Source: Ilex aquifolium
Taxonomy: Eukaryota > Streptophyta > Magnoliopsida > Aquifoliales > Aquifoliaceae
Assembly: GCA_951799425.1 (NCBI GenBank)
Contig: OX637391.1
Coordinates: 25,229,701 to 25,293,700 of the forward strand
DNA length: 64,000 nucleotides
Reading direction: 5' to 3'
The translations under genes were made by a program, and so were the position numbers. The notes beneath the pieces are model-generated. The model searched no databases. It was given only the letters and a program-made list of their open reading frames with translations, and had not been told where the DNA came from. Below, in pieces: positions 1 through 64,000 of the stretch (positions are counted from its first letter, which is position 1; each line of letters opens with the position of its first letter).

Positions 1-602
1 AAAGAGTCATCAACACGATTCAAGTTCTAGAAGAATCTAGCTAAGGCGAAGCATAAATGGGCATGTTTTAAATTACTCTTTTTTGGGTCTGATTGTAAGG
101 CTTGCATGCAATTAATTTTCTTTTAGGGAAGTAAGGCTTTCCTTGTCTATTTAGGAGTGTGATCAGCCTAGTAAAGGGCTGATTGTCTTTCTTTTCTTCT
201 TTTAGGCAAGTAAGAGTTTAGTCTTTAGTTATTCCTATTTGGGTTTGGATTGTCAAAATATAAACTCAGATTAGGATTTGTTTCCTTAGTATATTAGGAT
301 TTGTTTCTTTATTAGATTAAGATTTGTTTCCTTACTAGATTAGGATTTGTTTCTTTAGTAGATTAGATCCTTTGCAAGTCCAGATGGGCCAATTACAAGA
401 TCAAGAGTCAAGAAGATCAAGGAAGCAATGCAAGGATTGTTGCAATCCACCTGAGATGAAGTTAGCAAGAGACCAACACTCAAGATGGGCTTGAAAGAAG
501 GAGAACCAATTTTGATCCACTTGATCCAAGCTGTGGAAGACATGAAGAAATGACTTAGAGATAGGGCCTTTTGTTGTTAAGGCTTTCAATTTGTTTAAAG
601 AA
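1..602. repeat. LTR-like repeat DNA with 23-bp tandem repeats
   Basis: This AT-rich stretch has no convincing gene. Positions 270-361 hold four diverged copies of a 23-bp unit of the form ATTAGGATTTGTTTCCTTAG. The same unit recurs seven times near 1357-1525 in the same orientation and again, reverse-complemented, near 2273-2391. Together with the TATA-containing copy downstream, this suggests old LTR sequence of an unidentified retroelement. The MITE that follows splits it, because both sides carry the MITE's 9-bp TSD. The two reverse-strand ORFs of 62 and 75 codons here overlap each other and look like chance. Confidence 0.5.
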
Positions 603-1151
603 GGGTTAATTGCATTGGAGGTCCCCAAAGTATGGGGTTTGTCTCATTTTGGTCCCCAATGTTTCAATTGCATCATTTTGGTCCCTAAAGTAATGAATAT
701 GTTTCTATATGGTCCTTCAAGTAGACAACGTCCAGATTGCTAACGATGTTTTAATCATAAACTTGTCACGTAATACCGAAATATGGACAAAAAATAATTT
801 TGATAGCTCTTAAATAAAATTTAGGTAGCTCTTAATAAAAAATGTGTAATATGGGTAACTTTTGACCAAAATATAGATAGCTCATTATCAAAACTGTATA
901 ATTTGGGTAGCTATTTAACCAAAATTTGAGTAAAAATTTGGTCAAAAATTATCTAAATTATTTTTTGTCCATATTTAAGTATCATGTGACAAGTTTATGA
1001 TAAAAAATCGTTAGCAAACTAGATGCTGTCAGCTTGATGGACTATATAGAAACATATTCAATACTTTAGGGACCAAAATGATGCAATTGAAACATTGGGG
1101 ACTAAAATGAGACAAATCTCATACTTTGGGGACCTCCAGTGCAATTAATCC
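603..1151. mobile_element. Mutator-like MITE with about 200-bp terminal inverted repeats
   Basis: The left end (GGGTTAATTGCATTGGAGG) and the reverse complement of the right end (GGATTAATTGCACTGGAGG) match. The similarity continues inward for roughly 200 bp on each side, to about 810 and 945. The 9-bp direct repeat TTTAAAGAA lies immediately outside at 594-602 and 1152-1160. Long TIRs with a 9-bp TSD are the signature of Mutator-like elements. The element is 549 bp and has no transposase, so it is a non-autonomous MITE. The centre holds short AT-rich repeats around TAGCTCTTAA. A transcript would fold into an almost full-length hairpin. Confidence 0.9.
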
Positions 1152-1160
1152 TTTAAAGAA

Positions 1161-1641
1161 TTTTTATTTTTAGTTTAGAATAAGTGGGTTTGAGGATGTT
1201 TAGCCCACATATGTCTTATTATTTTATTTGTACTAGGCTTTTAGAATAAGTACTGTAGCACGGTACTGTTCATGCTACAGTACCCGTGATACTATTCACT
1301 CAAGGACATTTTTGAGAGAAAGGGTCACAAATTTTAGTTTTAGTTATTCCTATTTAGATTAGGATTTTTTTTCTTAGTAGATTATGATTTGTTTCCTTAG
1401 TAGATTAGGAGATTTGTTTCCTTAATAGATTATGATTTGTTTCATTAGTAGATTAGGATTTATTTCATTAGTAGATTAGGATTTGTTTCTTTAGTTTATT
1501 AGGATTTGTTTTCCTTAGCAGATTATGAATTTTATTTGTAATGGCCAGCCTATAAATAGGCGTTCTATCAATGTAAATGGGGAGACAATATATAATGAAT
1601 TTTGATTGTGAGTTGAGAAAGTTCACAAACGGTTAGATCAG
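1161..1641 (+). repeat. LTR-like fragment with TATA box and 23-bp tandem repeats
   Basis: About seven copies of the 23-bp GATTAGGATTTGTTTCCTTAGTA-like unit occupy 1357-1525. They are followed by a good TATA element (CTATAAATAGG, 1550-1560). A reverse-complemented version of this combination lies at 2164-2395. The order of tandem U3-like repeats, TATA box and short leader resembles a plant LTR promoter, but I could not find TG/CA ends or assign a family. Confidence 0.45.
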
Positions 1642-2163
1642 ATGGAGAATACACGTGAGAGGCAGCCACAAAACGTCCCTAATGTGCGTAGAAGGGTTTT
1701 TTCTTCGCAAAGGGGTAAAACTCAAAGTTATTTAGATTCTACTATGCAACTAGAGAAGATTTATCAAAATCAGCCCAAAGCAACAACTGATCGAATAATT
1801 CAAGATCAAGTAGAAGAATCAACACAATCCCAAGCAACTACGCTACTCACTTGTCCACAGGATAAGGTTAAAAGTGAATATCCAAACAATTTTTTTGTTG
1901 TGGAGCCTGACAAGATGGAAAATCCAGCAACTAGTATTGAATCAAATGAGCCTTTAGAGATGAGTACATTACTACCTAAGAGCTTTGAAATAGTGCTAGA
2001 GGTGTTGCCTGGTGAAATTGTCCCCATTAATGACTTTCAACCAGCAACAACGATGTCCCAAGAGCTAGAACCTTGGTATAAGGAAGACGCCACAAACGGT
2101 GGTGAAATTCCGTTTGATAAGTCGCTGGTGAACGCCACGGGAAATCCCGATAAGTTCGTATAG
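1642..2163 (+). CDS. Hypothetical 173-aa ORF between inverted LTR-like repeats
   Basis: An uninterrupted ORF of 173 codons begins about 80 bp downstream of a TATA box. The product is hydrophilic and rich in Q, E, T and P. It has no membrane segment, no cysteine knuckle and no catalytic motif I recognise. It begins MENTRERQPQNVPNV. The ORF lies between oppositely oriented copies of one LTR-like repeat (1161-1641 and 2164-2395), which argues for a non-autonomous retroelement product or leader region rather than a host gene. A shorter reverse-strand ORF (1806-2027) overlaps it. I do not recognise the family, and the ORF could be fortuitous. Confidence 0.3.
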   Translation: MENTRERQPQNVPNVRRRVFSSQRGKTQSYLDSTMQLEKIYQNQPKATTDRIIQDQVEESTQSQATTLLTCPQDKVKSEYPNNFFVVEPDKMENPATSIESNEPLEMSTLLPKSFEIVLEVLPGEIVPINDFQPATTMSQELEPWYKEDATNGGEIPFDKSLVNATGNPDKFV

Positions 2164-2395
2164 TTCTTCAAAGAACCGTAGAGAAAACACTCTCCAAATT
2201 TGCTGAATAATTAATCTACCTTTTCATTGATTTAGACGCCTATTTATAGGCTAGCCATTACAAAGAAAATTCCTAATCTGCTAAGGAAAACAAATCCTAA
2301 TCTACTAAAGAAACAAATCCTAATCTACTAAAGAAACAAATCCTAATCTAGTAAGGAAACAAATCCTAATCTAATAAAGAAACAAATCTTTGGCG
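2164..2395 (-). repeat. Inverted copy of the 23-bp-repeat LTR-like sequence
   Basis: On the reverse strand this reads AAGGAAACAAATCC-type repeats (2273-2391) next to CCTATAAATAGGCGT (around 2236-2250). It mirrors the TATA and tandem-repeat module of 1357-1590. The two modules face each other around the ORF at 1642-2163. It ends abruptly where family-A LTR sequence begins. Confidence 0.5.
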
Positions 2396-3621
2396 GGGAT
2401 TCACATCACTAAGTCCAACCTTTCTGAGCCTACGTATCAACCTACCAAGAATGTTGTTTGATCAAAAATATGCACACATAGCTACACTCATGTCAATGCC
2501 CATGAATGTGATGCTGCCCGTGCAAATGCAAATGTAATGCACAATTGGAACTTACGATATCATGTTCATTGCATCATGAGCATATATCAAGCATATCCAT
2601 CTCCTCAATCAATCCCAAGCATGTTACAAGTGATATTCATCCAATTAACATAATTGTACTCATAAGCATTTCATCAAACACTTAATGGAAAAAATTATGT
2701 AAATACATAGCATGCACAAAACAACACATTTCTCATTAAATTCCAAAGCAAACAATTTCATCAAAACCAAATCATGCAAGAATTGTTTCTAACATCTTCT
2801 TATACCCATTTTCATAATCTAATCATCTTTGGTATATGCTATACATAAAAATTCATCTCTAACACCCTACCCATTTCATATTTCAACCTTAGGTTGGAAA
2901 TAAACCTAGTTAGGAAAGGAACCCTACCTCTTTCAGTGTATATTTGCATGGAAGATGTCCCAATGATCTCAAATCAAGATTTCAAAACTCGATCCCATAA
3001 ATTCTGTCTTTGAGATCTTGGAAAAATTTGCGATCTTCGGTATGTACACGTAGCTCCCGTCGTGTAGAGCGACTTTATCTCTTGGCCCGAAGCGATCCAA
3101 TAGTTGGATCATTGTAGATCGGAGGAAAAAGCTTGGAGAATTTTGATTTTTCACCCTTCTCTCTCTCTCTCTAATTTTTGGAAGTGGTTGGCTGAAAATG
3201 GGGAAGAAAACCTAATTTTCTTCCCCTTTTATACTTCCCAATTACTTGGCCCACAACACATCACACATGCTCTTTTGTTTGGTCCAATTTTTATCCTAAA
3301 TCAATTAAATCTTGTCCTGTTTTAAGTTTAGTACATTTTTATTGAACTAAATTTAAATTATTTCCCAGGTTTCGCAAATAAAATATGATCGCGTTTATTT
3401 TAATCGAGTGATACCCAATCGTCTCATAAAACGTGAAAAATTCGACTGTCTCATAATTTAACAAAAATTGACTAGGTAGCTAGATTTCGCCAAACCAATC
3501 CAACAGTGAGGTCCATTTATTCATCCAAGTTCTAGAAAATTTTGGGTTTTCAACCTATACCGCAACGGTTAATTACCATTTTTCCCTTTTTAATAAAATT
3601 TTAAATTTTTTGGATTTTACA
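2396..3621 (-). mobile_element. Truncated 3' LTR of family A (chromovirus-like Ty3/gypsy), reverse
   Basis: Read on the reverse strand, this begins TGTAAAATCCAAAAAATTT at 3621. It shares the order of landmarks with other family-A LTRs in the window (8479-10953, 39257-41705, 48995-51409, 53406-56520): TTGCC near the start, the TCGCGAAATCTAG-like block, a pyrimidine-rich 5'-leader-like block and a GTAGGGTTCC block. A polypurine tract adjoins it at 3622-3635. Sequence beyond about 2396, which would include the palindrome array found in complete copies, is missing. It is more diverged than the other copies, so it is an older insertion. Confidence 0.75.
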
Positions 3622-4480
3622 TTCTTCCCCCCTTAAAGGAATTTCGTCCCCGAAATTATACACACATGCATATATAACAACATGCATATGCAACAAGCCA
3701 TATAACACTCTATGACTACAAGAAATGTACCTCCATCCTCAAACAAGAACTGATAGGTTGCATAGATAATGTCTTCACGTTCCCATGTCGCCTCCTCCAT
3801 ACCATGGTGCTGCCATAACACCTTCACCAGTCTCACAGTCTTGCCTCGCAAAACCTGTTTCGGCTATCCATGATATGCACTGGTCGTTCTTTGAAGGTCC
3901 CATCCGCATCAACAATCAGCTCACCCCAATCCACCACATGTGTAGGATCTAGAGTGTATTTTCGGAGCATGGAGACATGGAACATCTCGTGAACACCTTA
4001 TAGATTTGGCGGTAACGCCAACCAGCAAGCACTATACCAACCTTCTCGAGTACCTCGAAGGGCTCGATATACCTCGGTGACAACTTTTCTCGCTTTTCGA
4101 ACTTGACCACTCCCCTCTTAGGCATGACCTTCAAGAAGATTTGATCCCCAATCTCAAAATCAAGAGGTCTCTGCCGCTTGTCGGTTCTGAGCCGTAAGAA
4201 AACTCTTCCGTATCAAGTCCACCTTCTTTAAGGTGTCTCTAATCAAGTTCGAACCCATGGAAGCTCCTTCTCCAACCTCTGTCCAACATACTGGAGAAAA
4301 ACATAGCCTCCCATAAAGCGCCTCACAGGGTGCCATCTGTATGCTCTCCTGATAACTATTGTTGTAGGCGAACTCCACTAAGGGTAAGTGCTCTTTCCAG
4401 TTACCCATGAGATCAAGGAATCATGCTCGAAGCTTGTCTTCTAAAGTTTGGATGTTCCTTTTGACTGTTGTACTCATCAT
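3622..4480 (-). pseudogene. Family-A pol remnant: integrase C-terminal part and chromodomain
   Basis: Three reverse-strand pieces lie in pol order. At 4480-4160, integrase core and its C-terminal side are recognisable (WKEHLPLVEFAYNNSYQ, then MAPCEALYGRLC). At 4134-3949 is the integrase C-terminal segment (KLSPRYIEPFEVLEKVG). At 3851-3640 is the end of a chromodomain-type tail (VLWQHHGMEEATWERED). Between them are frameshifts and stops. The order ends at a polypurine tract (3622-3635) and an LTR, as expected for chromovirus-like (Tekay/Del-type) Ty3 elements. Gag, protease, RT and RNase H are absent here, because the copy breaks near 4480. Confidence 0.85.
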
Positions 4481-5615
4481 AAACTGTGTCCCTATAGCCC
4501 TCTAAAAACTCTCCTAGTAGTGAGTCGTGAACCTAGTTCTGATTGTGTTTTTCTTCTGCATCTCTTTTTGGGTTGTGCTGAGTCTCTTCTGATTGAGAGA
4601 CTTGTTATGGCTACTGATGTTGGCCAGCAAAGGGCTTGTTAGGTTCAATGGTGAGTACTTTTTGGGCCTCTTGTCGTCTATTGGCCCGTGAAGGTTCTCT
4701 GTTATGATTATCTCCTTCGTTTATTCCTTACGAATTTTTCTCTGTTAGAGGATCATTTCTAGTTACATCCATTGATCTAGTAATCAACATCCATAATCTT
4801 ATTTTAGTGAATTATAGAAAACGCCAGAGTTATCCAGTCATTTCCTATAGACGACGCCAAACTGTTACTGTAGAAATCTGCCCAACCTCTATGCAAGCTA
4901 ATAAGTTGGTCCCCTTGATCCTTGTCACCCTTCCAAGTGATTTGAATAGGTTAGTAGAGTATCGATTCAGCTATCTGGGACGTCAAAAATGGGTTCTACA
5001 AGATAGAATACCTGAAAAGGAAGTCAAAGACCAAAAGGGGAACTCCATGGGTCGACCCTCCGATGCTTATGTTAGTATTTGCTGGAAGGGATCTCAATGT
5101 ATTTTCTAGAAAATATCTTGCGTTCCTTTGGTCTAGGCTCCCTTTTATAGTGTTTTAGATGAATAGTGAATGAGGAGTGGACTCTAAGCTCCTCCATTTG
5201 TTATGGGAGGTAAAGTCTCATTTCTTTTGAGGAGTCTAACCTCCCTTATCTTTGCAGGACTCTCGTTTTGGTTGGATTTTGTTTCTTCGAGTGGTGGGAA
5301 GGACTTCTCCTTATGGGGGAGTCTTTTGAATCTTAGATAGGCTTGATAGAAAGGCAGGGACCCCTTTGAATTGAGAGATGTCCACTTTTTAACTATTTAT
5401 CTCTTGAGATGTGCTCTTGATCTTATCTTAGGGGCCTTTTGACTTTTGAATTGCAAATAACATGATCCGTAGAATCCCTTTACGTGTTTCTTAGGTAGGG
5501 GGAAGCTAGTTACTATGATTAGGCTTGCTTCAAGCTTTTCTAGCACTGTTAGAGCTATGTTGTCCTACTAATCGTAATATTTTAAAAGGTGGAGCATTGT
5601 TGGAGCTTTTCCATC
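4481..5615. other. Unresolved region with a 100-aa ORF
   Basis: There is no recognisable family here. A plus-strand ORF at 4807-5109 (100 codons, starting MNYRKRQSYPVISYRRR) has no known motif, and a smaller one lies at 4448-4642. The left edge coincides with loss of the integrase similarity of the reverse chromovirus-like copy. The stretch may be a fragment of another element or an old gene fragment. No TG/CA ends or target duplications could be placed with confidence. Confidence 0.3.
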
Positions 5616-6684
5616 GCAGTAATTAATTTTATCCCACATCAATACAATACAACCAAAACCTACAACAAATGGTTTTCACCCAAATCTCCAAAACGTTAAG
5701 ATTCCATATCCTTAGAAAAATCAAAGAAAAAGAAAAAACCTTGGATTTTATCAACAAAAAAAAAATCATATCAATGCAAATCCTTCCGAACCTTAACCCC
5801 CACAATATTAGCCGTATCGATAATTGAATTAAAAATTGCCTCCAGCGACATGTACTAACAGTATGGATATCTCACTGCTTCACTTTCGCTGTCATACCTC
5901 CAACCTCACTCTCGCACTGATTAGGAATGTAATAATGATAAGCTATTAAATGTAAAATTAATCCAACATTTACACATTATTACAAACATATGTAACAACA
6001 CTTCCCAACTTCATTACAATACAAGAAGCCTGCTTATTAGTTATAAATTAACAAAACACAAGGTTCCAGATCCAAGCTAACCCTTACTTCTAGCTGAACT
6101 ACTTACCTTTGAAAAAGTAACAAATAACGTAGGATTTGCATCACCAAGATCAGTAGGTAATCTCAATTTCAAAGCACACCATTTGTAAAATATATTATTT
6201 TGCACTGATTGGGGAAATCAAAATAGATCAGATGATACATAGCTATTAGTTCAAAACTGTTGATCATTTAACAGTCTAATAGGGAAACAAATAAAAAAAG
6301 AGATACATACAATGTCACATTTGAGCGTATTAAGCAAGGGACAAACGAGGCATGTAACTCAAAGTCAAATATGATAAACAATCAAAAGTAGGACCAAGAG
6401 TATGTCACAACAAATAAAAAATAACAAAACAAATAAAAGTTAATATTGAAAAAGAAAACAATACTTTAGTACAAGCATGAAAACAAATCAAAAACACTCT
6501 CAAGCACACATATAACCTCTACTAATTCTCCATAAACACAACAACTCAAATGGCTGCATCTCCACCTCCTCCAGCACGTGTCTCGAGCTAATCATTTGTG
6601 TAAAACCAGAATTCAGCATCATGTGCCTAAGACGCTGAACATCCCTCCTAATCTCCTGCTGATCCATCTATAGGCTTGTCATAC
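5616..6684 (-). pseudogene. Remnant of a reverse non-autonomous LTR element (C-terminal part of its ORF)
   Basis: Reverse-strand translation of about 6665-6540 gives a hydrophilic segment (MDQQEIRRDVQRLRHMML) like the C-terminal coiled region of the plant-transposon-protein ORFs in non-autonomous gypsy elements. Upstream parts of the same reading appear at 8478-8297 and 11208-10959, across two younger insertions. The rest (5616-6540) is A-rich, without a gene, and probably 3' untranslated element DNA. The assignment rests on order and composition more than on motifs. Confidence 0.4.
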
Positions 6685-8291
6685 CTATTGAGACTTCAAC
6701 ATTGCATTATTTTATAGCTAAAGATATTCACTTTAGGCTTGCTAATGTACTAATTCACTTTACTTAGTATAGTTTTTGTATTAAGCCTTGATTTTGGTGT
6801 TTGCAGGTAAATTGAATATAAAGATTGGGTTTAAGCATTAAAAAGAATGTAAGAAACAAGTTGAGGCTGAGTTTACTCAAGTAGAGATGAAGCTGGGAGT
6901 CTTAGAAGCAAATTAGAAGAAACGAAGAATTCTACTGGTAGGAAGACAAAAGAATGAAGGTTCTACTGGTAGTAGGTGAATTTTACAGGTAGTTGGAGCT
7001 ATAGAAGTTTGGTGCAGAAGTCTTATCGGTAGGTGGTTCACGTTCTACCAGTAGCAAAACTCACAGTACTTTGCACTTTTTCATCAGAGAAGTTCTACAG
7101 GTAGTTAAACATGTTTTACCAGTAGCAAAACTCCCAGTACTTTTATCAGAGAAGTCCTACTAGATGTTCTACCGGTAGCAAAGGTTACAAAAGTTTCAAA
7201 GAATCCATTAGAAAGAGTCCTACCAATAGGTAAAGAATGTACTACTAGCAGGTCGAGGTAGATTTTCACGGGAAGCTTAATAAAAATCCGATCTTGCCAT
7301 ATCTTTTGGGGATTCTCGACCAATCAAGGAAGAAGATATTTTGAGATGAATAGAGATCAAAGATCTAAAGATTTTCCTTCCAAACATTATAAATAGAGAT
7401 CCTTTGGGGAATCAAACCAGAGGCTTAAGAATACGTTTAAGAGCTTTTTCGTTTACCTTTCTTATAAAAGAGTTTTAGGGTTTACTCTACAGAATTTTCC
7501 CTTAAAGTTCAGTTCAGTTCTTTTCTTTTATTGTTCAAGCAATACTTAATTTCAATTGTCGTTACTTCCAAAGCTTTTTCATTTACATTCGGCTTTTCAA
7601 TACAAGCAATCGATTTCAATTCAGTCTTTACTTTTCTACGTGTAATTATGTCTTCTTTTAAGCTTTATGTAATTTTCATTATCATGAGTGAGTAGTTTTC
7701 TTCTGGATGATCTAAGGAAGGAGTCCCAAACCTATGAAGTAGGGTGTATGCCTTAAACTAGGGTTTTAACGTATATGTGATTGATTGAACATGTTATGCT
7801 TTCAAAAACCTAATTGGTATGCATACATCCCTATTATTTGTATGCAGTTAGGCTTGGTACAAATAATTGTGGTGCTTCCTACAACCTTTAGATTACCGAT
7901 TCTTTCATCATAAACCATCTTTCAATTACTACATTAGATCTTTTCAAGTTTTTAGTTAAAAATCATCCATCTGTAGTAGTTTGAATATGAAAGCAGATGA
8001 GTTATAGATTTAAGGTAGAAACTCTTATTCATAGGTGGGACGAATTCTGAAGATTATCCAATTTTTTCATTTATTGAATTTCATTTTCATTAGTAGTTAA
8101 CTCTCAAAATTCTCGAACTCAAAGAGCTTTTTCATTTTATTTTTCATCACCTTAGATTCCAATTCTTTCCTTGAGGAGGCGACCTTGGACTTTTGTTCAA
8201 GTTACTACACGAGACCTTTCTCTTACGCTTGGGAGCTTTCGTGAAAATACAACCCCTTTGGAGGGTAAGCAACACCCTCATCAAGAGCATC
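6685..8291 (+). mobile_element. Old solo LTR-like unit (Athila-type LTR, family C)
   Basis: The 3' half carries the hallmarks of the Athila-type LTRs in this window: ATGAGTGAGTAGTTTTC near 7684, the GAGGAGGCGACCTTGGA block near 8174 and ACGCTTGGGAGC near 8225. CATAC repeats directly at 6680-6684 and 8292-8296. Joining the flanks there restores continuity of the reverse-strand reading, so it looks like a single LTR inserted into the reverse element. The ends next to CATAC are not canonical TG/CA (a TG occurs at 6689), so the exact boundary is uncertain. It holds a decayed palindrome array at 6935-7260. Confidence 0.6.
6935..7260. repeat. Decayed CTACCGGTAG-type palindrome array
   Basis: About nine units resemble CTACCGGTAG, but most have lost the central CG: CTACTGGTAG (two), CTACCAGTAG (two variants), CTACAGGTAG and CTTATCGGTAGG. 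One intact CTACCGGTAG remains near 7167-7176. The pattern of CG to TG or CA is what cytosine methylation and deamination produce, so this is an old relative of the intact arrays elsewhere in the window. Confidence 0.7.
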
Positions 8292-8296
8292 CATAC

Positions 8297-8478
8297 AGAG
8301 AGCAGTAAGATTGTGCTGCTAATTATGCTACTCTGTAGGTGACTGAGTGCTGTGTGAACAGCAGTCCATTAATCCAATCTAGTTGTAGGTGGTGTCCTAG
8401 GGAGTGTGGTACATGAGGTATTGGCTTATGCCTGCATCGATGGTGGTGCGTGCCTCGATGAACCAGGGTCAATAATAG
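8297..8478 (-). pseudogene. Middle part of the reverse non-autonomous element
   Basis: This short stretch lies between two inserted LTRs. It belongs to the host sequence also seen at 5616-6684 and 10959-11270. No single motif is diagnostic. The flanking duplications (CATAC on its left, AATAG on its right) show it was continuous with the neighbours before insertion. Confidence 0.4.
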
Positions 8479-10953
8479 TGTGACGCCCCAATTTCCGGGG
8501 GTCCTATATTAACCGTTGATCATCCTTCAACCCGCAGAAGTACCCGTGAATATCGCTCAACCCAACACCACGTCGTTAGCATCCCCTAACTGGGATCATA
8601 GCTCACAATGTAAACCAGATTCAGTTATTCATTGGGCTCAACCAAGATCCAACGTACCATGATTTATATCCTATTATAGTCCATTTACATCATTGGAGGG
8701 AAGGAAAACATAGACCGAAAATAGGGCAAAACAGTTTAAAAATCTGGAAATTCTTGAGAGTGTACCAGTACTGTGTACCGGTACAATATCGTACTGGTAC
8801 TGCGTACCGGTACAGTTTGCTTACTGGAAAGTGCGTACCGGTACACCGTACCGGTACTGCGTACCGGTACACCGTACCGGTACTGCGTACCGGTGCTGTT
8901 TGCCTACTGGAAAGTGCGTACCGGTACCCTACCGTATCGGTACTGCGTACTGGTACTTTCTGCCCAGTTTTGCCTTTTTCAACCGTTTTTCATTTTCAAT
9001 CCATTCCAAACTCATCCAACACATGCATAATGAAGGTTTTCATACTATACAAGGTTAAAAGCAACTCTATTACATTTAATTCCAAAATTTTACATACCAA
9101 AAGCTAAGTTTTCATAATGTTTTACAAAAACTCAAACAAAAGCCACATTTCGGTCTTCTTCATCCTTGGGGCTCGAAATGGGAGCCGTCCGCCGGTGTGA
9201 ACCCCGCACCTGAAATGTTTTTCCCACGAAGGGTGAGCCACACTCAATAGGGTATCTCCTAATGAGGCTACTCCCCAACCTAAATGCATATGAAATGTTC
9301 ACATGCCACAATTCAACAATTCATAACATTCCAAGCAAGAAAGTGCATGCAATGTTGGAATTTGCAATGCCATGCTATGTAATGAGGTGAGACTCACTCA
9401 TGCATATCATCCGAGCCCTTGCTGACTCCTCCACACATGCAAGTGCCAATGTGTACGAATCCGTCATTTATGTTGCACATCAAATGACATTAATCAATCT
9501 AGGGTCTTTATAGGGGTGGATGTTCATGGACTCACACCAAAGGTCACCCAACCTACATGAAATTTACGGACTTCCACCGAAGGTTCCGCGTACACCTACA
9601 CACTTCATGGGCCGAGCCAAAGGAGTGCGTATCCTAATCACCGGGCCTTGCAACCGAGGGATATTCTAGCCCTTCTTGCTAACCCCAACCCTACCAACCA
9701 TGCAAACCGTGAGACTCGGCTAAGTCATCGACCAAGCTTACTCGAGCCCACCCGTCATCCACCAATTGTGGTGTTGACACAACAACCATGCACCCACACC
9801 CACATATGCGATGTTCTCGTGCACAATGCAATGTAATGCCTCATTGCAACAATAATACAACGTTCAATATGCTATGAGTGATATATGAACATTCTCAACA
9901 CATTTCACATATTTCATGGCAAAATTATATCATAAGCATATAATTCCCATAAAACAATTTCCGAGCATGTTGTCACATAATTATGCTATCAACATTTTAA
10001 ATTCTCTAGGCATATATATAAACACATAACATGCCCACAATTCCATAGAACACAAGAATCACATTGGGTATATTTCACATGTCAAATTCTAGAAATCACA
10101 CTTAGCAATTTCTAACTACCAATTCAAGCTAGGATTCATCCTAACCCATTTCAATACCCATTTCACCCAATCTAACAACAATAGGCAAGAGATACACAAC
10201 CTATCATCCCACCCATTTCACAAAAACATTCTAGGTTTGGAATAAACCTTAGTAGGAGGGAACCCTACCTCTTGAAGCGTAAACCCACTTGGTAGACACC
10301 TTCAAGAATCCCTATCTTGCCCAAAATCCTTGATTTCTCCAAGCTCGATTTTGGAAATTCGGTGAAATTCGTCTTTCTTGGTATGATTTTGTAGCCCTTG
10401 GAGAGGAGAACAACTTTTCCTCTTGGCTCGAGTTGATTTGAGCTCCGTGGAGACGAAGATTTTAGAGAGAAGGTGGAGAAAAACCCTAGCTTTCCCTCTC
10501 TTGTTTTCACATTGATCGGCTGAGCAAAAATGGGGAGAAAATCAGATTTTCTCCCCTTTAAATACCCTTTAAACTCTTGGCCCACAATGCGCCACACAGC
10601 CCTTATTTCCCGGGTCCGTTTTAGCCACGAAACGATTAAATTTCGCTTCGGTTCAAGTTCAAAATATTTTTATTTTAACTTGCCGTCATTTATTTCCCAA
10701 AATTTAAAATTTCATTCAGAATTTCGTTTTTGGGTCTCCCGAGGCCCGACCGCCTCGTAAAACGCGAAAAATCTGACTAACTCGGAATTCAATGAAATTT
10801 GACAGGGTAACTAGATTTCGCGAGACGAATCCAACGGTGATGTCCGTTTCATCATCCGAGCTCTAGAAAAATTCAGGTTTACAACCTGTACCATAGTGGC
10901 AAATTACCGTTTTGCCCTTTTTCACAAAAGTTTAAATTTTCTCGGATTTTACA
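8479..10953 (-). mobile_element. Solo LTR, family A, reverse, TSD aatag
   Basis: The LTR runs from TGTGACGCCCCAATTTCCGG at 8479 to GGATTTTACA at 10953, 2475 bp. It is flanked by the 5-bp direct repeat AATAG at 8474-8478 and 10954-10958. There is no internal sequence, so it is a solo LTR. In LTR sense it shows the TTAAATT block at the start and a TTTAAAGGGG-like TATA region near 10555. The Gln/Pro-like leader block and a GTACCGGTAC array (8762-8956) follow near its 3' end. The 110-codon reverse ORF (10265-10597) lies in the presumed transcribed leader and has no recognisable product. Confidence 0.95.
8762..8956. repeat. GTACCGGTAC palindrome array in family-A LTR
   Basis: There are about twelve units of the 10-bp palindrome GTACCGGTAC or near variants (GTACTGGTAC, GTACCAGTAC, GTATCGGTAC). 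Spacers include TTACTGGAAAGTGC and CTACTGGAAAGTGC. The array starts about 280 bp from the LTR 3' end (the left end here). Overlapping ORFs translated through it are artefacts of the repeat (repeated YRY, VPV and TGT). Confidence 0.9.
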
Positions 10954-10958
10954 AATAG

Positions 10959-11270
10959 GACCATGTAGCTCAACCTCCATCTCGTCACCTTCTGCTTCCT
11001 CCTCTAGGGGATCAAAAGTATAACAAGTATATGTATCTCTCTGTCTCAATGACTCATTCCTTAGAGATATCTTGGGTCTCAACAACTGATCAGTCTTTAA
11101 TGCCTCGACATTCTGATCCAAACATACTCGGGTGATAAGAGACTCAAACGACAAACTATTAGAAACCCTGCACTCATCGAATGTTCTCTGGATCACTCTG
11201 AAGATCACACATGGAAAATAAAATCTCTAACCCCGTACTATTATCATGTAATAGATAAGCTCGGGTTGTA
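10959..11270 (-). pseudogene. N-terminal side of the reverse non-autonomous element ORF
   Basis: Reverse-strand translation from about 11208 to 10959 is open and ends in an acidic segment (DPLEEEAEGDEMEVELHG). It contains FESLITRVCLDQNVEAL. Short segments of this kind occur in the plant-transposon-protein ORFs of non-autonomous Ty3 elements. The listed ORF stop lies inside the inserted LTR at 10953, so the true continuation is at 8478. The assignment is tentative. Confidence 0.4.
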
Positions 11271-11484
11271 GGTGATGAGAGCATAATATTGCATATTATA
11301 GGCCTCATATCATTCATCTTAGCTATGTTAGTTGCTTAATTCCTTTGTTTTAGTTTAGTTTTGTATTTTATGGAGGAAATTGGTGTTTGCATGCGAACTA
11401 ATGTAAAAATAAGCTTTTGCACAAATTTCAATGCCATGGAGGACTTGAAGGATAAGCTAGGAGGTTCAAGAGTCAAGCCAAGGC
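11271..11484 (+). mobile_element. 5' fragment of an Athila-type LTR (family C)
   Basis: TGATGAGAGCATAATATTGC at 11271 matches the start of the Athila-type LTRs of the window (compare 36464). The sequence stays LTR-like to about 11484, then breaks directly into the RNase H region of a reverse Tat-like element. The likely 3' remainder of the same LTR is at 22473-23252, on the other side of that element. A deletion has therefore removed the middle of the LTR and one end of the guest. Confidence 0.6.
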
Positions 11485-12712
11485 CACTGCAAGCATAGAG
11501 AGTAAGGACCTCGCCTTCCAACGGGCTTACCAGAATGGGCGGGGAGCTCAGGTAGTCTTTCAACGCTTTGAATGCTTCCTCACACTGGGTATCCCACTGG
11601 AAGGCCTTCTTTAGGACTTGAAAGAATGGTTGACACTTGTCACTTGATCTGGACACAAAACAACTTAAGACAGCTATTCTTCCTGTCAGACGTTGTACCT
11701 CCCTTGCGTTGGATGGCGATTGCATTTCCAGTACTGCCTTTACTTTTTCTAGGTTAGCCTCTATTCCTCTACTATTAACTATGAAACCCAGAAATTTCCC
11801 CGTAGAAACTCCAAAGGCACACTTGGCGGGATTGAACTTCATTTTGTATTCCTTCAGGACCTGGAAAGATTCTGCCAAGTGCTTGATGTGGAGCTCTGCT
11901 TTCAATAATTTGACCAACATATCATCAATGTAAACCTCCATGGTCGTCCCAATCTGCTTTTCGAACATTTTATTCACCAAGCGTTGATAAGTGGCTTCAA
12001 CATTCTTTAATCCGAAGGGCATAGCCTGGTAACAGTACGTCCCTTGCTCGGTTATGAAGGAGGTCTTCTCCTAGTCATTAAGATCCATCCTAATCCGATT
12101 ATACCTAGAGAAGGCGTCCATGAAGCTGAGGAGCTCGTGTCTAACGGTGACATCCACAATCAAATCTATCAGAGGTAAGGGGAAACTTTCCTTAGGGCAA
12201 GCCCGATTAAGGTCAGTAAAGTCAATGCAGAGGCGCCACTTACCGTTGATCTTCTTAACGAGGACCACATTGGCTAGCCACACTGGGTAATCCACCTCCC
12301 TAATGGCTCTGGCATGGAGAAGTTTGATGACCTCTTCATTGATGGCTTTCTGACATTCTGGGGCGAAACTCCTCCTCTTTTGTTTGATGGGCTTACAGGT
12401 AGGATTCACACTGAGCTTATGTGTGATGACTGAGGAGTCGATACCCTCCATGTCTTCTTGTTTCCAGGCGAACACTTCCATATTTTTCTTTAGAAATTGG
12501 ATGAGAAGGTCTTTAATCTCTCTGCTCAGCTTGGACCCTACATAAACAAGATGTTCTGGCTCCTCGTCGAGCTGTATAGGCTCCAGTTCTTCCGATGAGA
12601 TTGGTCTGATTTCCAGCTCATTCCTCATGTCAAGTTCATCCAGTTGGATGTTCTCAACCTCTTTCCTCTTCACATATGTCATGTAGCACTCCCTCGCTAC
12701 ACGCTGGTCTCC
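11485..12712 (-). pseudogene. Tat-like Ty3/gypsy reverse transcriptase (start of RNase H)
   Basis: On the reverse strand, 12682-11485 reads as one frame broken by a single TAG at 12071-12073. It holds RT fingers and palm: WRLCIDFTDLNRACPKESFPLP, then MPFGLKNVEATYQRLVNKMF and the catalytic YIDDMLVK. The connection follows (KFLGFIVNSRGIEAN) and the first RNase H residues (PLEGEVLTLYA). The copy breaks at about 11485, so the rest of RNase H, integrase and the 3' LTR are missing. The frame is the same as that of the protease and gag upstream. The FTDLNRACPK motif is typical of the Tat lineage. The TAG fits a C-to-T change in a CAG codon. Confidence 0.9.
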
Positions 12713-13288
12713 TCAGACCACTCCAACTCCATTCTCTGTTGAAAATTTGACAACCAGGTGGTAGGCAGAAGGGATAGCCCTCATAGAATTGAGGGAAGGT
12801 CTTCCAAGCAGAATATTGTACGCAGAAGGTGCGTCAACCACTAGGAACCTTACGGTTGTAGTGGCTTGGCAAGGCGAATCACCTAGGGAGAGCACAAGCT
12901 GAATTAACCCTAAGGGCAGCACCCTTTCTTCTAAGAAACCCAGCAAGTGAGCACTCACAGGCTCGAGATTTTCCCTTCCTATGTCCATTTTATCGAATGC
13001 AGACGCAAAAATGATGTCTGTCGAACTGCCGTTGTCAATCAGGACTCGATGAACAGTTTTGTTGGCTACCACAACTCTTACCACCAAGGGATCATCGTGG
13101 GGATACCGACACCCTTCCAAGTCTGAATCTGAAAAAGTGATAGTTGTGTCTAGGCGCGGTGCTTTGTACACAGTATGCACTTCTAGAGCTTCTCCGGCTC
13201 TGATCCTTCGGAGGTGAGCCTTTCTGGCTGAGCTGGATTCCCCTCCTCCTGCAAACCCTCCAGATATTACTCTGATCTCCCCCAGAGG
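12713..13288 (-). pseudogene. Tat-like aspartic protease domain
   Basis: Reverse strand, same frame as RT. The retropepsin active site reads VLIDNGSSTDIIFASAF, with D-N-G in place of the usual D-S/T-G, as is common in plant Tat and Retand elements. It is followed by hydrophobic strands and NILLGRPSLNSMRAIPS, the second flap/ILGR-type motif of pepsin-like proteases. In-frame stops lie at 12713-12715 (TGA) and 13289-13291 (TAA). The protease would process the gag-pol polyprotein. Confidence 0.88.
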
Positions 13289-13514
13289 TTATTGATGTGG
13301 TGCAGGTGCTTGCTGTTGAGGTGGCGGAGGTGGAAGAGCTCGTTTTTTATTATCATGGGCCACAAAGCGACGCAACTGCCCCAGTTGGATTAAAAACTCG
13401 ATCTCTTTCTTTAACTGAATGCAATCATCGGTGTGGTGACCATGGTCTCTGTGGTAGTCACAATATTTTGTAGGGTCTCTCTTTGTTGGGTCTGCCTTCA
13501 TCCGAGGTGGCCAC
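13289..13514 (-). pseudogene. Tat-like gag nucleocapsid region, 3' part of split gag
   Basis: Reverse strand, a Cys/His knuckle KYCDYHRDHGHHTDDCIQLK typical of Tat/Retand nucleocapsids, followed by a proline and glutamine run. Gag is split here by the 6.9-kb guest 13515-20456. Removing the guest and one TSD copy joins 20457 to 13509 with the frame preserved, and the resulting junction reads like related elements just before their knuckle. Confidence 0.88.
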
Positions 13515-15395
13515 TGATTGATTGGAAACGATGTCTTTCCTAACCCCTAAAATGCTATCCCTCAAATGATGCAATGTATGAGCGGAAGGAAGGATTTCTC
13601 CCCCTTTGGGATAGTGTCAAAAGAAAGGGCAATGAGGAAAGGGAAATGGGATGATGTAGATATGGAATGTGTATGCACAAAAATGCTCCCCAATCGCAAG
13701 GAATCTTTCGTGTGTCGGTGTTTTACTTGGTGGTATTCCAAGTTCGTCTCCTCAGGGAAGGAAAGAGAGTTGTGTGAAAGTGATTTTGGTGAACAAAAGA
13801 GAAAATGTAAAATCTTTTGTTTGAGTTTTGTGTTTGGTTTGTAAATGAAAATGCAAATAAAGCAAGTGTTGGCTAATCCAAAGGGTTCATTCCAATGGGA
13901 ATACCAAATCAACTCAAAGCCTTCCTCCAATTGAGCATGAATGAACGATTGATTCGGGGGAAGCTAGGGATGAGATTGGTGAGTATCTAAGCATAAACCG
14001 TGACTAGGCCTACGGAATATCAAAGGCTCACCAACTCATCCACTCTCAACCCCATCAAACCGAACCATTTGACTCTAAAGGGAGGAATGAAGAAGAGTTG
14101 AAAATGGTATTCCCAAGAGGAATTTTCCCTTGGATTAACCAACTTAAATCCTAGCTACTCATATTAACAATGCAAGACAAGCATAAAGGAAATGGACATG
14201 GAAGGGAAATGGAGCATGGAACTTAACTTACAGCAAGAAATCTAAAGCTATGAAGGAAAAATATGCAATACCCAATATAAAAGCTTGAAATGAAGAAAAC
14301 TTAAATAACAATGGTGAAATGAAGAACATGAAAGTAAACTTGCAATAAACTTGAAAGGAATGACATTAAAGACAATAAATGAAGCTTACAAGGTTCTTAC
14401 ATTAAACTACAAGTGAAAGAGTGGAAGAAAAATGCAAAAACGTCACTTTGAGCACTATTCATCATCTTCCCCCTTGGAGCTTTCTATATCTAATCCTAAG
14501 CTTAGGTAGCCAACTCACTAATACAATGTGTGTGTAATGCTGAATATAATGGTGTGTGGGAGACTTCCAATTTCGTGCATGAGGCTCCCCCTTAGCTGTG
14601 TGCAGACCTCCCATCATAGGGGCCTGAGTTGAAAGCATTGGCAGGCTAGCCTGCAACTCCCCTGGCAGCCCACTTCCCTCTCTCTTTCATTCAATGCCAA
14701 GCCTCCAAAGTCTTCAAAATGTGTAAGAGATGCCTGTAAATGTGTAAGGAAATGTTGGGCTAGGCGTGGGAGAAGTGTAGGTGGGACCCCCAAGCAAGTG
14801 GAGCAAGAAAGAAGTCGTTCTGGGCACTTATGGACGACCTACCAGTAGTGACTACCGGTAGTTATTGGCTACTGGAGTGATAACTACCGGTAGTCATTTG
14901 CTACTGGAGTGCTAACTACCGGTAGGTCTTTCCGGTAGTTGTCTGCTCTGGACCAGTTGTCGTAGAATTGGCATAACTTTTGATCCAACCATCCGATTGA
15001 GCTGAAATTTGGACAAAATATAGAAGACATCCAGATCTACAACTTTCATGTTTTGAACTTTTCCTGATTCTGAGTAGATCATGGCCAAAATGGAGGAAAA
15101 TAAAGGCAGTGCTTCCAAATGATGTGGCTGCTGATGCCCTTGTTCCCAAGCACCAATGCCTTATTGATTTCTTCACTTTTAAGCCTCCAATTCTTCATGT
15201 ATTGTGTCTATGCCTTCACCACTCATCCATCATATTTGCAATGTTATAAAATACATGATTTAAGGTATAAAAACATGCAACATCAAAATATCAACATTAT
15301 TGACAATTTTGGCTAACACTAAGTATTTAAATGCAAAAGTTGAGTTATAATGCATGTAATGAGCCCTTCAAATATGCAATATTATGCGCTCATCA
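13515..15395 (-). mobile_element. 3' LTR of the non-autonomous Athila-like element
   Basis: 1881 bp, TG/CA ends in LTR sense. It carries the shared Athila-type LTR landmarks: GGGGGTCCCACCTACACTTC just after the array, the AAGTTGGTTAATCCAAGGG block, the GAGGAGACGA block and the GATTGGGGAGCA block. Its array (14839-14940) has one more palindrome unit than the partner LTR. ORFs predicted inside (for example 13562-13930 and 14912-15176) are LTR sequence without recognisable products. Confidence 0.92.
14839..14940. repeat. CTACCGGTAG palindrome array
   Basis: The units are CTACCAGTAG, CTACCGGTAG (two), CTACCGGTAGG and a half unit TTTCCGGTAG. They are separated by GCTACTGGAGTG spacers at about 14867 and 14898. 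In LTR sense the spacer reads CACTCCAGTAGC, opposite to that of the related solo LTR at 28074. The array lies about 450-560 bp from the LTR 5' end. Confidence 0.9.
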
Positions 15396-17610
15396 CACCC
15401 CTCAACTTAAGATTTGCTAGTCCCTAGCAAACAAAATGTAAAAGCAAGCAAACAAAAATAAACCTACACTAATTCCGCAATTGCATTTAGCACATGCAAC
15501 AAGCCTTTAAACCCCTAAGTGATCCCTAGTGGACGAGTTTTGTCTCTTGAAGGTTTCTAGTGAAGGTACCTACAAACTTCTTGCAAATATCCAATATTTA
15601 AAGTATATTCCCCTATCTTAACTAGCAATGGGATTTCAATAAAAAAAACTATGTTCAAAACATCCTAACTAAAAACACATGCAACACATTATAGCTTTAA
15701 ATGCTATTCTTGAGTATTCACCTATACATTTCCTTTCAAAACTCGTGTGTGTGTGAACTGAACATGTAATTTAAGCATTTACACAACGGAATTCACATTC
15801 ACGTGGCTATCCAAATTAAGCTTTGATGCAAAAACTCACCAAGGGTTTCTCTCAAAAATGAATAACTCAATGATTATCCTAGCATGCACTCCATGTGTAT
15901 ATGTGAGATAGAATCTTATTCACAAACCAAAATGCTCACATATAATCCAAAAATGAAGCACATGTATACAAATGAAACAACCTTGGCATAATCTCATGAA
16001 AGGAATGCTAGGGCATTAGATAGTAAAATTAACTTCTCTTTTTCTTTAAAAGTATGCATCCCCCATGCTTCTCTAGATCTTTTAGGACTTTCATGGGTTA
16101 TAATGGGGCCTTGGGGTGATGTTGTGGTAAGGGAAACGAAGGATATAGGATAACAAAGAGGGTTGTTCCGAGTGAGAGACATTAATCTTAGAAAAACACT
16201 TCCCTTTTATGGGATTTTGATTTTCACACCATCACCACATCCTTTGTTTCCTTTCTTTCTTTTCCTTTACATTTTTCCCTTTTCTTTTTCTCATTCTTTT
16301 CTTCTTCTCACCCCTTTTCTTCCTTTTCTTGGATTATCAATTTTTTTCTTTCTTTCATTGAACTCTATGCGTTCCAACATCATTCACCCCTTTTTGCTTG
16401 AGTTTCCACACCATACTTCCTTCTTTTGCAATCACTCATTTTTGTTTTAGGAACAACCAAGGTAAGGTAGGTATTTCTTATTTTCTTTGGCTTGGTTCAA
16501 TGTGTGGCATAGAAATGAATTCAATTAAGGCTCAATCATGGCACTAGGGATAAATTTCACAAGAAAAAGGCTTAGGCTCAAAGCATTCAAAAATGGCCTA
16601 AGATCATCTCTAGATAAGCATATGGGAGCATTGTACAATCAAGACAAAGTCAATCAACTACCCAAATACACCTAACCAAAACAAGCATAATGAGATTATT
16701 GAACAAATGTGGAATTTGAAAAATTGTTCCTTGAGTAAATGTAAGTTCCCTCCAAACAAGAATTGGCACTAAAGCTCACACGGGTACTTACTCATCTCCA
16801 CTATTCATGTCAAGCACTCAAATGTGAACTCAATCCGTAAATTGTCCAAATTACACATTCAAGGTGCACAATGGTTGAGTTTGAAAGAAAACACATATGT
16901 GATACTCAAACATAGGATAAACTTCTATAATGTGCTCATGTATTCAAAGTTAAAAATGAAGATCAAGCAATTCACAAATCCCATAACAATTAGGATAGAG
17001 GAATATAGTTCAATATTGAATACTTTTCACAAAAATGGTCAAAAAATTTTAAAATTTTCACATTTCCAACTTATTCTATACAAAAAGTGGTGGAACATGT
17101 AAATGGTGCACCTCACCCCCCAACTTGAACTATGCATTGTCCTCAATGCACAAGGAATCATGCAATGAAAACAATGAAGGTAAAATGGGAAATGAGATAC
17201 CCCCCTTTTTTTTTTTTTATATATAAACATAAAAGAGAAAATGAAACACACAAAGCTCATTTACACCCCCCAACTTAGACTAGAACATGGAGGAGGAATG
17301 CTGGTGATGCCCTCAAAGCAGGTGGAGTAGCATTGCAGAGATTGGGTCTGTCAGGCAAACAGTACCGGTACTGGGTACCGGTACTCAGATTCCAGTAGGT
17401 TTTTAGTACCGGTACCATTTGGTACCGGTACCGAGTACCGGTACTGTTCTGCTTTGTCTGCCAAACTACTCCCGCTGAAACATGCTTCATGTTAAAATCT
17501 AAACTACAATGATACTCACCATTATACTACAATGACATGAAAAATAAAAATATAACAATAAAAGAGATATAACTACTATGTACATGGAAACAAAACAACA
17601 AGGGCTCATG
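15396..17610 (-). other. Non-coding 3' part of the non-autonomous Athila-like element
   Basis: No coding sequence is evident. A polypurine tract (CTTAAGTTGAGGGGTG in element sense, 15396-15411) adjoins the 3' LTR. At 17110-17150 the element-sense sequence TTGAGGACAATGCATAGTTC, followed by AAGTTGGGGGGTGAGGTGCAC, matches a block found at the end of pol in the Athila-like elements here (48880-48930 and 52400-52440). About 16200-16450 is a long pyrimidine-rich tract on the plus strand. A second palindrome array sits at 17361-17445. Confidence 0.8.
17361..17445. repeat. GTACCGGTAC palindrome array inside an element interior
   Basis: Five GTACCGGTAC cores (AGTACCGGTACT, GGTACCGGTACT, AGTACCGGTACC, GGTACCGGTACC, AGTACCGGTACT) surround a TTCCAGTAGG spacer. 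This is the only array found outside an LTR. The element's own LTRs carry a different type, CTACCGGTAG. Confidence 0.9.
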
Positions 17611-17976
17611 TCAATCCGGCTTCAATTCGGATATGACCCTACGCCCATGGATTTTTTTGATTTTAAAATTTTTTTGTTGTATAAATGTCCTTGCTAACCA
17701 ATCTATCCAACAATACAAAGGAAAAGAAGTCAAAAATCTCAACCAAACCAAGATATAGGCAAGTTTATGCAATACAAAAGGTGGAGTATTCAATTTTTCT
17801 TTAAGAGTCTCAAAACTTAACTCCATTGCAATGCTCTCCCCAAGTTGAGAAATGTGAATCTCAACACCACTCATAGATGGCAAAATGTCCTTGGGCTCAT
17901 TAGCCTCATGCAAGATAATAACTTCATCGAATGTTTCACAATCTATAGTGGTGGGAGATTCAACATCCATATGCAT
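17611..17976 (-). CDS. Small ORF of the non-autonomous element (121 aa)
   Basis: The product is acidic at the start, then has a hydrophobic stretch (LAYILVWLRFLTSFPLYCWI, about residues 73-92) and a basic tail. It overlaps the upstream ORF (17943-18455) by 34 bp in another frame. The two may be one ancestral ORF broken by a frameshift: both carry short acidic segments, and the first ends just where this one begins. I recognise no known domain. It may encode an accessory product or be a pol/env-like relic. Confidence 0.4.
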   Translation of the reverse strand: MHMDVESPTTIDCETFDEVIILHEANEPKDILPSMSGVEIHISQLGESIAMELSFETLKEKLNTPPFVLHKLAYILVWLRFLTSFPLYCWIDWLARTFIQQKNFKIKKIHGRRVISELKPD

Positions 17977-18455
17977 TTCATTGGGAGGGGGTCATCCTCA
18001 ATACATTGACTATGCTCAAGGTGTTGTTCTTCATGCATAACAATTGTAGCATTAGTCAATGCATTAAGTTGTTGGGCAATGCATTCCATTTGGGCATTGC
18101 ATTCCATTTGGGATTGCATAAAATCACACCAAACATTTTCCAATTCTACTTCGGTTGAGTTCCCATATGTTGGATAGTGGGAGAATTCATTTGGTGGTGT
18201 GAGATTGGATGAAAAATTATACGGTTCATTCTCCCAACCATAACTCGAATAACTCGGTGAATCATAATGGTTGCGGTAAAAATTTAGGTAGTCCAACTCT
18301 GAATTTGAACTTTCGCATTCAAGGTATTGAACCGGATAATTTATTTGCCACATACAAGTGATGAGTCCATAGTCATCACAAATCTCACACACATTTTCAT
18401 AATAAGGGGCATTTGATACATTTTCATAATAATTATAAGACATTACATAAAACAC
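17943..18455 (-). CDS. ORF of the non-autonomous element (170 aa), unknown function
   Basis: It starts about 110 bp downstream of the primer-binding site, where gag would begin. The product is rich in Tyr, Asn, Glu and Ser (NYYENVSNAPYYENVCEICDD near the start). It has a Cys pair (CEIC) but no complete zinc knuckle, and an EHS/EEQH-rich tail near residue 145. No gag, protease or RT motif is present. Similar ORFs right after a tRNA-Asp primer site are usual in large non-autonomous gypsy derivatives, but I cannot name this one. I chose the first Met; ATG at residue 5 is equally possible. Confidence 0.45.
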   Translation of the reverse strand: MFYVMSYNYYENVSNAPYYENVCEICDDYGLITCMWQINYPVQYLECESSNSELDYLNFYRNHYDSPSYSSYGWENEPYNFSSNLTPPNEFSHYPTYGNSTEVELENVWCDFMQSQMECNAQMECIAQQLNALTNATIVMHEEQHLEHSQCIEDDPLPMKCIWMLNLPPL

Positions 18456-18567
18456 AAATTAAAACAAAATATTTACAAATGAGACGACATACCTTGGCCC
18501 GTGATGAAAATCACAAGACTTACCTTATGCCGTCCCAAAATCACCTCTTGAACTCGACGCTTAACCT

Positions 18568-18585
18568 TCCCCGGCAACGGCGCCA
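18568..18585 (-). other. Primer-binding site (tRNA-Asp type)
   Basis: In element sense it reads TGGCGCCGTTGCCGGGGA, three bases inside the 5' LTR end. It is complementary to the 3' end of plant tRNA-Asp, the primer commonly used by Athila elements. Confidence 0.93.
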
Positions 18586-18588
18586 AAA

Positions 18589-20456
18589 TGATTGATTGGA
18601 AACTATGTCTTTCCTAACCCCTAAAATGCTATCCCTCAAATGATGCAATGTATGAGCGGAAGGAAGGATTTCTCCCCCTTTGGGATAGTGTCAAAAGAAA
18701 GGGCAATGAGGAAAGGGAAATGGGATGATGTAGATATGGAATGTGTATGCACAAAAATGCTCCCCAATCGCAAGGAGTCTTTCGTGTGTCGGTGTTTTAC
18801 TTGGTGGTATTCCAAGGTCGCCTCCTCAGGGAAGGAAAGAGAGTTGTGTGAAAGTGATTTTGGTGAACAAAAGAGAAAATGTAAAATCTTTTGTTTGAGT
18901 TTTGTGTTTGGTTTGTAAATGAAAATGCAAATAAAGCAAGTGTTGGCTAATCCAAAGGGTTCATTCCAATGGGAATACCAAATCAACTCAAAGCCTTCCT
19001 CCGATTGAGCATGAATGAACGATTGATTCGGGGGAAGCTAGGGATGAGATTGGTGAGTATCTAAGCATAAACCGTGACTAGGCCTACGGAATATCAAAGG
19101 CTCACCAACTCATCCACTCTCAACCCCGTCAAACCGAACCATTTGACTCTAAAGGGAGGAATGAAGAAGAGTTGAAAATGGTATTCCCAAGAGGAATTTT
19201 CCCTTGGATTAACCAACTTAAATCCTAGCTACTCATATTAACAATGTAAGACAAGCATAAAGGAAATGGACATGGAAGGGAAATGGAGCATGGAACTTAA
19301 CTTACAACAATAAATCTAAAGCTATGAAGGAAAAATATGCAACACCCAATATAAAAGCTTGAAATGAAGAAAACTTAAATAACAATGGTGAAATGAAGAA
19401 CATGAAAGTAAACTTGCAATAAACTTGAAAGGAATGACATTAAAGACAATAAATGAAGCTTACAAGGTTCTTACATTAAACTACAAGTGAAAGAGTGGAA
19501 GAAAAATGCAAAAACGTCACTTTGAGCACTATTCATCATCTTCCCCCTTGGAGCTTTCTATATCTAATCCTAAGCTTAGGTAGCCAACTCACTAATACAA
19601 TGTGTGTGTAATGCTGAATATAATGGTGTGTGGGAGACTTCTAATTTCGTGCATGAGGCTCCCCCTTAGCTGTGTGCAGACCTCCCATCATAGGGGGCTG
19701 AGTTGAAAGCATTGGCAGGCTAGCCTGCAACTCCCCTGGCAGCCCACTTCCCTCTCTATTTCATTCAATGCCAAGCCTCCAAAGTCTTCAAAATGTGTAA
19801 GAGATGCCTGTAAATGTGTAAGGAAATGTTGGGCTAGGCGTGGGAGAAGTGTAGCTGGGACCCCCAAGCAAGTGGAGCAAGAAAGAAGTCGTTCTGGGCA
19901 CTTATGGACGACCTACCGGTAGTTATTGGCTACTGGAGTGATAACTACTGGTAGTCATTTGCTACTGGAGTGCTAACTACCGGTAGGTCTTTCCGGTAGT
20001 TGTCTTCTCTGGACCAGTTGTCGTAGAATTGGCATAACTTTTGATCCAACCATCCGATTGAGCTGAAATTTGGACACAACATAGAAGACATCCAGATCTA
20101 CAACTTTCATGTTTTGAAATATTCCTGATTCTGAGTAGATCATGGCCAAAATGGAGGAAAACCAAGGCAGTGCTTCCAAATGATGTGGCTGTTGATGCCC
20201 TTGTTCCCAAGCACCAATGTCTTATTGATTTCTTCACTTTTAAGCCTCCAATTCTTCATGTATTGTGTCTATGCCTTCACCACACATCCATCTTAGTTGC
20301 AAGGTTATAAAATACATGATTTAAGGTATTAAAACATGCAACATCAAAATATCAACATTATTGACAATTTTGGCTAACACTAAGTATTTAAATGCAAAAG
20401 TTGAGTTATAATGCATGTAATGAGCCCTTCAAATATGCAATATTATGCGCTCATCA
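18589..20456 (-). mobile_element. 5' LTR of the non-autonomous Athila-like element
   Basis: 1868 bp, close match to 13515-15395 (see that entry for landmarks). It lacks about 13 bp of the palindrome array relative to its partner. The LTR 5' end (right side) is TGATGAGCGCATAATATTGC at 20456. The small ORFs inside are shared by both LTRs and have no recognisable products. Confidence 0.92.
19913..20001. repeat. CTACCGGTAG palindrome array, partner of 14839-14940
   Basis: The units CTACCGGTAG, CTACTGGTAG, CTACCGGTAGG and TTTCCGGTAG are separated by GCTACTGGAGTG spacers. Against the other LTR, one unit is missing and one unit has CCGG changed to CTGG. Array length and content therefore changed after this element inserted. 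Confidence 0.9.
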
Positions 20457-21717
20457 GCCACCTCAGGAACTTTTCGTTCTAGACCTCATACAGGACCTGG
20501 GACACTGTGGCGGTGAGCTGGGTGAATTACCGGTGTACGTACCTAGGCTGCAGCTCAGGTTGTGGAGGGCCTAAGCGGTCTCTAACATTTCCTCTTCTCT
20601 TTGGGGAGCAATCTCTGTCCCTCCCTAGAGACCTTTCTCGTTCTCTTTCTTTCCAGGGACTTCGGTCCCTCTTCTTGTCTTCCTTTCCTTTCTCCTTCCA
20701 TGATGATGCACTCCCCACCTTGGAAAGGAGTGCTTCCTCACCGTTTATATATTTTTCTACTTTGGCCAACACCGCAGCCATGCTTGCTTGAGGATTCTTT
20801 GATATAGAGAACATCAAGTCCTTTGACTGCACTCCTAATCCTACAATGAAAGCAGTGATGGTAAACTTTTCGTCTGAGACATCTACCTTCAGAGATTCTG
20901 AATTGAATCTCTGTACATAAGATCACAGGTTCTCATCAGGTCTTTGCTTTACATTCAATAGATGATAGCTCGGCTTCCTGTAGACCCGAGCTCCTATGAA
21001 GTGAGATACGAAAGAAATAGAGATTTCTTTGAAGGAAGAGATCGAAGTTGGGAGGAGCCTATTGAACCATGCTAAGGTTGACCCCTTCAGAGTGATGGCA
21101 AAAGCCCTACACCGCATTGGATCCTGGTATCCGTGCAGCTCCATTTGGTTTTTATAGGTGTTGAAGTGGTGCACAAGGTCCTTTGTCCCATCGAAAGCCT
21201 CTATCTGGGGCATTCTAAACTTTGGAGGGAGAGGAAAATGCAACACCCCAGTAGTGAATGGGGATTTCGTTTGTTGCACCAAGGCATCCATCGTTACTGG
21301 AGTCTTAATCCTCACTGCCTCCTTCATGTGGCTGAGCTCTTGCTGGATGTCCTTGAAGCGCTGCTCCCAATATTGCTCCATCCTTTCCTGCTAGAAAGGG
21401 AGAAAATCATTTTTCTCGATCCCTTCGTTTTGGCTCTGCACCACTTCATTGTCTCCATTCCTAGGTGGTGGATGGGGTGCCTGGCTGTTCTCCCCTCCTT
21501 CGTTTGCTTCTCTGAGGGGATCGAGGTGTTGTTGTTCCCTGCTGGGGGGGGGATCATTCTGGCCTTGCTGGGCTTGTTGTGTTTGCTGAGGACCTCGTAA
21601 GAGCTTCAAGAGCTCTTCATTTTGTTGAAGTAAGCGCTGGTTGACCAGACGAAGGGCGTCTAATTCATTTTTGGTAGGGGAATCCACCGCATGAGGATTA
21701 TCTCCGGTGGTGGGCAC
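20457..21717 (-). pseudogene. Tat-like Gag, 5' part of split gag
   Basis: Reverse strand. From 21717 the frame runs through a Gln/Pro-rich N-terminal region and the capsid-like retrotransposon gag domain (FDGTKDLVHHFNTYKNQMEL, then TLKGSTLAWFNRLLPTSISSF). An Arg/Glu/Lys-rich linker (RDRSPWKERERERS) precedes the guest insertion at 20456. In-frame stops lie at 21391-21393 (TAG), 20923-20925 (TGA) and 20527-20529 (TAA), with no frameshift. The zinc knuckle follows on the far side of the guest at 13514. Four of the six stops across gag-pol fit C-to-T changes of CAG or CGA codons, so methylation-driven decay probably silenced an otherwise intact frame. Confidence 0.9.
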
Positions 21718-21861
21718 GAAATCATGAAGGTTTTCTGGTTGTCTCCCACTAGTAACCTCTTATTGGTTCTGCATCCTTGGGGGATTCATCTGAATTATGC
21801 TCATATTGCGTGTAGAGACCATCAATTACTGAAGAATCAGTGTACTTGTAACAGGAACAGT

Positions 21862-21884
21862 CATTCCCATAAACGGTGCCAAAC
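21862..21884 (-). other. Primer-binding site of the Tat-like element
   Basis: In element sense GTTTGGCACCGTTTATGGGA follows the LTR directly. This resembles the TTTGGCGCCGTCTGTGGGA-type site found in many Tat/Retand elements. Confidence 0.75.
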
Positions 21885-22472
21885 TGATGGTGTTATTTCA
21901 CGTGAATGAGCAGTGAGTTCGAGTGCAATGGCGAGGAACAGATCTGAGCTACAAGGCTCGTGAATTGGTTGGTGAATGCTCTAGTTATCAGAGGTGTGGT
22001 GTGTGTAACACAGAGGAAATATAGTGGTTCACCGGCTGATGAGCTCGGCTAGTCCACTCTACAATGGAGGCTCTTGCTCCTGAGGTGTATATTCATTCAA
22101 AAGGTGTTTACAGATTGCTCTTTGATGCCATTAGGGTTCTCCCCTTTTGGTTGGGGCAATGTACAGTACTTATAATGCCATTCCTAACTCTAAGAGATCT
22201 CTACCGAGATCTTTGCCCTTCATCCATGGGATCTCCCTTAATTATGGGAGAGGATCTTTGTCAATTGAGTGTTTTACGCCTGGGATGCTGCTTGGCTATT
22301 GTTTCGGGGGTGCCAGCTATCATCCAGCTACTTCCTTATCATTTCGGCTATTATTTCGCTTGGGAGGAGCTCGAGTTCTGGTCCTCTGAGCTCTGCAGGT
22401 CTTGTCTGATTTCCTGACCTGAGCTCAACTCCTGAGCACACACTTAGTCAAATTTCTTTTTGGGTATCATCA
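21885..22472 (-). mobile_element. 5' LTR of the Tat-like element (588 bp)
   Basis: In LTR sense it runs from TGATGATACCCAAAAAG (22472) to AACACCATCA (21885). It is followed by the primer-binding site and gag in correct order. Unlike the Athila-type and family-A LTRs it has no CCGG palindrome array. The other LTR is missing because the element breaks at about 11485. Plus-strand ORFs here (22064-22417, 22147-22389) are chance readings. Confidence 0.85.
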
Positions 22473-23252
22473 GTTCTACATTCAAGTTCTTTATTTATTG
22501 CAACACTATTACTTTCAAGTTTTACTTGGTGAACGATTTACATTCTTGCAATTTAATTCAAGGTATTTACATTTACTTGCAATTTCAATTCAAATTTTAT
22601 TTGCTTTCAATTACAATTATATCTTCTTTATTTGCTTTCATTTTTAATTTCATTATGAATGAGTAGTCGTACTATGGTTTGATTGGATGAGGGAGTATCA
22701 TCCATGAATTGGGAATTTTGATTCAATTACGGTTTTTCCAATGATTAAATATTTTGGGTTATTTGAATGATTAAAGTTGAAAACACTTTTGATATGTATA
22801 TCTTCTTTTTTACCCATAGATAGTTAAGTCTGGCATGGTAATCCTTGGAATCACTGCAATCGAAGTGAATGTAATTCTTTCAAAATCAATTCAATTGACT
22901 TGAATGCACATTTGTTATTTACATTTGAGTGTTAATAGAATATTTTTCGTTTGAGTGCATTTGAGTACAATCTCAAGTGAGTTATAGAAATTGGGTCAAA
23001 ATACCTGTTCGTGGTGAGATGAGCTCTACCGATTAATCGGTCTTTCTGTTAATTATTCTTTCTTAATTAATAATTTCTGCAACCAAACCTTCCAAAATTT
23101 AGAGTTTTATTTTCCTTTGTTTGTCACCCCTTGAGCCAATCATTTTTCTTGATGAGACAACCTCGGTAATCGACTGAGTTACAAACACGACATATTTCCT
23201 ACGCTTGGGAACTCCTTGTTAATTTACCCCACTTTGAGAAGCTAGCAGTAGG
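22473..23252 (+). mobile_element. 3' fragment of an Athila-type LTR (family C)
   Basis: It contains the usual 3' LTR landmarks: ATGAATGAGTAGTCG near 22655, GAGTATCATCCATGAATTGG, GATGAGACAACCTCGG near 23149 and TACGCTTGGGAACTC near 23200. It most likely completes the fragment at 11271-11484, with the Tat-like element lying between them. No coding sequence. Confidence 0.6.
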
Positions 23253-24070
23253 TGCTGAGTACATAATGTAGCATGATTTGATATCTCAAACCATTTCTCT
23301 TAGCTTTGTTTATTAGTTATATATTTAGTTTTAGTTAGTTGCGTGTTAAAGAGGAATCCATATAGTTGTAGGTAATTTGATGTAAGGACAACGTTGTACA
23401 TTGATTTTTATGCTTTCGAAGATTTTGGGGTGATATAGGCAAGTCAGAGATGGAACTATGAGCATTGTAGTTAAAATTCAGAAAAACACTAGTTTTACCG
23501 GTAGGTTTTGTACTGGTTCGTCAGGTGCTAGACATCAGACTTACCGGTAGCAGTGAAGTCCTACCGGTTCATCCAAAACATAAACTTTTCTACTGGTTCG
23601 TTGTTAATGTTCTACCGGTAGGTCGTGACCAAAAGGTGTTCTATCGGTTCATCAGAGTAAAACTTCAACGATGACTCCAGTGCTTGAACGTTGATCTTCT
23701 AATCTTTAGGCTATCTTTCTTAAATATTATTGAAGGAAGGTTAGAGACTATTTGGGATAGACTAGGACTCTCCATATTGGCTAACTCTTTGGAGATATTT
23801 TTGGAGATTTTCTAGGAATGAGAGAGAGACTTGAAGATCGTATCTTCCTCTTTAAATGCCAATCCATGGGAGCTCTTCAAAGACATGTTTTCCTCCTGGG
23901 ACTTCCCCAGGGGGTTGCTCTTCTTTGTTTTATTTAGTTTTAGGTTTCAAGCAGAAGTCTTTATTATTATTTTCAATTCCGCTGAATGAGGTACATTATT
24001 TTTTTTATTGTAATTGCTTTTCAATTTTAGTTTCAATACAATAAGGTTTAGGGTTTAGATTTTTTTTTCT
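23253..24070 (+). mobile_element. 5' part of another family-C LTR, truncated by the LINE
   Basis: A new LTR start (TGCTGAGTACATAATG, 23253, or the TG at 23256) resembles the start at 11271. It contains a palindrome array at 23494-23655. It stops where LINE-like sequence and a perfect hairpin begin at 24071. It may be the head of a tandem LTR or of a separate insertion. Confidence 0.55.
23494..23655. repeat. TACCGGTAG / TACCGGTTC array
   Basis: Three TACCGGTA cores (23496, 23543, 23612) alternate with half-palindromic forms CTACCGGTTCATC, TACTGGTTCGT and CTATCGGTTCATC. The recurring GGTTC(G/A)TC extension is a local variant of the spacer. It is intermediate between the intact and decayed arrays. 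Confidence 0.8.
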
Positions 24071-24110
24071 AATTCTAGAGAGAGAAGCCAGAGCTTCTCT
24101 CTCTAGAATT
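24071..24110. other. Perfect 18-bp stem, 4-nt loop inverted repeat at the LINE 5' end
   Basis: The arm AATTCTAGAGAGAGAAGC (24071-24088) is followed by CAGA and then the exact reverse complement GCTTCTCTCTCTAGAATT (24093-24110). There are no mismatches. It lies at the junction between the family-C LTR and the LINE, about 130 bp before ORF1. It could be part of the LINE 5' untranslated region or a product of the 5' junction repair. Confidence 0.9.
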
Positions 24111-24239
24111 TCTTATCTTATGAGTTCATCACCAAACACCTTCAATATCCCACCAAATTGACCAGATCCATTAAATCAAGCATCTAAAACATAAAATCAA
24201 ACATCTAAAACACTTGAATTAAATATTACACAACCAGAT

Positions 24240-25134
24240 TTGCATCAAAATTCTCTTGATCATCATCAACAACCACAACATCTACAACCAACCTATGCCT
24301 CTTTGTTCAAGAACTCTTCCAATCCTTCTATGGAAGAGCCGGTTTTCAAGATTGATAAGCATGTCGTCTTCTATGAAGGGGAAGCTGTGATCTACTTTAC
24401 AAATGAAAAGGTGAAACAATCATGTCAATCCCTGCAGTACGCGTTAATAGGCAAGTGTGCGTATGGAAGACCAAGCCTTGGCGTGGTCAGGGAAGTAATA
24501 CGGTCGAAATGGAATTTGAAGGGGGTCTTTGAGATAGGATCAATGGATCTTAGGCATATTCTGATTAGATTTGAAAAGCATGAGGATTTATGTAAAAACA
24601 TGGTTGAAGGATGCGACCATTATTGAAGACTATTTGTTTAGATTCATTAAGTGGTTTGCAACATTTGTTCCTGGAATCGAGCCATCCATTGTTCCTATGT
24701 GGATATCATTGCCTGGATTACCACTTAATTTTTTTAAAAAGCCATATATGGAATTTTTGGTGAAACCCATTGGTAAAGTCTTGGCCTATGATCAAGCCAC
24801 ACTTTCTTTGGCAAGGCCTGGTGTAGCAAGAGTTTGTGTGGAGGTTAACTTGTTGGCAAATAATCCAACTAGGATTTGGCTTCATATGGGAGAGGAGGAT
24901 GCAAGATGGCAGAGAGTTGTTTATGAAAGGAATATGAAATTTTGTAAAGTATGCATGAAACAAGGACATGGTGAAGATGAGTGCAGGAAGAAGAATTCAT
25001 CAATTCATTCAAAGGACTCAGATGGTAATAGCCCAAATTTAAAGGAGGCTGGTACTGACAGAATTGCCAAGAAGGATCTTAAGAATAAAGATACCCAAGA
25101 TCAGCAACAAGGAAACAACAATCAAAATCAATAG
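24240..25134 (+). pseudogene. LINE ORF1 (DUF4283 plus zf-CCHC), frameshifted
   Basis: Two overlapping frames (24240-24626 and 24571-25134) together give a plant LINE ORF1. The DUF4283-like region spans KHVVFYEGEAVIYFTNEKV to the W of PSIVPMWISLPGLPLNFF. A RIWLHMGEEDARWQRVVYER segment follows, and then a CX2CX4HX4C knuckle, CKVCMKQGHGEDEC (about 24945-24986). ORF1 proteins bind the LINE RNA. A one-base frame change near 24600 separates the halves. The tail is Gln/Asn/Lys-rich. Confidence 0.88.
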
Positions 25135-25187
25135 AATTAAAAATCTGTTCAGCAAAAAAGGGCCTGTAGAATCCTTAAAGGACAAAT

Positions 25188-25856
25188 ATGGACCAGACTA
25201 AAGGAGTGTGGAAGCCAAATTATCAGGTGATGCACAAGCCCAATGTAGCTGTTGCTATATATGGTCAGAATGTTCAAAATCATGGGAGATCAAGCGTTAC
25301 ACCATTGCCTTGCATGGAAAGTTCAGTAAGGAATTTGGAGAAAGGAGATCACTCTGGTAAGGATAATTTTAGCGCTAAGGAGTGCCTGCTAGAATCTGCA
25401 AAAAATCAAGAAAAAAATCTGGAGATCAATGCCAAATTTGCAACTGGCATTCAACCAGTCTGTGTGGATCAACCAAAACAGCCTGTTGTGCCTATGAATG
25501 ATGTGCATAATGTTGGACGGTGTGATCAGGAAACAAAAAGGCAGGCAGGTAAACACAGTGCAGCAGGGAAGACAGTGCAGAATTGGGGCCATGTCTCATT
25601 AATAAGCAGCATCCAATACCTTCGGATTCTAATTTCCTTACAGACTGACAATAAAAATGTAGAGAACGAAGTGGTTATGATTTGGATGATGAATTGGGTT
25701 TGCAGAGGATCAAAGAACCACCTGATAGGGGTTATTATTCGGATGAGGAGCAATCAGGTAGTATGGAATGTTTTGAAGTGGAATCACAAAGCTTATTTTC
25801 TGAGCCAAATACTGCCCAAGTTCATCAAGCTCAAGCTGCAGTTTAAACAGGCATGA
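25188..25856 (+). pseudogene. ORF1 tail / inter-ORF region of the LINE
   Basis: A 222-codon ORF follows the ORF1 stop and leads up to ORF2. Its product is hydrophilic, begins MDQTKGVWKPNYQVMHKP, and shows no domain. In plant L1 elements ORF1 often has a long, poorly conserved tail, so this is most likely the broken continuation of ORF1. Reverse-strand ORFs across it are shadows. Confidence 0.5.
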
Positions 25857-25902
25857 TTACTAGATCAAGGTCTAGCAAAGTTAATTTTTCGACAGTTTAA
25901 AT

Positions 25903-28073
25903 GATTAGTGCTATTGTTTGGAACGTTAGGGGAGCAAATTCAGAATCTTCAAGGAGCAGGCTAAAAAAGTTAATTACTGCAAATGGTGTTTGTTTGGTTT
26001 CTCGGCTTTTGTTGCTAACCCATTAGCTGAGAAATATATATGGGTTCTTTGGGATCGAAGATTGCAGGTGACTATCGTGTCTTATCATGAGCAGGCCTTA
26101 ACTGTAAAGGTTTCTTTCTTGGGTTCTTTACCTTTTCTGGTTACTTTTGTTGTTAAGTGTGATCATATCTTGAGGAGGTCTCTGTGGACTTATTTGTTAG
26201 AGGTGCAGTTGCCAGCTATTCCATGGATGGTAGTTGGTGATTTCAACACTATTGTTTCTTCATCCGAAAGGAAAGGTGGTGCCTCTCCAAGCCTGCCTAT
26301 AATGCATGAGTTTTCCTCTTTTATTTGCTCAATGGGTTTCCAAGATTGTAGATATGAAGGTTCCAACTTTACCTGGTGTAATGGACATCATGGAAGATCT
26401 CGTATGTGGCAGCGATTAGATAGAGCTCTTATTAATGTGGAATGGGGACAACAATTTGCACACACACAGGTGGAGCATGCAACAAAAGGAAATTCTGACC
26501 ATTGCCCTTTAATTCTTAAGCTTTCAGAAGTGGTTTTCCTTGGAAGAATTTCTTATTTCAAGTTTCAAGATATGTGGATGGAACATTCTGGGTTTTTGCA
26601 ATTAGTGAGCTCAAATTGGTCAGGTACTTATTCCTCCAATCCTATTGAAAATATTTTTTTGAAGCTTAAATATTTGAAGTATCATTTAAGGAGATGGAAC
26701 AAAGAAACTTTCGGAAATATTTTTGAAACTATTAAGGAAAAGGAGCATCTTTTATTGCGAGCTGAAATGGCTATGGAAAGGGATGACTCTTTCGATAATG
26801 AGCAAGCTTTGAAACTAGCAAATAAGGAGTTACAAGATGTCTTGCGAATGTAGGAAATGTACTGGAAGCAAAAGGCAAACATGAAGTGGGCAATGGAGGG
26901 TGAGAGAAATACAAAAATGTATCATGTAGTTGCTAAGGGCAAGGCAATGCGGAATAGAATTTCAAGAATTAAAAATTCTGATGGATACTGGGTTGATGAT
27001 GAGATGGGAATAGGTGCTTGTGCAGAGAGTTTTTTCTCATTGCTCTATAATTCTGAGCCTCATTCACTTGAGCAGGAACTTTTTTCAGTCATACCTACTC
27101 TTATCACTTAGGAGAATAATGATAGTCTTACTGCTACAGCAACTATGGAGGAGTTGAAAGACATTGTTTTCTCAATGTCTGCTTGTAGTGCACCAGCTCC
27201 AGATGGTTTTTCAGGTAAATTTTTTCATGCTACCTAGGACATTATTAAAATGGATCTATTGTCTGCTATTAATTTTTTCTACAAGGGGGAATGATTCCTA
27301 GGTCAGTTAATGCTACTTTGTTAATTCTTATTCCCAAGAAAGATCATCTAATCTCTTTCTCTGAGTTTAGGACAATTAGTCTGTGTTCTTTTCTGTATAA
27401 AATATTTACTAAATTATTGGCTACAAGATTAGGATGTTTGCTTCCTAAGTTGATATCATTAGAGCAGCATGGTTTTGTTCGAGATAGAAGTATTAAGGAT
27501 AGTATTGGCCTAGCTCAGTTTATGGTTAATGATCTTGACATAAAGGTGGAGGGTGGGAATGCTATTTTAAAATTGGATATGATGAAGGCTTTTGATAGAA
27601 TGGAATGGGATTTTCAGAAGCAAGTTTTGAGAAGTTTTGGGTTTTCAGAGTGTTTTGTAGATGTTGTTTCAAACTGTTTCAATTATCAAACATCTCTTCG
27701 AACATTAATGAGGTGAGGTATGGTTTTTTTCCAACTTCTAGAGGCTTGAGGCAAGGTGATCCATTATCTCCTTCTCTCTTTATCTTGGGCGAGGAGGTGC
27801 TTAGTAGAGATCTAACGCAGTGCTATCAACAAGGATTGAATAAGGCATTTCATACTGGTAGAGGTTCAATCTTGCTTACTCATCTACTGTTTGCAGATGA
27901 TACACTTATTTTCTTGCGGGGAAATAAGAGGTCAATGAAGAATTTATTAATTTTTGTGGAGAGGTATGAAGAGTCATCTGGGCAGAAGGTTAATAAGCAA
28001 AAGTCTGCTTTGTACTGCTCCTCTAAGCTTATAGTGGCTAGAAGGAATATGTTATCACATGTGGCAGGGACCC
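25903..28073 (+). pseudogene. LINE ORF2: AP-endonuclease and reverse transcriptase (5' part)
   Basis: It starts MISAIVWNVRGANSESSRSR, the AP-endonuclease start. About 26000 there is a small deletion or frameshift. The endonuclease continues with WMVVGDFNTIVSSSERKGG, NFTWCNGHHGRSRMWQRLDR and the C-terminal SDHCPLIL. RT follows: LILIPKKDHLISFSEFRTIS, LLPKLISLEQHGFVRDRSI, ILKLDMMKAFDRMEWDF, GLRQGDPLSPSLFIL and the catalytic LLFADDTLIF. Stops at about 26851, 27109 and 27236 and a frameshift near 27710 break it. The last residues before the LTR insertion read HVAG. Confidence 0.92.
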
Positions 28074-28529
28074 TGATGAGCACAAAATATTGTATATTTG
28101 ATGGCCTCATTACATGCATTTTAACTTAACTTCGCAATTAATTACTTAGAGTTAGCCCAATTTATGAATAATGTTGAATTTTCGATGTTGCAGGTAATTA
28201 TAGCGAAAATCATGGATTTTGTAACCTTGCAACTAAGGATGAATGAGTGGTGAAGAGATGGACACATTTAATGAGGATTTGGAGGCTTAAAGGTGAAGAA
28301 ACCAAGAAAAATGAAATTTGGAAGGTTTAGCCCACTGGTTTCCCAAAGTTTTGACACAGTACCGCTGTTTTTCTCATTTTTGACCATGATCCACTTCGAA
28401 TCTGAAAAAGTGAAAAACATAAAAGTTGTAGATCTGGATGTCTTATTTATTGTGTCAAAATTTCAGCTCAATCGGACAGTTGAATCAAAAGTTATGACAA
28501 TTCTACAAAAAATGGTCCGGAGCAAAAAC

Positions 28530-28597
28530 CGTACCGGAAGGCGTACCGGTACGATTATGCTACTGGAGTTCACAGTACCGGTACGCGTATCGGTATG
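28530..28597. repeat. CGTACCGGTACG array, cut by an LTR insertion
   Basis: The units are CGTACCGGAAGG (a hybrid of two palindrome types), CGTACCGGTACG, AGTACCGGTACGCG and CGTATCGGTATG, with a GCTACTGGAGTT spacer. The inserted LTR starts at 28598, immediately after GTATG, which forms its TSD. Confidence 0.88.
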
Positions 28598-30564
28598 TGA
28601 TTGTCACAAAAATGATATATTTCCTAACCCCTAATTACTATCCCTCATGTATGCAATGTATGAACGGGGGAGAAGACTTTCTTCCCCTAGGAATAGTGTC
28701 AAAAGAAAGGGCAATGAGGAAAGGGAAGTGGGACGATGTAAATATGGGATATGTATGCACAAAAATGCTCCCCAATCGCAAGGAGACTTTTGTGTATTGT
28801 GAGTTACTTGGAAGAGTATTCCAAGGTCGTATCCACAGGGAAGGTAGTGAATCAAGATTAAAGTGATTTGGTGAAAAACGGAAATGTAAAATCTTTTGTC
28901 TTGAGAGTTGATTGGTGAAGTGTATGCTAATGAAAATGTAATGATAAAAACAAGTGTTGACAATTCCAAGAGATCACTCCAATGGGTATACCACCTCAAC
29001 TCAAATCACTCCTCCTATTGAGCATGAATGAACGCTTGAATCACGGAAAGCCGAGGATGGCATCGATGAGTATCTAAGCATAAACCGTGACTAAGCCTAC
29101 GGTTTATCAAAGACTCATCGACTAATCCATCTTCTATCCGGTCAAAACGAACCATTTGACTCTAAAGGGAAAGAGGAGAAAGAGTTGAAATGGTATCCCC
29201 AAGGGAGATCCCTCTTGGTCTTGCCAACTAGAGGATTTAGCTACTCATATTTGGAATGGAAATAACTATGTAATGGAGAAGCATTGCAAATCTATGAACT
29301 TCTAAAGTTACTAAGTATCAGAATTTATGAGCTAAAAGAACATGTATTTAAACCCATTGCATAGTTATGAGAAATGAAGAACTTGAAGCATTAATGGTGA
29401 AACATTAAATGAGCATTGAACTAACAAAACATGAAGGGAAAACAACATTCATGGCATTCAATGAACTACTAAGAGTCTTACTCCAGATTACAAAACAGTG
29501 CAGTAGAAGAATATGAAAAATCACAACTTTCTCTCTCTAAAAACTACTGTTCATCTTCTTCTCCGCCCAGAGTTTCTCTGTCTAAAAACCCTCTTACAAA
29601 AGTGCTCAGTGTAAAAAAAAACTCTATGGCTTGCTCCTCCTCCCCATCCTTGGAGAACATTTCTTTCTCAAAAACGTGCCTGGGCATCCCCTGCAGCTTC
29701 AGCAGCAGCACCCAGCCTGCCAAGCCTGAACCAATAAGATGCAGCATCCCTCTGCAACCCAACTTGCCTTCTTGGTGTAATTTCTTTTGCTATGGAGAAA
29801 AACCCCTTTTTCCCCTCACTCCATATTCTGGAGAGGAAGGAGTCTCCTATCTGATTACTGGAGGGAGACAAACAGGGTATGACAGAGGTGTGCAGAGCTG
29901 GTCTGCACACCCAGCAGCTCCTATTTTCTCTTTCTTCAATTAATGCCATGGCTTCAAAGTCCAAGGGTAAAGATATGGAGGGATATTCTGTATGTTGAGC
30001 GAGTCAGAGGAGTGAGGGAGACTAGCTGGTGGGGCCCTTGAAGCAGCAGAAACAGTTCAGCAGAATTTTAGATGAAACAGCATCGGATACCGGTAGCTCG
30101 TGCACTGACTACCGGTAGCTGATACACCAGAAGCAATTGGCTACCGGTAGTCGTGCGGTAGCTGCAACTCCAGTAGTATTTGGCTACCGGTAGCTCTGCG
30201 GTAGCTGATTCTCCAGTGGTATTTGGCTACCGGTAGCTCTGCGGTAGCTGATTCTCCAGTGGTATTTGGCTACCGGTAGCTCTGCGGTAGCTGCAACTCC
30301 AGTGGTATTTGGCTACCGGTAGCTCTGCGGTAGCTGAATGATGTTGATTCCTTCTTGCTTCCTTCTTTTAATTCAAAATCAAAGATAGCCCTCATCTCCA
30401 TTCATCACAGCTTTGAAACAGTCGACATTTGCATTGTTTAACTGCACAACTCACACATTACCAATAAGTGCTTGATTAACGCAATTCACATCAATATAAT
30501 CTCCAAAATCAATCTAACCCGAGATGATTTGCACAACAAAATATACAAAATTTGGTGTGAATCA
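28598..30564 (-). mobile_element. Solo Athila-type LTR, reverse, nested in the LTR above, TSD gtatg
   Basis: 1967 bp with TG at 28598 and CA at 30564. It is flanked by GTATG at 28593-28597 and 30565-30569. In LTR sense it begins TGATTCACACCAAATTTTG. It holds the usual 3' LTR landmarks and a GCTACCGGTAGC array at 30087-30336. No internal sequence is present. ORFs inside (for example 28631-28999, 29602-29943) have no recognisable products. Confidence 0.95.
30087..30336. repeat. GCTACCGGTAGC array with a 43-bp higher-order tandem repeat
   Basis: About seven TACCGGTAG cores occur, the last four within a 43-bp unit GGCTACCGGTAGCTCTGCGG plus TAGCTGATTCTCCAGTGGTA plus TTT, repeated from about 30189 to 30336. 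Each unit also carries a half site GCGGTAGCTG and a CTCCAGT(A/G)GT spacer, the reverse form of ACTGGAG. Regular tandem growth is plain here. Confidence 0.92.
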
Positions 30565-32485
30565 GTATGCCGTGCCCAGAATAGCCCAGACACCTGCAAA
30601 TCATCTCCCACTTGCTTGGGGGTCCCACCTACACTTCTCCCACACCTATCCCAACATGTTCTACCTACAACCATGCCTCCCTTACACAATTTGAAGACTT
30701 TGGAGGCTTGGCATTTAAGGAGGATGGGAGAGAAGGGGGCAGCCATGATGGTTGCAGACTAAGCTTGTCTTAGCCTGTCAAGGGCCATCAACTCACCTCC
30801 CATTAATGGGAGGTCTGCACACACATAGGGGGACCACCATGGACGAAATTGCAAGGCTCTCACACTCCATATATGCAGCAATACACAAGTTCTTCAAGGG
30901 TGGCTACCTAAGCTTAGGAGTAGTCCAAGGAAGAAGATGATGAATAGTAGATAGAAAACTTAGATTTTTGCATTTTCTTCCATCATTACACTTGTAATTT
31001 ATTGTAAGACTCTTGTAACCTTCATTTAATGTCCTTAATATCATTTATTTCTAATGCTTTGCAAGTTTAGTTACATGTTCTAGATTTTACCATTGTTGTA
31101 TTTAAGTTTTCTTCATTTCAAGTTTTAAAATGGGTATTGTATATTTTTCTTCATAGCTTAAGTTTTCTTGCTTTAAGTTAAGTTCCATGTTTTATTTCTT
31201 CATTATGTCTCTTTACATTATGCATTCCTTTCTTGCTTTCATGAGTAGCTAGATTTTAAGTTGGTTAATCCAAGGAAGAACTCCTCTTGGGTGTGCCACT
31301 TCAACTCATTTTCATCCCTCCTCTCAGAGTACGATGGCTCGGTTTGACTGGGTTGGGGTGAGGACATGGTTGTGAGTTCTTGATACACCGTAGGCATCGT
31401 CATGGGGTATGCTTGAATCCTCACCTCCATTTTAGTCCCGAGCTTCCCACGAATCAATCGTACATCTAGGCTCTATTCGAGGAAGGCTTCGAGTTGATTT
31501 GGGATTCCCATTGGAATGAACCCTTTGGATTAGCCAACACTTGTTTTCATTTCATTCTCATTCACAAACTTCACTCCCCAAACCAAAACTCAAAAGATTT
31601 TACACTTTCTCTTTTTGACAAAATCACCTTCACACACTTGAACTTTCCTTCCCTGAGGAGACGACCTTGGAATACTTTTCCAAGTAAAAAACGACAAGCA
31701 AAAGACTCCTTGCGCTTGGGGAGCACTTTTGTTCATTTCGCATTTCATACATTTCATTTCCACCACCATTCCATTGCCTTTCTTTTGACATCATCCCAAG
31801 GGAGAGTGACACTCCCTTTATCCATACACTACACATTCTAAGGGATGGTTTTTAGAGGTTAGGAAATAACAACGTTTTTCACCAAGCAGACCCCAATTAA
31901 GTCTTGTCCATTTACTTACTTGGGGTGTCCTATCATCAAAGGTAGATCTAAATTAATTTATTTTGAGGACTTGTTAAAGTTTCAATCAAGGTTGGAAGGG
32001 TGGTATGCGAAGTTGTTATCAAACATGGGTAGAGTGGTTCTTATACAATCGGTTCTAAGCTCCATTTCAGTTCATCTCTTGGCTACCTTAAATTTTCTTA
32101 AGGGTATTATTTCAAAGCTTAATTCTCTTATGTCCTCTTTTTTATGGTCTAGCAAAATTAATGAGCATAAAGGGCATTGGTGCTCATTAAATGATATTAC
32201 TATGCCTAAGGAAGAGGGAGGCTTAGGTATAAGGAAGTTTTCCAGAATTCAGCAGGCATTTAGAATGAAGTAAGCTTGTAAAATTTTGAAAGGGGATTCA
32301 TTATGGTCTTCTTTATTCTCTGCGAAGTTCCTTAGGAGTGAGTATCCTCTATGTCATCGCACACTTTCTCATTCAAAGACTTATAAGGCTATAGCTCCTT
32401 GTTTTCCAGTGGTAATAGAGCATTCCAAGATGTTAGTCGGTTCAGGAAATGCGGTGGACTTCTGGTGTGATAATTGGTGATCTAA

Positions 32486-33008
32486 CCTGAATAGTGTTGT
32501 ACACCTAAGTATAAGTGGTCAAATTGAAATATAATTCTCAGTTTAAGTCCAAGGTCGAACCCACAGAGAGCTAAATATTGGAATTCAAAATAGAAACGGT
32601 GAAGTTGTTACAGATACAAAATGTAATGGAATAGCTTGTGGTGTGACCATAGAACAACTTAAAATAAACACTTAATTAAACTGTGGAAATGCAATAATTG
32701 AAAAGTACCCATCAATTCTGGGATTTCACATGCATTATATTGTTTTGGTTATTTAAAATGCCACCTTAAAACAAATTAATTGCTATTTTACTGTAAAGTC
32801 AACCGGTAGGTCTGATGTATATTAAACCATAACACATCAACTTATTAGGTTAGCCGGTAGGTCTCTGTACCATGCATCAGTTACAAAACTCTAGTAAACC
32901 AAAAGGCAAGCCATTCAGGAGGAATACTACAGTTATTCAATCGGCAGGTTAATGATCCACTAATGGCGAGATTCCGGTTTATGCATTGAATCAAAAACAT
33001 TGGTTATG
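32486..33008 (-). mobile_element. Fragment of a reverse LTR
   Basis: LINE similarity stops at about 32485. The following TGATCTAACCTGAATAGTG and the block AGTCCAAGGTCGAACCCACA (32549-32568), read in reverse, look like the 3' end of a Ty3 LTR. Two ACCGGTAGGTCT half palindromes lie at about 32803 and 32850. The fragment is cut by element E at 33009. The family is not identified. Confidence 0.5.
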
Positions 33009-34659
33009 TGATGAGTATAGAGTATTGCACATCATTTGTCTCTTTGCACCCATTTTATACTTCCTTTTGTGGAGAAAATGGGAGAAATTGCATTTAATCT
33101 ATCAATTAATGGAGTTTTGTATGATTGTAGGTAAAGAGTAGGTAATGGCGCATATCAAGCCTTCCATCAAGTGCTTAAAGACAATGAAGAAGGATGGGAG
33201 GCTTAACGGGTGGCTCGGGATAGCAAGAAATCAAGAAAAAGCCAAAACAGGTGAAAACCTACCGGTAGGTTTTGTTGACGTTCTACCGGTAGGTTTTGTA
33301 CACTAGAAATCTTCTACTGTTGCCCCTGCCAAAACCTACCGGTAGGTTTTGCCTACAAGAAAAAACCTACCGGTAGGTTTTGTTGACGTTCTACCGGTAG
33401 GTTTTGCACATAAACGCCAGAAAGCTGCAATCTCAACTCCAACTGCTTCGTGGGCCCATCTCTACTTCTCCCACACATATCCTAACATATTCTACATACA
33501 AGCATGCTCTCTTACACCTAAGGTCTGGCTTTGGAAGAAAAATCATGGAAGAGGAAGATAGAGAAAGAGAGTGGTTGGGGAAGCATGGAAAAGACAAGAC
33601 ATGGCCTGTCCTTGCTTGTGTAAGTGTCCAATCCCTTCCCATTGATGGCAAGTCAGCTCTCACAGACCATGGAGGGGGTTATGGACGAAAATGAAGACAT
33701 TCCTACAAAATAAGTCTGCTACATAGTTTTAGAGAGAGAAGCTCAAGAAAGAAAGATGAAGTTTTAGAGAGAGAAAGTTAGGTTTTTGCATTTCCACCTC
33801 CATTTCAGTTGTAGTAAGCTTTAAATCACTTGTAATCTTTACTTATTGCACTTTAGCTACATATTGTTGTATTTACCATGTCTACATTTGGGTTTCTCCT
33901 TCTAAGCTTTATTTTTGGGTATGAAATGAACTTGTCTTTGTATGTTAACTTCTCTTTGCATTAATACAAGTTTTAATCTTCATTTCTTCACCATGTCTCT
34001 TTACATTATGCATGTTTTTGCTTTGACTATGGATAGCTAAGTTTTTAGTTGGCTAATCCAAGGGAGATTTCCTCTTAGGTATGCTAAATCAACTCTCCGC
34101 CATTCTTCCTCGTAGTGTAAAGTGTTTGGTTTGACTAGGTTGAGTGCGGACGTGGTTGTGAGATCTTGATACACCGTAGACTTGTCACGAGGTATGCTTG
34201 AGCCTACACCTCCACATTAGTCTCTCACTTCCTACGAATAAATCAAGCACCGAGACACCATTGGTAGAATGTTTTGAGTTGATTTGACGTTCCTATTGGA
34301 ATGATCTCTTCGGATTAGCCAACCTTGTTTCCTTGCAATTTTATCAAAAACTCCACTCACCAAAACACAAACTAACAAGATTTTACACTTTTCATTTCTT
34401 TACAAAATCATCTTCACTACAATTCGACCAACCTTCCTTGAGGAGACGACCTTGGAATACTCAATTCCAAGTAAAACACGACATTGCAAGTCTCTCTACG
34501 CTTGGGGAACACTTTTGCACACACACACACATTTTTATTCACACACGTTTTCCCCATTTCTAGTATCGAACCTGAGGAAGAGTGACATTCACCTACTCAT
34601 ATAAGCCATATACACAACCAGGATCATGTTTGGAGATTAGGCTAAACACAATTCAAGCA
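33009..34659 (+). mobile_element. 5' LTR of element E
   Basis: 1651 bp, from TGATGAGTATAGAGTATTGC to AATTCAAGCA. It has the Athila-type landmarks (TTGGCTAATCCAAGGGAG at 34041, GAGGAGACGACC at 34440, ACGCTTGGGGAACAC at 34499). An array of AACCTACCGGTAGGTT palindromes occupies 33254-33406. Seven AC dinucleotides lie near 34518. Confidence 0.88.
33254..33406. repeat. AACCTACCGGTAGGTT palindrome array
   Basis: There are five units: three AAAACCTACCGGTAGGTTTT (20-bp perfect palindromes) and two GTTCTACCGGTAGGTTTT. The spacers are TGTTGACGTTC, GCCTACAAGAAA and a longer one ending CTGCCAAAA. The last is shared with the arrays at 34920 and 55889. This is the longest perfect palindrome type in the window. 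Confidence 0.93.
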
Positions 34660-34676
34660 TTTTTTGTGCCGTTGTC
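34660..34676 (+). other. Primer-binding site of element E, split by element D
   Basis: TTTTTTGTGCCGTTGTC follows the LTR end. The sequence continues at 43982 as GGGGAGGGCTAGCG after removal of D and one TTGTC copy. The rejoined site resembles TGGCGCCGTTGCCGGGGA (tRNA-Asp) with two or three changes. The insertion would have inactivated first-strand priming of E. Confidence 0.85.
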
Positions 34677-36407
34677 TGATTAGCACAAAAACATGCCATA
34701 TTTTGTATGCTAATATGCCTCTTATACTTGCTTTTGTCATGAAATTGGGGAGAAATGCATTTAATCTTCATTCTTATGGAGTTTTGTGTGAATGCAGGGA
34801 AAATGATGTAAATGGTATGAGTTAAACACCCATTGAAGTGTTTGAAGTCAATGAAGAGGAAGGGGTAGCTTAGAGGAAGGTTTAAAGGGAGAAGAAACCA
34901 AGAAAATTCAAATTGGTTGAAAACCTTCCAGAAGGTTTTGCCTTGGATTTCTTTTTCACTGCCAAAACCTTCCGGAAGGTTTTGTCTACTGGAATGAACC
35001 TTCCGGAAGGTTTTTCCTGTTGACTTCTTCATTTAATTATTCCTGCACAAACCTTCCAGAGGTTTATGTCGACCTTCCGGAAGGTTTTGCCCAAATTGCC
35101 TAGACAGCCTGCAACTCAAGCTCTGCCATTTGGGGGTCCCACTTACACTTCTCCAACAAATCCCTTGACATCCCCTGCACGTCTAGGAGCCTCCCCTCAC
35201 CTCTACTTGGACTTTGAAGTCCATTGCAATAATGAGGAGGAGAGAGAAGAGGCATGGCAAGAGAGAAAGGCTAGGCTTGTGCTAGCCTGCACAATCTCAT
35301 CCCTTTTCAACCCCCTATGATTTGAATCACATCACACAGCATTAGGGACACTCCATGGACGTTTTTGGAAGCTCAAGACTCAAGAATTGAGATGATTCAA
35401 TGTACATATTTTTTTGTAATAGAGAGAGAGAGAGAGTGCAAGGAAGAAGATGAATAGTGCTAGAGAGAGAAGTTAATGTTTTTTCCATTTTCTTTACATA
35501 CATTGCCTTGTAATCCATTGTAAGACCTTTCTAAGCTTTGTTTGAAGTCTTGAAGGCCATTTATTTCAAGTTTCTTTTTAGTTTAATCTCCTATTCAAGC
35601 TTTCACCAATAATTCATTCATGTTCTTCATTTTCTTAGTTTTAAAATGAGTATTAAATGCTTTCTCTTTTAGTTTATGTTTTCTTGCATTAACTTAGCAA
35701 AAATTTTAATTGCTCCACATTGTCTTTCCATTACATTAGTGTCTTTCATTTAAGCATGAGTAGCTAAGTTTTTAAGTTGGCTAATCCAAGGGAGACCTCC
35801 TCTTGGGTATGCCATTTCAACTCATCTTCTTTCCTCCCCTCGGTGTACGATGGTTCGGTTTGACTAGGTTGAGTGTGGACACGGTTGTAAGTCTTTGATA
35901 TCCCGTAGACTTGTCACTGGTTATGCTTGGATCCTCACTTCCATCTTGTCCCAATCTTCCCATGAATCAATCGTTCATCTATGCACCATTAGAGGAAGGG
36001 TTCGAGTTGACTTGGAATTCCCACTAGAGCGAACCTTTTGGATTAGCCAACACTTGTTTCCCATTTCATTTTCATCACAATACAACTCACAAACCAAACT
36101 TCAACAACAAAAGATTTTTTACACTTTGTTTTTACCACAATCACCTTCAAGACGATTCACCTCCTTCCCTAAGGAGACGACCTTGGAGTACTCTCCAAGT
36201 AAAACACGACACACAAAAGTCTTCTTGCGCTTGGGAAGCATTTTTGTACACACGCACTCATTTCATTCATTTCACGCCACACTATTCCATTGCCCCTTTT
36301 CTCACATCATTCCGAGGGAGAGTGACACTCCCCTATCCCGATAAGCCATACACATATTGAGGGATGATGTCCGAAGATTAGGGAATACACCGAAAAAAAC
36401 CAAGTAT
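34677..36407 (+). mobile_element. 5' LTR of element D
   Basis: 1731 bp, beginning TGATTAGCACAAAAACATGC. It has the same landmark order as the other Athila-type LTRs, including GGGGGTCCCACTTACACTTC after the array. It ends CCAAGTA where the partner ends CCAAGCA. It is 83 bp shorter than the 3' LTR, mostly through the palindrome array (five units against eight). Runs of AG dinucleotides lie near 35424. Confidence 0.93.
34920..35089. repeat. AACCTTCCGGAAGGTT palindrome array, five units
   Basis: The units are AACCTTCCAGAAGGTT, AACCTTCCGGAAGGTT, AACCTTCCGGAAGGTT, AACCTTCCAGAGGTT and GACCTTCCGGAAGGTT. The spacers are TTGCCTTGGATTTCTTTTTC plus ACTGCCAAA, and TGTCTACTGGAATG. The spacers recur almost unchanged in the family-A LTR array at 55889-56288. 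Confidence 0.93.
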
Positions 36408-36463
36408 TTTTGGCGCCGTTGCTGGGGAAGGCAAGCGTTGAATCAAAAAGGTGATTTCCAGAC
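36408..36463 (+). other. Primer-binding site and first 50 bp of element D interior
   Basis: TTTTTGGCGCCGTTGCTGGG starts at 36408 (tRNA-Asp type). It is followed by a short leader, GCAAGCGTTGAATC, that also occurs in element E at 43989. The interior is then interrupted at 36464 by a solo LTR with TSD CAGAC. Confidence 0.88.
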
Positions 36464-38303
36464 TGATGAGCGCATAATATTGCATATTTGAAGGGCTCAT
36501 TACATGCATTATCACTCAACTTTTGCATTTAAATACTTAGTGTTAGCCAAAATTGTCTATAATGTTGATATTTTGATGTTGCAACCTTTTATAGCTTAAA
36601 TGATTGATTTTAGGACATTGCAACCTTGATGGATGTGTGGTGAAGGCATGGACACAATACATGAAGAATTGGAGGCTTAAAAGTGAAGAAATCAAGAAGG
36701 CATTGGTGCTTGGGAACAAGGGCACCAGCTGCAGCAACAATTGGAAGCACTGCCTCGGAATTCCTCCATTTTGACCATGATCTACTCAGAATTTAGAAAA
36801 GTTCAAAACATGAAAGTTGTATATATGGGTGTCTTCTGTTTGGTGTCAAAATTTCAGCCCAATCCAACGGTTAGATCAAGAGTTATGACGATTCTACCGA
36901 AGGTGGTCCAGTGCAGAAAAACAGTACCGGTACCTAGTACCGGTACTCCGGACCTTCTGGTCGCGAAAACAGCCTGTAACTCAACTTTGAGGCTTGGGGG
37001 TCCCACCTACACTTCTCCCACGCCTATCCCAACATTTCCTTACACATTTGCAGGCCTCCTACACTCAAGTGGAAGAATTTGAAGGCCAATGCATTGATGG
37101 AGGATGGGAGAGAAGTGGGCTGCCAGGGCTATGATCTCCTAGCCTGTCAAGCCATCCATTCAGCCCTCTCTTGATGGGATCTCGTACACACAGCTAGGGG
37201 GGAGCCTCTTGGACGTTTTGGCAAGTCTCCACACAGCATATATTGAACATTACAAGCTTGTATATGAGTTGGCTACCTAAGCTTAGGATTAGATATAGAA
37301 AGCTCCAAGGGGGAAGATGATAAATAGTGCTCAAAGTGACGTTTTTGCATTTTTCTTCCACTCTTTCACTTGTAGTTTAATGTAAGAACCTTGTAAGCTT
37401 CATTTATTGTCTTTAATGTCATTCCTTTCAAGTTTATTGCAAGTTTACTTTCATGTTCTTCATTTCACCATTGTTATTCAAGTTTTCTTCATTTCAAGCT
37501 TTTATATTGGGTATTGCATATTTTTCCTTCATAGCTTTAGATTTCTTGTTGTAAGTTAAGTTCCATGCTCCATTTCCCTTCCATGTCCATTTCATTTATG
37601 CTTGTCTTGCATTATTAATATGAGTAGCTAGGATTTAAGTTGGTTAATCCAAGGGAAAATTCCTCTTGGGAATACCATTTTCAACTCTTCTTCATTCCTC
37701 CCTTTAGAGTCAAATGGTTCGGTTTGACGGGGTTGAGAGTGGATGAGTTGGTGAGCCTTTGATATTCCGTAGGCCTAGTCACGGTTTATGCTTAGATACT
37801 CACCAATCTCGTCCCTAGCTTCCCCCGAATCAATCGTTCATTCATGCTCAATCGGAGGAAGGCTTTGAGTTGATTTGGTATTCCCATTGGAATGAACCCT
37901 TTGGATTAGCCAACACTTGCTTTATTTGCATTTTCATTTACAAACCAAACACAAAACTCAAACAAAAGATTTTACATTTTCTTTTCACTTTTGCAAAATC
38001 ACTTTCACAAAACTCCCTTTCCTTCCCTGAGGAGACGACCTTGGAATACTCTTCCAAGTAAAACACCGACAACGAAAGACTCCTTACGATTGGGGAGCAC
38101 TTTTGTTCACACGCATTCCATTCCACATTTCATTCCATACATTTTGTTCATTCCACATTTACATCCATTTTGTTGTTGTTTCCTATCTTCTTGCATCATC
38201 CGGAGGGAGAGTGACACTCCCCCATTCCTATAAGCCATACACACATTGAGGGTGAGGGTGATGTTACGAGGTTAGGATACAACAACGTTTTCCAATCAAT
38301 CAC
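36464..38303 (+). mobile_element. Solo Athila-type LTR (family B) in element D, TSD cagac
   Basis: 1840 bp, from TGATGAGCGCATAATATTGC to CAATCAATCA. It is flanked by CAGAC at 36459-36463 and 38304-38308. It is the same LTR family as the guest at 13515-20456, in the opposite orientation. The palindrome array is of a different type (GTACCGGTAC instead of CTACCGGTAG) at the same place. Confidence 0.96.
36923..36947. repeat. Minimal GTACCGGTAC array, two units
   Basis: AGTACCGGTACC and AGTACCGGTACT are joined by a two-base CT... overlap. The pair, including the intervening CCTAG, occurs identically at the end of the family-A array near 62693-62716. The flanks are homologous to those of the CTACCGGTAG arrays at 14839 and 19913. 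Confidence 0.9.
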
Positions 38304-38330
38304 AGACAACGGAGGTAAGTCCCGTGATGG

Positions 38331-39256
38331 GTGGATAAAGCCTCTCTTGGACTGAGGGATGAGGTGGTGAGAATTATTGAACAACGGCGTTTGAAGTCGT
38401 GGTTTGAGGAGGTTAAAGGGTATCACTTGGGGTGGTGTCGCAAGTTTTACCAGAAGTTGGTGGTTTTTGGTGATAATGAGAGTAAGTTGAGGACGAATGT
38501 GAGGCGTAGGACATTCGAGGTAACCCCCGCTATGATTGCCACAACGATGGGGTATGAGAGGCCTCCCCCGATCACCCCGGTCTACCCACACAATGTGGAT
38601 GGGGGTAGGACTCTCAGAGATTACGTGGCCCTCACCTATGAGGACCCGACCACGTTCACGGGAACGACATTGGTCGGGGGCCTCAAGCATGCATATGGGG
38701 TCATGAATAAGGTCCTCCATTATAACTTGATGCCCCGAGGTTTGGAGAAGAACCCAAACATAGAGAAGTTGGCATTACTGCATGCCTTCATGACTGGGGT
38801 TGCCATTGACGTAGCATATTTGATTTGGTTGGAGATGCGGGAGTTTGCCCAGGCTGCAAAGCCAAAGGCAAACCTCCCCTTTGGTAGCCTTGTCACCAAG
38901 CTCTGCGATCATGCCAAGGTGAAAATGTATGCATATGACGCACTTCTACCCCCAGAGACTGGAGCTATAGGGAAGTCCAACAGCCAAAAAAGGGCTGCCA
39001 GGACTGGGGGTGAGAGAGCTAGGGCTCCGAGGCCACAGTCATCAAATGTTGGGACATCTTCTTTAGCACCTCCACCTTCTGCACCAGCACCTAGACCAGC
39101 CCCAGCCCGTACCACTCCTCCGCACTTGGATGCATTGGAGTCCACTATGCATAGCCTGACGGTCATGGTTACGAGGCTTTTTGAGCATACTTTCCCGGGT
39201 GAGCCTGTCCTCGGAGGACCACCACCACCTCCACAGCCTTCAGCTGGGCCTGCTAC
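38331..39256 (+). pseudogene. Putative plant-transposon protein ORF of element D, N-terminal part
   Basis: The open frame of about 308 codons runs up to the inserted LTR. The N-terminal two thirds is a globular segment: RRLKSWFEEVKGYHLGWCRK, FYQKLVVFGD, VRRRTFEVTPAMIATTMGYE and IEKLALLHAFMTGVAIDVAY. This matches the putative plant transposon protein family found in non-autonomous gypsy elements. It is followed by a Pro/Ala-rich linker and a short helix (LESTMHSLTVMVTRLFEHTF). The function of the family is unknown. The ORF starts 20 bp after the CAGAC duplication and continues in frame at 41711 if the LTR and one TSD copy are ignored. An alternative stop inside the LTR lies at 39300. Confidence 0.85.
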
Positions 39257-41705
39257 TGTAAAACCCGGGAAATTTGAACTTTTTCCAAAAAGTGCAAAAT
39301 AGTAATTTGCCACTATAATGCGTACTTAAAATACTCATGTTCTAGACCTCGGATGAGGAAACGGAGTTCGCCGTTGGATTCGTATCGCGAAAACGAGTCA
39401 CCTTGTCAAATTTCGTCGAATTCCGAGATAGTCGGATTTTGCACGTCGTTCGAGGCTACTGCGTGGCGAATGACCTCACGAACGTCCCCATAAATAAATT
39501 TTATGAAATTTCCTTAAAATTAAGTTAAAGATCAAATAAAATTAATTTGAACTTGAACCGGGATCAAATAAATCGTTTCGGGACGAAATCGGATCCGATT
39601 AAACGAAGGACACGTGGCGCGACGTGGGCCAAGTATTTAAAACTATATATAGGGGTAAATATCTTAGAAAATGAGATTTTTAGCCTCTTGTGTTCTTGTT
39701 TGGCCGGCCAAGAGAGAGAGAAGAGAGAAAAGAGAGAAAACCTTGATCTTCAAGCTTTCTCCGTCGATTCTCGGAGTTCCGTCGGTCGGAATCCGTCGAG
39801 CCAAGAGTTAAAGTCGATCACATCGACGAGGGCTACGCAACCACACCAAGAGCAAGGGATTTCACCGAAGATCCAAAGGAGGAGATTTGGGGGAAATCTA
39901 GTCTTGGGCTCGGGAAGTGTTCTTGAAGCTTCATTCGGGTGAATTACGCTTCAAGAGGTAGGGTTCTTCTTACTTTGGTGTAATCTTTCCTTAGATGTTG
40001 GTAGTCTAAAGGTTTAATATGTTATGCCTATGATAGACCTTCATATATAGGGTTATGGGTATAGAAACGGAAAAGTGAGTCTAGAAATGGTTTAAACTAA
40101 ATTCTAGTTCGAATTTGGTATATGAAGTACATGTGATTTATTACGTAACTTGGGGAAATTTGAGGCACGATTATGTGATTTATATATTGTGCCTAGAAGG
40201 TGTTTGATTAAATGCCTTGTTTGAATGGAATGGTTGTTTTGATCTAATTGAAATAACATGTTTAAGTTCAACTTGTGGAATCATATGCTTATGATGTGAT
40301 TGTAATTAAAGGTGCTTGTTGATATATGCACAGGTTGATATATTAACATCGGAATGAATATGGTATTTATATGCTTAGGACATAAATTTACCATGGATAT
40401 GTTGAAATTGTGCATGGGTTGTTCTTGACATAATGAACCTCATGTGGTATGCAATGGGACATAGCATTGCATGTGCACGGAAGCATCTCATTACATGGGT
40501 GTGTGCATGGTTGATGTCAAGACCACACTTGGTGGTTGATGGTATGGCTTGGAAAAAGTTTGGTCAAAGACCTAGCTAAGTCGCTTGATTGCATGATAAA
40601 TATGGGTCGGGATGAGCAAGAAGAGGCATGACGACCTCTCGGGTGCAAGGCCCGGTGAATTGGGGGGTGCACTCCATTGGTATAAGAGTCCATAAAGTGT
40701 ACGGGTGTGGAAGACCCTTGGTATGAGTCCATGAAATGTCCGATCCCAAGAAAGACCCTAGTTTTTGGAAAATATCATTTGATGTAAACATAAATGATGA
40801 AATGAAACACTTTGGCATTGCATCGTGTAGTAGGAGTCGGTGAGGACTCGGGTTGAATTGCATGAGTGAGCGTCATCTCATTTCATGGCATGGTAGTATT
40901 GCATTTCAACTTAGAATGCATGTCCTTATGAGAAATGATTGTTTGCAAGTGAATGTTGCATGAGCATGAGCATCTAGGGGGAGAGTAGCCCTTGTAGGAT
41001 TTACTCTACTGGGCGTTGGCTCACCCTATATGGGAAACATTTCAGGTGTGGGGTTTGCACCGGCGGATACCTCACTTGGAGAGCATCAAGCATGAAGGGG
41101 GCCGGCTTGTGGCCTTAGTTTGAGTTTTTGTAAAACTTTTATCAAAATTCCATTTTGACGTGTAAATTATGGAATTAATTGTAATGGAACTTGTATAAGT
41201 TATGTATTATATGGAAAATCTCATTAAACATGTGTTGGATGAGTTTTGGGAGGTTTGGAATGGATTGAAAACGAGAAATGGTTAAAAAAGGCAATACTGG
41301 GCAGACAGTACCAGTACTGTGTACCGGTACGGTATGGTACCGGTACGGTGTACCGGTACGCCATTTCCAGTAGGTTAACTGTACCGGTATTGTGTACCGG
41401 TACGGTAGGGTACCGGTACACTGTACCGGTACACTTTCATAAATTTTCAGATTTTTAAACTGCTTTGCCCCATTTTCAATCTAGGTTTTCCTTCCCTCCA
41501 ATGCTATAAATGGACTATAATGGAGTACAAATCCTGATATATTGGGTCTGGGTTGAACCCAACGAATAATTGAATTCAGTTATATTTATGAGTTATGATC
41601 CCAGCGAAGGGATGCTATCGCCGTGGTGTTGATTTGAGTGGCATCCACGGGTATTTCCGCGGGTTGATGGATGATCAACGGACCCCCGGATTTTGGGGCG
41701 TCACA
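39257..41705 (+). mobile_element. Solo LTR, family A, in the ORF of element D, TSD gctac
   Basis: 2449 bp, from TGTAAAACCCGGGAAATTTG to GGGGCGTCACA. It is flanked by GCTAC at 39252-39256 and 41706-41710. A TATA-like TATATATAGGGG lies near 39643. A GTACCGGTAC array sits at 41307-41433, and a TATAAATGG motif follows it at about 41505. ORF 39547-39942 lies in the presumed leader and has no known domain. Confidence 0.96.
41307..41433. repeat. GTACCGGTAC palindrome array in family-A LTR
   Basis: Eight to nine cores are present: GTACCAGTAC, TGTACCGGTACGG (several), GGTACCGGTACGG, TGTACCGGTATTG and TGTACCGGTACA. The spacer TTTCCAGTAGG is the reverse form of CCTACTGGAAA. The LTR flanks on both sides are homologous to those around the AACCTTCCGGAAGGTT array at 55889. 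Confidence 0.9.
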
Positions 41706-41710
41706 GCTAC

Positions 41711-41831
41711 TACTGCCTCTGTTCCCTCCGTGACTGTGGAGGTGGGAGATGATGATGATGATGATGAGGAGGAGTTAGAGTCCGAGTCCGAGACTGAGGA
41801 CGAGGATGCCTTTGATGTGGATGAGGACTGA
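41711..41831 (+). pseudogene. Acidic C-terminal tail of the element D ORF
   Basis: It is in frame with 38331-39256 once the guest LTR is removed. The product is a run of Asp and Glu (GDDDDDDEEELESESETEDE) ending in a stop at 41829-41831. A (GAT)n microsatellite at 41748-41765 encodes the Asp run. Acidic tails are usual in this ORF family. Confidence 0.85.
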
Positions 41832-42162
41832 GGAGGACTGAGGATTCTTGTCTTTTGTTTTGTGTTGAAGTATGGATGCACACAGTTAGGGTTCTTTTGT
41901 ATCGGCCAATAGAAGTGTCATTAGGTTTTGGCCGTTTTTGTTTTGAAACTTGAATCATTGTAAAGAACTTTTTGGAATAATCAATGGAAATACCACAGTC
42001 GTTGCATTTATATCATTGCCCAAGCTATTTCTATAATTGCATTATGATTTTTGGATTTTGGTTGTTTTGACATTACTAGTATTAATGAATGTTTAATGTA
42101 GTTTATAGTTGTAGTTTGAAACAATGTTTGCTAGGGACTAGCAAAACTTAAGTTGGGGGGTG
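41832..42162 (+). other. 3' untranslated region and polypurine tract of element D
   Basis: There is no coding sequence. It ends in GCTAGGGACTAGCAAAACTT and then AAGTTGGGGGGTG before the LTR. The same GCTAGGGACTAGCAAA block precedes the 3' LTR of the guest at 13515 (reverse of about 15412-15432). It marks the two elements as relatives. Confidence 0.88.
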
Positions 42163-43976
42163 TGATTAGCACAAAAATATGACATATTTTGTATGCTAAT
42201 ATGCCTCTTATACTTGCTTTTTTCATGAAATTGGGGAGAAATGCATTTAATCTTCGTTCTTATGGAGTTTTGTGTGAATACAGGTAAAATGATGTAAATG
42301 GTATGAGTTAAACCCCCATTGAAGTGTTTGAAGTTAATGAAGAGGAAGGGATAGCTTAGAGGAAGGTTTGAAGGGAGAAGAAACCAAGAAAATTCAAATT
42401 GGTTGAAAACCTTCCGGAAGGTTTGGGTAAAAACCTTTCGGAAGGTTTTGCCTTAGATTTCTTTTTCACTACCAAAACCTACCGAAAGGTTTTGTCTACT
42501 AGAATGAACCTTCTGGAAGGTTTTGGCTACTGGAGTGAAAGCTTCCGGAAGGTTTTGTCTATTGGAATGAACCTTCCAGAAGGTTTTGCCTGTTGATTTC
42601 TTCATTTAACTGTTCCTTCACAAACCTTCCGGAAGGTTTATGTCAACCTTCCGGAAGGTTTTGCCCAGATTGCCCAGACAGCTTGCAACTCAAGCTCTGC
42701 CATTTGGGGGTCCCACTTACACTTCTCCAACAGATCCCCTGACATCCCCTGCACGTCTAGGAGCCTCCCCTCACTCTACTTGGACTTTGAAGGCCATTGC
42801 AATAATGAGGAAGAGATAGAAGAGGAATGGCAAGAGAGAAAGGCTAGGCTTGTCCTAGCCTGCACAATCCCATCCCTTTTCAGCCCCATATGATTGGAAT
42901 CACATCACACAACATTGGGGACACTCCATGGACGTTTTTGGAAGCTCAAGACTCAGGAATTGAGATTAGTCAATATACATATTTTTTTGAAATAGAGAGA
43001 GAGTGTGCAAGGAAGAAGATGAATAGTGCTAGAGAGAGAAGTTAATGTTTTTTTCCATTTTCTTTGCATACATTGCCTTGTAATCCATTGTAAGACCTTT
43101 CTAAGCTTTGTTTGAAGTCTTGAATGCCATTTATTTCAAGTTTCTTTTTAGTTTAATCTCCTATTCAAGCTTTCACCATTAATGCATTCATGTTCTTCAT
43201 TTTCTTAGTTTTAAAATGGGTATTAAATGCTTTCTCTTTTAGCTTATGTTTTCTTGCATTAACTTAGCTAAAATCTTCATTGCTCCACAATGTCTTTCCA
43301 TTACATTAGTGTTTTTCCTTTAAGCATGAGTAGCAAAATTTTTAAGTTGGCTAATCCAAGGGAGGCCTCCTCTTGGGTATGCCATTTCAACTCATCTTCT
43401 TTCCTCCCCTCGGTGTACGATGGTTCGGTTTGACTGGGTTGAGTGTGGACACGGTTGTGAGTCTTTGATATCCTGTAGACTTGTCATGGGTTATGCTTGG
43501 ATCCTCACTTCCATCTTGTCCTGAGTTTTCCATGAATCAATCGTTCATCTATGCACCATAGGAGGAAGGGTTCGAGTTGACTTGACATTCCCATTGGAGT
43601 GAACTTTTTGGATTAGCCAACACTTGTTTCCCATTTCATTTTCATCACAATACAACTCACAAACCAAACTTCAACAACAAAAGATTTTTTACACTTTGTT
43701 TTTACCACAATCACCTTCAAGACGATTCACCTCCTTCCCTGAGGAGACGACCATGGAGTACTCTTCAAGTAAAACATGACACACAAAAGTATTCTTCCAC
43801 TTGGGAAGCATTTTTGTACACTCGCACTCATTTCATTCATTTCACACCACACTATTCCGTTGCCCCTTTTCTCACATCATTCCGAGGGAGAGTGACACTC
43901 CCCTATCCTGATAAGCCATACACATATTGAGGGATGATGTCCAGAGATTAGGGAATACATCGAAAATAACCAAGCA
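42163..43976 (+). mobile_element. 3' LTR of element D
   Basis: 1814 bp, TGATTAGCAC...CCAAGCA. It is closely related to 34677-36407, with scattered substitutions. The palindrome array (42407-42664) has eight units against five in the partner LTR. Confidence 0.94.
42407..42664. repeat. AACCTTCCGGAAGGTT palindrome array, eight units
   Basis: The units include three or four perfect copies and the variants AACCTTTCGGAAGGTT, AACCTACCGAAAGGTT, AACCTTCTGGAAGGTT, AGCTTCCGGAAGGTT and AACCTTCCAGAAGGTT. Most substitutions hit the central CG. The spacers are TGTCTACTAGAATG, TGGCTACTGGAGTGAA and TGTCTATTGGAATG. Confidence 0.93.
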
Positions 43977-43981
43977 TTGTC

Positions 43982-44121
43982 GGGGAGGGCTAGCGTCGAA
44001 TTAGAAGGTGATTTTGGACAACGGAGGTAAGTCCCGTGATTCTCATGACGAGCCGAGGAACGTTGCTCCTTTGTATATATTTGTGTATACTCTTCATTTC
44101 AATTGTAGATAGTGTTTTTGT
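43982..44121 (+). other. Leader of element E after the primer-binding site
   Basis: GGGGAGGGCTAGCGTCGAAT continues the split primer-binding site. A GACAACGGAGGTAAGTCCCG block (44018-44037) is shared with element D at 38306. GTAAGTCC resembles a splice donor, but I see no acceptor partner. Confidence 0.7.
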
Positions 44122-45792
44122 ATGTGGGGAGGGGATGACCAAAATAGACTTGTGAGACTTGCCATTGACCCAAATATGAATCTTGACCATGACCCACCCG
44201 AGGATGCTGGTGACAACTTCGGGGATGATGGTCCTAATGTTTCGAGGGGTGGGGGAATGCAAAATCCTAGAATTCCAAATCCTCAAATGCATTTTCACCC
44301 TCCTAGGAATGAGGGAAACAATATCTCAATTGATCCTTCAACAAGGTTAATGAGGGATTATCTTCAACCAACCCGAAGCGCCACCCCCTCTTGCATACTT
44401 CTACCGGTCTAAGGCCATGTCTTCCTTGTTAAACCGTGAATATTACAACTTATTCCTCAATTCCATGGAATTGAAAGATAAAATCATTATTTGCACATTA
44501 AGGAATTTGAGGAAATTGTTGCAACATTTTCACACAAATCATGCCACGGAAGATATAGCTTGCATGAAATTGTTCCCCTTCTACCTTACATAAAAAGCCA
44601 AAACTTGGTTGAACTCAGTGAAACCACGATCGATAAGTTCTTGGGCACAAATTATTTTTGAATTTTTAAACAAATTATTTTTGGTACCCAAGACCACTGC
44701 TCTTAAGACACAAATTCAACATTTTTTGGAGAAATCCAATGAGCAGTTTTATCAATATTGGGATCGATACAAAGAGGTGTTACAATCCATTCCACATCAT
44801 GGATTCGAACCGTGGCAATTGGTTAGTTTCTTCTATGAAGGAATTACACCAGCCCACTAACAATTCATAGACATGATGTGTAACAGAGAGTTTCTAAATA
44901 AAGATTCGGATGAGGCCCTCGAGTACTTCAATACATTAGCACAAAATGCTCAATCATGGGATATCACGGATCCTAATGATGTGCTAAGGTACTCTCCGGG
45001 GAGTCAACTAAGTGGGGGAGGGATGTATAATTTGTTGGACCAAGAAGACTTGCTTGCCAAAATCACAAAGTTGTCCCGAAAGGTGGAGAGTCTAGAGGTG
45101 AATAGGAGGCATGAAGTGTCAAATATGGCTAAGGCCGAGGAGTGTTGCTCTCTATGTGAAAGTGTTGAGCATTCTATCTCAGAATGCCCAAACATTCCGG
45201 CACTCAAAGAGGTTTATCATGAGCAAGTGAATGCTTTCAACCAAAGTAGGCAATCATTCTCTCTGCAATCCAATACATAGAATATGGGTTGGAGCAATCA
45301 CCCGAACTTTAGTTGGAAGAATAACAACCCTACCCCTCATAGGTCTAGTTCGATGTCACCTCCCATTCCACCCAAGCAAAATCAATCCTACTATGGTCAC
45401 AGTCCCTCGTCTAGCTCCCAATACCCACTGTCCAATCAACAAGGTTTTTTCGAAAATCCACCACCTCAACAAGGATTTGGTCAACAAGGACCATCCAACC
45501 CACCCACCTACCAACCTCCTCACAAAAGAAACTTGGAGGATGTCGTGCACTTTCAATGATATTATGACTCAAATCACAAAATTTACCAATGCCATAGAGT
45601 CGTCCCAACAAGAGAAAGGAAAATTTCCTGCTCAACCTCAAGAAAATCCTAGGGGTCAACACGTGATTGAGTCGTCCGAGCCCACCAAGGAGAGTTGTGA
45701 ACAACTCAAGGCGGTCACCACCCTATGGAGTGGCAAACAAATTGACAAAATCATTTTGCCAAAAGTCTCCCCCAAAGCCATATTGGCTTAAG
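44122..45792 (+). pseudogene. Athila-like Gag of element E
   Basis: Several frames together read Gag. They give an Asp/Asn/Pro-rich N-terminus (44122-44400), then NREYYNLFLNSMEL. The core capsid-like gag domain follows (CMKLFPFYLT stop KAKTWLNSV, then SWAQIIFEFLNKLFLVPKT and FYQYWDRYKEVLQSIPHHGF). The CX2CX4HX4C knuckle CSLCESVEHSISEC is at about 45149-45190, and a Pro/Gln-rich tail (45284-45560) comes last. Stops at 44591-44593, near 44858 and near 45278 and frameshifts break it. Gag would assemble the particle and bind genomic RNA. Confidence 0.88.
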
Positions 45793-46657
45793 AAAAAGAG
45801 ACTACAGGCAACTCCGAGGGGGTGAGTCACATGAAAAGGAATTTTTTTTTGATTTAAATGTGCATGAGTGTCCTATTCTGACCCCTTTTCCCCAACGTTT
45901 GAAGTCGCCGGCTAACATTGCTAACTATTCGGATATCATTGAAATGTTTAACCAGGTGAAGATAAACATTCCGCTCCTTGATGCCATCAAGCAAATACCT
46001 TCATGTGCAAAGATCTTGAAAGACTTGTGCACCGTGAAGAGGAAGATGAATGTGTATAAGAAGGCATTTCTCACGTAGAAAGTGAGTTATATTTTGAGAA
46101 CCAACACACCACCCAAGTTCAAAGACCCCGATTGCCCTACCATTGCCATAACCATAGGGAATTGCAGGGTGGAGCAAGCACTTCTAGATTTGGGAGAAAG
46201 TGCCAACCTCCTACCCTTCTTGGTGTATCAACAATTGCAATTGGAAGAATTGAAGCCAACTCCAATCACTCTTCAATTGGCGGACCAAAGCGTGAGAACA
46301 TCAAGGGGAGTAGTTGAGGATGTTTTAGTTCAAGTTGATAAATTTTACTTTCCCATTGATTTTATTGTACTTGATACTCATCCGGTTGCTAATCCTAGTT
46401 CTCAAATTTCAGGGATACTAGGTAGGCCTTTCCTTGCTACATCTAATGTTGTGAATAATTGTAGGAATGAACTATTGAAGCTTGCCTTTGGGAACATGAC
46501 AATGGACCTTAACATATTCAACTTGTTCAAGCAACCGGGTGATGATGAGGAAGTGTATGAGGTCAACCGGATTGACACTTTGGTGGGGGACCATATGGAA
46601 CTACTTTGCCATTCAAATTTGGGGGAGGAAGAGTTTGGTAAGGAAGAGGAGCCATAA
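45793..46657 (+). pseudogene. Athila-like aspartic protease of element E
   Basis: The linker (45860-46078) reads VKINIPLLDAIKQIPSCAKI and LKDLCTVKRKMN, typical just upstream of the Athila protease. The protease follows at 46082-46657: VEQALLDLGESANLLPFLVY (active site D-L-G, as usual in Athila), then FIVLDTHPV and ISGILGRPFLATSN. An acidic segment ends it before the stop at 46655. Stops at 46076 and 45790 separate the pieces. Confidence 0.88.
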
Positions 46658-46660
46658 ACT

Positions 46661-47885
46661 GTGGAAGGGGTAGGAAGTTGGGCCCCAACATTTGAGAAAC
46701 TTACACAACAAGAAAAAATAAATTTTCCATCAACCGTACAAACACCAATCTTGGAATTGAAGCCACTACCTTCCACACTAAAGTATGCATTTCTCCGGGA
46801 GCACAAGACATTCCCGGTGGTGATAAGTTCGTCCTTGGAGCTGAGGCAAGAAGAAAAATTGTTGGAAGTGTTGAGAAGGTATAAGGGAGCAATCAGTTGG
46901 ACAATCGCTGATATCAAGGGGATTAGTCCCCTCATTTGCACACACCGAATCTATGTGGAGGAAGATGCCAAATTGTCCCGGCAACTACAAAGAAGGCTAA
47001 ATTCTATCATAAAGGATGTGGTGAGGGATGAGGTGCTTAAACTACTTGATGTGGGCATTATTTTTCCAATTGCTGATAGTAAATGGGTTAGTCCCACTCA
47101 AGTAGTGACAACGAAGTCGGAGGTCACTGTTGTTGCAAATGAGGAGAATGAGTTGATTCCGTGGTCACCGGTTGGAGAGTTTGTATCGACTATCGAAAAC
47201 TCAACTCATGTACAAGAAAAGATCATTTCCCCTCGCCCTTACTTGACCAAGTGTTGGAGAGAGTAGTTGGACACCTCTATTATTGCTTCTTGGATGGCTA
47301 CTCCGGTTACAACCAAATCGAGATTGCTTTGGAGGACCAAGAGAAGACAACTTTCACGTGTCCTTTCGGTACCTTTGCTTATCGTCGAATGCCATTCGGG
47401 TTGTGTAATGCCTCAAGAACTTTTTAGAGTTGCATGATGGGAATCTTTAGCGATATGGTGGAGAAAATTGTGGAGGTGTTCATGGATGATTTCTCAGTTT
47501 TTGGAGACTCATTTGAGGGGTGTTCGGAGAATTTGGAGAAAGTGCTTGAAAGATGTGAGGAGAAGAGCTTGGTGCTCAATTGGGAGAAGTACCACTTCAT
47601 GGTGACACAAGGGATTGTGCTCGGGCACATTGTATCGGAGAAGGGGATTAAAGTAGACAAATCCAAGGTGGAAGCAATTTCCAACCTCCCCACTCCAAAA
47701 GTCATTAAGGATATCAGGTCGTTTCTTGGCCATGCCATTTTTTATCGTAGATTTATAAAGGATTTTAGTGCATTGGCAGGGCCCTTGACCAATTTGCTTG
47801 CAAATGATGTTCTCTTTGTGTGGTCAGATGATTGTGAGGCTTCTTTTAAAAAACTAAAAATCATGCTCACTTCACCTCCAATCAT
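46661..47885 (+). pseudogene. Athila-like reverse transcriptase of element E, RNase H deleted
   Basis: RT begins with ISWTIADIKGISPLICTHRI. After a frameshift near 47160 it continues with GWRVCIDYRKLNSCTRKDHF, YYCFLDGYSGYNQIEIALED, FAYRRMPFGLCNASRTF and the catalytic VFMDDFSVFG. The connection is GHIVSEKGIKVDKSKVEAIS and FLGHAIFYRRFIKDFS. At about 47885 the sequence jumps from RT connection (MLTSPPIM) to the integrase core, so RNase H and the integrase zinc domain are deleted. A TAG at 47425-47427 also interrupts it. Confidence 0.92.
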
Positions 47886-48660
47886 GCGACCAACCAAGTG
47901 GGTAGAGACCATCCCAACCAAGACCAATGACCATCGAGTTGTGGTCAAGTTTTAAAGGAAAACATCTTTTCAAGGTTTGGGGTATCTCGTGCAATGATAA
48001 GTGACGGTAGGTCTCATTTTTGCAATAGGCCATTTGCATATCTAATTCATAAATATGGCGTAACACACAAGGTGTCCACCGCTCATCACCCACAGACTAA
48101 TGGCCAAGCCGAGTTGGCAAATAGGGAGATTAAAAACATACTAGAGAAAATGGTGAGTCTGAATAGAAAGGATTGGTCACTTAGGTTGACCGATGCCTCG
48201 TGGGCTTACCGCATTGCGTACAAGACCATTCTAGGTATGTCTCCTTATAGGCTAGTCTATGGCAAGGCTTGTCATTTGCCAGTAGAGATGGAGCACAAGG
48301 CTTATTGGGCCATCAAAATCTTGAACTTCAATTTGAGAATGGCTGGAGGGAATAGGAAGTTGTAGTTGAATGAATTAGTCGAAATCTAGAGAGATGCATA
48401 TGAGAGCTCAAAATTTTCCAAAGAGAGGGCAAAGATCTTTCATGATAAATCCATTGTGAGAAAAAAATTTGAGCCCGGACAAAAATTGCTCTTGTATAAT
48501 TCTTGGCTCTCCATTTTCTAAGGAAAACTCCGATCTCGTTGGGATGGCCCCTATCTTGTCAAGGTGGCCTACCCCAACGGAGCCATGGAAATTACAAACC
48601 CCGAAGATGGCAAAACATTCAAGGTCAATGGCCAAAGAATTAAGCCATTCTTCGAGGGTT
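47886..48660 (+). pseudogene. Athila-like integrase remnant of element E
   Basis: It enters mid-core: [19 protein letters not shown], then [15 protein letters not shown] (second catalytic Asp) and [20 protein letters not shown] (catalytic Glu). Next comes [20 protein letters not shown]. The C-terminal part reads FEPGQKLLLYNSW and RSRWDGPYLVKVAYPNGAME. Stops lie at 48363 and near 48388 and 48520. The first catalytic Asp is lost with the deletion. The same domain occurs in reverse at 52714-53405. Confidence 0.92.
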
Positions 48661-48994
48661 TTTGAGGTTCAAATGGTGGAGGAAGAGTTCGTGGGTCCGG
48701 TATCGCTTTCTTTTATCATTTACTTTCCAAGTTAATTTGTTTACTTACTTTCATCTTTGCGTATTTTTCTTTCTTCAAATGTGCAGATTACGGTGTTTTT
48801 GTCAAAGCTCAGTGCGAGGTGCTCTCTAACCCTACTTATCTTTTTAAGTCCATCATTGCATTCTATATATTTTTGTTGCATTGAGGACAATGCATGAATC
48901 AAGTTGGGGTGGGGGGGGGTGAGGTGCACCATTTGTTGGATACACCAAATTTTTGTGGAAATTTTTTGTTGATAATACCATTTTGTGGTGAAAT
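48661..48994 (+). other. 3' untranslated start of element E
   Basis: No gene is evident. The block TTGCATTGAGGACAATGCAT followed by an AAGTTGGGGTGGGGGGGGGT run (48876-48920) is shared with the other Athila-like interiors. It ends at the GAAAT target site of the inserted family-A LTR. Confidence 0.8.
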
Positions 48995-51409
48995 TGTAAA
49001 ACCCGAGAAAATTTAAACATTTGTGAAAAAGGGTAAAACGATAAATTGCCACTACGGTACAGGTTGTAAACCTGAATTTTTCTAGAACTCGGATGACGAA
49101 ACGGACCTCACCGTTGGATTCGTCTCGCGAAATCTAGTTACCACGTCAAATTTCGTTGAATTCCGAGATAGTCGGATTTTTTGCGTTTTACGAGACGAAC
49201 GGGCCCCGGGTAACCCTGTACACGAAATTTTTATAAAGTTTCCAAGTTTGGGGAAATATTAGAGACAAGTTAAAATAAAAATAATTCGAACTTGAACCGG
49301 AGCGAAATTTAGTCGTTTCGGGATTAAAACGGACCCGAAATTAAATAGGACGTGTGGCGAATTGTGGGCCAAGTATTCTAAAATATAAATAGGGGCCTAA
49401 AGTCTGAAAAATCAGACTTCTCCTTCACCATTTCAGCCGGTTTCAGCCGAGAGAAAAGAAGAGAGGGAAAGTGAGAGAAAACTCAACTTCTCTCTACGAT
49501 CTACTCCATTTTAGAGCTCGAATCCACTTGGGCCAAGAACAAAAATTGTTCTACTCGACGAGGGCTACGCGTGGGTACCAAAAACGACGGCTTTCACCGA
49601 ACATTGGGAGGCCGAAAATTTGGAAGTGGAGGATTCAAGCTTGCTTTGAGTTCTAGGAGCTTCCCACGGCGATTCTACACGCTACAAGAGGTAGGGTTCC
49701 CTCCTACTAAGGTTTATTCCAAACCTAGGATGTTTTATGAAATGGGTAGGATGATAGATTGTATATCTCTTGCCTATTGTTGGTAATGTGTTTGAAATGG
49801 GTATTGGAATGGGTAAAGATCAATTCTAATTGGATTGGTAATTAGAAATTTTTAAATGAAATCTCTAGAATTGGGTATATGGGATTGACCTAATGTAATT
49901 CTTGGATTATGTGAATTGTGGGCATGCTATGTGCTTATATTATGCCATGAGAATTAAAGTGTGTTATTACTTGATTTTGTGATGACATGCTTGGGTGCCA
50001 TTCAAGATAAAATGTTGATATATGTATACATGTTATAATATATTGACATTGTAGAGAATTATGAAAACTATATGCTTACGATGTAATTTTGCCATGAAAT
50101 ATGTAAAACGTGATTAGAATGTTCATGTGTTACTCATAGCATATTGAACATGATAATATTGTTGCAATGGAGCATCACATTGCATATGCACGGGAACATC
50201 GCATTTAGTGGGTGTGTGTGCATGGTGGTTGTCTTCACCACGCTTGGTGGATGACGAGTGGGCTCGGGTAATATGGGTCGATGACCTAGTCGAGTCGCAC
50301 GGTTTGCATGGGTGATAGGGTTGGGGTAGCAAGAAGGGCTAGAAAATCCCTCGGGTGAGAGACCCGGTGATTGGATACGCTCTCCGTTGGTATAAGAGTC
50401 CATAAAGTGTGTCGGTGTATGCGGAACCGTTGGTGGAAGTCCATGAATTCCGTGTCGGTTGGGTGCCGTTGGTGTAAGTCCATAAATATCCACCCCAAGA
50501 AAGACCCTAGAATAAAAGGTCATTTGATGTGCAACATCAATGACGGATTGGTACACATTGGCACTTGCATGTGTAGAGGAGCCGGGAAGGGCTCGGTTGA
50601 TATGCATGAGTGGGTCTCACCTCATTCCATAGCATGGCATTGCAAATTCCATCATCGAATAGATTTCCTTGCTTGGGATGTTATTAATTGTTGTTTTGTG
50701 GCATGTGAACATTTCATATGCATATACGTTGGGGAGTAGCCTCATTAGGAGATACCCTATTGAGCGTGGCTCACCCTTTGTGGGAAAAATATTTCAGGTG
50801 CTGGGTTCACACCGGCGGACGGCTCCCATTTCGAGCCCCAAGGTTGAAGAAAGCCGGAATGTGGCTTTATTTTGAGTTTTTGTAAAATTATTATAAAAAC
50901 TTGGTTTTGGTATGTAAATTCATATAAATGTTTGTAATAGAATTTATATGCATCATGTTTTATGGGAAAAACTTCATTAAATATGTGTTGGATGGAAAAG
51001 GATGTGTGTTGAATGGATTGGAAGTGAAAAACAAAGGAAAAAGACAAAAGTGGCAGAATCGTACCGGTACGCGTACCGGTACGCAGAGGTCCAGTGGGCA
51101 TAGCGTACCGGTACGCCCTCCAAATTTTTTGAAATTTTATTTTTTTCTCTTTTTCTTGCCAAACCCTTGGGCTATGCCTTCCTCCCTTCTAATGTTATAA
51201 ATGGACTATAATGGAGTATAAATCATGGTATATTGAATATTGGTTGAACCCAATGAATAATCGAATCCGGTTAACAATTGTGAGTTAAGATCCCGGTTAA
51301 GGGGATACTACTACCGTGGTGTTAGGTTGAGCGACATCCACGGGTATTTCCGCGGGTTGACGGGGTGGTCAACGGTTAATAAAGGACCCCCCGAAATTGG
51401 GGCGTCACA
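48995..51409 (+). mobile_element. Solo LTR, family A, TSD gaaat
   Basis: 2415 bp, from TGTAAAACCCGAGAAAATTT to GGGGCGTCACA. It is flanked by GAAAT at 48990-48994 and 51410-51414. TATAAATAGGGG lies at 49384-49395, followed by an AAGTCTGA / TCAGACTT inverted repeat. The array is at 51060-51115. ORFs within (50134-50607, 50371-50739 and others) overlap on both strands without motifs. Confidence 0.96.
51060..51115. repeat. Short CGTACCGGTACG array
   Basis: Three CGTACCGGTACG dyads are present, two of them adjacent, plus a GTCCAGTGGGC spacer (the reverse form of ACTGGA). It is at the same LTR position as the other family-A arrays. Confidence 0.9.
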
Positions 51410-51414
51410 GAAAT

Positions 51415-51485
51415 TCACCATTCACATGCTCTACAGAGTTTTGTTTAGAATAGCTGAGAAATATGTGAAAAAAAATTTAGTCTAA
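51415..51485 (+). other. Last part of element E before an inversion breakpoint
   Basis: TCACCATTCACATGCTCTAC and the following bases continue the 3' region of E. They match, in reverse, 52330-52350 of the next element. At about 51480 the orientation flips. Confidence 0.65.
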
Positions 51486-53405
51486 CACCATCACTTCACT
51501 CTTTATTTATTTTTCTTCTTTTCCTTAACATTTTCCTTTTTCTTTGATCATTCTTTCTTCTTTCACCCCTTTTTCTCTCCCTTTTCTTGGATTTTTCATT
51601 CTTTTTCATTCAATATTTGAATTCAACATCATTCATCCCTTTGTTGGTTTTCCACATCACCATTCCTTCTCTTTTATGATCAATCATAGTCAGTTCTCGG
51701 AACAACCAAGGTGTGGTAAATTTTTATCATTTTGCACTGGCTTGGTCAATTGTGTGGCATGGAAATGAGTTTTCAACAAGGCTCAATCAAGGCACTAGGG
51801 ATAATATTTTCACAAGAAAAAGGGTTAAGGCTCAAAGTAAATTAAAGATGGCCTAAGATCATTTCCAAATAAGCATGGGAGAGCATTTTGCATTTCAAAA
51901 CAAAGTCAAACTACTACCCAACTACACTCTAACCAAAACAAGCATAATGAGATTATTGAACAGATTTGAATTTGAAAAATTGTTCTTTGAGTAAATGTAA
52001 GTTCCCTCTAACAAGGATTGACACTAAAACTCTCATGGTTACTTACTCATCTGCATTATTCATGTCAAGCACTAAAATGTGAATCCAGTCCGTAAATTTT
52101 TGAAATTACACATTCAAGGTGCACTTATGGGTGAGTTCAAAAGCAAACAAGTATGTGATACTCTTAGCATAGGATAAACTTCTATAATGTGCTCATGTAT
52201 TCACAATTCAAAGCAAATATCAACAACTCAGTACCCACAATACTCTAAATAGGGGAATATGGTTCAACATTCAGATATTTTTCACAAAAAATTTCAAATT
52301 TTTCAAAACTATTGCAAACAAAAAACTATAAAACATGTGAATGGTGAATTCCACCACAAAATGGTATTACACACAAAAATTTGGTGTATCATACAAATGG
52401 TGCACCTCATCCCGCAACTTGATTCATGCATTGTCCTCAATGCAACAAAAAAGATATGATATGCAATGATGGAGTTAAAAAGATAAGTAGGGTTAGAGAA
52501 CACCTCGCATGGAGCTTTGACAAAAACACCGTAATCTTCACATTTAAAGAACGAAAACTACACAATGATGAAAGTAAGTAAACGAAATAACTTGGAAAGT
52601 AAATGATAAAAGAAAGTGATTGTACACTAAAATCTACATGAACAGTGAATCCTCCAAATGTCCGGGTAAATCGGATCCAACAACTCTTCCTCCACCTTTT
52701 GACCCTCAAAACCCTAGAAGAATGACTTAAGTCTTTGGCCATTGACCTTGAATGTTTTACCATCCTCGGTGTTTGTGATTTTCATGGCTCCATTGGGGTA
52801 GGCCACCTTGACAAGATAGCGGCCATCCCAACGAGATCGGAGTTTTCCTTGGAAGATGGAGAGTCGAGAATTATATAAGAGCACTTTTTGTCCGGGCTCA
52901 AATGTTTTCCTTAAAATGGATTTGTCATGAAAAATCTTAGCCCTTTCTTTTGAAATTCTTGAGCTCTCGTATGCATCTCTACAGATCTCCTCCAACTCAT
53001 TCAACTCCAATTTCCTATTCTCTCCGGCTATTCTCAAGTTGAAGTTTAAGGTCTTAATGGCCCAATAGGCCTTGTGCTCCATTTCAATTGGCAAATGTAA
53101 AGTCTTGCCATAGACTAGCCTATAGGGTGACATACCTAGAATAGTCTTGTATACAGTGCGATAAGCCCATAGGGCATTGGTCAACCTAAGTGACCAATTC
53201 TTCCTATTAGGGTTCATCATTTTCTCTAGAATGTTCTTGATCTCCCTATTGGCCAACTCGGCTTGGCCATTGGTTTGTGGGTCATACGCGATGGACACCT
53301 TGTGTATGACGCCATACTTATGCATTAAGGATTCAAATGGCCTATTGTAGAAATGAGAACCACCGTCACTTATCATCGCACGAGGCATCCCGAACCTTGA
53401 AAATA
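51486..53405 (-). mobile_element. Reverse Athila-like fragment (integrase and 3' region)
   Basis: On the reverse strand the order is integrase (53405-52714), a stretch ending in the TTGAGGACAATGCATGAATC block (52440-52420), GGTGCACCATTTGT, and 3' untranslated sequence to about 51486. The last part is related to the interior of the guest at 16190-17100. It faces element E tail to tail. It is cut at 53405 by the family-A element. Confidence 0.88.
52714..53405 (-). pseudogene. Athila-like integrase, long open fragment
   Basis: A 224-codon frame continues upstream to 53405 with FSRFG before the Met. It holds AMISDGGSHFYNRPF (catalytic Asp), [19 protein letters not shown] (catalytic Glu) and [20 protein letters not shown]. 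The C-terminal part reads FEPGQKVLLYNSRLSIFQGK and RSRWDGRYLVKVAYPNGAMK. No stop interrupts it. It is better preserved than the plus-strand copy at 47886-48660. The N-terminal part with the first Asp was removed or displaced by the insertion at 53406. Integrase joins element cDNA to host DNA. Confidence 0.9.
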
Positions 53406-53794
53406 TGTGAAACCCCGGAAAATTTAAACTTTGACGAACAAGGGCAATAGGTGAATTGCCACTTCGGTACTAGTTGAAAAACTGAATTTTTTTAGATCTC
53501 GGATGACGAAACGGATTCCACCGTTGGATTCGTCTCGCGAAATCTAGTTACCACGTCAAATTTCGTTGAATTTCGAGATAGTCGGATTTTTCGCGTTTTA
53601 CGAGACGAACGGGCCTCGGGTGACCCCGTGCACGAAATTTTTATAAAATTTTAAAGTTTGGGGAAATATTAGAGGCAAGTTGAAATAAAAATAATTCGAA
53701 CTTGAACCGGAGCGAAATTTAGTCGTTTCGGGATTAAAACGGACCCGAAATTAAATAGGACATGTGGCCAATTGTGGGCCAAGTATCCTAAAAG

Positions 53795-53830
53795 TATAAA
53801 TAGGGGCCTAAAGTCTGAAAAATCAGACTT
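53795..53830 (+). promoter_or_regulatory. TATA box followed by a conserved hairpin at the expected start site
   Basis: TATAAATA at 53795-53802 is followed by AAGTCTGA AAAA TCAGACTT at 53811-53830, an 8-bp stem with a 4-nt loop. The same arrangement recurs in the 3' LTR (59950-59985) and in the solo LTR (49384-49421). The hairpin overlaps the place 25-30 bp after the TATA box where transcription normally starts. Transcription itself is inferred. Confidence 0.7.
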
Positions 53831-55888
53831 CTCCTTCACCATTCAGCCGGTTTCAGCCGAGAGAAAAGAAGAGAGGGAAAATGAGAGAAAACTCCACCTT
53901 CTCTCTACGATCTACTCCGTTCTAGCGCTCAAATCGACTCGGGCCAAGAACAAGAGTTGCTCTACGCGTCGAGGGCTACGCGTGGGTGCCAAAAACGACG
54001 GTTTTCACCGAACGTTGGAGGGCCGAAAATTTGGAAGTGAAGGATTCAAGCTTGCTTTGAGTTCTAGGAGCTTCCCACGGCGATTCTACACGCTACAAGA
54101 GGTAGGGTTTTCTTCCTACTTAGGTTTATTTCCAACCTAGGAAAGTTATATGGAATGGGTAGGTGTATATATATATGTATCACTTGCCTATTGTGGTTAT
54201 TTGGGTGAAATGGGTATTGAGAATGGGTAGCATGATTTAAATCACATTCTCTAGTTTAATGTACCACTAATGCATTTCATGTGTGGGAAATGGGTACCAA
54301 ATGTGCTAAGCAAGGTTGGTATGAAATGGGTGTATATATTTACTTGTTGGGTAAATTTCATAAAGGAACTTGAAGTGTAGAAAATGGATATGGGAAAATT
54401 GGTAAAGTGAAATTCTAAATGGAATTGGCATTTAGAGGTGGTTGCTTTATAATTCTCTTGGGAGATTATCATATGTGGATATTAAGAAATGGATAGAATA
54501 AATTATATCTTGGTATAATCGTGTAGAAATCACTAGATATGATTTCTTGAGTTTGATGATGAAATTGAGTATATTATATGATTACATGCTTTGGGTGGTT
54601 CGAAGGTGTTGATTAAATGCCTTGGTGAAAATGATGTATTGATGAGTTTGCTATGTTAATTGCATGCTTATGTGATAACATGTTTGAAAATGGTTATTGG
54701 ATGAAATGTTGATATATGCATGCTTGCTATATATTGACAATGTGTTAAATTATGGTATTCATATGCTTATGATATGAAGTACCATGGATATGTGGATTTA
54801 TTGTTGAGTTGTTCATATGGCATTCATACATATTGAACATGTGGAGAAGATGCAAGGGTACATTACATTGCATTCTCATGGGTACATCACATTCATGGTT
54901 ATAAGACATGAATGTGTGTGGGTGAGTTGACATCGCATTCATGGGTCATGGGCATGAGTGTGGGTGTGTGCATAGGTTGTGGATCAAACACCAAATCTTG
55001 GTGGTTGGTATGTGAACTCGGGAAAGTCGGGATCGAAGATCCGACTGAGTTGCACGGTTGCATTGCATAAGTAAAACTTGTGTCGGGTAGAGCAAGTAGG
55101 GCTAGACACTCCCTCGGGTGAAAAACCCGGAACCACTTGGTTCAGTCATTTGACCAGCGGTGAAATACCAGAAAAGTGGCATGGCCCACGGAGCCAGTGG
55201 TGCGACTCCAAAATCCGTTGCCCAAAAAGACACAAGATTTTGTTGTATAAAAACACCCATTCAATGGGTAGCCTCTAACAATGATTTGATTTTTTATAAA
55301 GACATAACTTTTATCTCAAACGATCATTGGGAGGGTTTCTCCGTCAATAGACGGGTTCATACACGTTGGCTTTTGCATTGTGTTGTGTGAGTCGGGGAAG
55401 ACTCGGGATAAGGTGCGTGAGTGAGTTCCATCTCATATCATGGCATGACATAGCATAGCATGGTAGCTTTCTAACATTGAAGTATATACTCTTGTTGGAT
55501 TGGTTGATGCTTGTTGATTGTTGCATGTGCGCATTTCATATGCACTTAGGTTGGGGAGTAGCCTCTGTAGGAGGATATCCTATTGAGCGTGGCTCACCCT
55601 TCGTGGGACAACATTTCAGGTGTGGGTTTTGCACCGGTGGATGGCTCACTTGGAGAGCATCAAGCATGAAGGGGGCCGGCTTGTGGCCTTAGTTTGAGTT
55701 TTGTAAAACCTTTAACAAAATTCCATTTTGATGTATATATATTATGGAATGAATTGTGATAGAGCTTGTATGAGTTGTGTATTATATGGAAAAATCTCAT
55801 TAAACATGTGTTGGATGAGTTTGGAGTGTATGGGGTAGCTTTAAGGATGGTTTGGAGGGGAAAGAAATCCATTTTTTGCTCACAGTCT

Positions 55889-56288
55889 GAAAACCTACCG
55901 GAAGGTGTATGTCGGCCTTCCGGAAGGTTTTGTTAAAAACCCTGGATGCCTTGTTCACAGCTAATACCTTCCGGAAGGTTTTGCCCACTGGAATGAACCT
56001 TCCGGAAGATTTTAGCTATTGGAGTAAAACCTACCGGAAGAACTTGTCTACTGGAATGGACCTTCCGGAAGGTTTTGCCTTGGGTTTCTATTTGACTGCC
56101 AAAGTCTTCCGGAAGGTTTTGTTTTCTAGAATGAACCTTCCGGAAGGTTTTGGCTACTGGAATGAACCTTCCGGAAGGTTTTTGCTACTGATGTCGTCCT
56201 TCCGGAAGTTCTTGAAATTGATCCATTTCATTTAACTGTTCTTTCAGCGACCTTCCGGTAGGTGTATGTCGACCTTCCGGAAGGTTTT
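55889..56288. repeat. AACCTTCCGGAAGGTT palindrome array in a family-A LTR
   Basis: About 13 units are present. They include perfect CCTTCCGGAAGG (eight or more), hybrids ACCTACCGGAAGGT and ACCTTCCGGTAGGT, and partial CCTTCCGGAAGTT. The spacers are GCCCACTGGAATGA, TAGCTATTGGAGTAAA, TGTCTACTGGAATGG, TGGCTACTGGAATGA, and a longer one resembling TTGCCTTGGATTTC...ACTGCCAAA of element D. A tail segment CATTTAACTGTTCTTTCA and a TGTATGTCGACC link are also shared with D. Confidence 0.95.
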
Positions 56289-56523
56289 TCCAAAAATTTG
56301 AAATTTTCAAAATGCTTAGCCATGCTTTTGGGCTTTGTTTTCTTTGGGTCCTATGAAATAAATGGACATAAATAGAGGTATAATTGACCTTGTGGATGGT
56401 AAATCCGATTAAAAGCATGTGAATGACGTGGTGTCGGGTTATACGACTATCACGAGTATTTCCGCGGGTTGACGGATGGTCAACGGTTAATAAAGGACCC
56501 CGGAAATTTGGGGCGTCACAGCT

Positions 56524-56535
56524 TGGTATCAGAGC
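56524..56535 (+). other. Primer-binding site (tRNA-iMet type)
   Basis: TGGTATCAGAGC lies three bases after the LTR. It is complementary to the 3' end of plant initiator tRNA-Met. The match ends after 12 bases. Confidence 0.92.
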
Positions 56536-56958
56536 ATAGGTTATAGATCTTATGTGGTCTTGTGGGAAATGAGTCTATCATCTTCCATTGCAAGAATGAA
56601 AGAGGTTTAGAGCTTAGGTTTACGATTCACCTAAGGCTTGATGGGCATGGGTTTTAGACCATTGCATTCCATGTGCATCTCACGTTATGTGCTATATTTG
56701 CTACATGTTATGTGCTCTACTTGGTACATGTTATGTGTTACTTGTTGTGTGACTTGTATGCATGATGAATGTGCATAGTAAAAAGTATTCTAACCCTAGT
56801 GGGAAAACAAGTGAACGGGAAAGTTCAAAGCGTAAGGGTCCACTATTGGAGGCATACGCCCTACTAGTGAGACAGTGAGAAAGATTTGAACGTTTTAACT
56901 TTGGTCCCTATCTAGGGATACTAAGCCGTTGTACCATTACTATTTGACATGTGTGTAG
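56536..56958 (+). other. Leader of element A1
   Basis: No coding sequence is recognised. ATG-TTATGTG-rich repeats lie near 56690-56745 (several TTATGTG copies). The stretch leads to the gag ORF. Confidence 0.6.
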
Positions 56959-57729
56959 ATGTCATATAGAGGAAGGGGACGTCTAGGCGGTGGACGGAAC
57001 AACCAACCACTACCGGCTTTGGACCAACAAGCCTATATGGAGGCTATGAGTACGATGGCTGCTAACCTAGCACAGGCAAGCGCCAATTTGAGCCAAGGGG
57101 CTCAAGCCATCCAAAGGAGTTTAAGTTCCATGGGCCATCAACGGCCATGGAAAAAGCAAAAGACATCGAGCCCACAAGAATCATCGGGGCAGGGCCGCGG
57201 CTATCAAGGCCAAGGCCAAGGGCAAACCTCCCAAAGTAGTGGGCACTTCAGGGTTCCCAGCCAAGCGGGGCAGGGGCCATGTTATCATTGTCGCCAAGTG
57301 GGGCATAAGAGGAGGGATTGTCCTCAGAGGCAGGGATCACAGGAGGGGGTTCAAGCCCAAAATCTTTTGTCCCAAGGAGGGAAGAAATTCAAGGGAACGT
57401 TTCAAGGAGGCCAGAAGACATGTTTCTATTGTCGACAACCGGGCCATAGGAAGAAGGATTGCCCCCTAAGGCAAACCTCACAGAGTTCCGAGACTTCTCA
57501 ATCCCAGTCGTCGGTGGGACTCACACAGGCACGTGTTGTTCTTCCCTATTCCACTAAGGACCAGGGAAATCAGTCCCAACTACAGGGCGTTGTACAAGTC
57601 CCTAGTACGCCATGTGCGGAGACTCCGCAATCAGACCGGATGAGCCAAGGTATGGGCCAAGGCCAGGAACAAGACTCTGGAGCGACAACATTGGAGACCC
57701 AGGAGACGGTCTTTGACGTTGCACCATAG
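56959..57729 (+). CDS. Gag-like nucleocapsid protein, two CCHC knuckles (256 aa)
   Basis: An intact ORF starts MSYRGRGRLGGGRNNQ. Residues 1-60 are a short Ala/Gln helix-forming segment. Residues 70-107 are Gly/Gln/Ser-rich. CX2CX4HX4C knuckles follow at about 108-121 (CYHCRQVGHKRRDC) and 155-168 (CFYCRQPGHRKKDC), then a Gln/Ser-rich tail. A full chromovirus Gag has a capsid-like domain before the knuckles; here that domain is missing, so this is a shortened Gag. It should bind nucleic acid. It is the only uninterrupted coding region of the element. A second ORF in another frame (57239-57469) is a shadow. Confidence 0.85.
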   Translation: MSYRGRGRLGGGRNNQPLPALDQQAYMEAMSTMAANLAQASANLSQGAQAIQRSLSSMGHQRPWKKQKTSSPQESSGQGRGYQGQGQGQTSQSSGHFRVPSQAGQGPCYHCRQVGHKRRDCPQRQGSQEGVQAQNLLSQGGKKFKGTFQGGQKTCFYCRQPGHRKKDCPLRQTSQSSETSQSQSSVGLTQARVVLPYSTKDQGNQSQLQGVVQVPSTPCAETPQSDRMSQGMGQGQEQDSGATTLETQETVFDVAP

Positions 57730-59500
57730 AGTGAATCGGGGGATCAGGCAGCGACCCACGGTACATCACTTATTCCTTATTTATGGGTACACGTGTTATT
57801 TGACTTGAGCGTGTCAAATACCGTTATTTTTCATGTTTTGTGCATGGTACAGTTTTAAATATTATAACCCTAGAAGAGTCCTCAGGGGTGAATTCCACCT
57901 TAGGGACTAGGGCCTGCATTGATCAGATATGACAGTTGTGAGTTAGAGATCTCGGGGACTCTACTCACTATGGACCTTAGGGTCGTGGACATGTCGGGTT
58001 TGATGTCATCCTGAGAATGGGTTGATTGACGGCACACCGCGTCGTCGTTGATTGTGATCGTAAGAGGATCACTGCTTACACACCGAATGGTGTTTGTTTC
58101 AAATTCTAGGGGGAAAAGCACGACTTTTTATCCCAAATCGTGTATGGTTTCCGTTGGCACGAATGGTAGATGGGTTGGCTTGCGAGCCTTATCTTGGAGG
58201 ACGAGGTGAGACAAGAGTTGGGTCTACCTCGGGTTGTCTGTGAGTATGGGGATATTATTCGGATGAACTACCGGGATTACCTACACATAGGAATGTAGAA
58301 TTTACCATTGAGTTGCATCCCGGTACATCGCCCATTTCTATGACTCTGCATAGAATGGAACCAGTAGAGTTGTGAAAACTCTAGGTCCGAATACAAGAAT
58401 TGTTGAACAAGGACTTCGTTAGACCAAATACTTCACTTTGGGGCGCTTTGGTACTAATGACCAAATTTATGGAGGAAGCTTACTTCACCTCTTATTCTAG
58501 TAGTTCCGGAGAGGGGACAGAAGTACACAGTGAACTGTGATGCTTCTAAGGACGGACATGGATGGGTATTAATGTAGTCCGCGAGAACGGTGGCTTATGG
58601 TTCTGGACAACTAAAGAACCACAAGCAAAATTATCTTATACGTGACATGGAGTTGGCGGCCATTATCTTGCCTTGAAAGCTTGGCGCCACTACGTATATG
58701 GTGAGAAGTTTGAGGCGTTATCAGACCACAAAAGTCTGAGATATATCTTTACACAACGGGACCTCAACATGAGGCAACGCAGGTGGATGAAATAATTGGA
58801 GGGTTACGACTTCACTTTGCATTATCATCCTGGTAAGGCAAATGTGGTAACTAATGCACTTAGCCGGAAGTTACAGGAACTTGTGGCTAGTGTGGCCCAC
58901 CGAGAGTGGCGGATGCTTGAGAGTGTGGGACAGTACGGGCTGTATTATCGGGGTCAGACTCAGGGTATTTTAGGGAGCTTGGTGACTATGCCTTCCCTAC
59001 TGAGCAGAGTGATCGATCCCCACGAACAGGACCCAGATTTGTTATCTATCAGGGACCGGGTACGTCTAGGTGGCACGAAGATGTACCATAATCTTCATCA
59101 CCAGTGTTACTGGAGTAGAATAAAGAGACACGTTGAAAACCTTGTCAGTAGATGTCTCACATGTCGATAGGTGAAGGTTGGGCACTAGAGACTAACAGAG
59201 CTGCTCTAGCCCTTGGAGGTGGCTGAGTGGAAGTGGGAGCATGTCACAATGGGTTTTGTGACCCACTTGCCACGGACATCGCTGGGACATGATGCGGTGT
59301 GAGTGAGAGTGGACCGGCTTACTAAGTCGGCACGCCTTTTGACAGTGCGGATGACCCTCACACAGGAGGAATTCTGCAGGTTGCATGCACGGGATATGTG
59401 GTGCCTTTACGGACGGACCTGGTTGCGTCTAGAACCTAGTCCGGGAGTGAGACGGATACATGTGGGACAATTTAGACAGTATTGTTGTAACTTATGCATA
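57730..59500 (+). pseudogene. Degenerate pol of element A1 (protease to integrase)
   Basis: Pol pieces remain in order. A protease-like segment ATHGTSLIPY with VLFDLS near 57757-57820 comes first. The RT N-terminal segment follows (ELPGLPTHRNVEFTIELHPG, about 58267-58330). A jump leads to RNase H (YTVNCDASKDGHGW near 58528, then [20 protein letters not shown] and YHPGKANVVTNALSRKL). The integrase zinc region (HNLHHQCYWSRIKRHVENLV, SRCLTC) and core start (AEWKWEHVTMGFVTHLPRTS) end it. Most RT is missing, including the catalytic YxDD block, and stops and frameshifts are frequent. It cannot supply its own enzymes. Confidence 0.88.
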
Positions 59501-59547
59501 TAATCGAATGTGCATGAGGGTGTGAATTTCGGGGACGAAATTCTTTT

Positions 59548-59560
59548 AAAGGGGGAAGAA
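59548..59560 (+). other. Polypurine tract of element A1
   Basis: AAAGGGGGAAGAA lies directly before the 3' LTR. It is preceded by AATTTCGGGGACGAAATT, which also occurs in the reverse copy at 3638-3655. The latter is an 18-base imperfect palindrome. Confidence 0.9.
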
Positions 59561-62126
59561 TGTGAAACCCCGGAAAATTTAAACTTTGACGAACAAGGGC
59601 AATAGGTGAATTGCCACTTCGGTACTAGTTGAAAAACTGAATTTTTTTAGATCTCGGATGACGAAACGGATTCCACCGTTGGATTCGTCTCGCGAAATCT
59701 AGTTACCACGTCAAATTTCGTTGAATTTCGAGATAGTCGGATTTTTCGCGTTTTACGAGACGAACGGGCCTCGGGTGACCCCGTGCACGAAATTTTTATA
59801 AAATTTTAAAGTTTGGGGAAATATTAGAGGCAAGTTGAAATAAAAATAATTCGAACTTGAACCGGAGCGAAATTTAGTCGTTTCGGGATTAAAACGGACC
59901 CGAAATTAAATAGGACATGTGGCCAATTGTGGGCCAAGTATCCTAAAAGTATAAATAGGGGCCTAAAGTCTGAAAAATCAGACTTCTCCTTCACCATTCA
60001 GCTGGTTTCAGCCGAGAGAAAAGAAGAGAGGGAAAATGAGAGAAAACTCCACCTTCTCTTTACGATCTACTCCGTTCTAGCGCTCAAATCGACTCGGGCC
60101 AAGAACAAGAGTTGCTCTACGCGTCGAGGGCTACGCGTGGGTGCCAAAAACGACGGTTTTCACCGAACGTTGGAGGGCCGAAAATTTGGAAGTGAAGGAT
60201 TCAAGCTTGCTTTGAGTTCTAGGAGCTTCCCACGGCGATTCTACACGCTACAAGAGGTAGGGTTTTCTTCCTACTTAGGTTTATTTCCAACCTAGGAAAG
60301 TTATATGGAATGGGTAGGTGTATATATATATGTATCACTTGCCTATTGTGGTTATTTGGGTGAAATGGGTATTGAGAATGGGTAGCATGATTTAAATCAC
60401 ATTCTCTAGTTTAATGTACCACTAATGCATTTCATGTGTGGGAAATGGGTACCAAATGTGCTAAGCAAGGTTGGTATGAAATGGGTGTATATATTTACTT
60501 GTTGGGTAAATTTCATAAAGGAACTTGAAGTGTAGAAAATGGATATGGGAAAATTGGTAAAGTGAAATTCTAAATGGAATTGGCATTTAGAGGTGGTTGC
60601 TTTATAATTCTCTTGGGAGATTATCATATGTGGATATTAAGAAATGGATAGAATAAATTATATCTTGGTATAATCGTGTAGAAATCACTAGATATGATTT
60701 CTTGAGTTTGATGATGAAATTGAGTATATTATATGATTACATGCTTTGGGTGGTTCGAAGGTGTTGATTAAATGCCTTGGTGAAAATGATGTATTGATGA
60801 GTTTGCTATGTTAATTGCATGCTTATGTGATAACATGTTTGAAAATGGTTATTGGATGAAATGTTGATATATGCATGCTTGCTATATATTGACAATGTGT
60901 TAAATTATGGTATTCATATGCTTATGATATGAAGTACCATGGATATGTGGATTTATTGTTGAGTTGTTCATATGGCATTCATACATATTGAACATGTGGA
61001 GAAGATGCAAGGGTACATTACATTGCATTCTCATGGGTACATCACATTCATGGTTATAAGACATGAATGTGTGTGGGTGAGTTGACATCGCATTCATGGG
61101 TCATGGGCATGAGTGTGGGTGTGTGCATAGGTTGTGGATCAAACACCAAATCTTGGTGGTTGGTATGTGAACTCGGGAAAGTCGGGATCGAAGATCCGAC
61201 TGAGTTGCACGGTTGCATTGCATAAGGAAAACTTGTGTCGGGTAGAGCAAGTAGGGCTAGACACTCCCTCGGGTGAAAAACCCGGAACCACTTGGTTCAG
61301 TCATTTGACCAGCGGTGAAATACCAGAAAAGTGGCATGGCCCACGGAGCCAGTGGTGCGACTCCAAAATCCGTTGCCCAAAAAGACACAAGATTTTGTTG
61401 TATAAAAACACCCATTCAATGGGTAGCCTCTAACAATGATTTGATTTTTTATAAAGACATAACTTTTATCTCAAACGATCATTGGGAGGGTTTCTCCGTC
61501 AATAGACGGGTTCATACACGTTGGCTTTTGCATTGTGTTGTGTGAGTCGGGGAAGACTCGGGATAAGGTGCGTGAGTGAGTTCCATCTCATATCATGGCA
61601 TGACATAGCATAGCATGGTAGCTTTCTAACATTGAAGTATATACTCTTGTTGGATTGGTTGATGCTTGTTGATTGTTGCATGTGCGCATTTCATATGCAC
61701 TTAGGTTGGGGAGTAGCCTCTGTAGGAGGATATCCTATTGAGCGTGGCTCACCCTTCGTGGGACAACATTTCAGGTGTGGGTTTTGCACCGGTGGATGGC
61801 TCACTTGGAGAGCATCAAGCATGAAGGGGGCCGGCTTGTGGCCTTAGTTTGAGTTTTGTAAAACCTTTAACAAAATTCCATTTTGATGTATATATATTAT
61901 GGAATGAATTGTGATAGAGCTTGTATGAGTTGTGTATTATATGGAAAAATCTCATTAAACATGTGTTGGATGAGTTTGGAGTGTATGGGGTAGCTTTAAG
62001 GATGGTTTGGAGGGGAAAGAAATCCATTTTTTGCTCACAGTCTGAAAACCTACCGGAAGGTGTATGTCGGCCTTCCGGAAGGTTTTGTTAAAAACCCTGG
62101 ATGCCTTGTTCACAGCTAATACCTTC
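59561..62126 (+). mobile_element. 3' LTR of element A1, interrupted
   Basis: It is nearly identical to 53406-55971. I find differences at about 60003 (CTGG for CCGG), 60060 (TTTACG for TCTACG) and 61227 (GG for GT). It stops in the middle of the third palindrome unit, at CCTTC, where the reverse LTR at 62127 begins. The first two array units (62047-62082) are present. Confidence 0.95.
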
Positions 62127-64000
62127 TGTGACGCCCCAATCTCCGGGGGTCCTATATTAACCGTTGACCACCCGTCAACCCGCGGAAATAACCATGGATG
62201 TCACTCAACCTAACACCACGGTAGTAGCATCCCCTTAACCGGGATCTTAATTCACCATTGTTGACCGGATTCGATTATTCATTTGGGTTCAACCAATATT
62301 CGATATACCATGATTTATACTCCATTTACATCATTGGAGGGAAAGGAAACGTAGATTGAAAATAGGGCGAAGCAGTGTGAAAATCTGAAAATTTTGAAGA
62401 GAGTACCGGTACCCAGTACCGGTACCATTCAGTACCGGTACCCGGTACCGGTACCCGGTACCGGTACTATCAACCCACTGGAAAGGGGGTACCGGTATCC
62501 AGTACCGGTACCATTCAGTACCGGTACCCGGTACCGGTACTGTCAACCCACTGGAAAGAGGGTACCGGTGTCCAGTACCGGTACCATTCCGTACCGGTAC
62601 CCAGTACCGGTACTGTCAACCCACTGGAAAGAGGGTACCGGTGTCCAGTACCGGTACCATTCCGTACCGGTACCCAGTACCGGTACCATTCAGTACCGGT
62701 ACCTAGTACCGGTACTCTCTGCCCAGTTTTGCCATTTTCAACCATTTTTCCTTTCCAATCCATTCAAAACCCTTCCCAACTCATCAAATACATGTTTGAC
62801 AAGGATTTCCATATAAAACATGGTTGATACAAGTCCTATTACAATTGATTCCATACATTTACATATCAAAATGGAATTCTTTTCAAAAGCTTTTACAAAA
62901 CAACAATAAAAGCCACAAGTCGGCTTTCTTCAACCTTGGGGCTCGAAATGGGAGCCGTCCGCCGGTGTGAACCCCGCACCTGAAATGTTTTTCCCACAAA
63001 GGGTGAGTCACGCTCAATAGGGTATTTCCTAATGAGGCTACTCCCCAACTTATATGCATATGAAATGTTCACATGCCACAAAACCACAATTCATAACATT
63101 CCAAGCAAGGAAATATATTCAATGATGGAAATTGCAATGTCATGCTATGGAATGAGGTGAGACTCACTCATGCATATCAACCGAGCCCTTCCCGGCTCCT
63201 CTACACATGCAAGTGCCAATGTGTACTAATCTGTCATTGATGTTGCACATCAAATGATTTTTCATTCTAGGGTCTTTCTTGGGGTGGATATTTATGGACT
63301 TACACCAACGGCACCCAACCGACACGGAATTCATGGACTTCCACCAACGGTTCCGCGTACACCGACACACCTTATGGACTCTTATACCAACGGAGTGCGT
63401 ATCCAATCACCGGGTCTCTCACCCGAGGGATAGTCTAGCCCTTCTTGCTACCCCAACCCTAACAACCATGCAAACCGTGCGACTCGACTAGGCCATCGAC
63501 CCGTCTTACTCGAGCCCACTCGTCATCCACCAAGCGTGGTGAAGACAACCACCATGCACACACACCCACTAAGTGCAATGCTCCCGTGCATATGAAATGT
63601 GATGTCCCATTTCAATAATATTACAATGTTCAATATGGTATGAGTGACATATGAACATTTACAATACATTTCTCACACTTCATGGCAAAATCATATCATA
63701 AGCATATAATTTCCATATTTCCTTACAATGTCAATATATCACAAGCATGTATATATATCAACATTTAATCTTAATCAACACCCAAGCATGTCATCACATT
63801 ATCAAGAGATAACATACTTCAATTTCAAGCACAAGATAAACACATAGCATGCCCACACTTCATATAGCCCAAGAGTCACATTGGGTTAATTTCATATACT
63901 CAATCCTAGAAATTTCATTTAGAAACTTCTAATTACCAATCCAATTAGAATTGATTTCAACCCATTTCACCCAATTTCACAACCATAGGCAAATGACATA
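62127..64000 (-). mobile_element. Family-A LTR, reverse, inserted into the palindrome array of A1
   Basis: It starts TGTGACGCCCCAATCTCCGG and follows the order of 8479-10953 to the window end. It is incomplete on the right, where about 0.6 kb more is expected. The five bases before it are CCTTC, the left half of a CCTTCCGGAAGG unit; the matching duplication lies outside the window. The ORFs inside (62893-63087, 63164-63406 and others) carry no recognisable domain. Whether it is a solo LTR or the end of a complete element cannot be told. Confidence 0.93.
62402..62716. repeat. Large GTACCGGTAC array with 73-bp higher-order repeats
   Basis: I count 19 cores, 17 of them TACCGGTA and two TACCGGTG. 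A 73-bp unit of four cores ending in ACTGTCAACCCACTGGAAAG is repeated about three times. This is the largest array in the window. Translations through it (62394-62816 and 62331-62763) are repeat artefacts. Confidence 0.95.

Follow-up and report, generated by a model that had tools for sequence, protein, structure and literature searches.

Arrays of CCGG-centred palindromes occur in the long terminal repeats (LTRs) of what appear, from primer sites and coding remnants, to be two lineages of Ty3/gypsy retrotransposons, and one array module is colinear between them; this colinearity and a switch of arm type within one family are new here. We give about an even chance to the reading that each array is a modular cis-regulatory LTR element, a binding-site cluster for a dimeric sequence-specific protein, and that such arrays switch their arms as whole blocks and are able to pass from one element to another.

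Palindrome arrays and the elements that carry them

Across the window (the whole stretch of 64,000 nucleotides analysed), 77 of 177 CCGG sites centre perfect palindromes of 10-22 bp, and each of the other 15 palindromic four-base cores centres palindromes of at least 10 bp at 0.95-4.2% of its sites. In 100 dinucleotide shuffles of the window, CCGG palindromes of at least 10 bp numbered 1.7 on average and never more than 6; because shuffled windows average only 91 CCGG sites against 177 in the real one, the per-site rate is the fairer control. Palindromes of this length are centred by 76 of the 96 CCGG sites within 17 arrays and by 1 of the 81 elsewhere. The 17 arrays with their fixed CCGG centre that the initial annotation described are real, with exceptions to its wording that they consist of perfect palindromes: a single one of at least 10 bp is present in each of the arrays at 6935, 23494 and 62047, and only two are present in each of those at 19913, 28530 and 36923. 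Its placement of the arrays in LTRs applies to 14 of the 17, which lie in LTRs of two families termed F1 and F2 and represent at most 12 separate insertions, but not to the array at 17361, which is internal to an element, nor to the decayed arrays at 6935 and 23494, which lie outside assigned LTRs. The LTR at 21885, there called Tat-like and array-free, indeed has no array, with no CCGG palindrome of at least 10 bp between 19987 and 23611.

The two LTR families are otherwise unalike, as had been claimed: in a comparison of five F1 with nine F2 LTRs (E 1e-3), 54 BLAST hits fall to 0 once the arrays are masked. F1 elements are chromovirus-like and F2 elements Athila-like. tRNA-Met is the primer of most chromoviruses, and non-chromoviruses are reported to use an Asp rather than a Met primer (PMC6317226). 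By its iMet site F1 fits a Tekay-type chromovirus, although iMet is also used by most copia lineages and so is not diagnostic; F2 fits Athila by its non-chromovirus (Asp) site, the exact string following F2a and a copy with one mismatch lying at 36411. Pfam scans of 28 of the 104 ORF pieces found, in F1, a gag of CCHC type together with an H2C2 integrase piece, RVT_1 and rve pieces between F2d and F1c, and no RVT_2 (copia) match. Pieces in 47428-48993 look Athila-like, and the internal region of the F1e element is broken and about 3 kb long. A gag search returned 81 relatives; tRNA and Rfam scans of the window found nothing. The F1 features are as follows.

53406..56520, plus strand: F1e, the 5′ LTR of a chromovirus-like element; TGTGA...TCACA ends, length 3.1 kb, 99.9% repeat with 59560-62126
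55885..56292, plus strand: F1e array; 9 palindromes, CTTCCGGAAG type, sharing colinear sequence with the F2d array and with part of F2c
56524..56535, plus strand: primer binding site of F1; identical to the iMet string used, following the F1e LTR
59561..62126, plus strand: F1f, partner 3′ LTR of F1e; severed within a palindrome of its own array by the F1b LTR
62040..62126, plus strand: F1f array remnant; one palindrome of at least 10 bp left
62127..64000, minus strand: F1b LTR; inserted into the F1f array, extending past the window end
62400..62720, minus strand: F1b array; GTACCGGTAC type, 16 palindromes
8479..10954, minus strand: F1a LTR; ends approximate
8762..8957, minus strand: F1a array; GTACCGGTAC type, 7 palindromes
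39257..41706, plus strand: F1d LTR; ends approximate
41305..41440, plus strand: F1d array; GTACCGGTAC type, 6 palindromes
48994..51409, plus strand: F1c LTR; ends approximate
51058..51118, plus strand: F1c array; GTACCGGTAC type, 3 palindromes

The array at 62047 is the severed copy, in the partner LTR, of the array at 55889. The F2 features, with the internal and decayed arrays, are as follows.

18589..20456, minus strand: F2a, 5′ LTR of an Athila-like element; 97.6% repeat with 13515-15404, Asp primer site at 18585-18573
19900..20000, minus strand: F2a array; CTACCGGTAG type, 2 palindromes
13515..15395, minus strand: F2a′, partner 3′ LTR of F2a; 3′ end approximate
14830..14945, minus strand: F2a′ array; CTACCGGTAG type, 3 palindromes, differing from the F2a array by a 13-base indel, by CCGG/CCAG at one site and by a further difference at its edge
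17360..17446, minus strand: array internal to the F2a/F2a′ element; 5 palindromes, GTACCGGTAC type
28525..28600, plus strand: F2b array; GTACCGGTAC type, 2 palindromes, where the F2b LTR (about 28073-28605) meets an inverted F2 LTR
30085..30345, minus strand: F2h array; GCTACCGGTAGC type, 43-bp unit, 6 palindromes, LTR about 30526 to 28606 on the minus strand
33250..33405, plus strand: F2g array; AAAACCTACCGGTAGGTTTT type, 5 palindromes, LTR about 33010-34663
34920..35090, plus strand: F2c array; CTTCCGGAAG type, 3 palindromes, LTR about 34677-36407
36920..36950, plus strand: F2e array; GTACCGGTAC type, 2 palindromes, LTR about 36463-38290
42400..42665, plus strand: F2d array; CTTCCGGAAG type, 4 palindromes, LTR about 42163-43978
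6935..7250, no strand assigned: decayed CTACYGGTAG-like array outside assigned elements, upstream of a TATAAATAG
23494..23650, no strand assigned: decayed CTACCGGTAG-like (CTACYGGTAG-like) array outside assigned elements

Two of these junctions, F1b inside a palindrome of the F1f array and F2b terminating in its own array against an inverted LTR, are what would be seen if the palindromes were hot spots for LTR-element insertion or recombination, and in one survey palindromes are slightly preferred, both across all elements and by Athila (PMC6911290). However, the same survey gives no such preference for nested insertions (5.2 vs 5.3 bp, p 0.50) or for Tekay (p 0.61) and describes LTRs as not commonly targeted (PMC6911290), and other LTR insertions in the window lie outside arrays: F2f lies in F2h, F2c after the F2g primer site and F2e after the F2c primer site. 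A targeting role would also leave the constancy of arrays in the carrier LTRs unexplained, and we regard it as very improbable.

Symmetry, composition and placement

Arm pairing was compared with 500 shuffles at 93 CCGG sites from 16 arrays. It exceeds the best shuffle at position 1 (84 vs 70), position 3 (79 vs 53), position 4 (44 vs 39) and position 5 (42 vs 36) and is not above shuffles at positions 6-8, position 2 varying too little for pairing to be judged; since sites inside one array are related, these comparisons are not probabilities. A second motif, CYACTGGA, has 21 of its 23 window occurrences inside arrays, spread over 12 of the 17. That it is merely a deaminated local palindrome is unlikely, C[CT]A being retained in GTAC arrays too. 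F2 arrays have an observed/expected CpG ratio of 0.81, compared with 0.31 for the remainder of the F2 LTRs; for F1 the difference is small (1.02 against 0.80).

Of 59 spacings, most are 13, 16, 31-32 or 43-44 bp; for helical phasing, the raw phase strengths are 0.50 at 10.5 bp and 0.60 at 10.0 bp. Tandem periods of 6-83 bp and hybrid units such as CTACCGGAAG and GTACCGGAAG agree with an account in which the arrays are functionless minisatellites, their units amplified by slippage or unequal exchange, their palindromes perfected by template switching and the arrays spread by ectopic recombination. So does the 13-base indel between the arrays of F2a and F2a′, the sole gap of that LTR-pair alignment, and so does F2f, which exists without the array region. 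Yet a general perfecting of palindromes should affect other cores too, and those stand at 1-4%. Neither a near-constant place per family nor the CpG kept in arrays of CpG-poor F2 LTRs would be expected under neutrality, although arrays that spread recently might have high CpG as well. We find this account possible, if somewhat unlikely.

The offsets, expected to be fixed, are nearly so in both families, LTR ends being approximate: the array lies 235-295 bp from the LTR 3′ end in all five F1 copies with an intact 3′ end, and 1263-1343 bp from it in six of seven F2 LTRs, the remaining one having it at 1503 bp. Near LTR offset 390, F1c, F1d, F1e and F1f have a TATA box (TATAAATAGGGG or TATATATAGGGG), 1.7-2.1 kb upstream of the arrays; F1a has none at about that offset, and F1b is cut by the window end. 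A second TATAAAT follows the array by 72-106 bp in four of five F1 LTRs, F1e being the exception, but a single F1 LTR can contain as many as 12 TATAWA matches, and the likeness of this stretch reflects common descent. After the F2 arrays, a TATAT-like box is present in three of the seven LTRs that have both an array and the stretch behind it (F2a, F2a′ and F2e) and absent from F2c, F2d, F2g and F2h.

With an array downstream of a TATA box in four F1 LTRs, its transcripts might fold into hairpins, with consequences for small-RNA silencing, which they would feed, or for reverse transcription, the units pairing with one another as RNA or single strands. All eight stretches chosen, from 8 of the 17 arrays, have folding scores well under those of shuffles (z -4.1 to -9.2), compared with z -2.5 to +0.4 for four LTR control stretches, and a maize study, citing an earlier Sirevirus paper, reports that small RNAs are in excess at palindrome clusters (PMC10760457). 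Strong folding is to be expected of any repeated palindromes, however, and a structural role by itself would not require the CCGG core to be fixed; for the F2 arrays, moreover, the transcripts are putative. We consider a structural role improbable.

A shared module and block changes of arm type

The F1e and F2d arrays are colinear across 234 bp, spacers included, at 81% identity, with an alignment score of 239 against at most 90 when spacers are shuffled; F1e and F2c score 139 against at most 67. Because these spacers are colinear, we reject pure convergence as the sole account of the F1e and F2c/F2d arrays, and the match points to transfer of an array module between chromovirus-like and Athila-like lineages. 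For GTAC-type arrays convergence is possible, since their excess over spacer shuffles is small or absent: F1c-F2b scores 61 against at most 53 (opposite strands), the F1a, F1b and F1d arrays score 70, 104 and 71 with the 17361 array against at most 69, 95 and 66 (opposite strands), and F1b-F2e does no better than shuffles. Overall, 32 of 40 pairs of an F1 array with an F2 (or internal) array score below 50, and the strong exchange signal is confined to one F1 array.

Within F2, arm type changes as a block while the flanks stay 87-89% identical: between F2a′ and F2e the flanks are 88.7% and 86.6% identical and the array region 65.9%. A bolder proposal is that the arrays are exchangeable specificity cassettes, in which a family of dimeric host or element proteins with few half-site types (GTACC, CTACC, CTTCC) would control LTR activity, unrelated lineages in one genome would swap arrays to change or escape the protein, and the array would evolve as a unit apart from its element; we offer it tentatively and think it unlikely.

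The block change of motif type between related copies would also suit an anti-silencing target, where methylation is removed by an element-encoded or host protein bound to tandem motifs, motif type and protein co-evolving. VANDAL elements, which are DNA transposons, provide the model. By analogy with their VANC proteins, the short motifs clustered in noncoding DNA and the CpG kept in F2 arrays could be read in this way. VANC-bound motifs are likewise dense, short and noncoding and co-vary between related copies, VANDAL21 targets being tandem repeats that vary between such copies (PMC5735166). On the other hand, VANC21 motifs are arrayed in one orientation and bound by a known element-encoded protein, the string "palindrom" being absent from the main text of that paper (PMC5735166), whereas the F1/F2 arrays are palindromic and no candidate protein was found in the 28 ORF pieces scanned by Pfam. 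Sharing across lineages is also harder to fit with an element-specific protein. We consider an anti-silencing target quite improbable.

Relation to Sirevirus boxes and a candidate regulatory role

The initial annotation knew of no described class with this structure; one exists in the Ty1/copia Sireviruses, whose LTRs have CGG-CCG palindrome arrays with variable arms (PMC2829016). Their repeated-motif (RM) boxes are palindromic, with element-specific arms and a CGG-CCG signature (in 12 of the 13 elements of Table 3 there), are clustered upstream of a TATA box, and in some elements recur in the internal region too (PMC2829016). By analogy, we read the F1/F2 arrays as the same kind of module: both are short clustered palindromes, CpG-rich, in LTRs, with extra internal copies and arms differing between elements. 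Raised CpG in the cluster is found in F1 and F2 arrays as CpG ratios. The Sirevirus paper sets at least 8 RM-box copies per element (PMC2829016); the LTR arrays here hold 1-16 perfect palindromes of at least 10 bp, counted per array. The core differs, being contiguous CCGG here and CGG...CCG in RM boxes, and so do the elements: by primer sites and domain pieces, F1 and F2 are Ty3/gypsy and not Ty1/copia elements, and RM boxes were termed Sirevirus-specific and missing from classic retrotransposons (PMC2829016). F1 arrays differ from RM boxes in position too, being close to the 3′ end of the LTR and well downstream of its first TATA box, and the colinear module common to two lineages also sets the F1/F2 arrays apart.

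LTR boxes of Tnt1 (Ty1/copia) are short symmetric or repeated activator sites, by description similar in kind to the F1/F2 arrays. Box I of Tnt1 is named as symmetric (PMC2829016). Retand elements have tandem repeats between pol and the 3′ LTR, internal like the 17361 array, but these are family-specific and outside LTRs, and both occurrences of "palindrom" in that paper are in a cited title (PMC11963269). Among the matches listed, by titles and abstract openings, no CCGG palindrome arrays in Athila or Tekay LTRs were found, and the literature searched named no protein that reads such palindromes; the 2010 Sirevirus paper could not name a single binding factor for RM boxes (PMC2829016).

A heat-shock-element reading of TTCCGGAA was dropped because the GTAC and CTAC types do not fit. 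For a LOB-domain reading of TCCGGA, nothing pertinent was found among the literature matches listed. When one translated GTAC array was compared with proteins, two short metagenome proteins among 484 candidates read like GTACCGGTAC arrays (P0082, E 3e-5; P0083, E 2.5); for one translated CTTC array, 0 of 11 candidates fit. One query, 8700-9000, had no match in a plasmid collection. One viral contig holds GTACCGGTACNNNGTACCGGTAC and four hold CCTTCCGGAAGGTTTTG, three as stretches with one palindrome and one with eight scattered over 13 kb.

The cis-regulatory reading is predicted from the symmetry tied to the CCGG core, the arm pairing, the near-constant LTR place, the CpG of F2 arrays, the block change of arms, the cross-lineage module, CYACTGGA and the likeness to Sirevirus boxes; against it weigh the differing TATA placement among LTRs, F2f with its missing array region, the small CpG difference in F1 and an exchange signal from one F1 array. 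On this reading, a dimeric protein would bind a pair of inverted half-sites (GTACC, CTACC or CTTCC) that join at CCGG, with CYACTGGA between palindromes perhaps a second site. Clustered sites would allow cooperative binding, by which LTR transcription may be driven or protected, as already suggested for Sirevirus boxes. Arrays would gain and lose repeat units, switch arm type as a block and probably move between elements, the one clear case being that between an Athila-like and a chromovirus-like LTR.

F2a′ and F2e, natural arm-type variants in otherwise similar LTRs, would offer a good test for the putative palindrome-reading protein. If Sirevirus-like arrays recur in Ty3/gypsy elements and pass between lineages, the evolution of LTR control regions would in part be that of shared modules and would not follow element phylogenies throughout.

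CCGG palindromes and their placement in a retrotransposon nest

The window, with a G+C content of 40%, has the appearance of nested plant retrotransposons, its protein pieces comprising pol of the RVT_1 and rve type, CCHC gag, PF20167 "putative plant transposon protein" and LINE-like sequence. Across all 64 kb, perfect palindromes of 10–22 bp are centred on 77 of the 177 CCGG sites, while the rate at the 15 other palindromic four-base cores is 0.95–4.2%. Dinucleotide shuffles (n = 100), in which CCGG sites averaged 91, gave a mean of 1.7 such palindromes and a maximum of 6. Within the 17 arrays, i.e., the clusters of these palindromes, 76 of 96 CCGG sites are palindromic, versus 1 of 81 elsewhere.

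By self-comparison, template BLAST and reading, 15 LTR copies were placed, six of family F1 (iMet primer site) and nine of family F2 (Asp primer site); a short F1 fragment at 3419–3609 was left out of this count. Several LTR ends are approximate, and distances and identities were computed with BLAST ends at most 9 bases off the later-read ends, a distance shift of at most 9 bases. The placed LTRs make up 46% of the window and hold 70 of the 77 palindromes, including one with a GGCCGGCC core at 39700 that lies outside any array; the other seven are found at 7169 (one), 17360–17445 (five) and 23612 (one). The initial annotation had put the arrays inside LTRs, which holds for 14 of the 17, all in F1 or F2 LTRs, but not for the array at 17361, which sits in the internal region of the element bounded by F2a and its partner 3′ LTR, F2a′. 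Since the 14 include two partner copies (F2a′, and F1f, the partner of F1e), they represent at most 12 insertions, one 64-kb window making few independent insertions available; F2c and F2d, 88% identical, might belong together. F2f is the sole placed LTR without an array, its whole array region being absent.

Several junctions are visible in the nest. At 62126–62127, one F1 LTR interrupts a palindrome in the array of a second F1 LTR (ACCTTC followed by TGTGACGCC), so that one member of the family is nested in another. Two Athila-like LTRs start 13 and ~53 bp downstream of the point where another's primer-site stretch begins (34664–34677, F2c in F2g; 36411–36464, F2e in F2c), and the stretch after such a primer site is perhaps a preferred nesting spot. 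LTR F2b breaks a LINE-like element at 24565–28070 (DUF4283, a weak Exo_endo_phos match and RVT_1), and tandem repeats of 23 bp (AGATTAGGATTTGTTTCCTTAGT and related units) lie at 268–366, 1355–1525 and 2271–2388, one of the three inverted.

Array sharing between the two LTR families

Downstream of F1e lie an exact iMet primer site, a CCHC gag and, further on, an H2C2 integrase piece; downstream of F2a lies an exact Asp primer site. According to PMC6317226, tRNA-Met is the primer in most chromoviruses and not in non-chromoviruses. A reverse transcriptase at 11336–12067, which shares 28% identity with the RT piece found at 47428–47952, was kept out of F1. It looks like the Tat/Ogre type, and our provisional names Tekay (F1) and Athila (F2) lean in part on protein motifs.

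When five F1 LTRs were compared with nine of F2 by BLAST, there were 54 matches, spread over 9 of the 45 pairs. With the arrays masked, no F1–F2 match was left, bearing out the initial claim that the families are otherwise unlike, and 80 and 114 matches remained within the families. One unmasked F1e–F2d match (72% over 358 columns) starts ~80 bp ahead of the F1e array; under masking, the F1e flank before the array had no BLAST match to F2. The F1e array itself aligns with F2d at 81% over 234 columns and with F2c at 90% over 92 columns, taking in the non-palindromic spacers with their order kept. When just the spacers were shuffled, the F1e–F2d score, 239 before, did not exceed 90, and the F1e–F2c score, 139 before, did not exceed 67. 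Among 40 array pairs, F1 by F2 (or internal), 8 scored at least 50 and 32 below 50; seven of the eight beat all 100 spacer shuffles, and F1b–F2e did not. Judged from sequence, the arrays appear to be shared as modules between F1 and F2, strong exchange being supported by one F1 array, F1e. Transfer more probably went from F2 to F1, because the other F1 arrays (F1a, F1b, F1c and F1d) are of the GTAC arm type while F2g has the AAAACC arms common to F2c and F2d.

Array turnover and a putative protein-binding role

Identity between F2a′ and F2e is 88.7% and 86.6% on the array's two sides but 65.9% inside, with CTAC arms in one and GTAC arms in the other. Between F2a and F2a′, the array region has 2 substitutions in 120 columns (one turning on CCGG in F2a′ and CCAG in F2a) and one 13-base gap, versus 30 substitutions and no gaps in 1757 columns outside; because the sole gap falls in the array, array length changes where the rest of the LTR does not. 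A neutral minisatellite is an explanation that we consider unlikely. A second motif, CYACTGGA, is present in 12 of the 17 arrays; its orientation is sense in F1e, F2b, F2c, F2d, F2h and the internal array, and antisense in F1a, F1b, F1c, F1d, F2a and F2a′.

The arrays are putative binding sites for a dimeric protein, the likeliest of the readings, to which we give about even odds. It fits their core-specific symmetry, paired arm variation, near-constant place, clustering and the CpG kept in F2 arrays (0.81 versus 0.31). Counting against it, the CpG difference in F1 is small (1.02 versus 0.80), and the arm-pairing shuffles are not probabilities, as sites within one array are related. A role as anti-silencing target seems highly improbable, and one as integration target scarcely credible. 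The promoter evidence is mixed and also counts against protein binding: a TATA box near LTR offset 390 in F1c, F1d, F1e and F1f lies 1.7–2.1 kb upstream of the array in untruncated F1 copies, F1a has none near that offset, and a second TATAAAT follows 72–106 bp past the array in 4 of 5 F1 copies, and a TATAT-like box is seen past the array in 3 of 7 F2 copies. RNA structure would accord with folding z-scores of −4.1 to −9.2 for eight array stretches, versus −2.5 to +0.4 for four controls, but strong folding is expected of any palindrome array, and we consider this explanation quite improbable.

Counterparts in other elements

In a phage contig with a terminase and a RecE-like exonuclease, eight GTACCGGTAC palindromes (L001:4222–4406) lie within an ORF whose matches are to replication-initiator families, including an O-like one; this is a comparable array in an unrelated setting, perhaps serving as initiator-binding repeats. 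Two short metagenome proteins, P0082 and P0083 (the latter at E 2.5 only), resemble translations of GTACCGGTAC-type arrays (QYRYPVPG...), so other genomes may have arrays of this kind.

A close layout is that of Sireviruses, a Ty1/copia lineage. According to PMC2829016, thirteen of these have 8–32 palindromic boxes each, with a CGG-CCG signature and element-specific arms in 12 of 13; most copies of the LTR boxes start 200–400 bp into the LTR, where they form CpG islands upstream of the TATA box, and nine elements have additional boxes upstream of the envelope gene. F1 and F2 are close to these in layout, internal copy included, but differ in being Ty3/gypsy elements, in their contiguous CCGG and in one array common to two lineages. 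Palindromes in unrelated element classes have precedent, since in maize the structured regions of Helitrons, too, have the main Copia palindrome as their most frequent motif (PMC10760457). A Sirevirus-like layout is known already, and what appears new here is its Ty3/gypsy hosts, the contiguous CCGG and one case of sharing across lineages.
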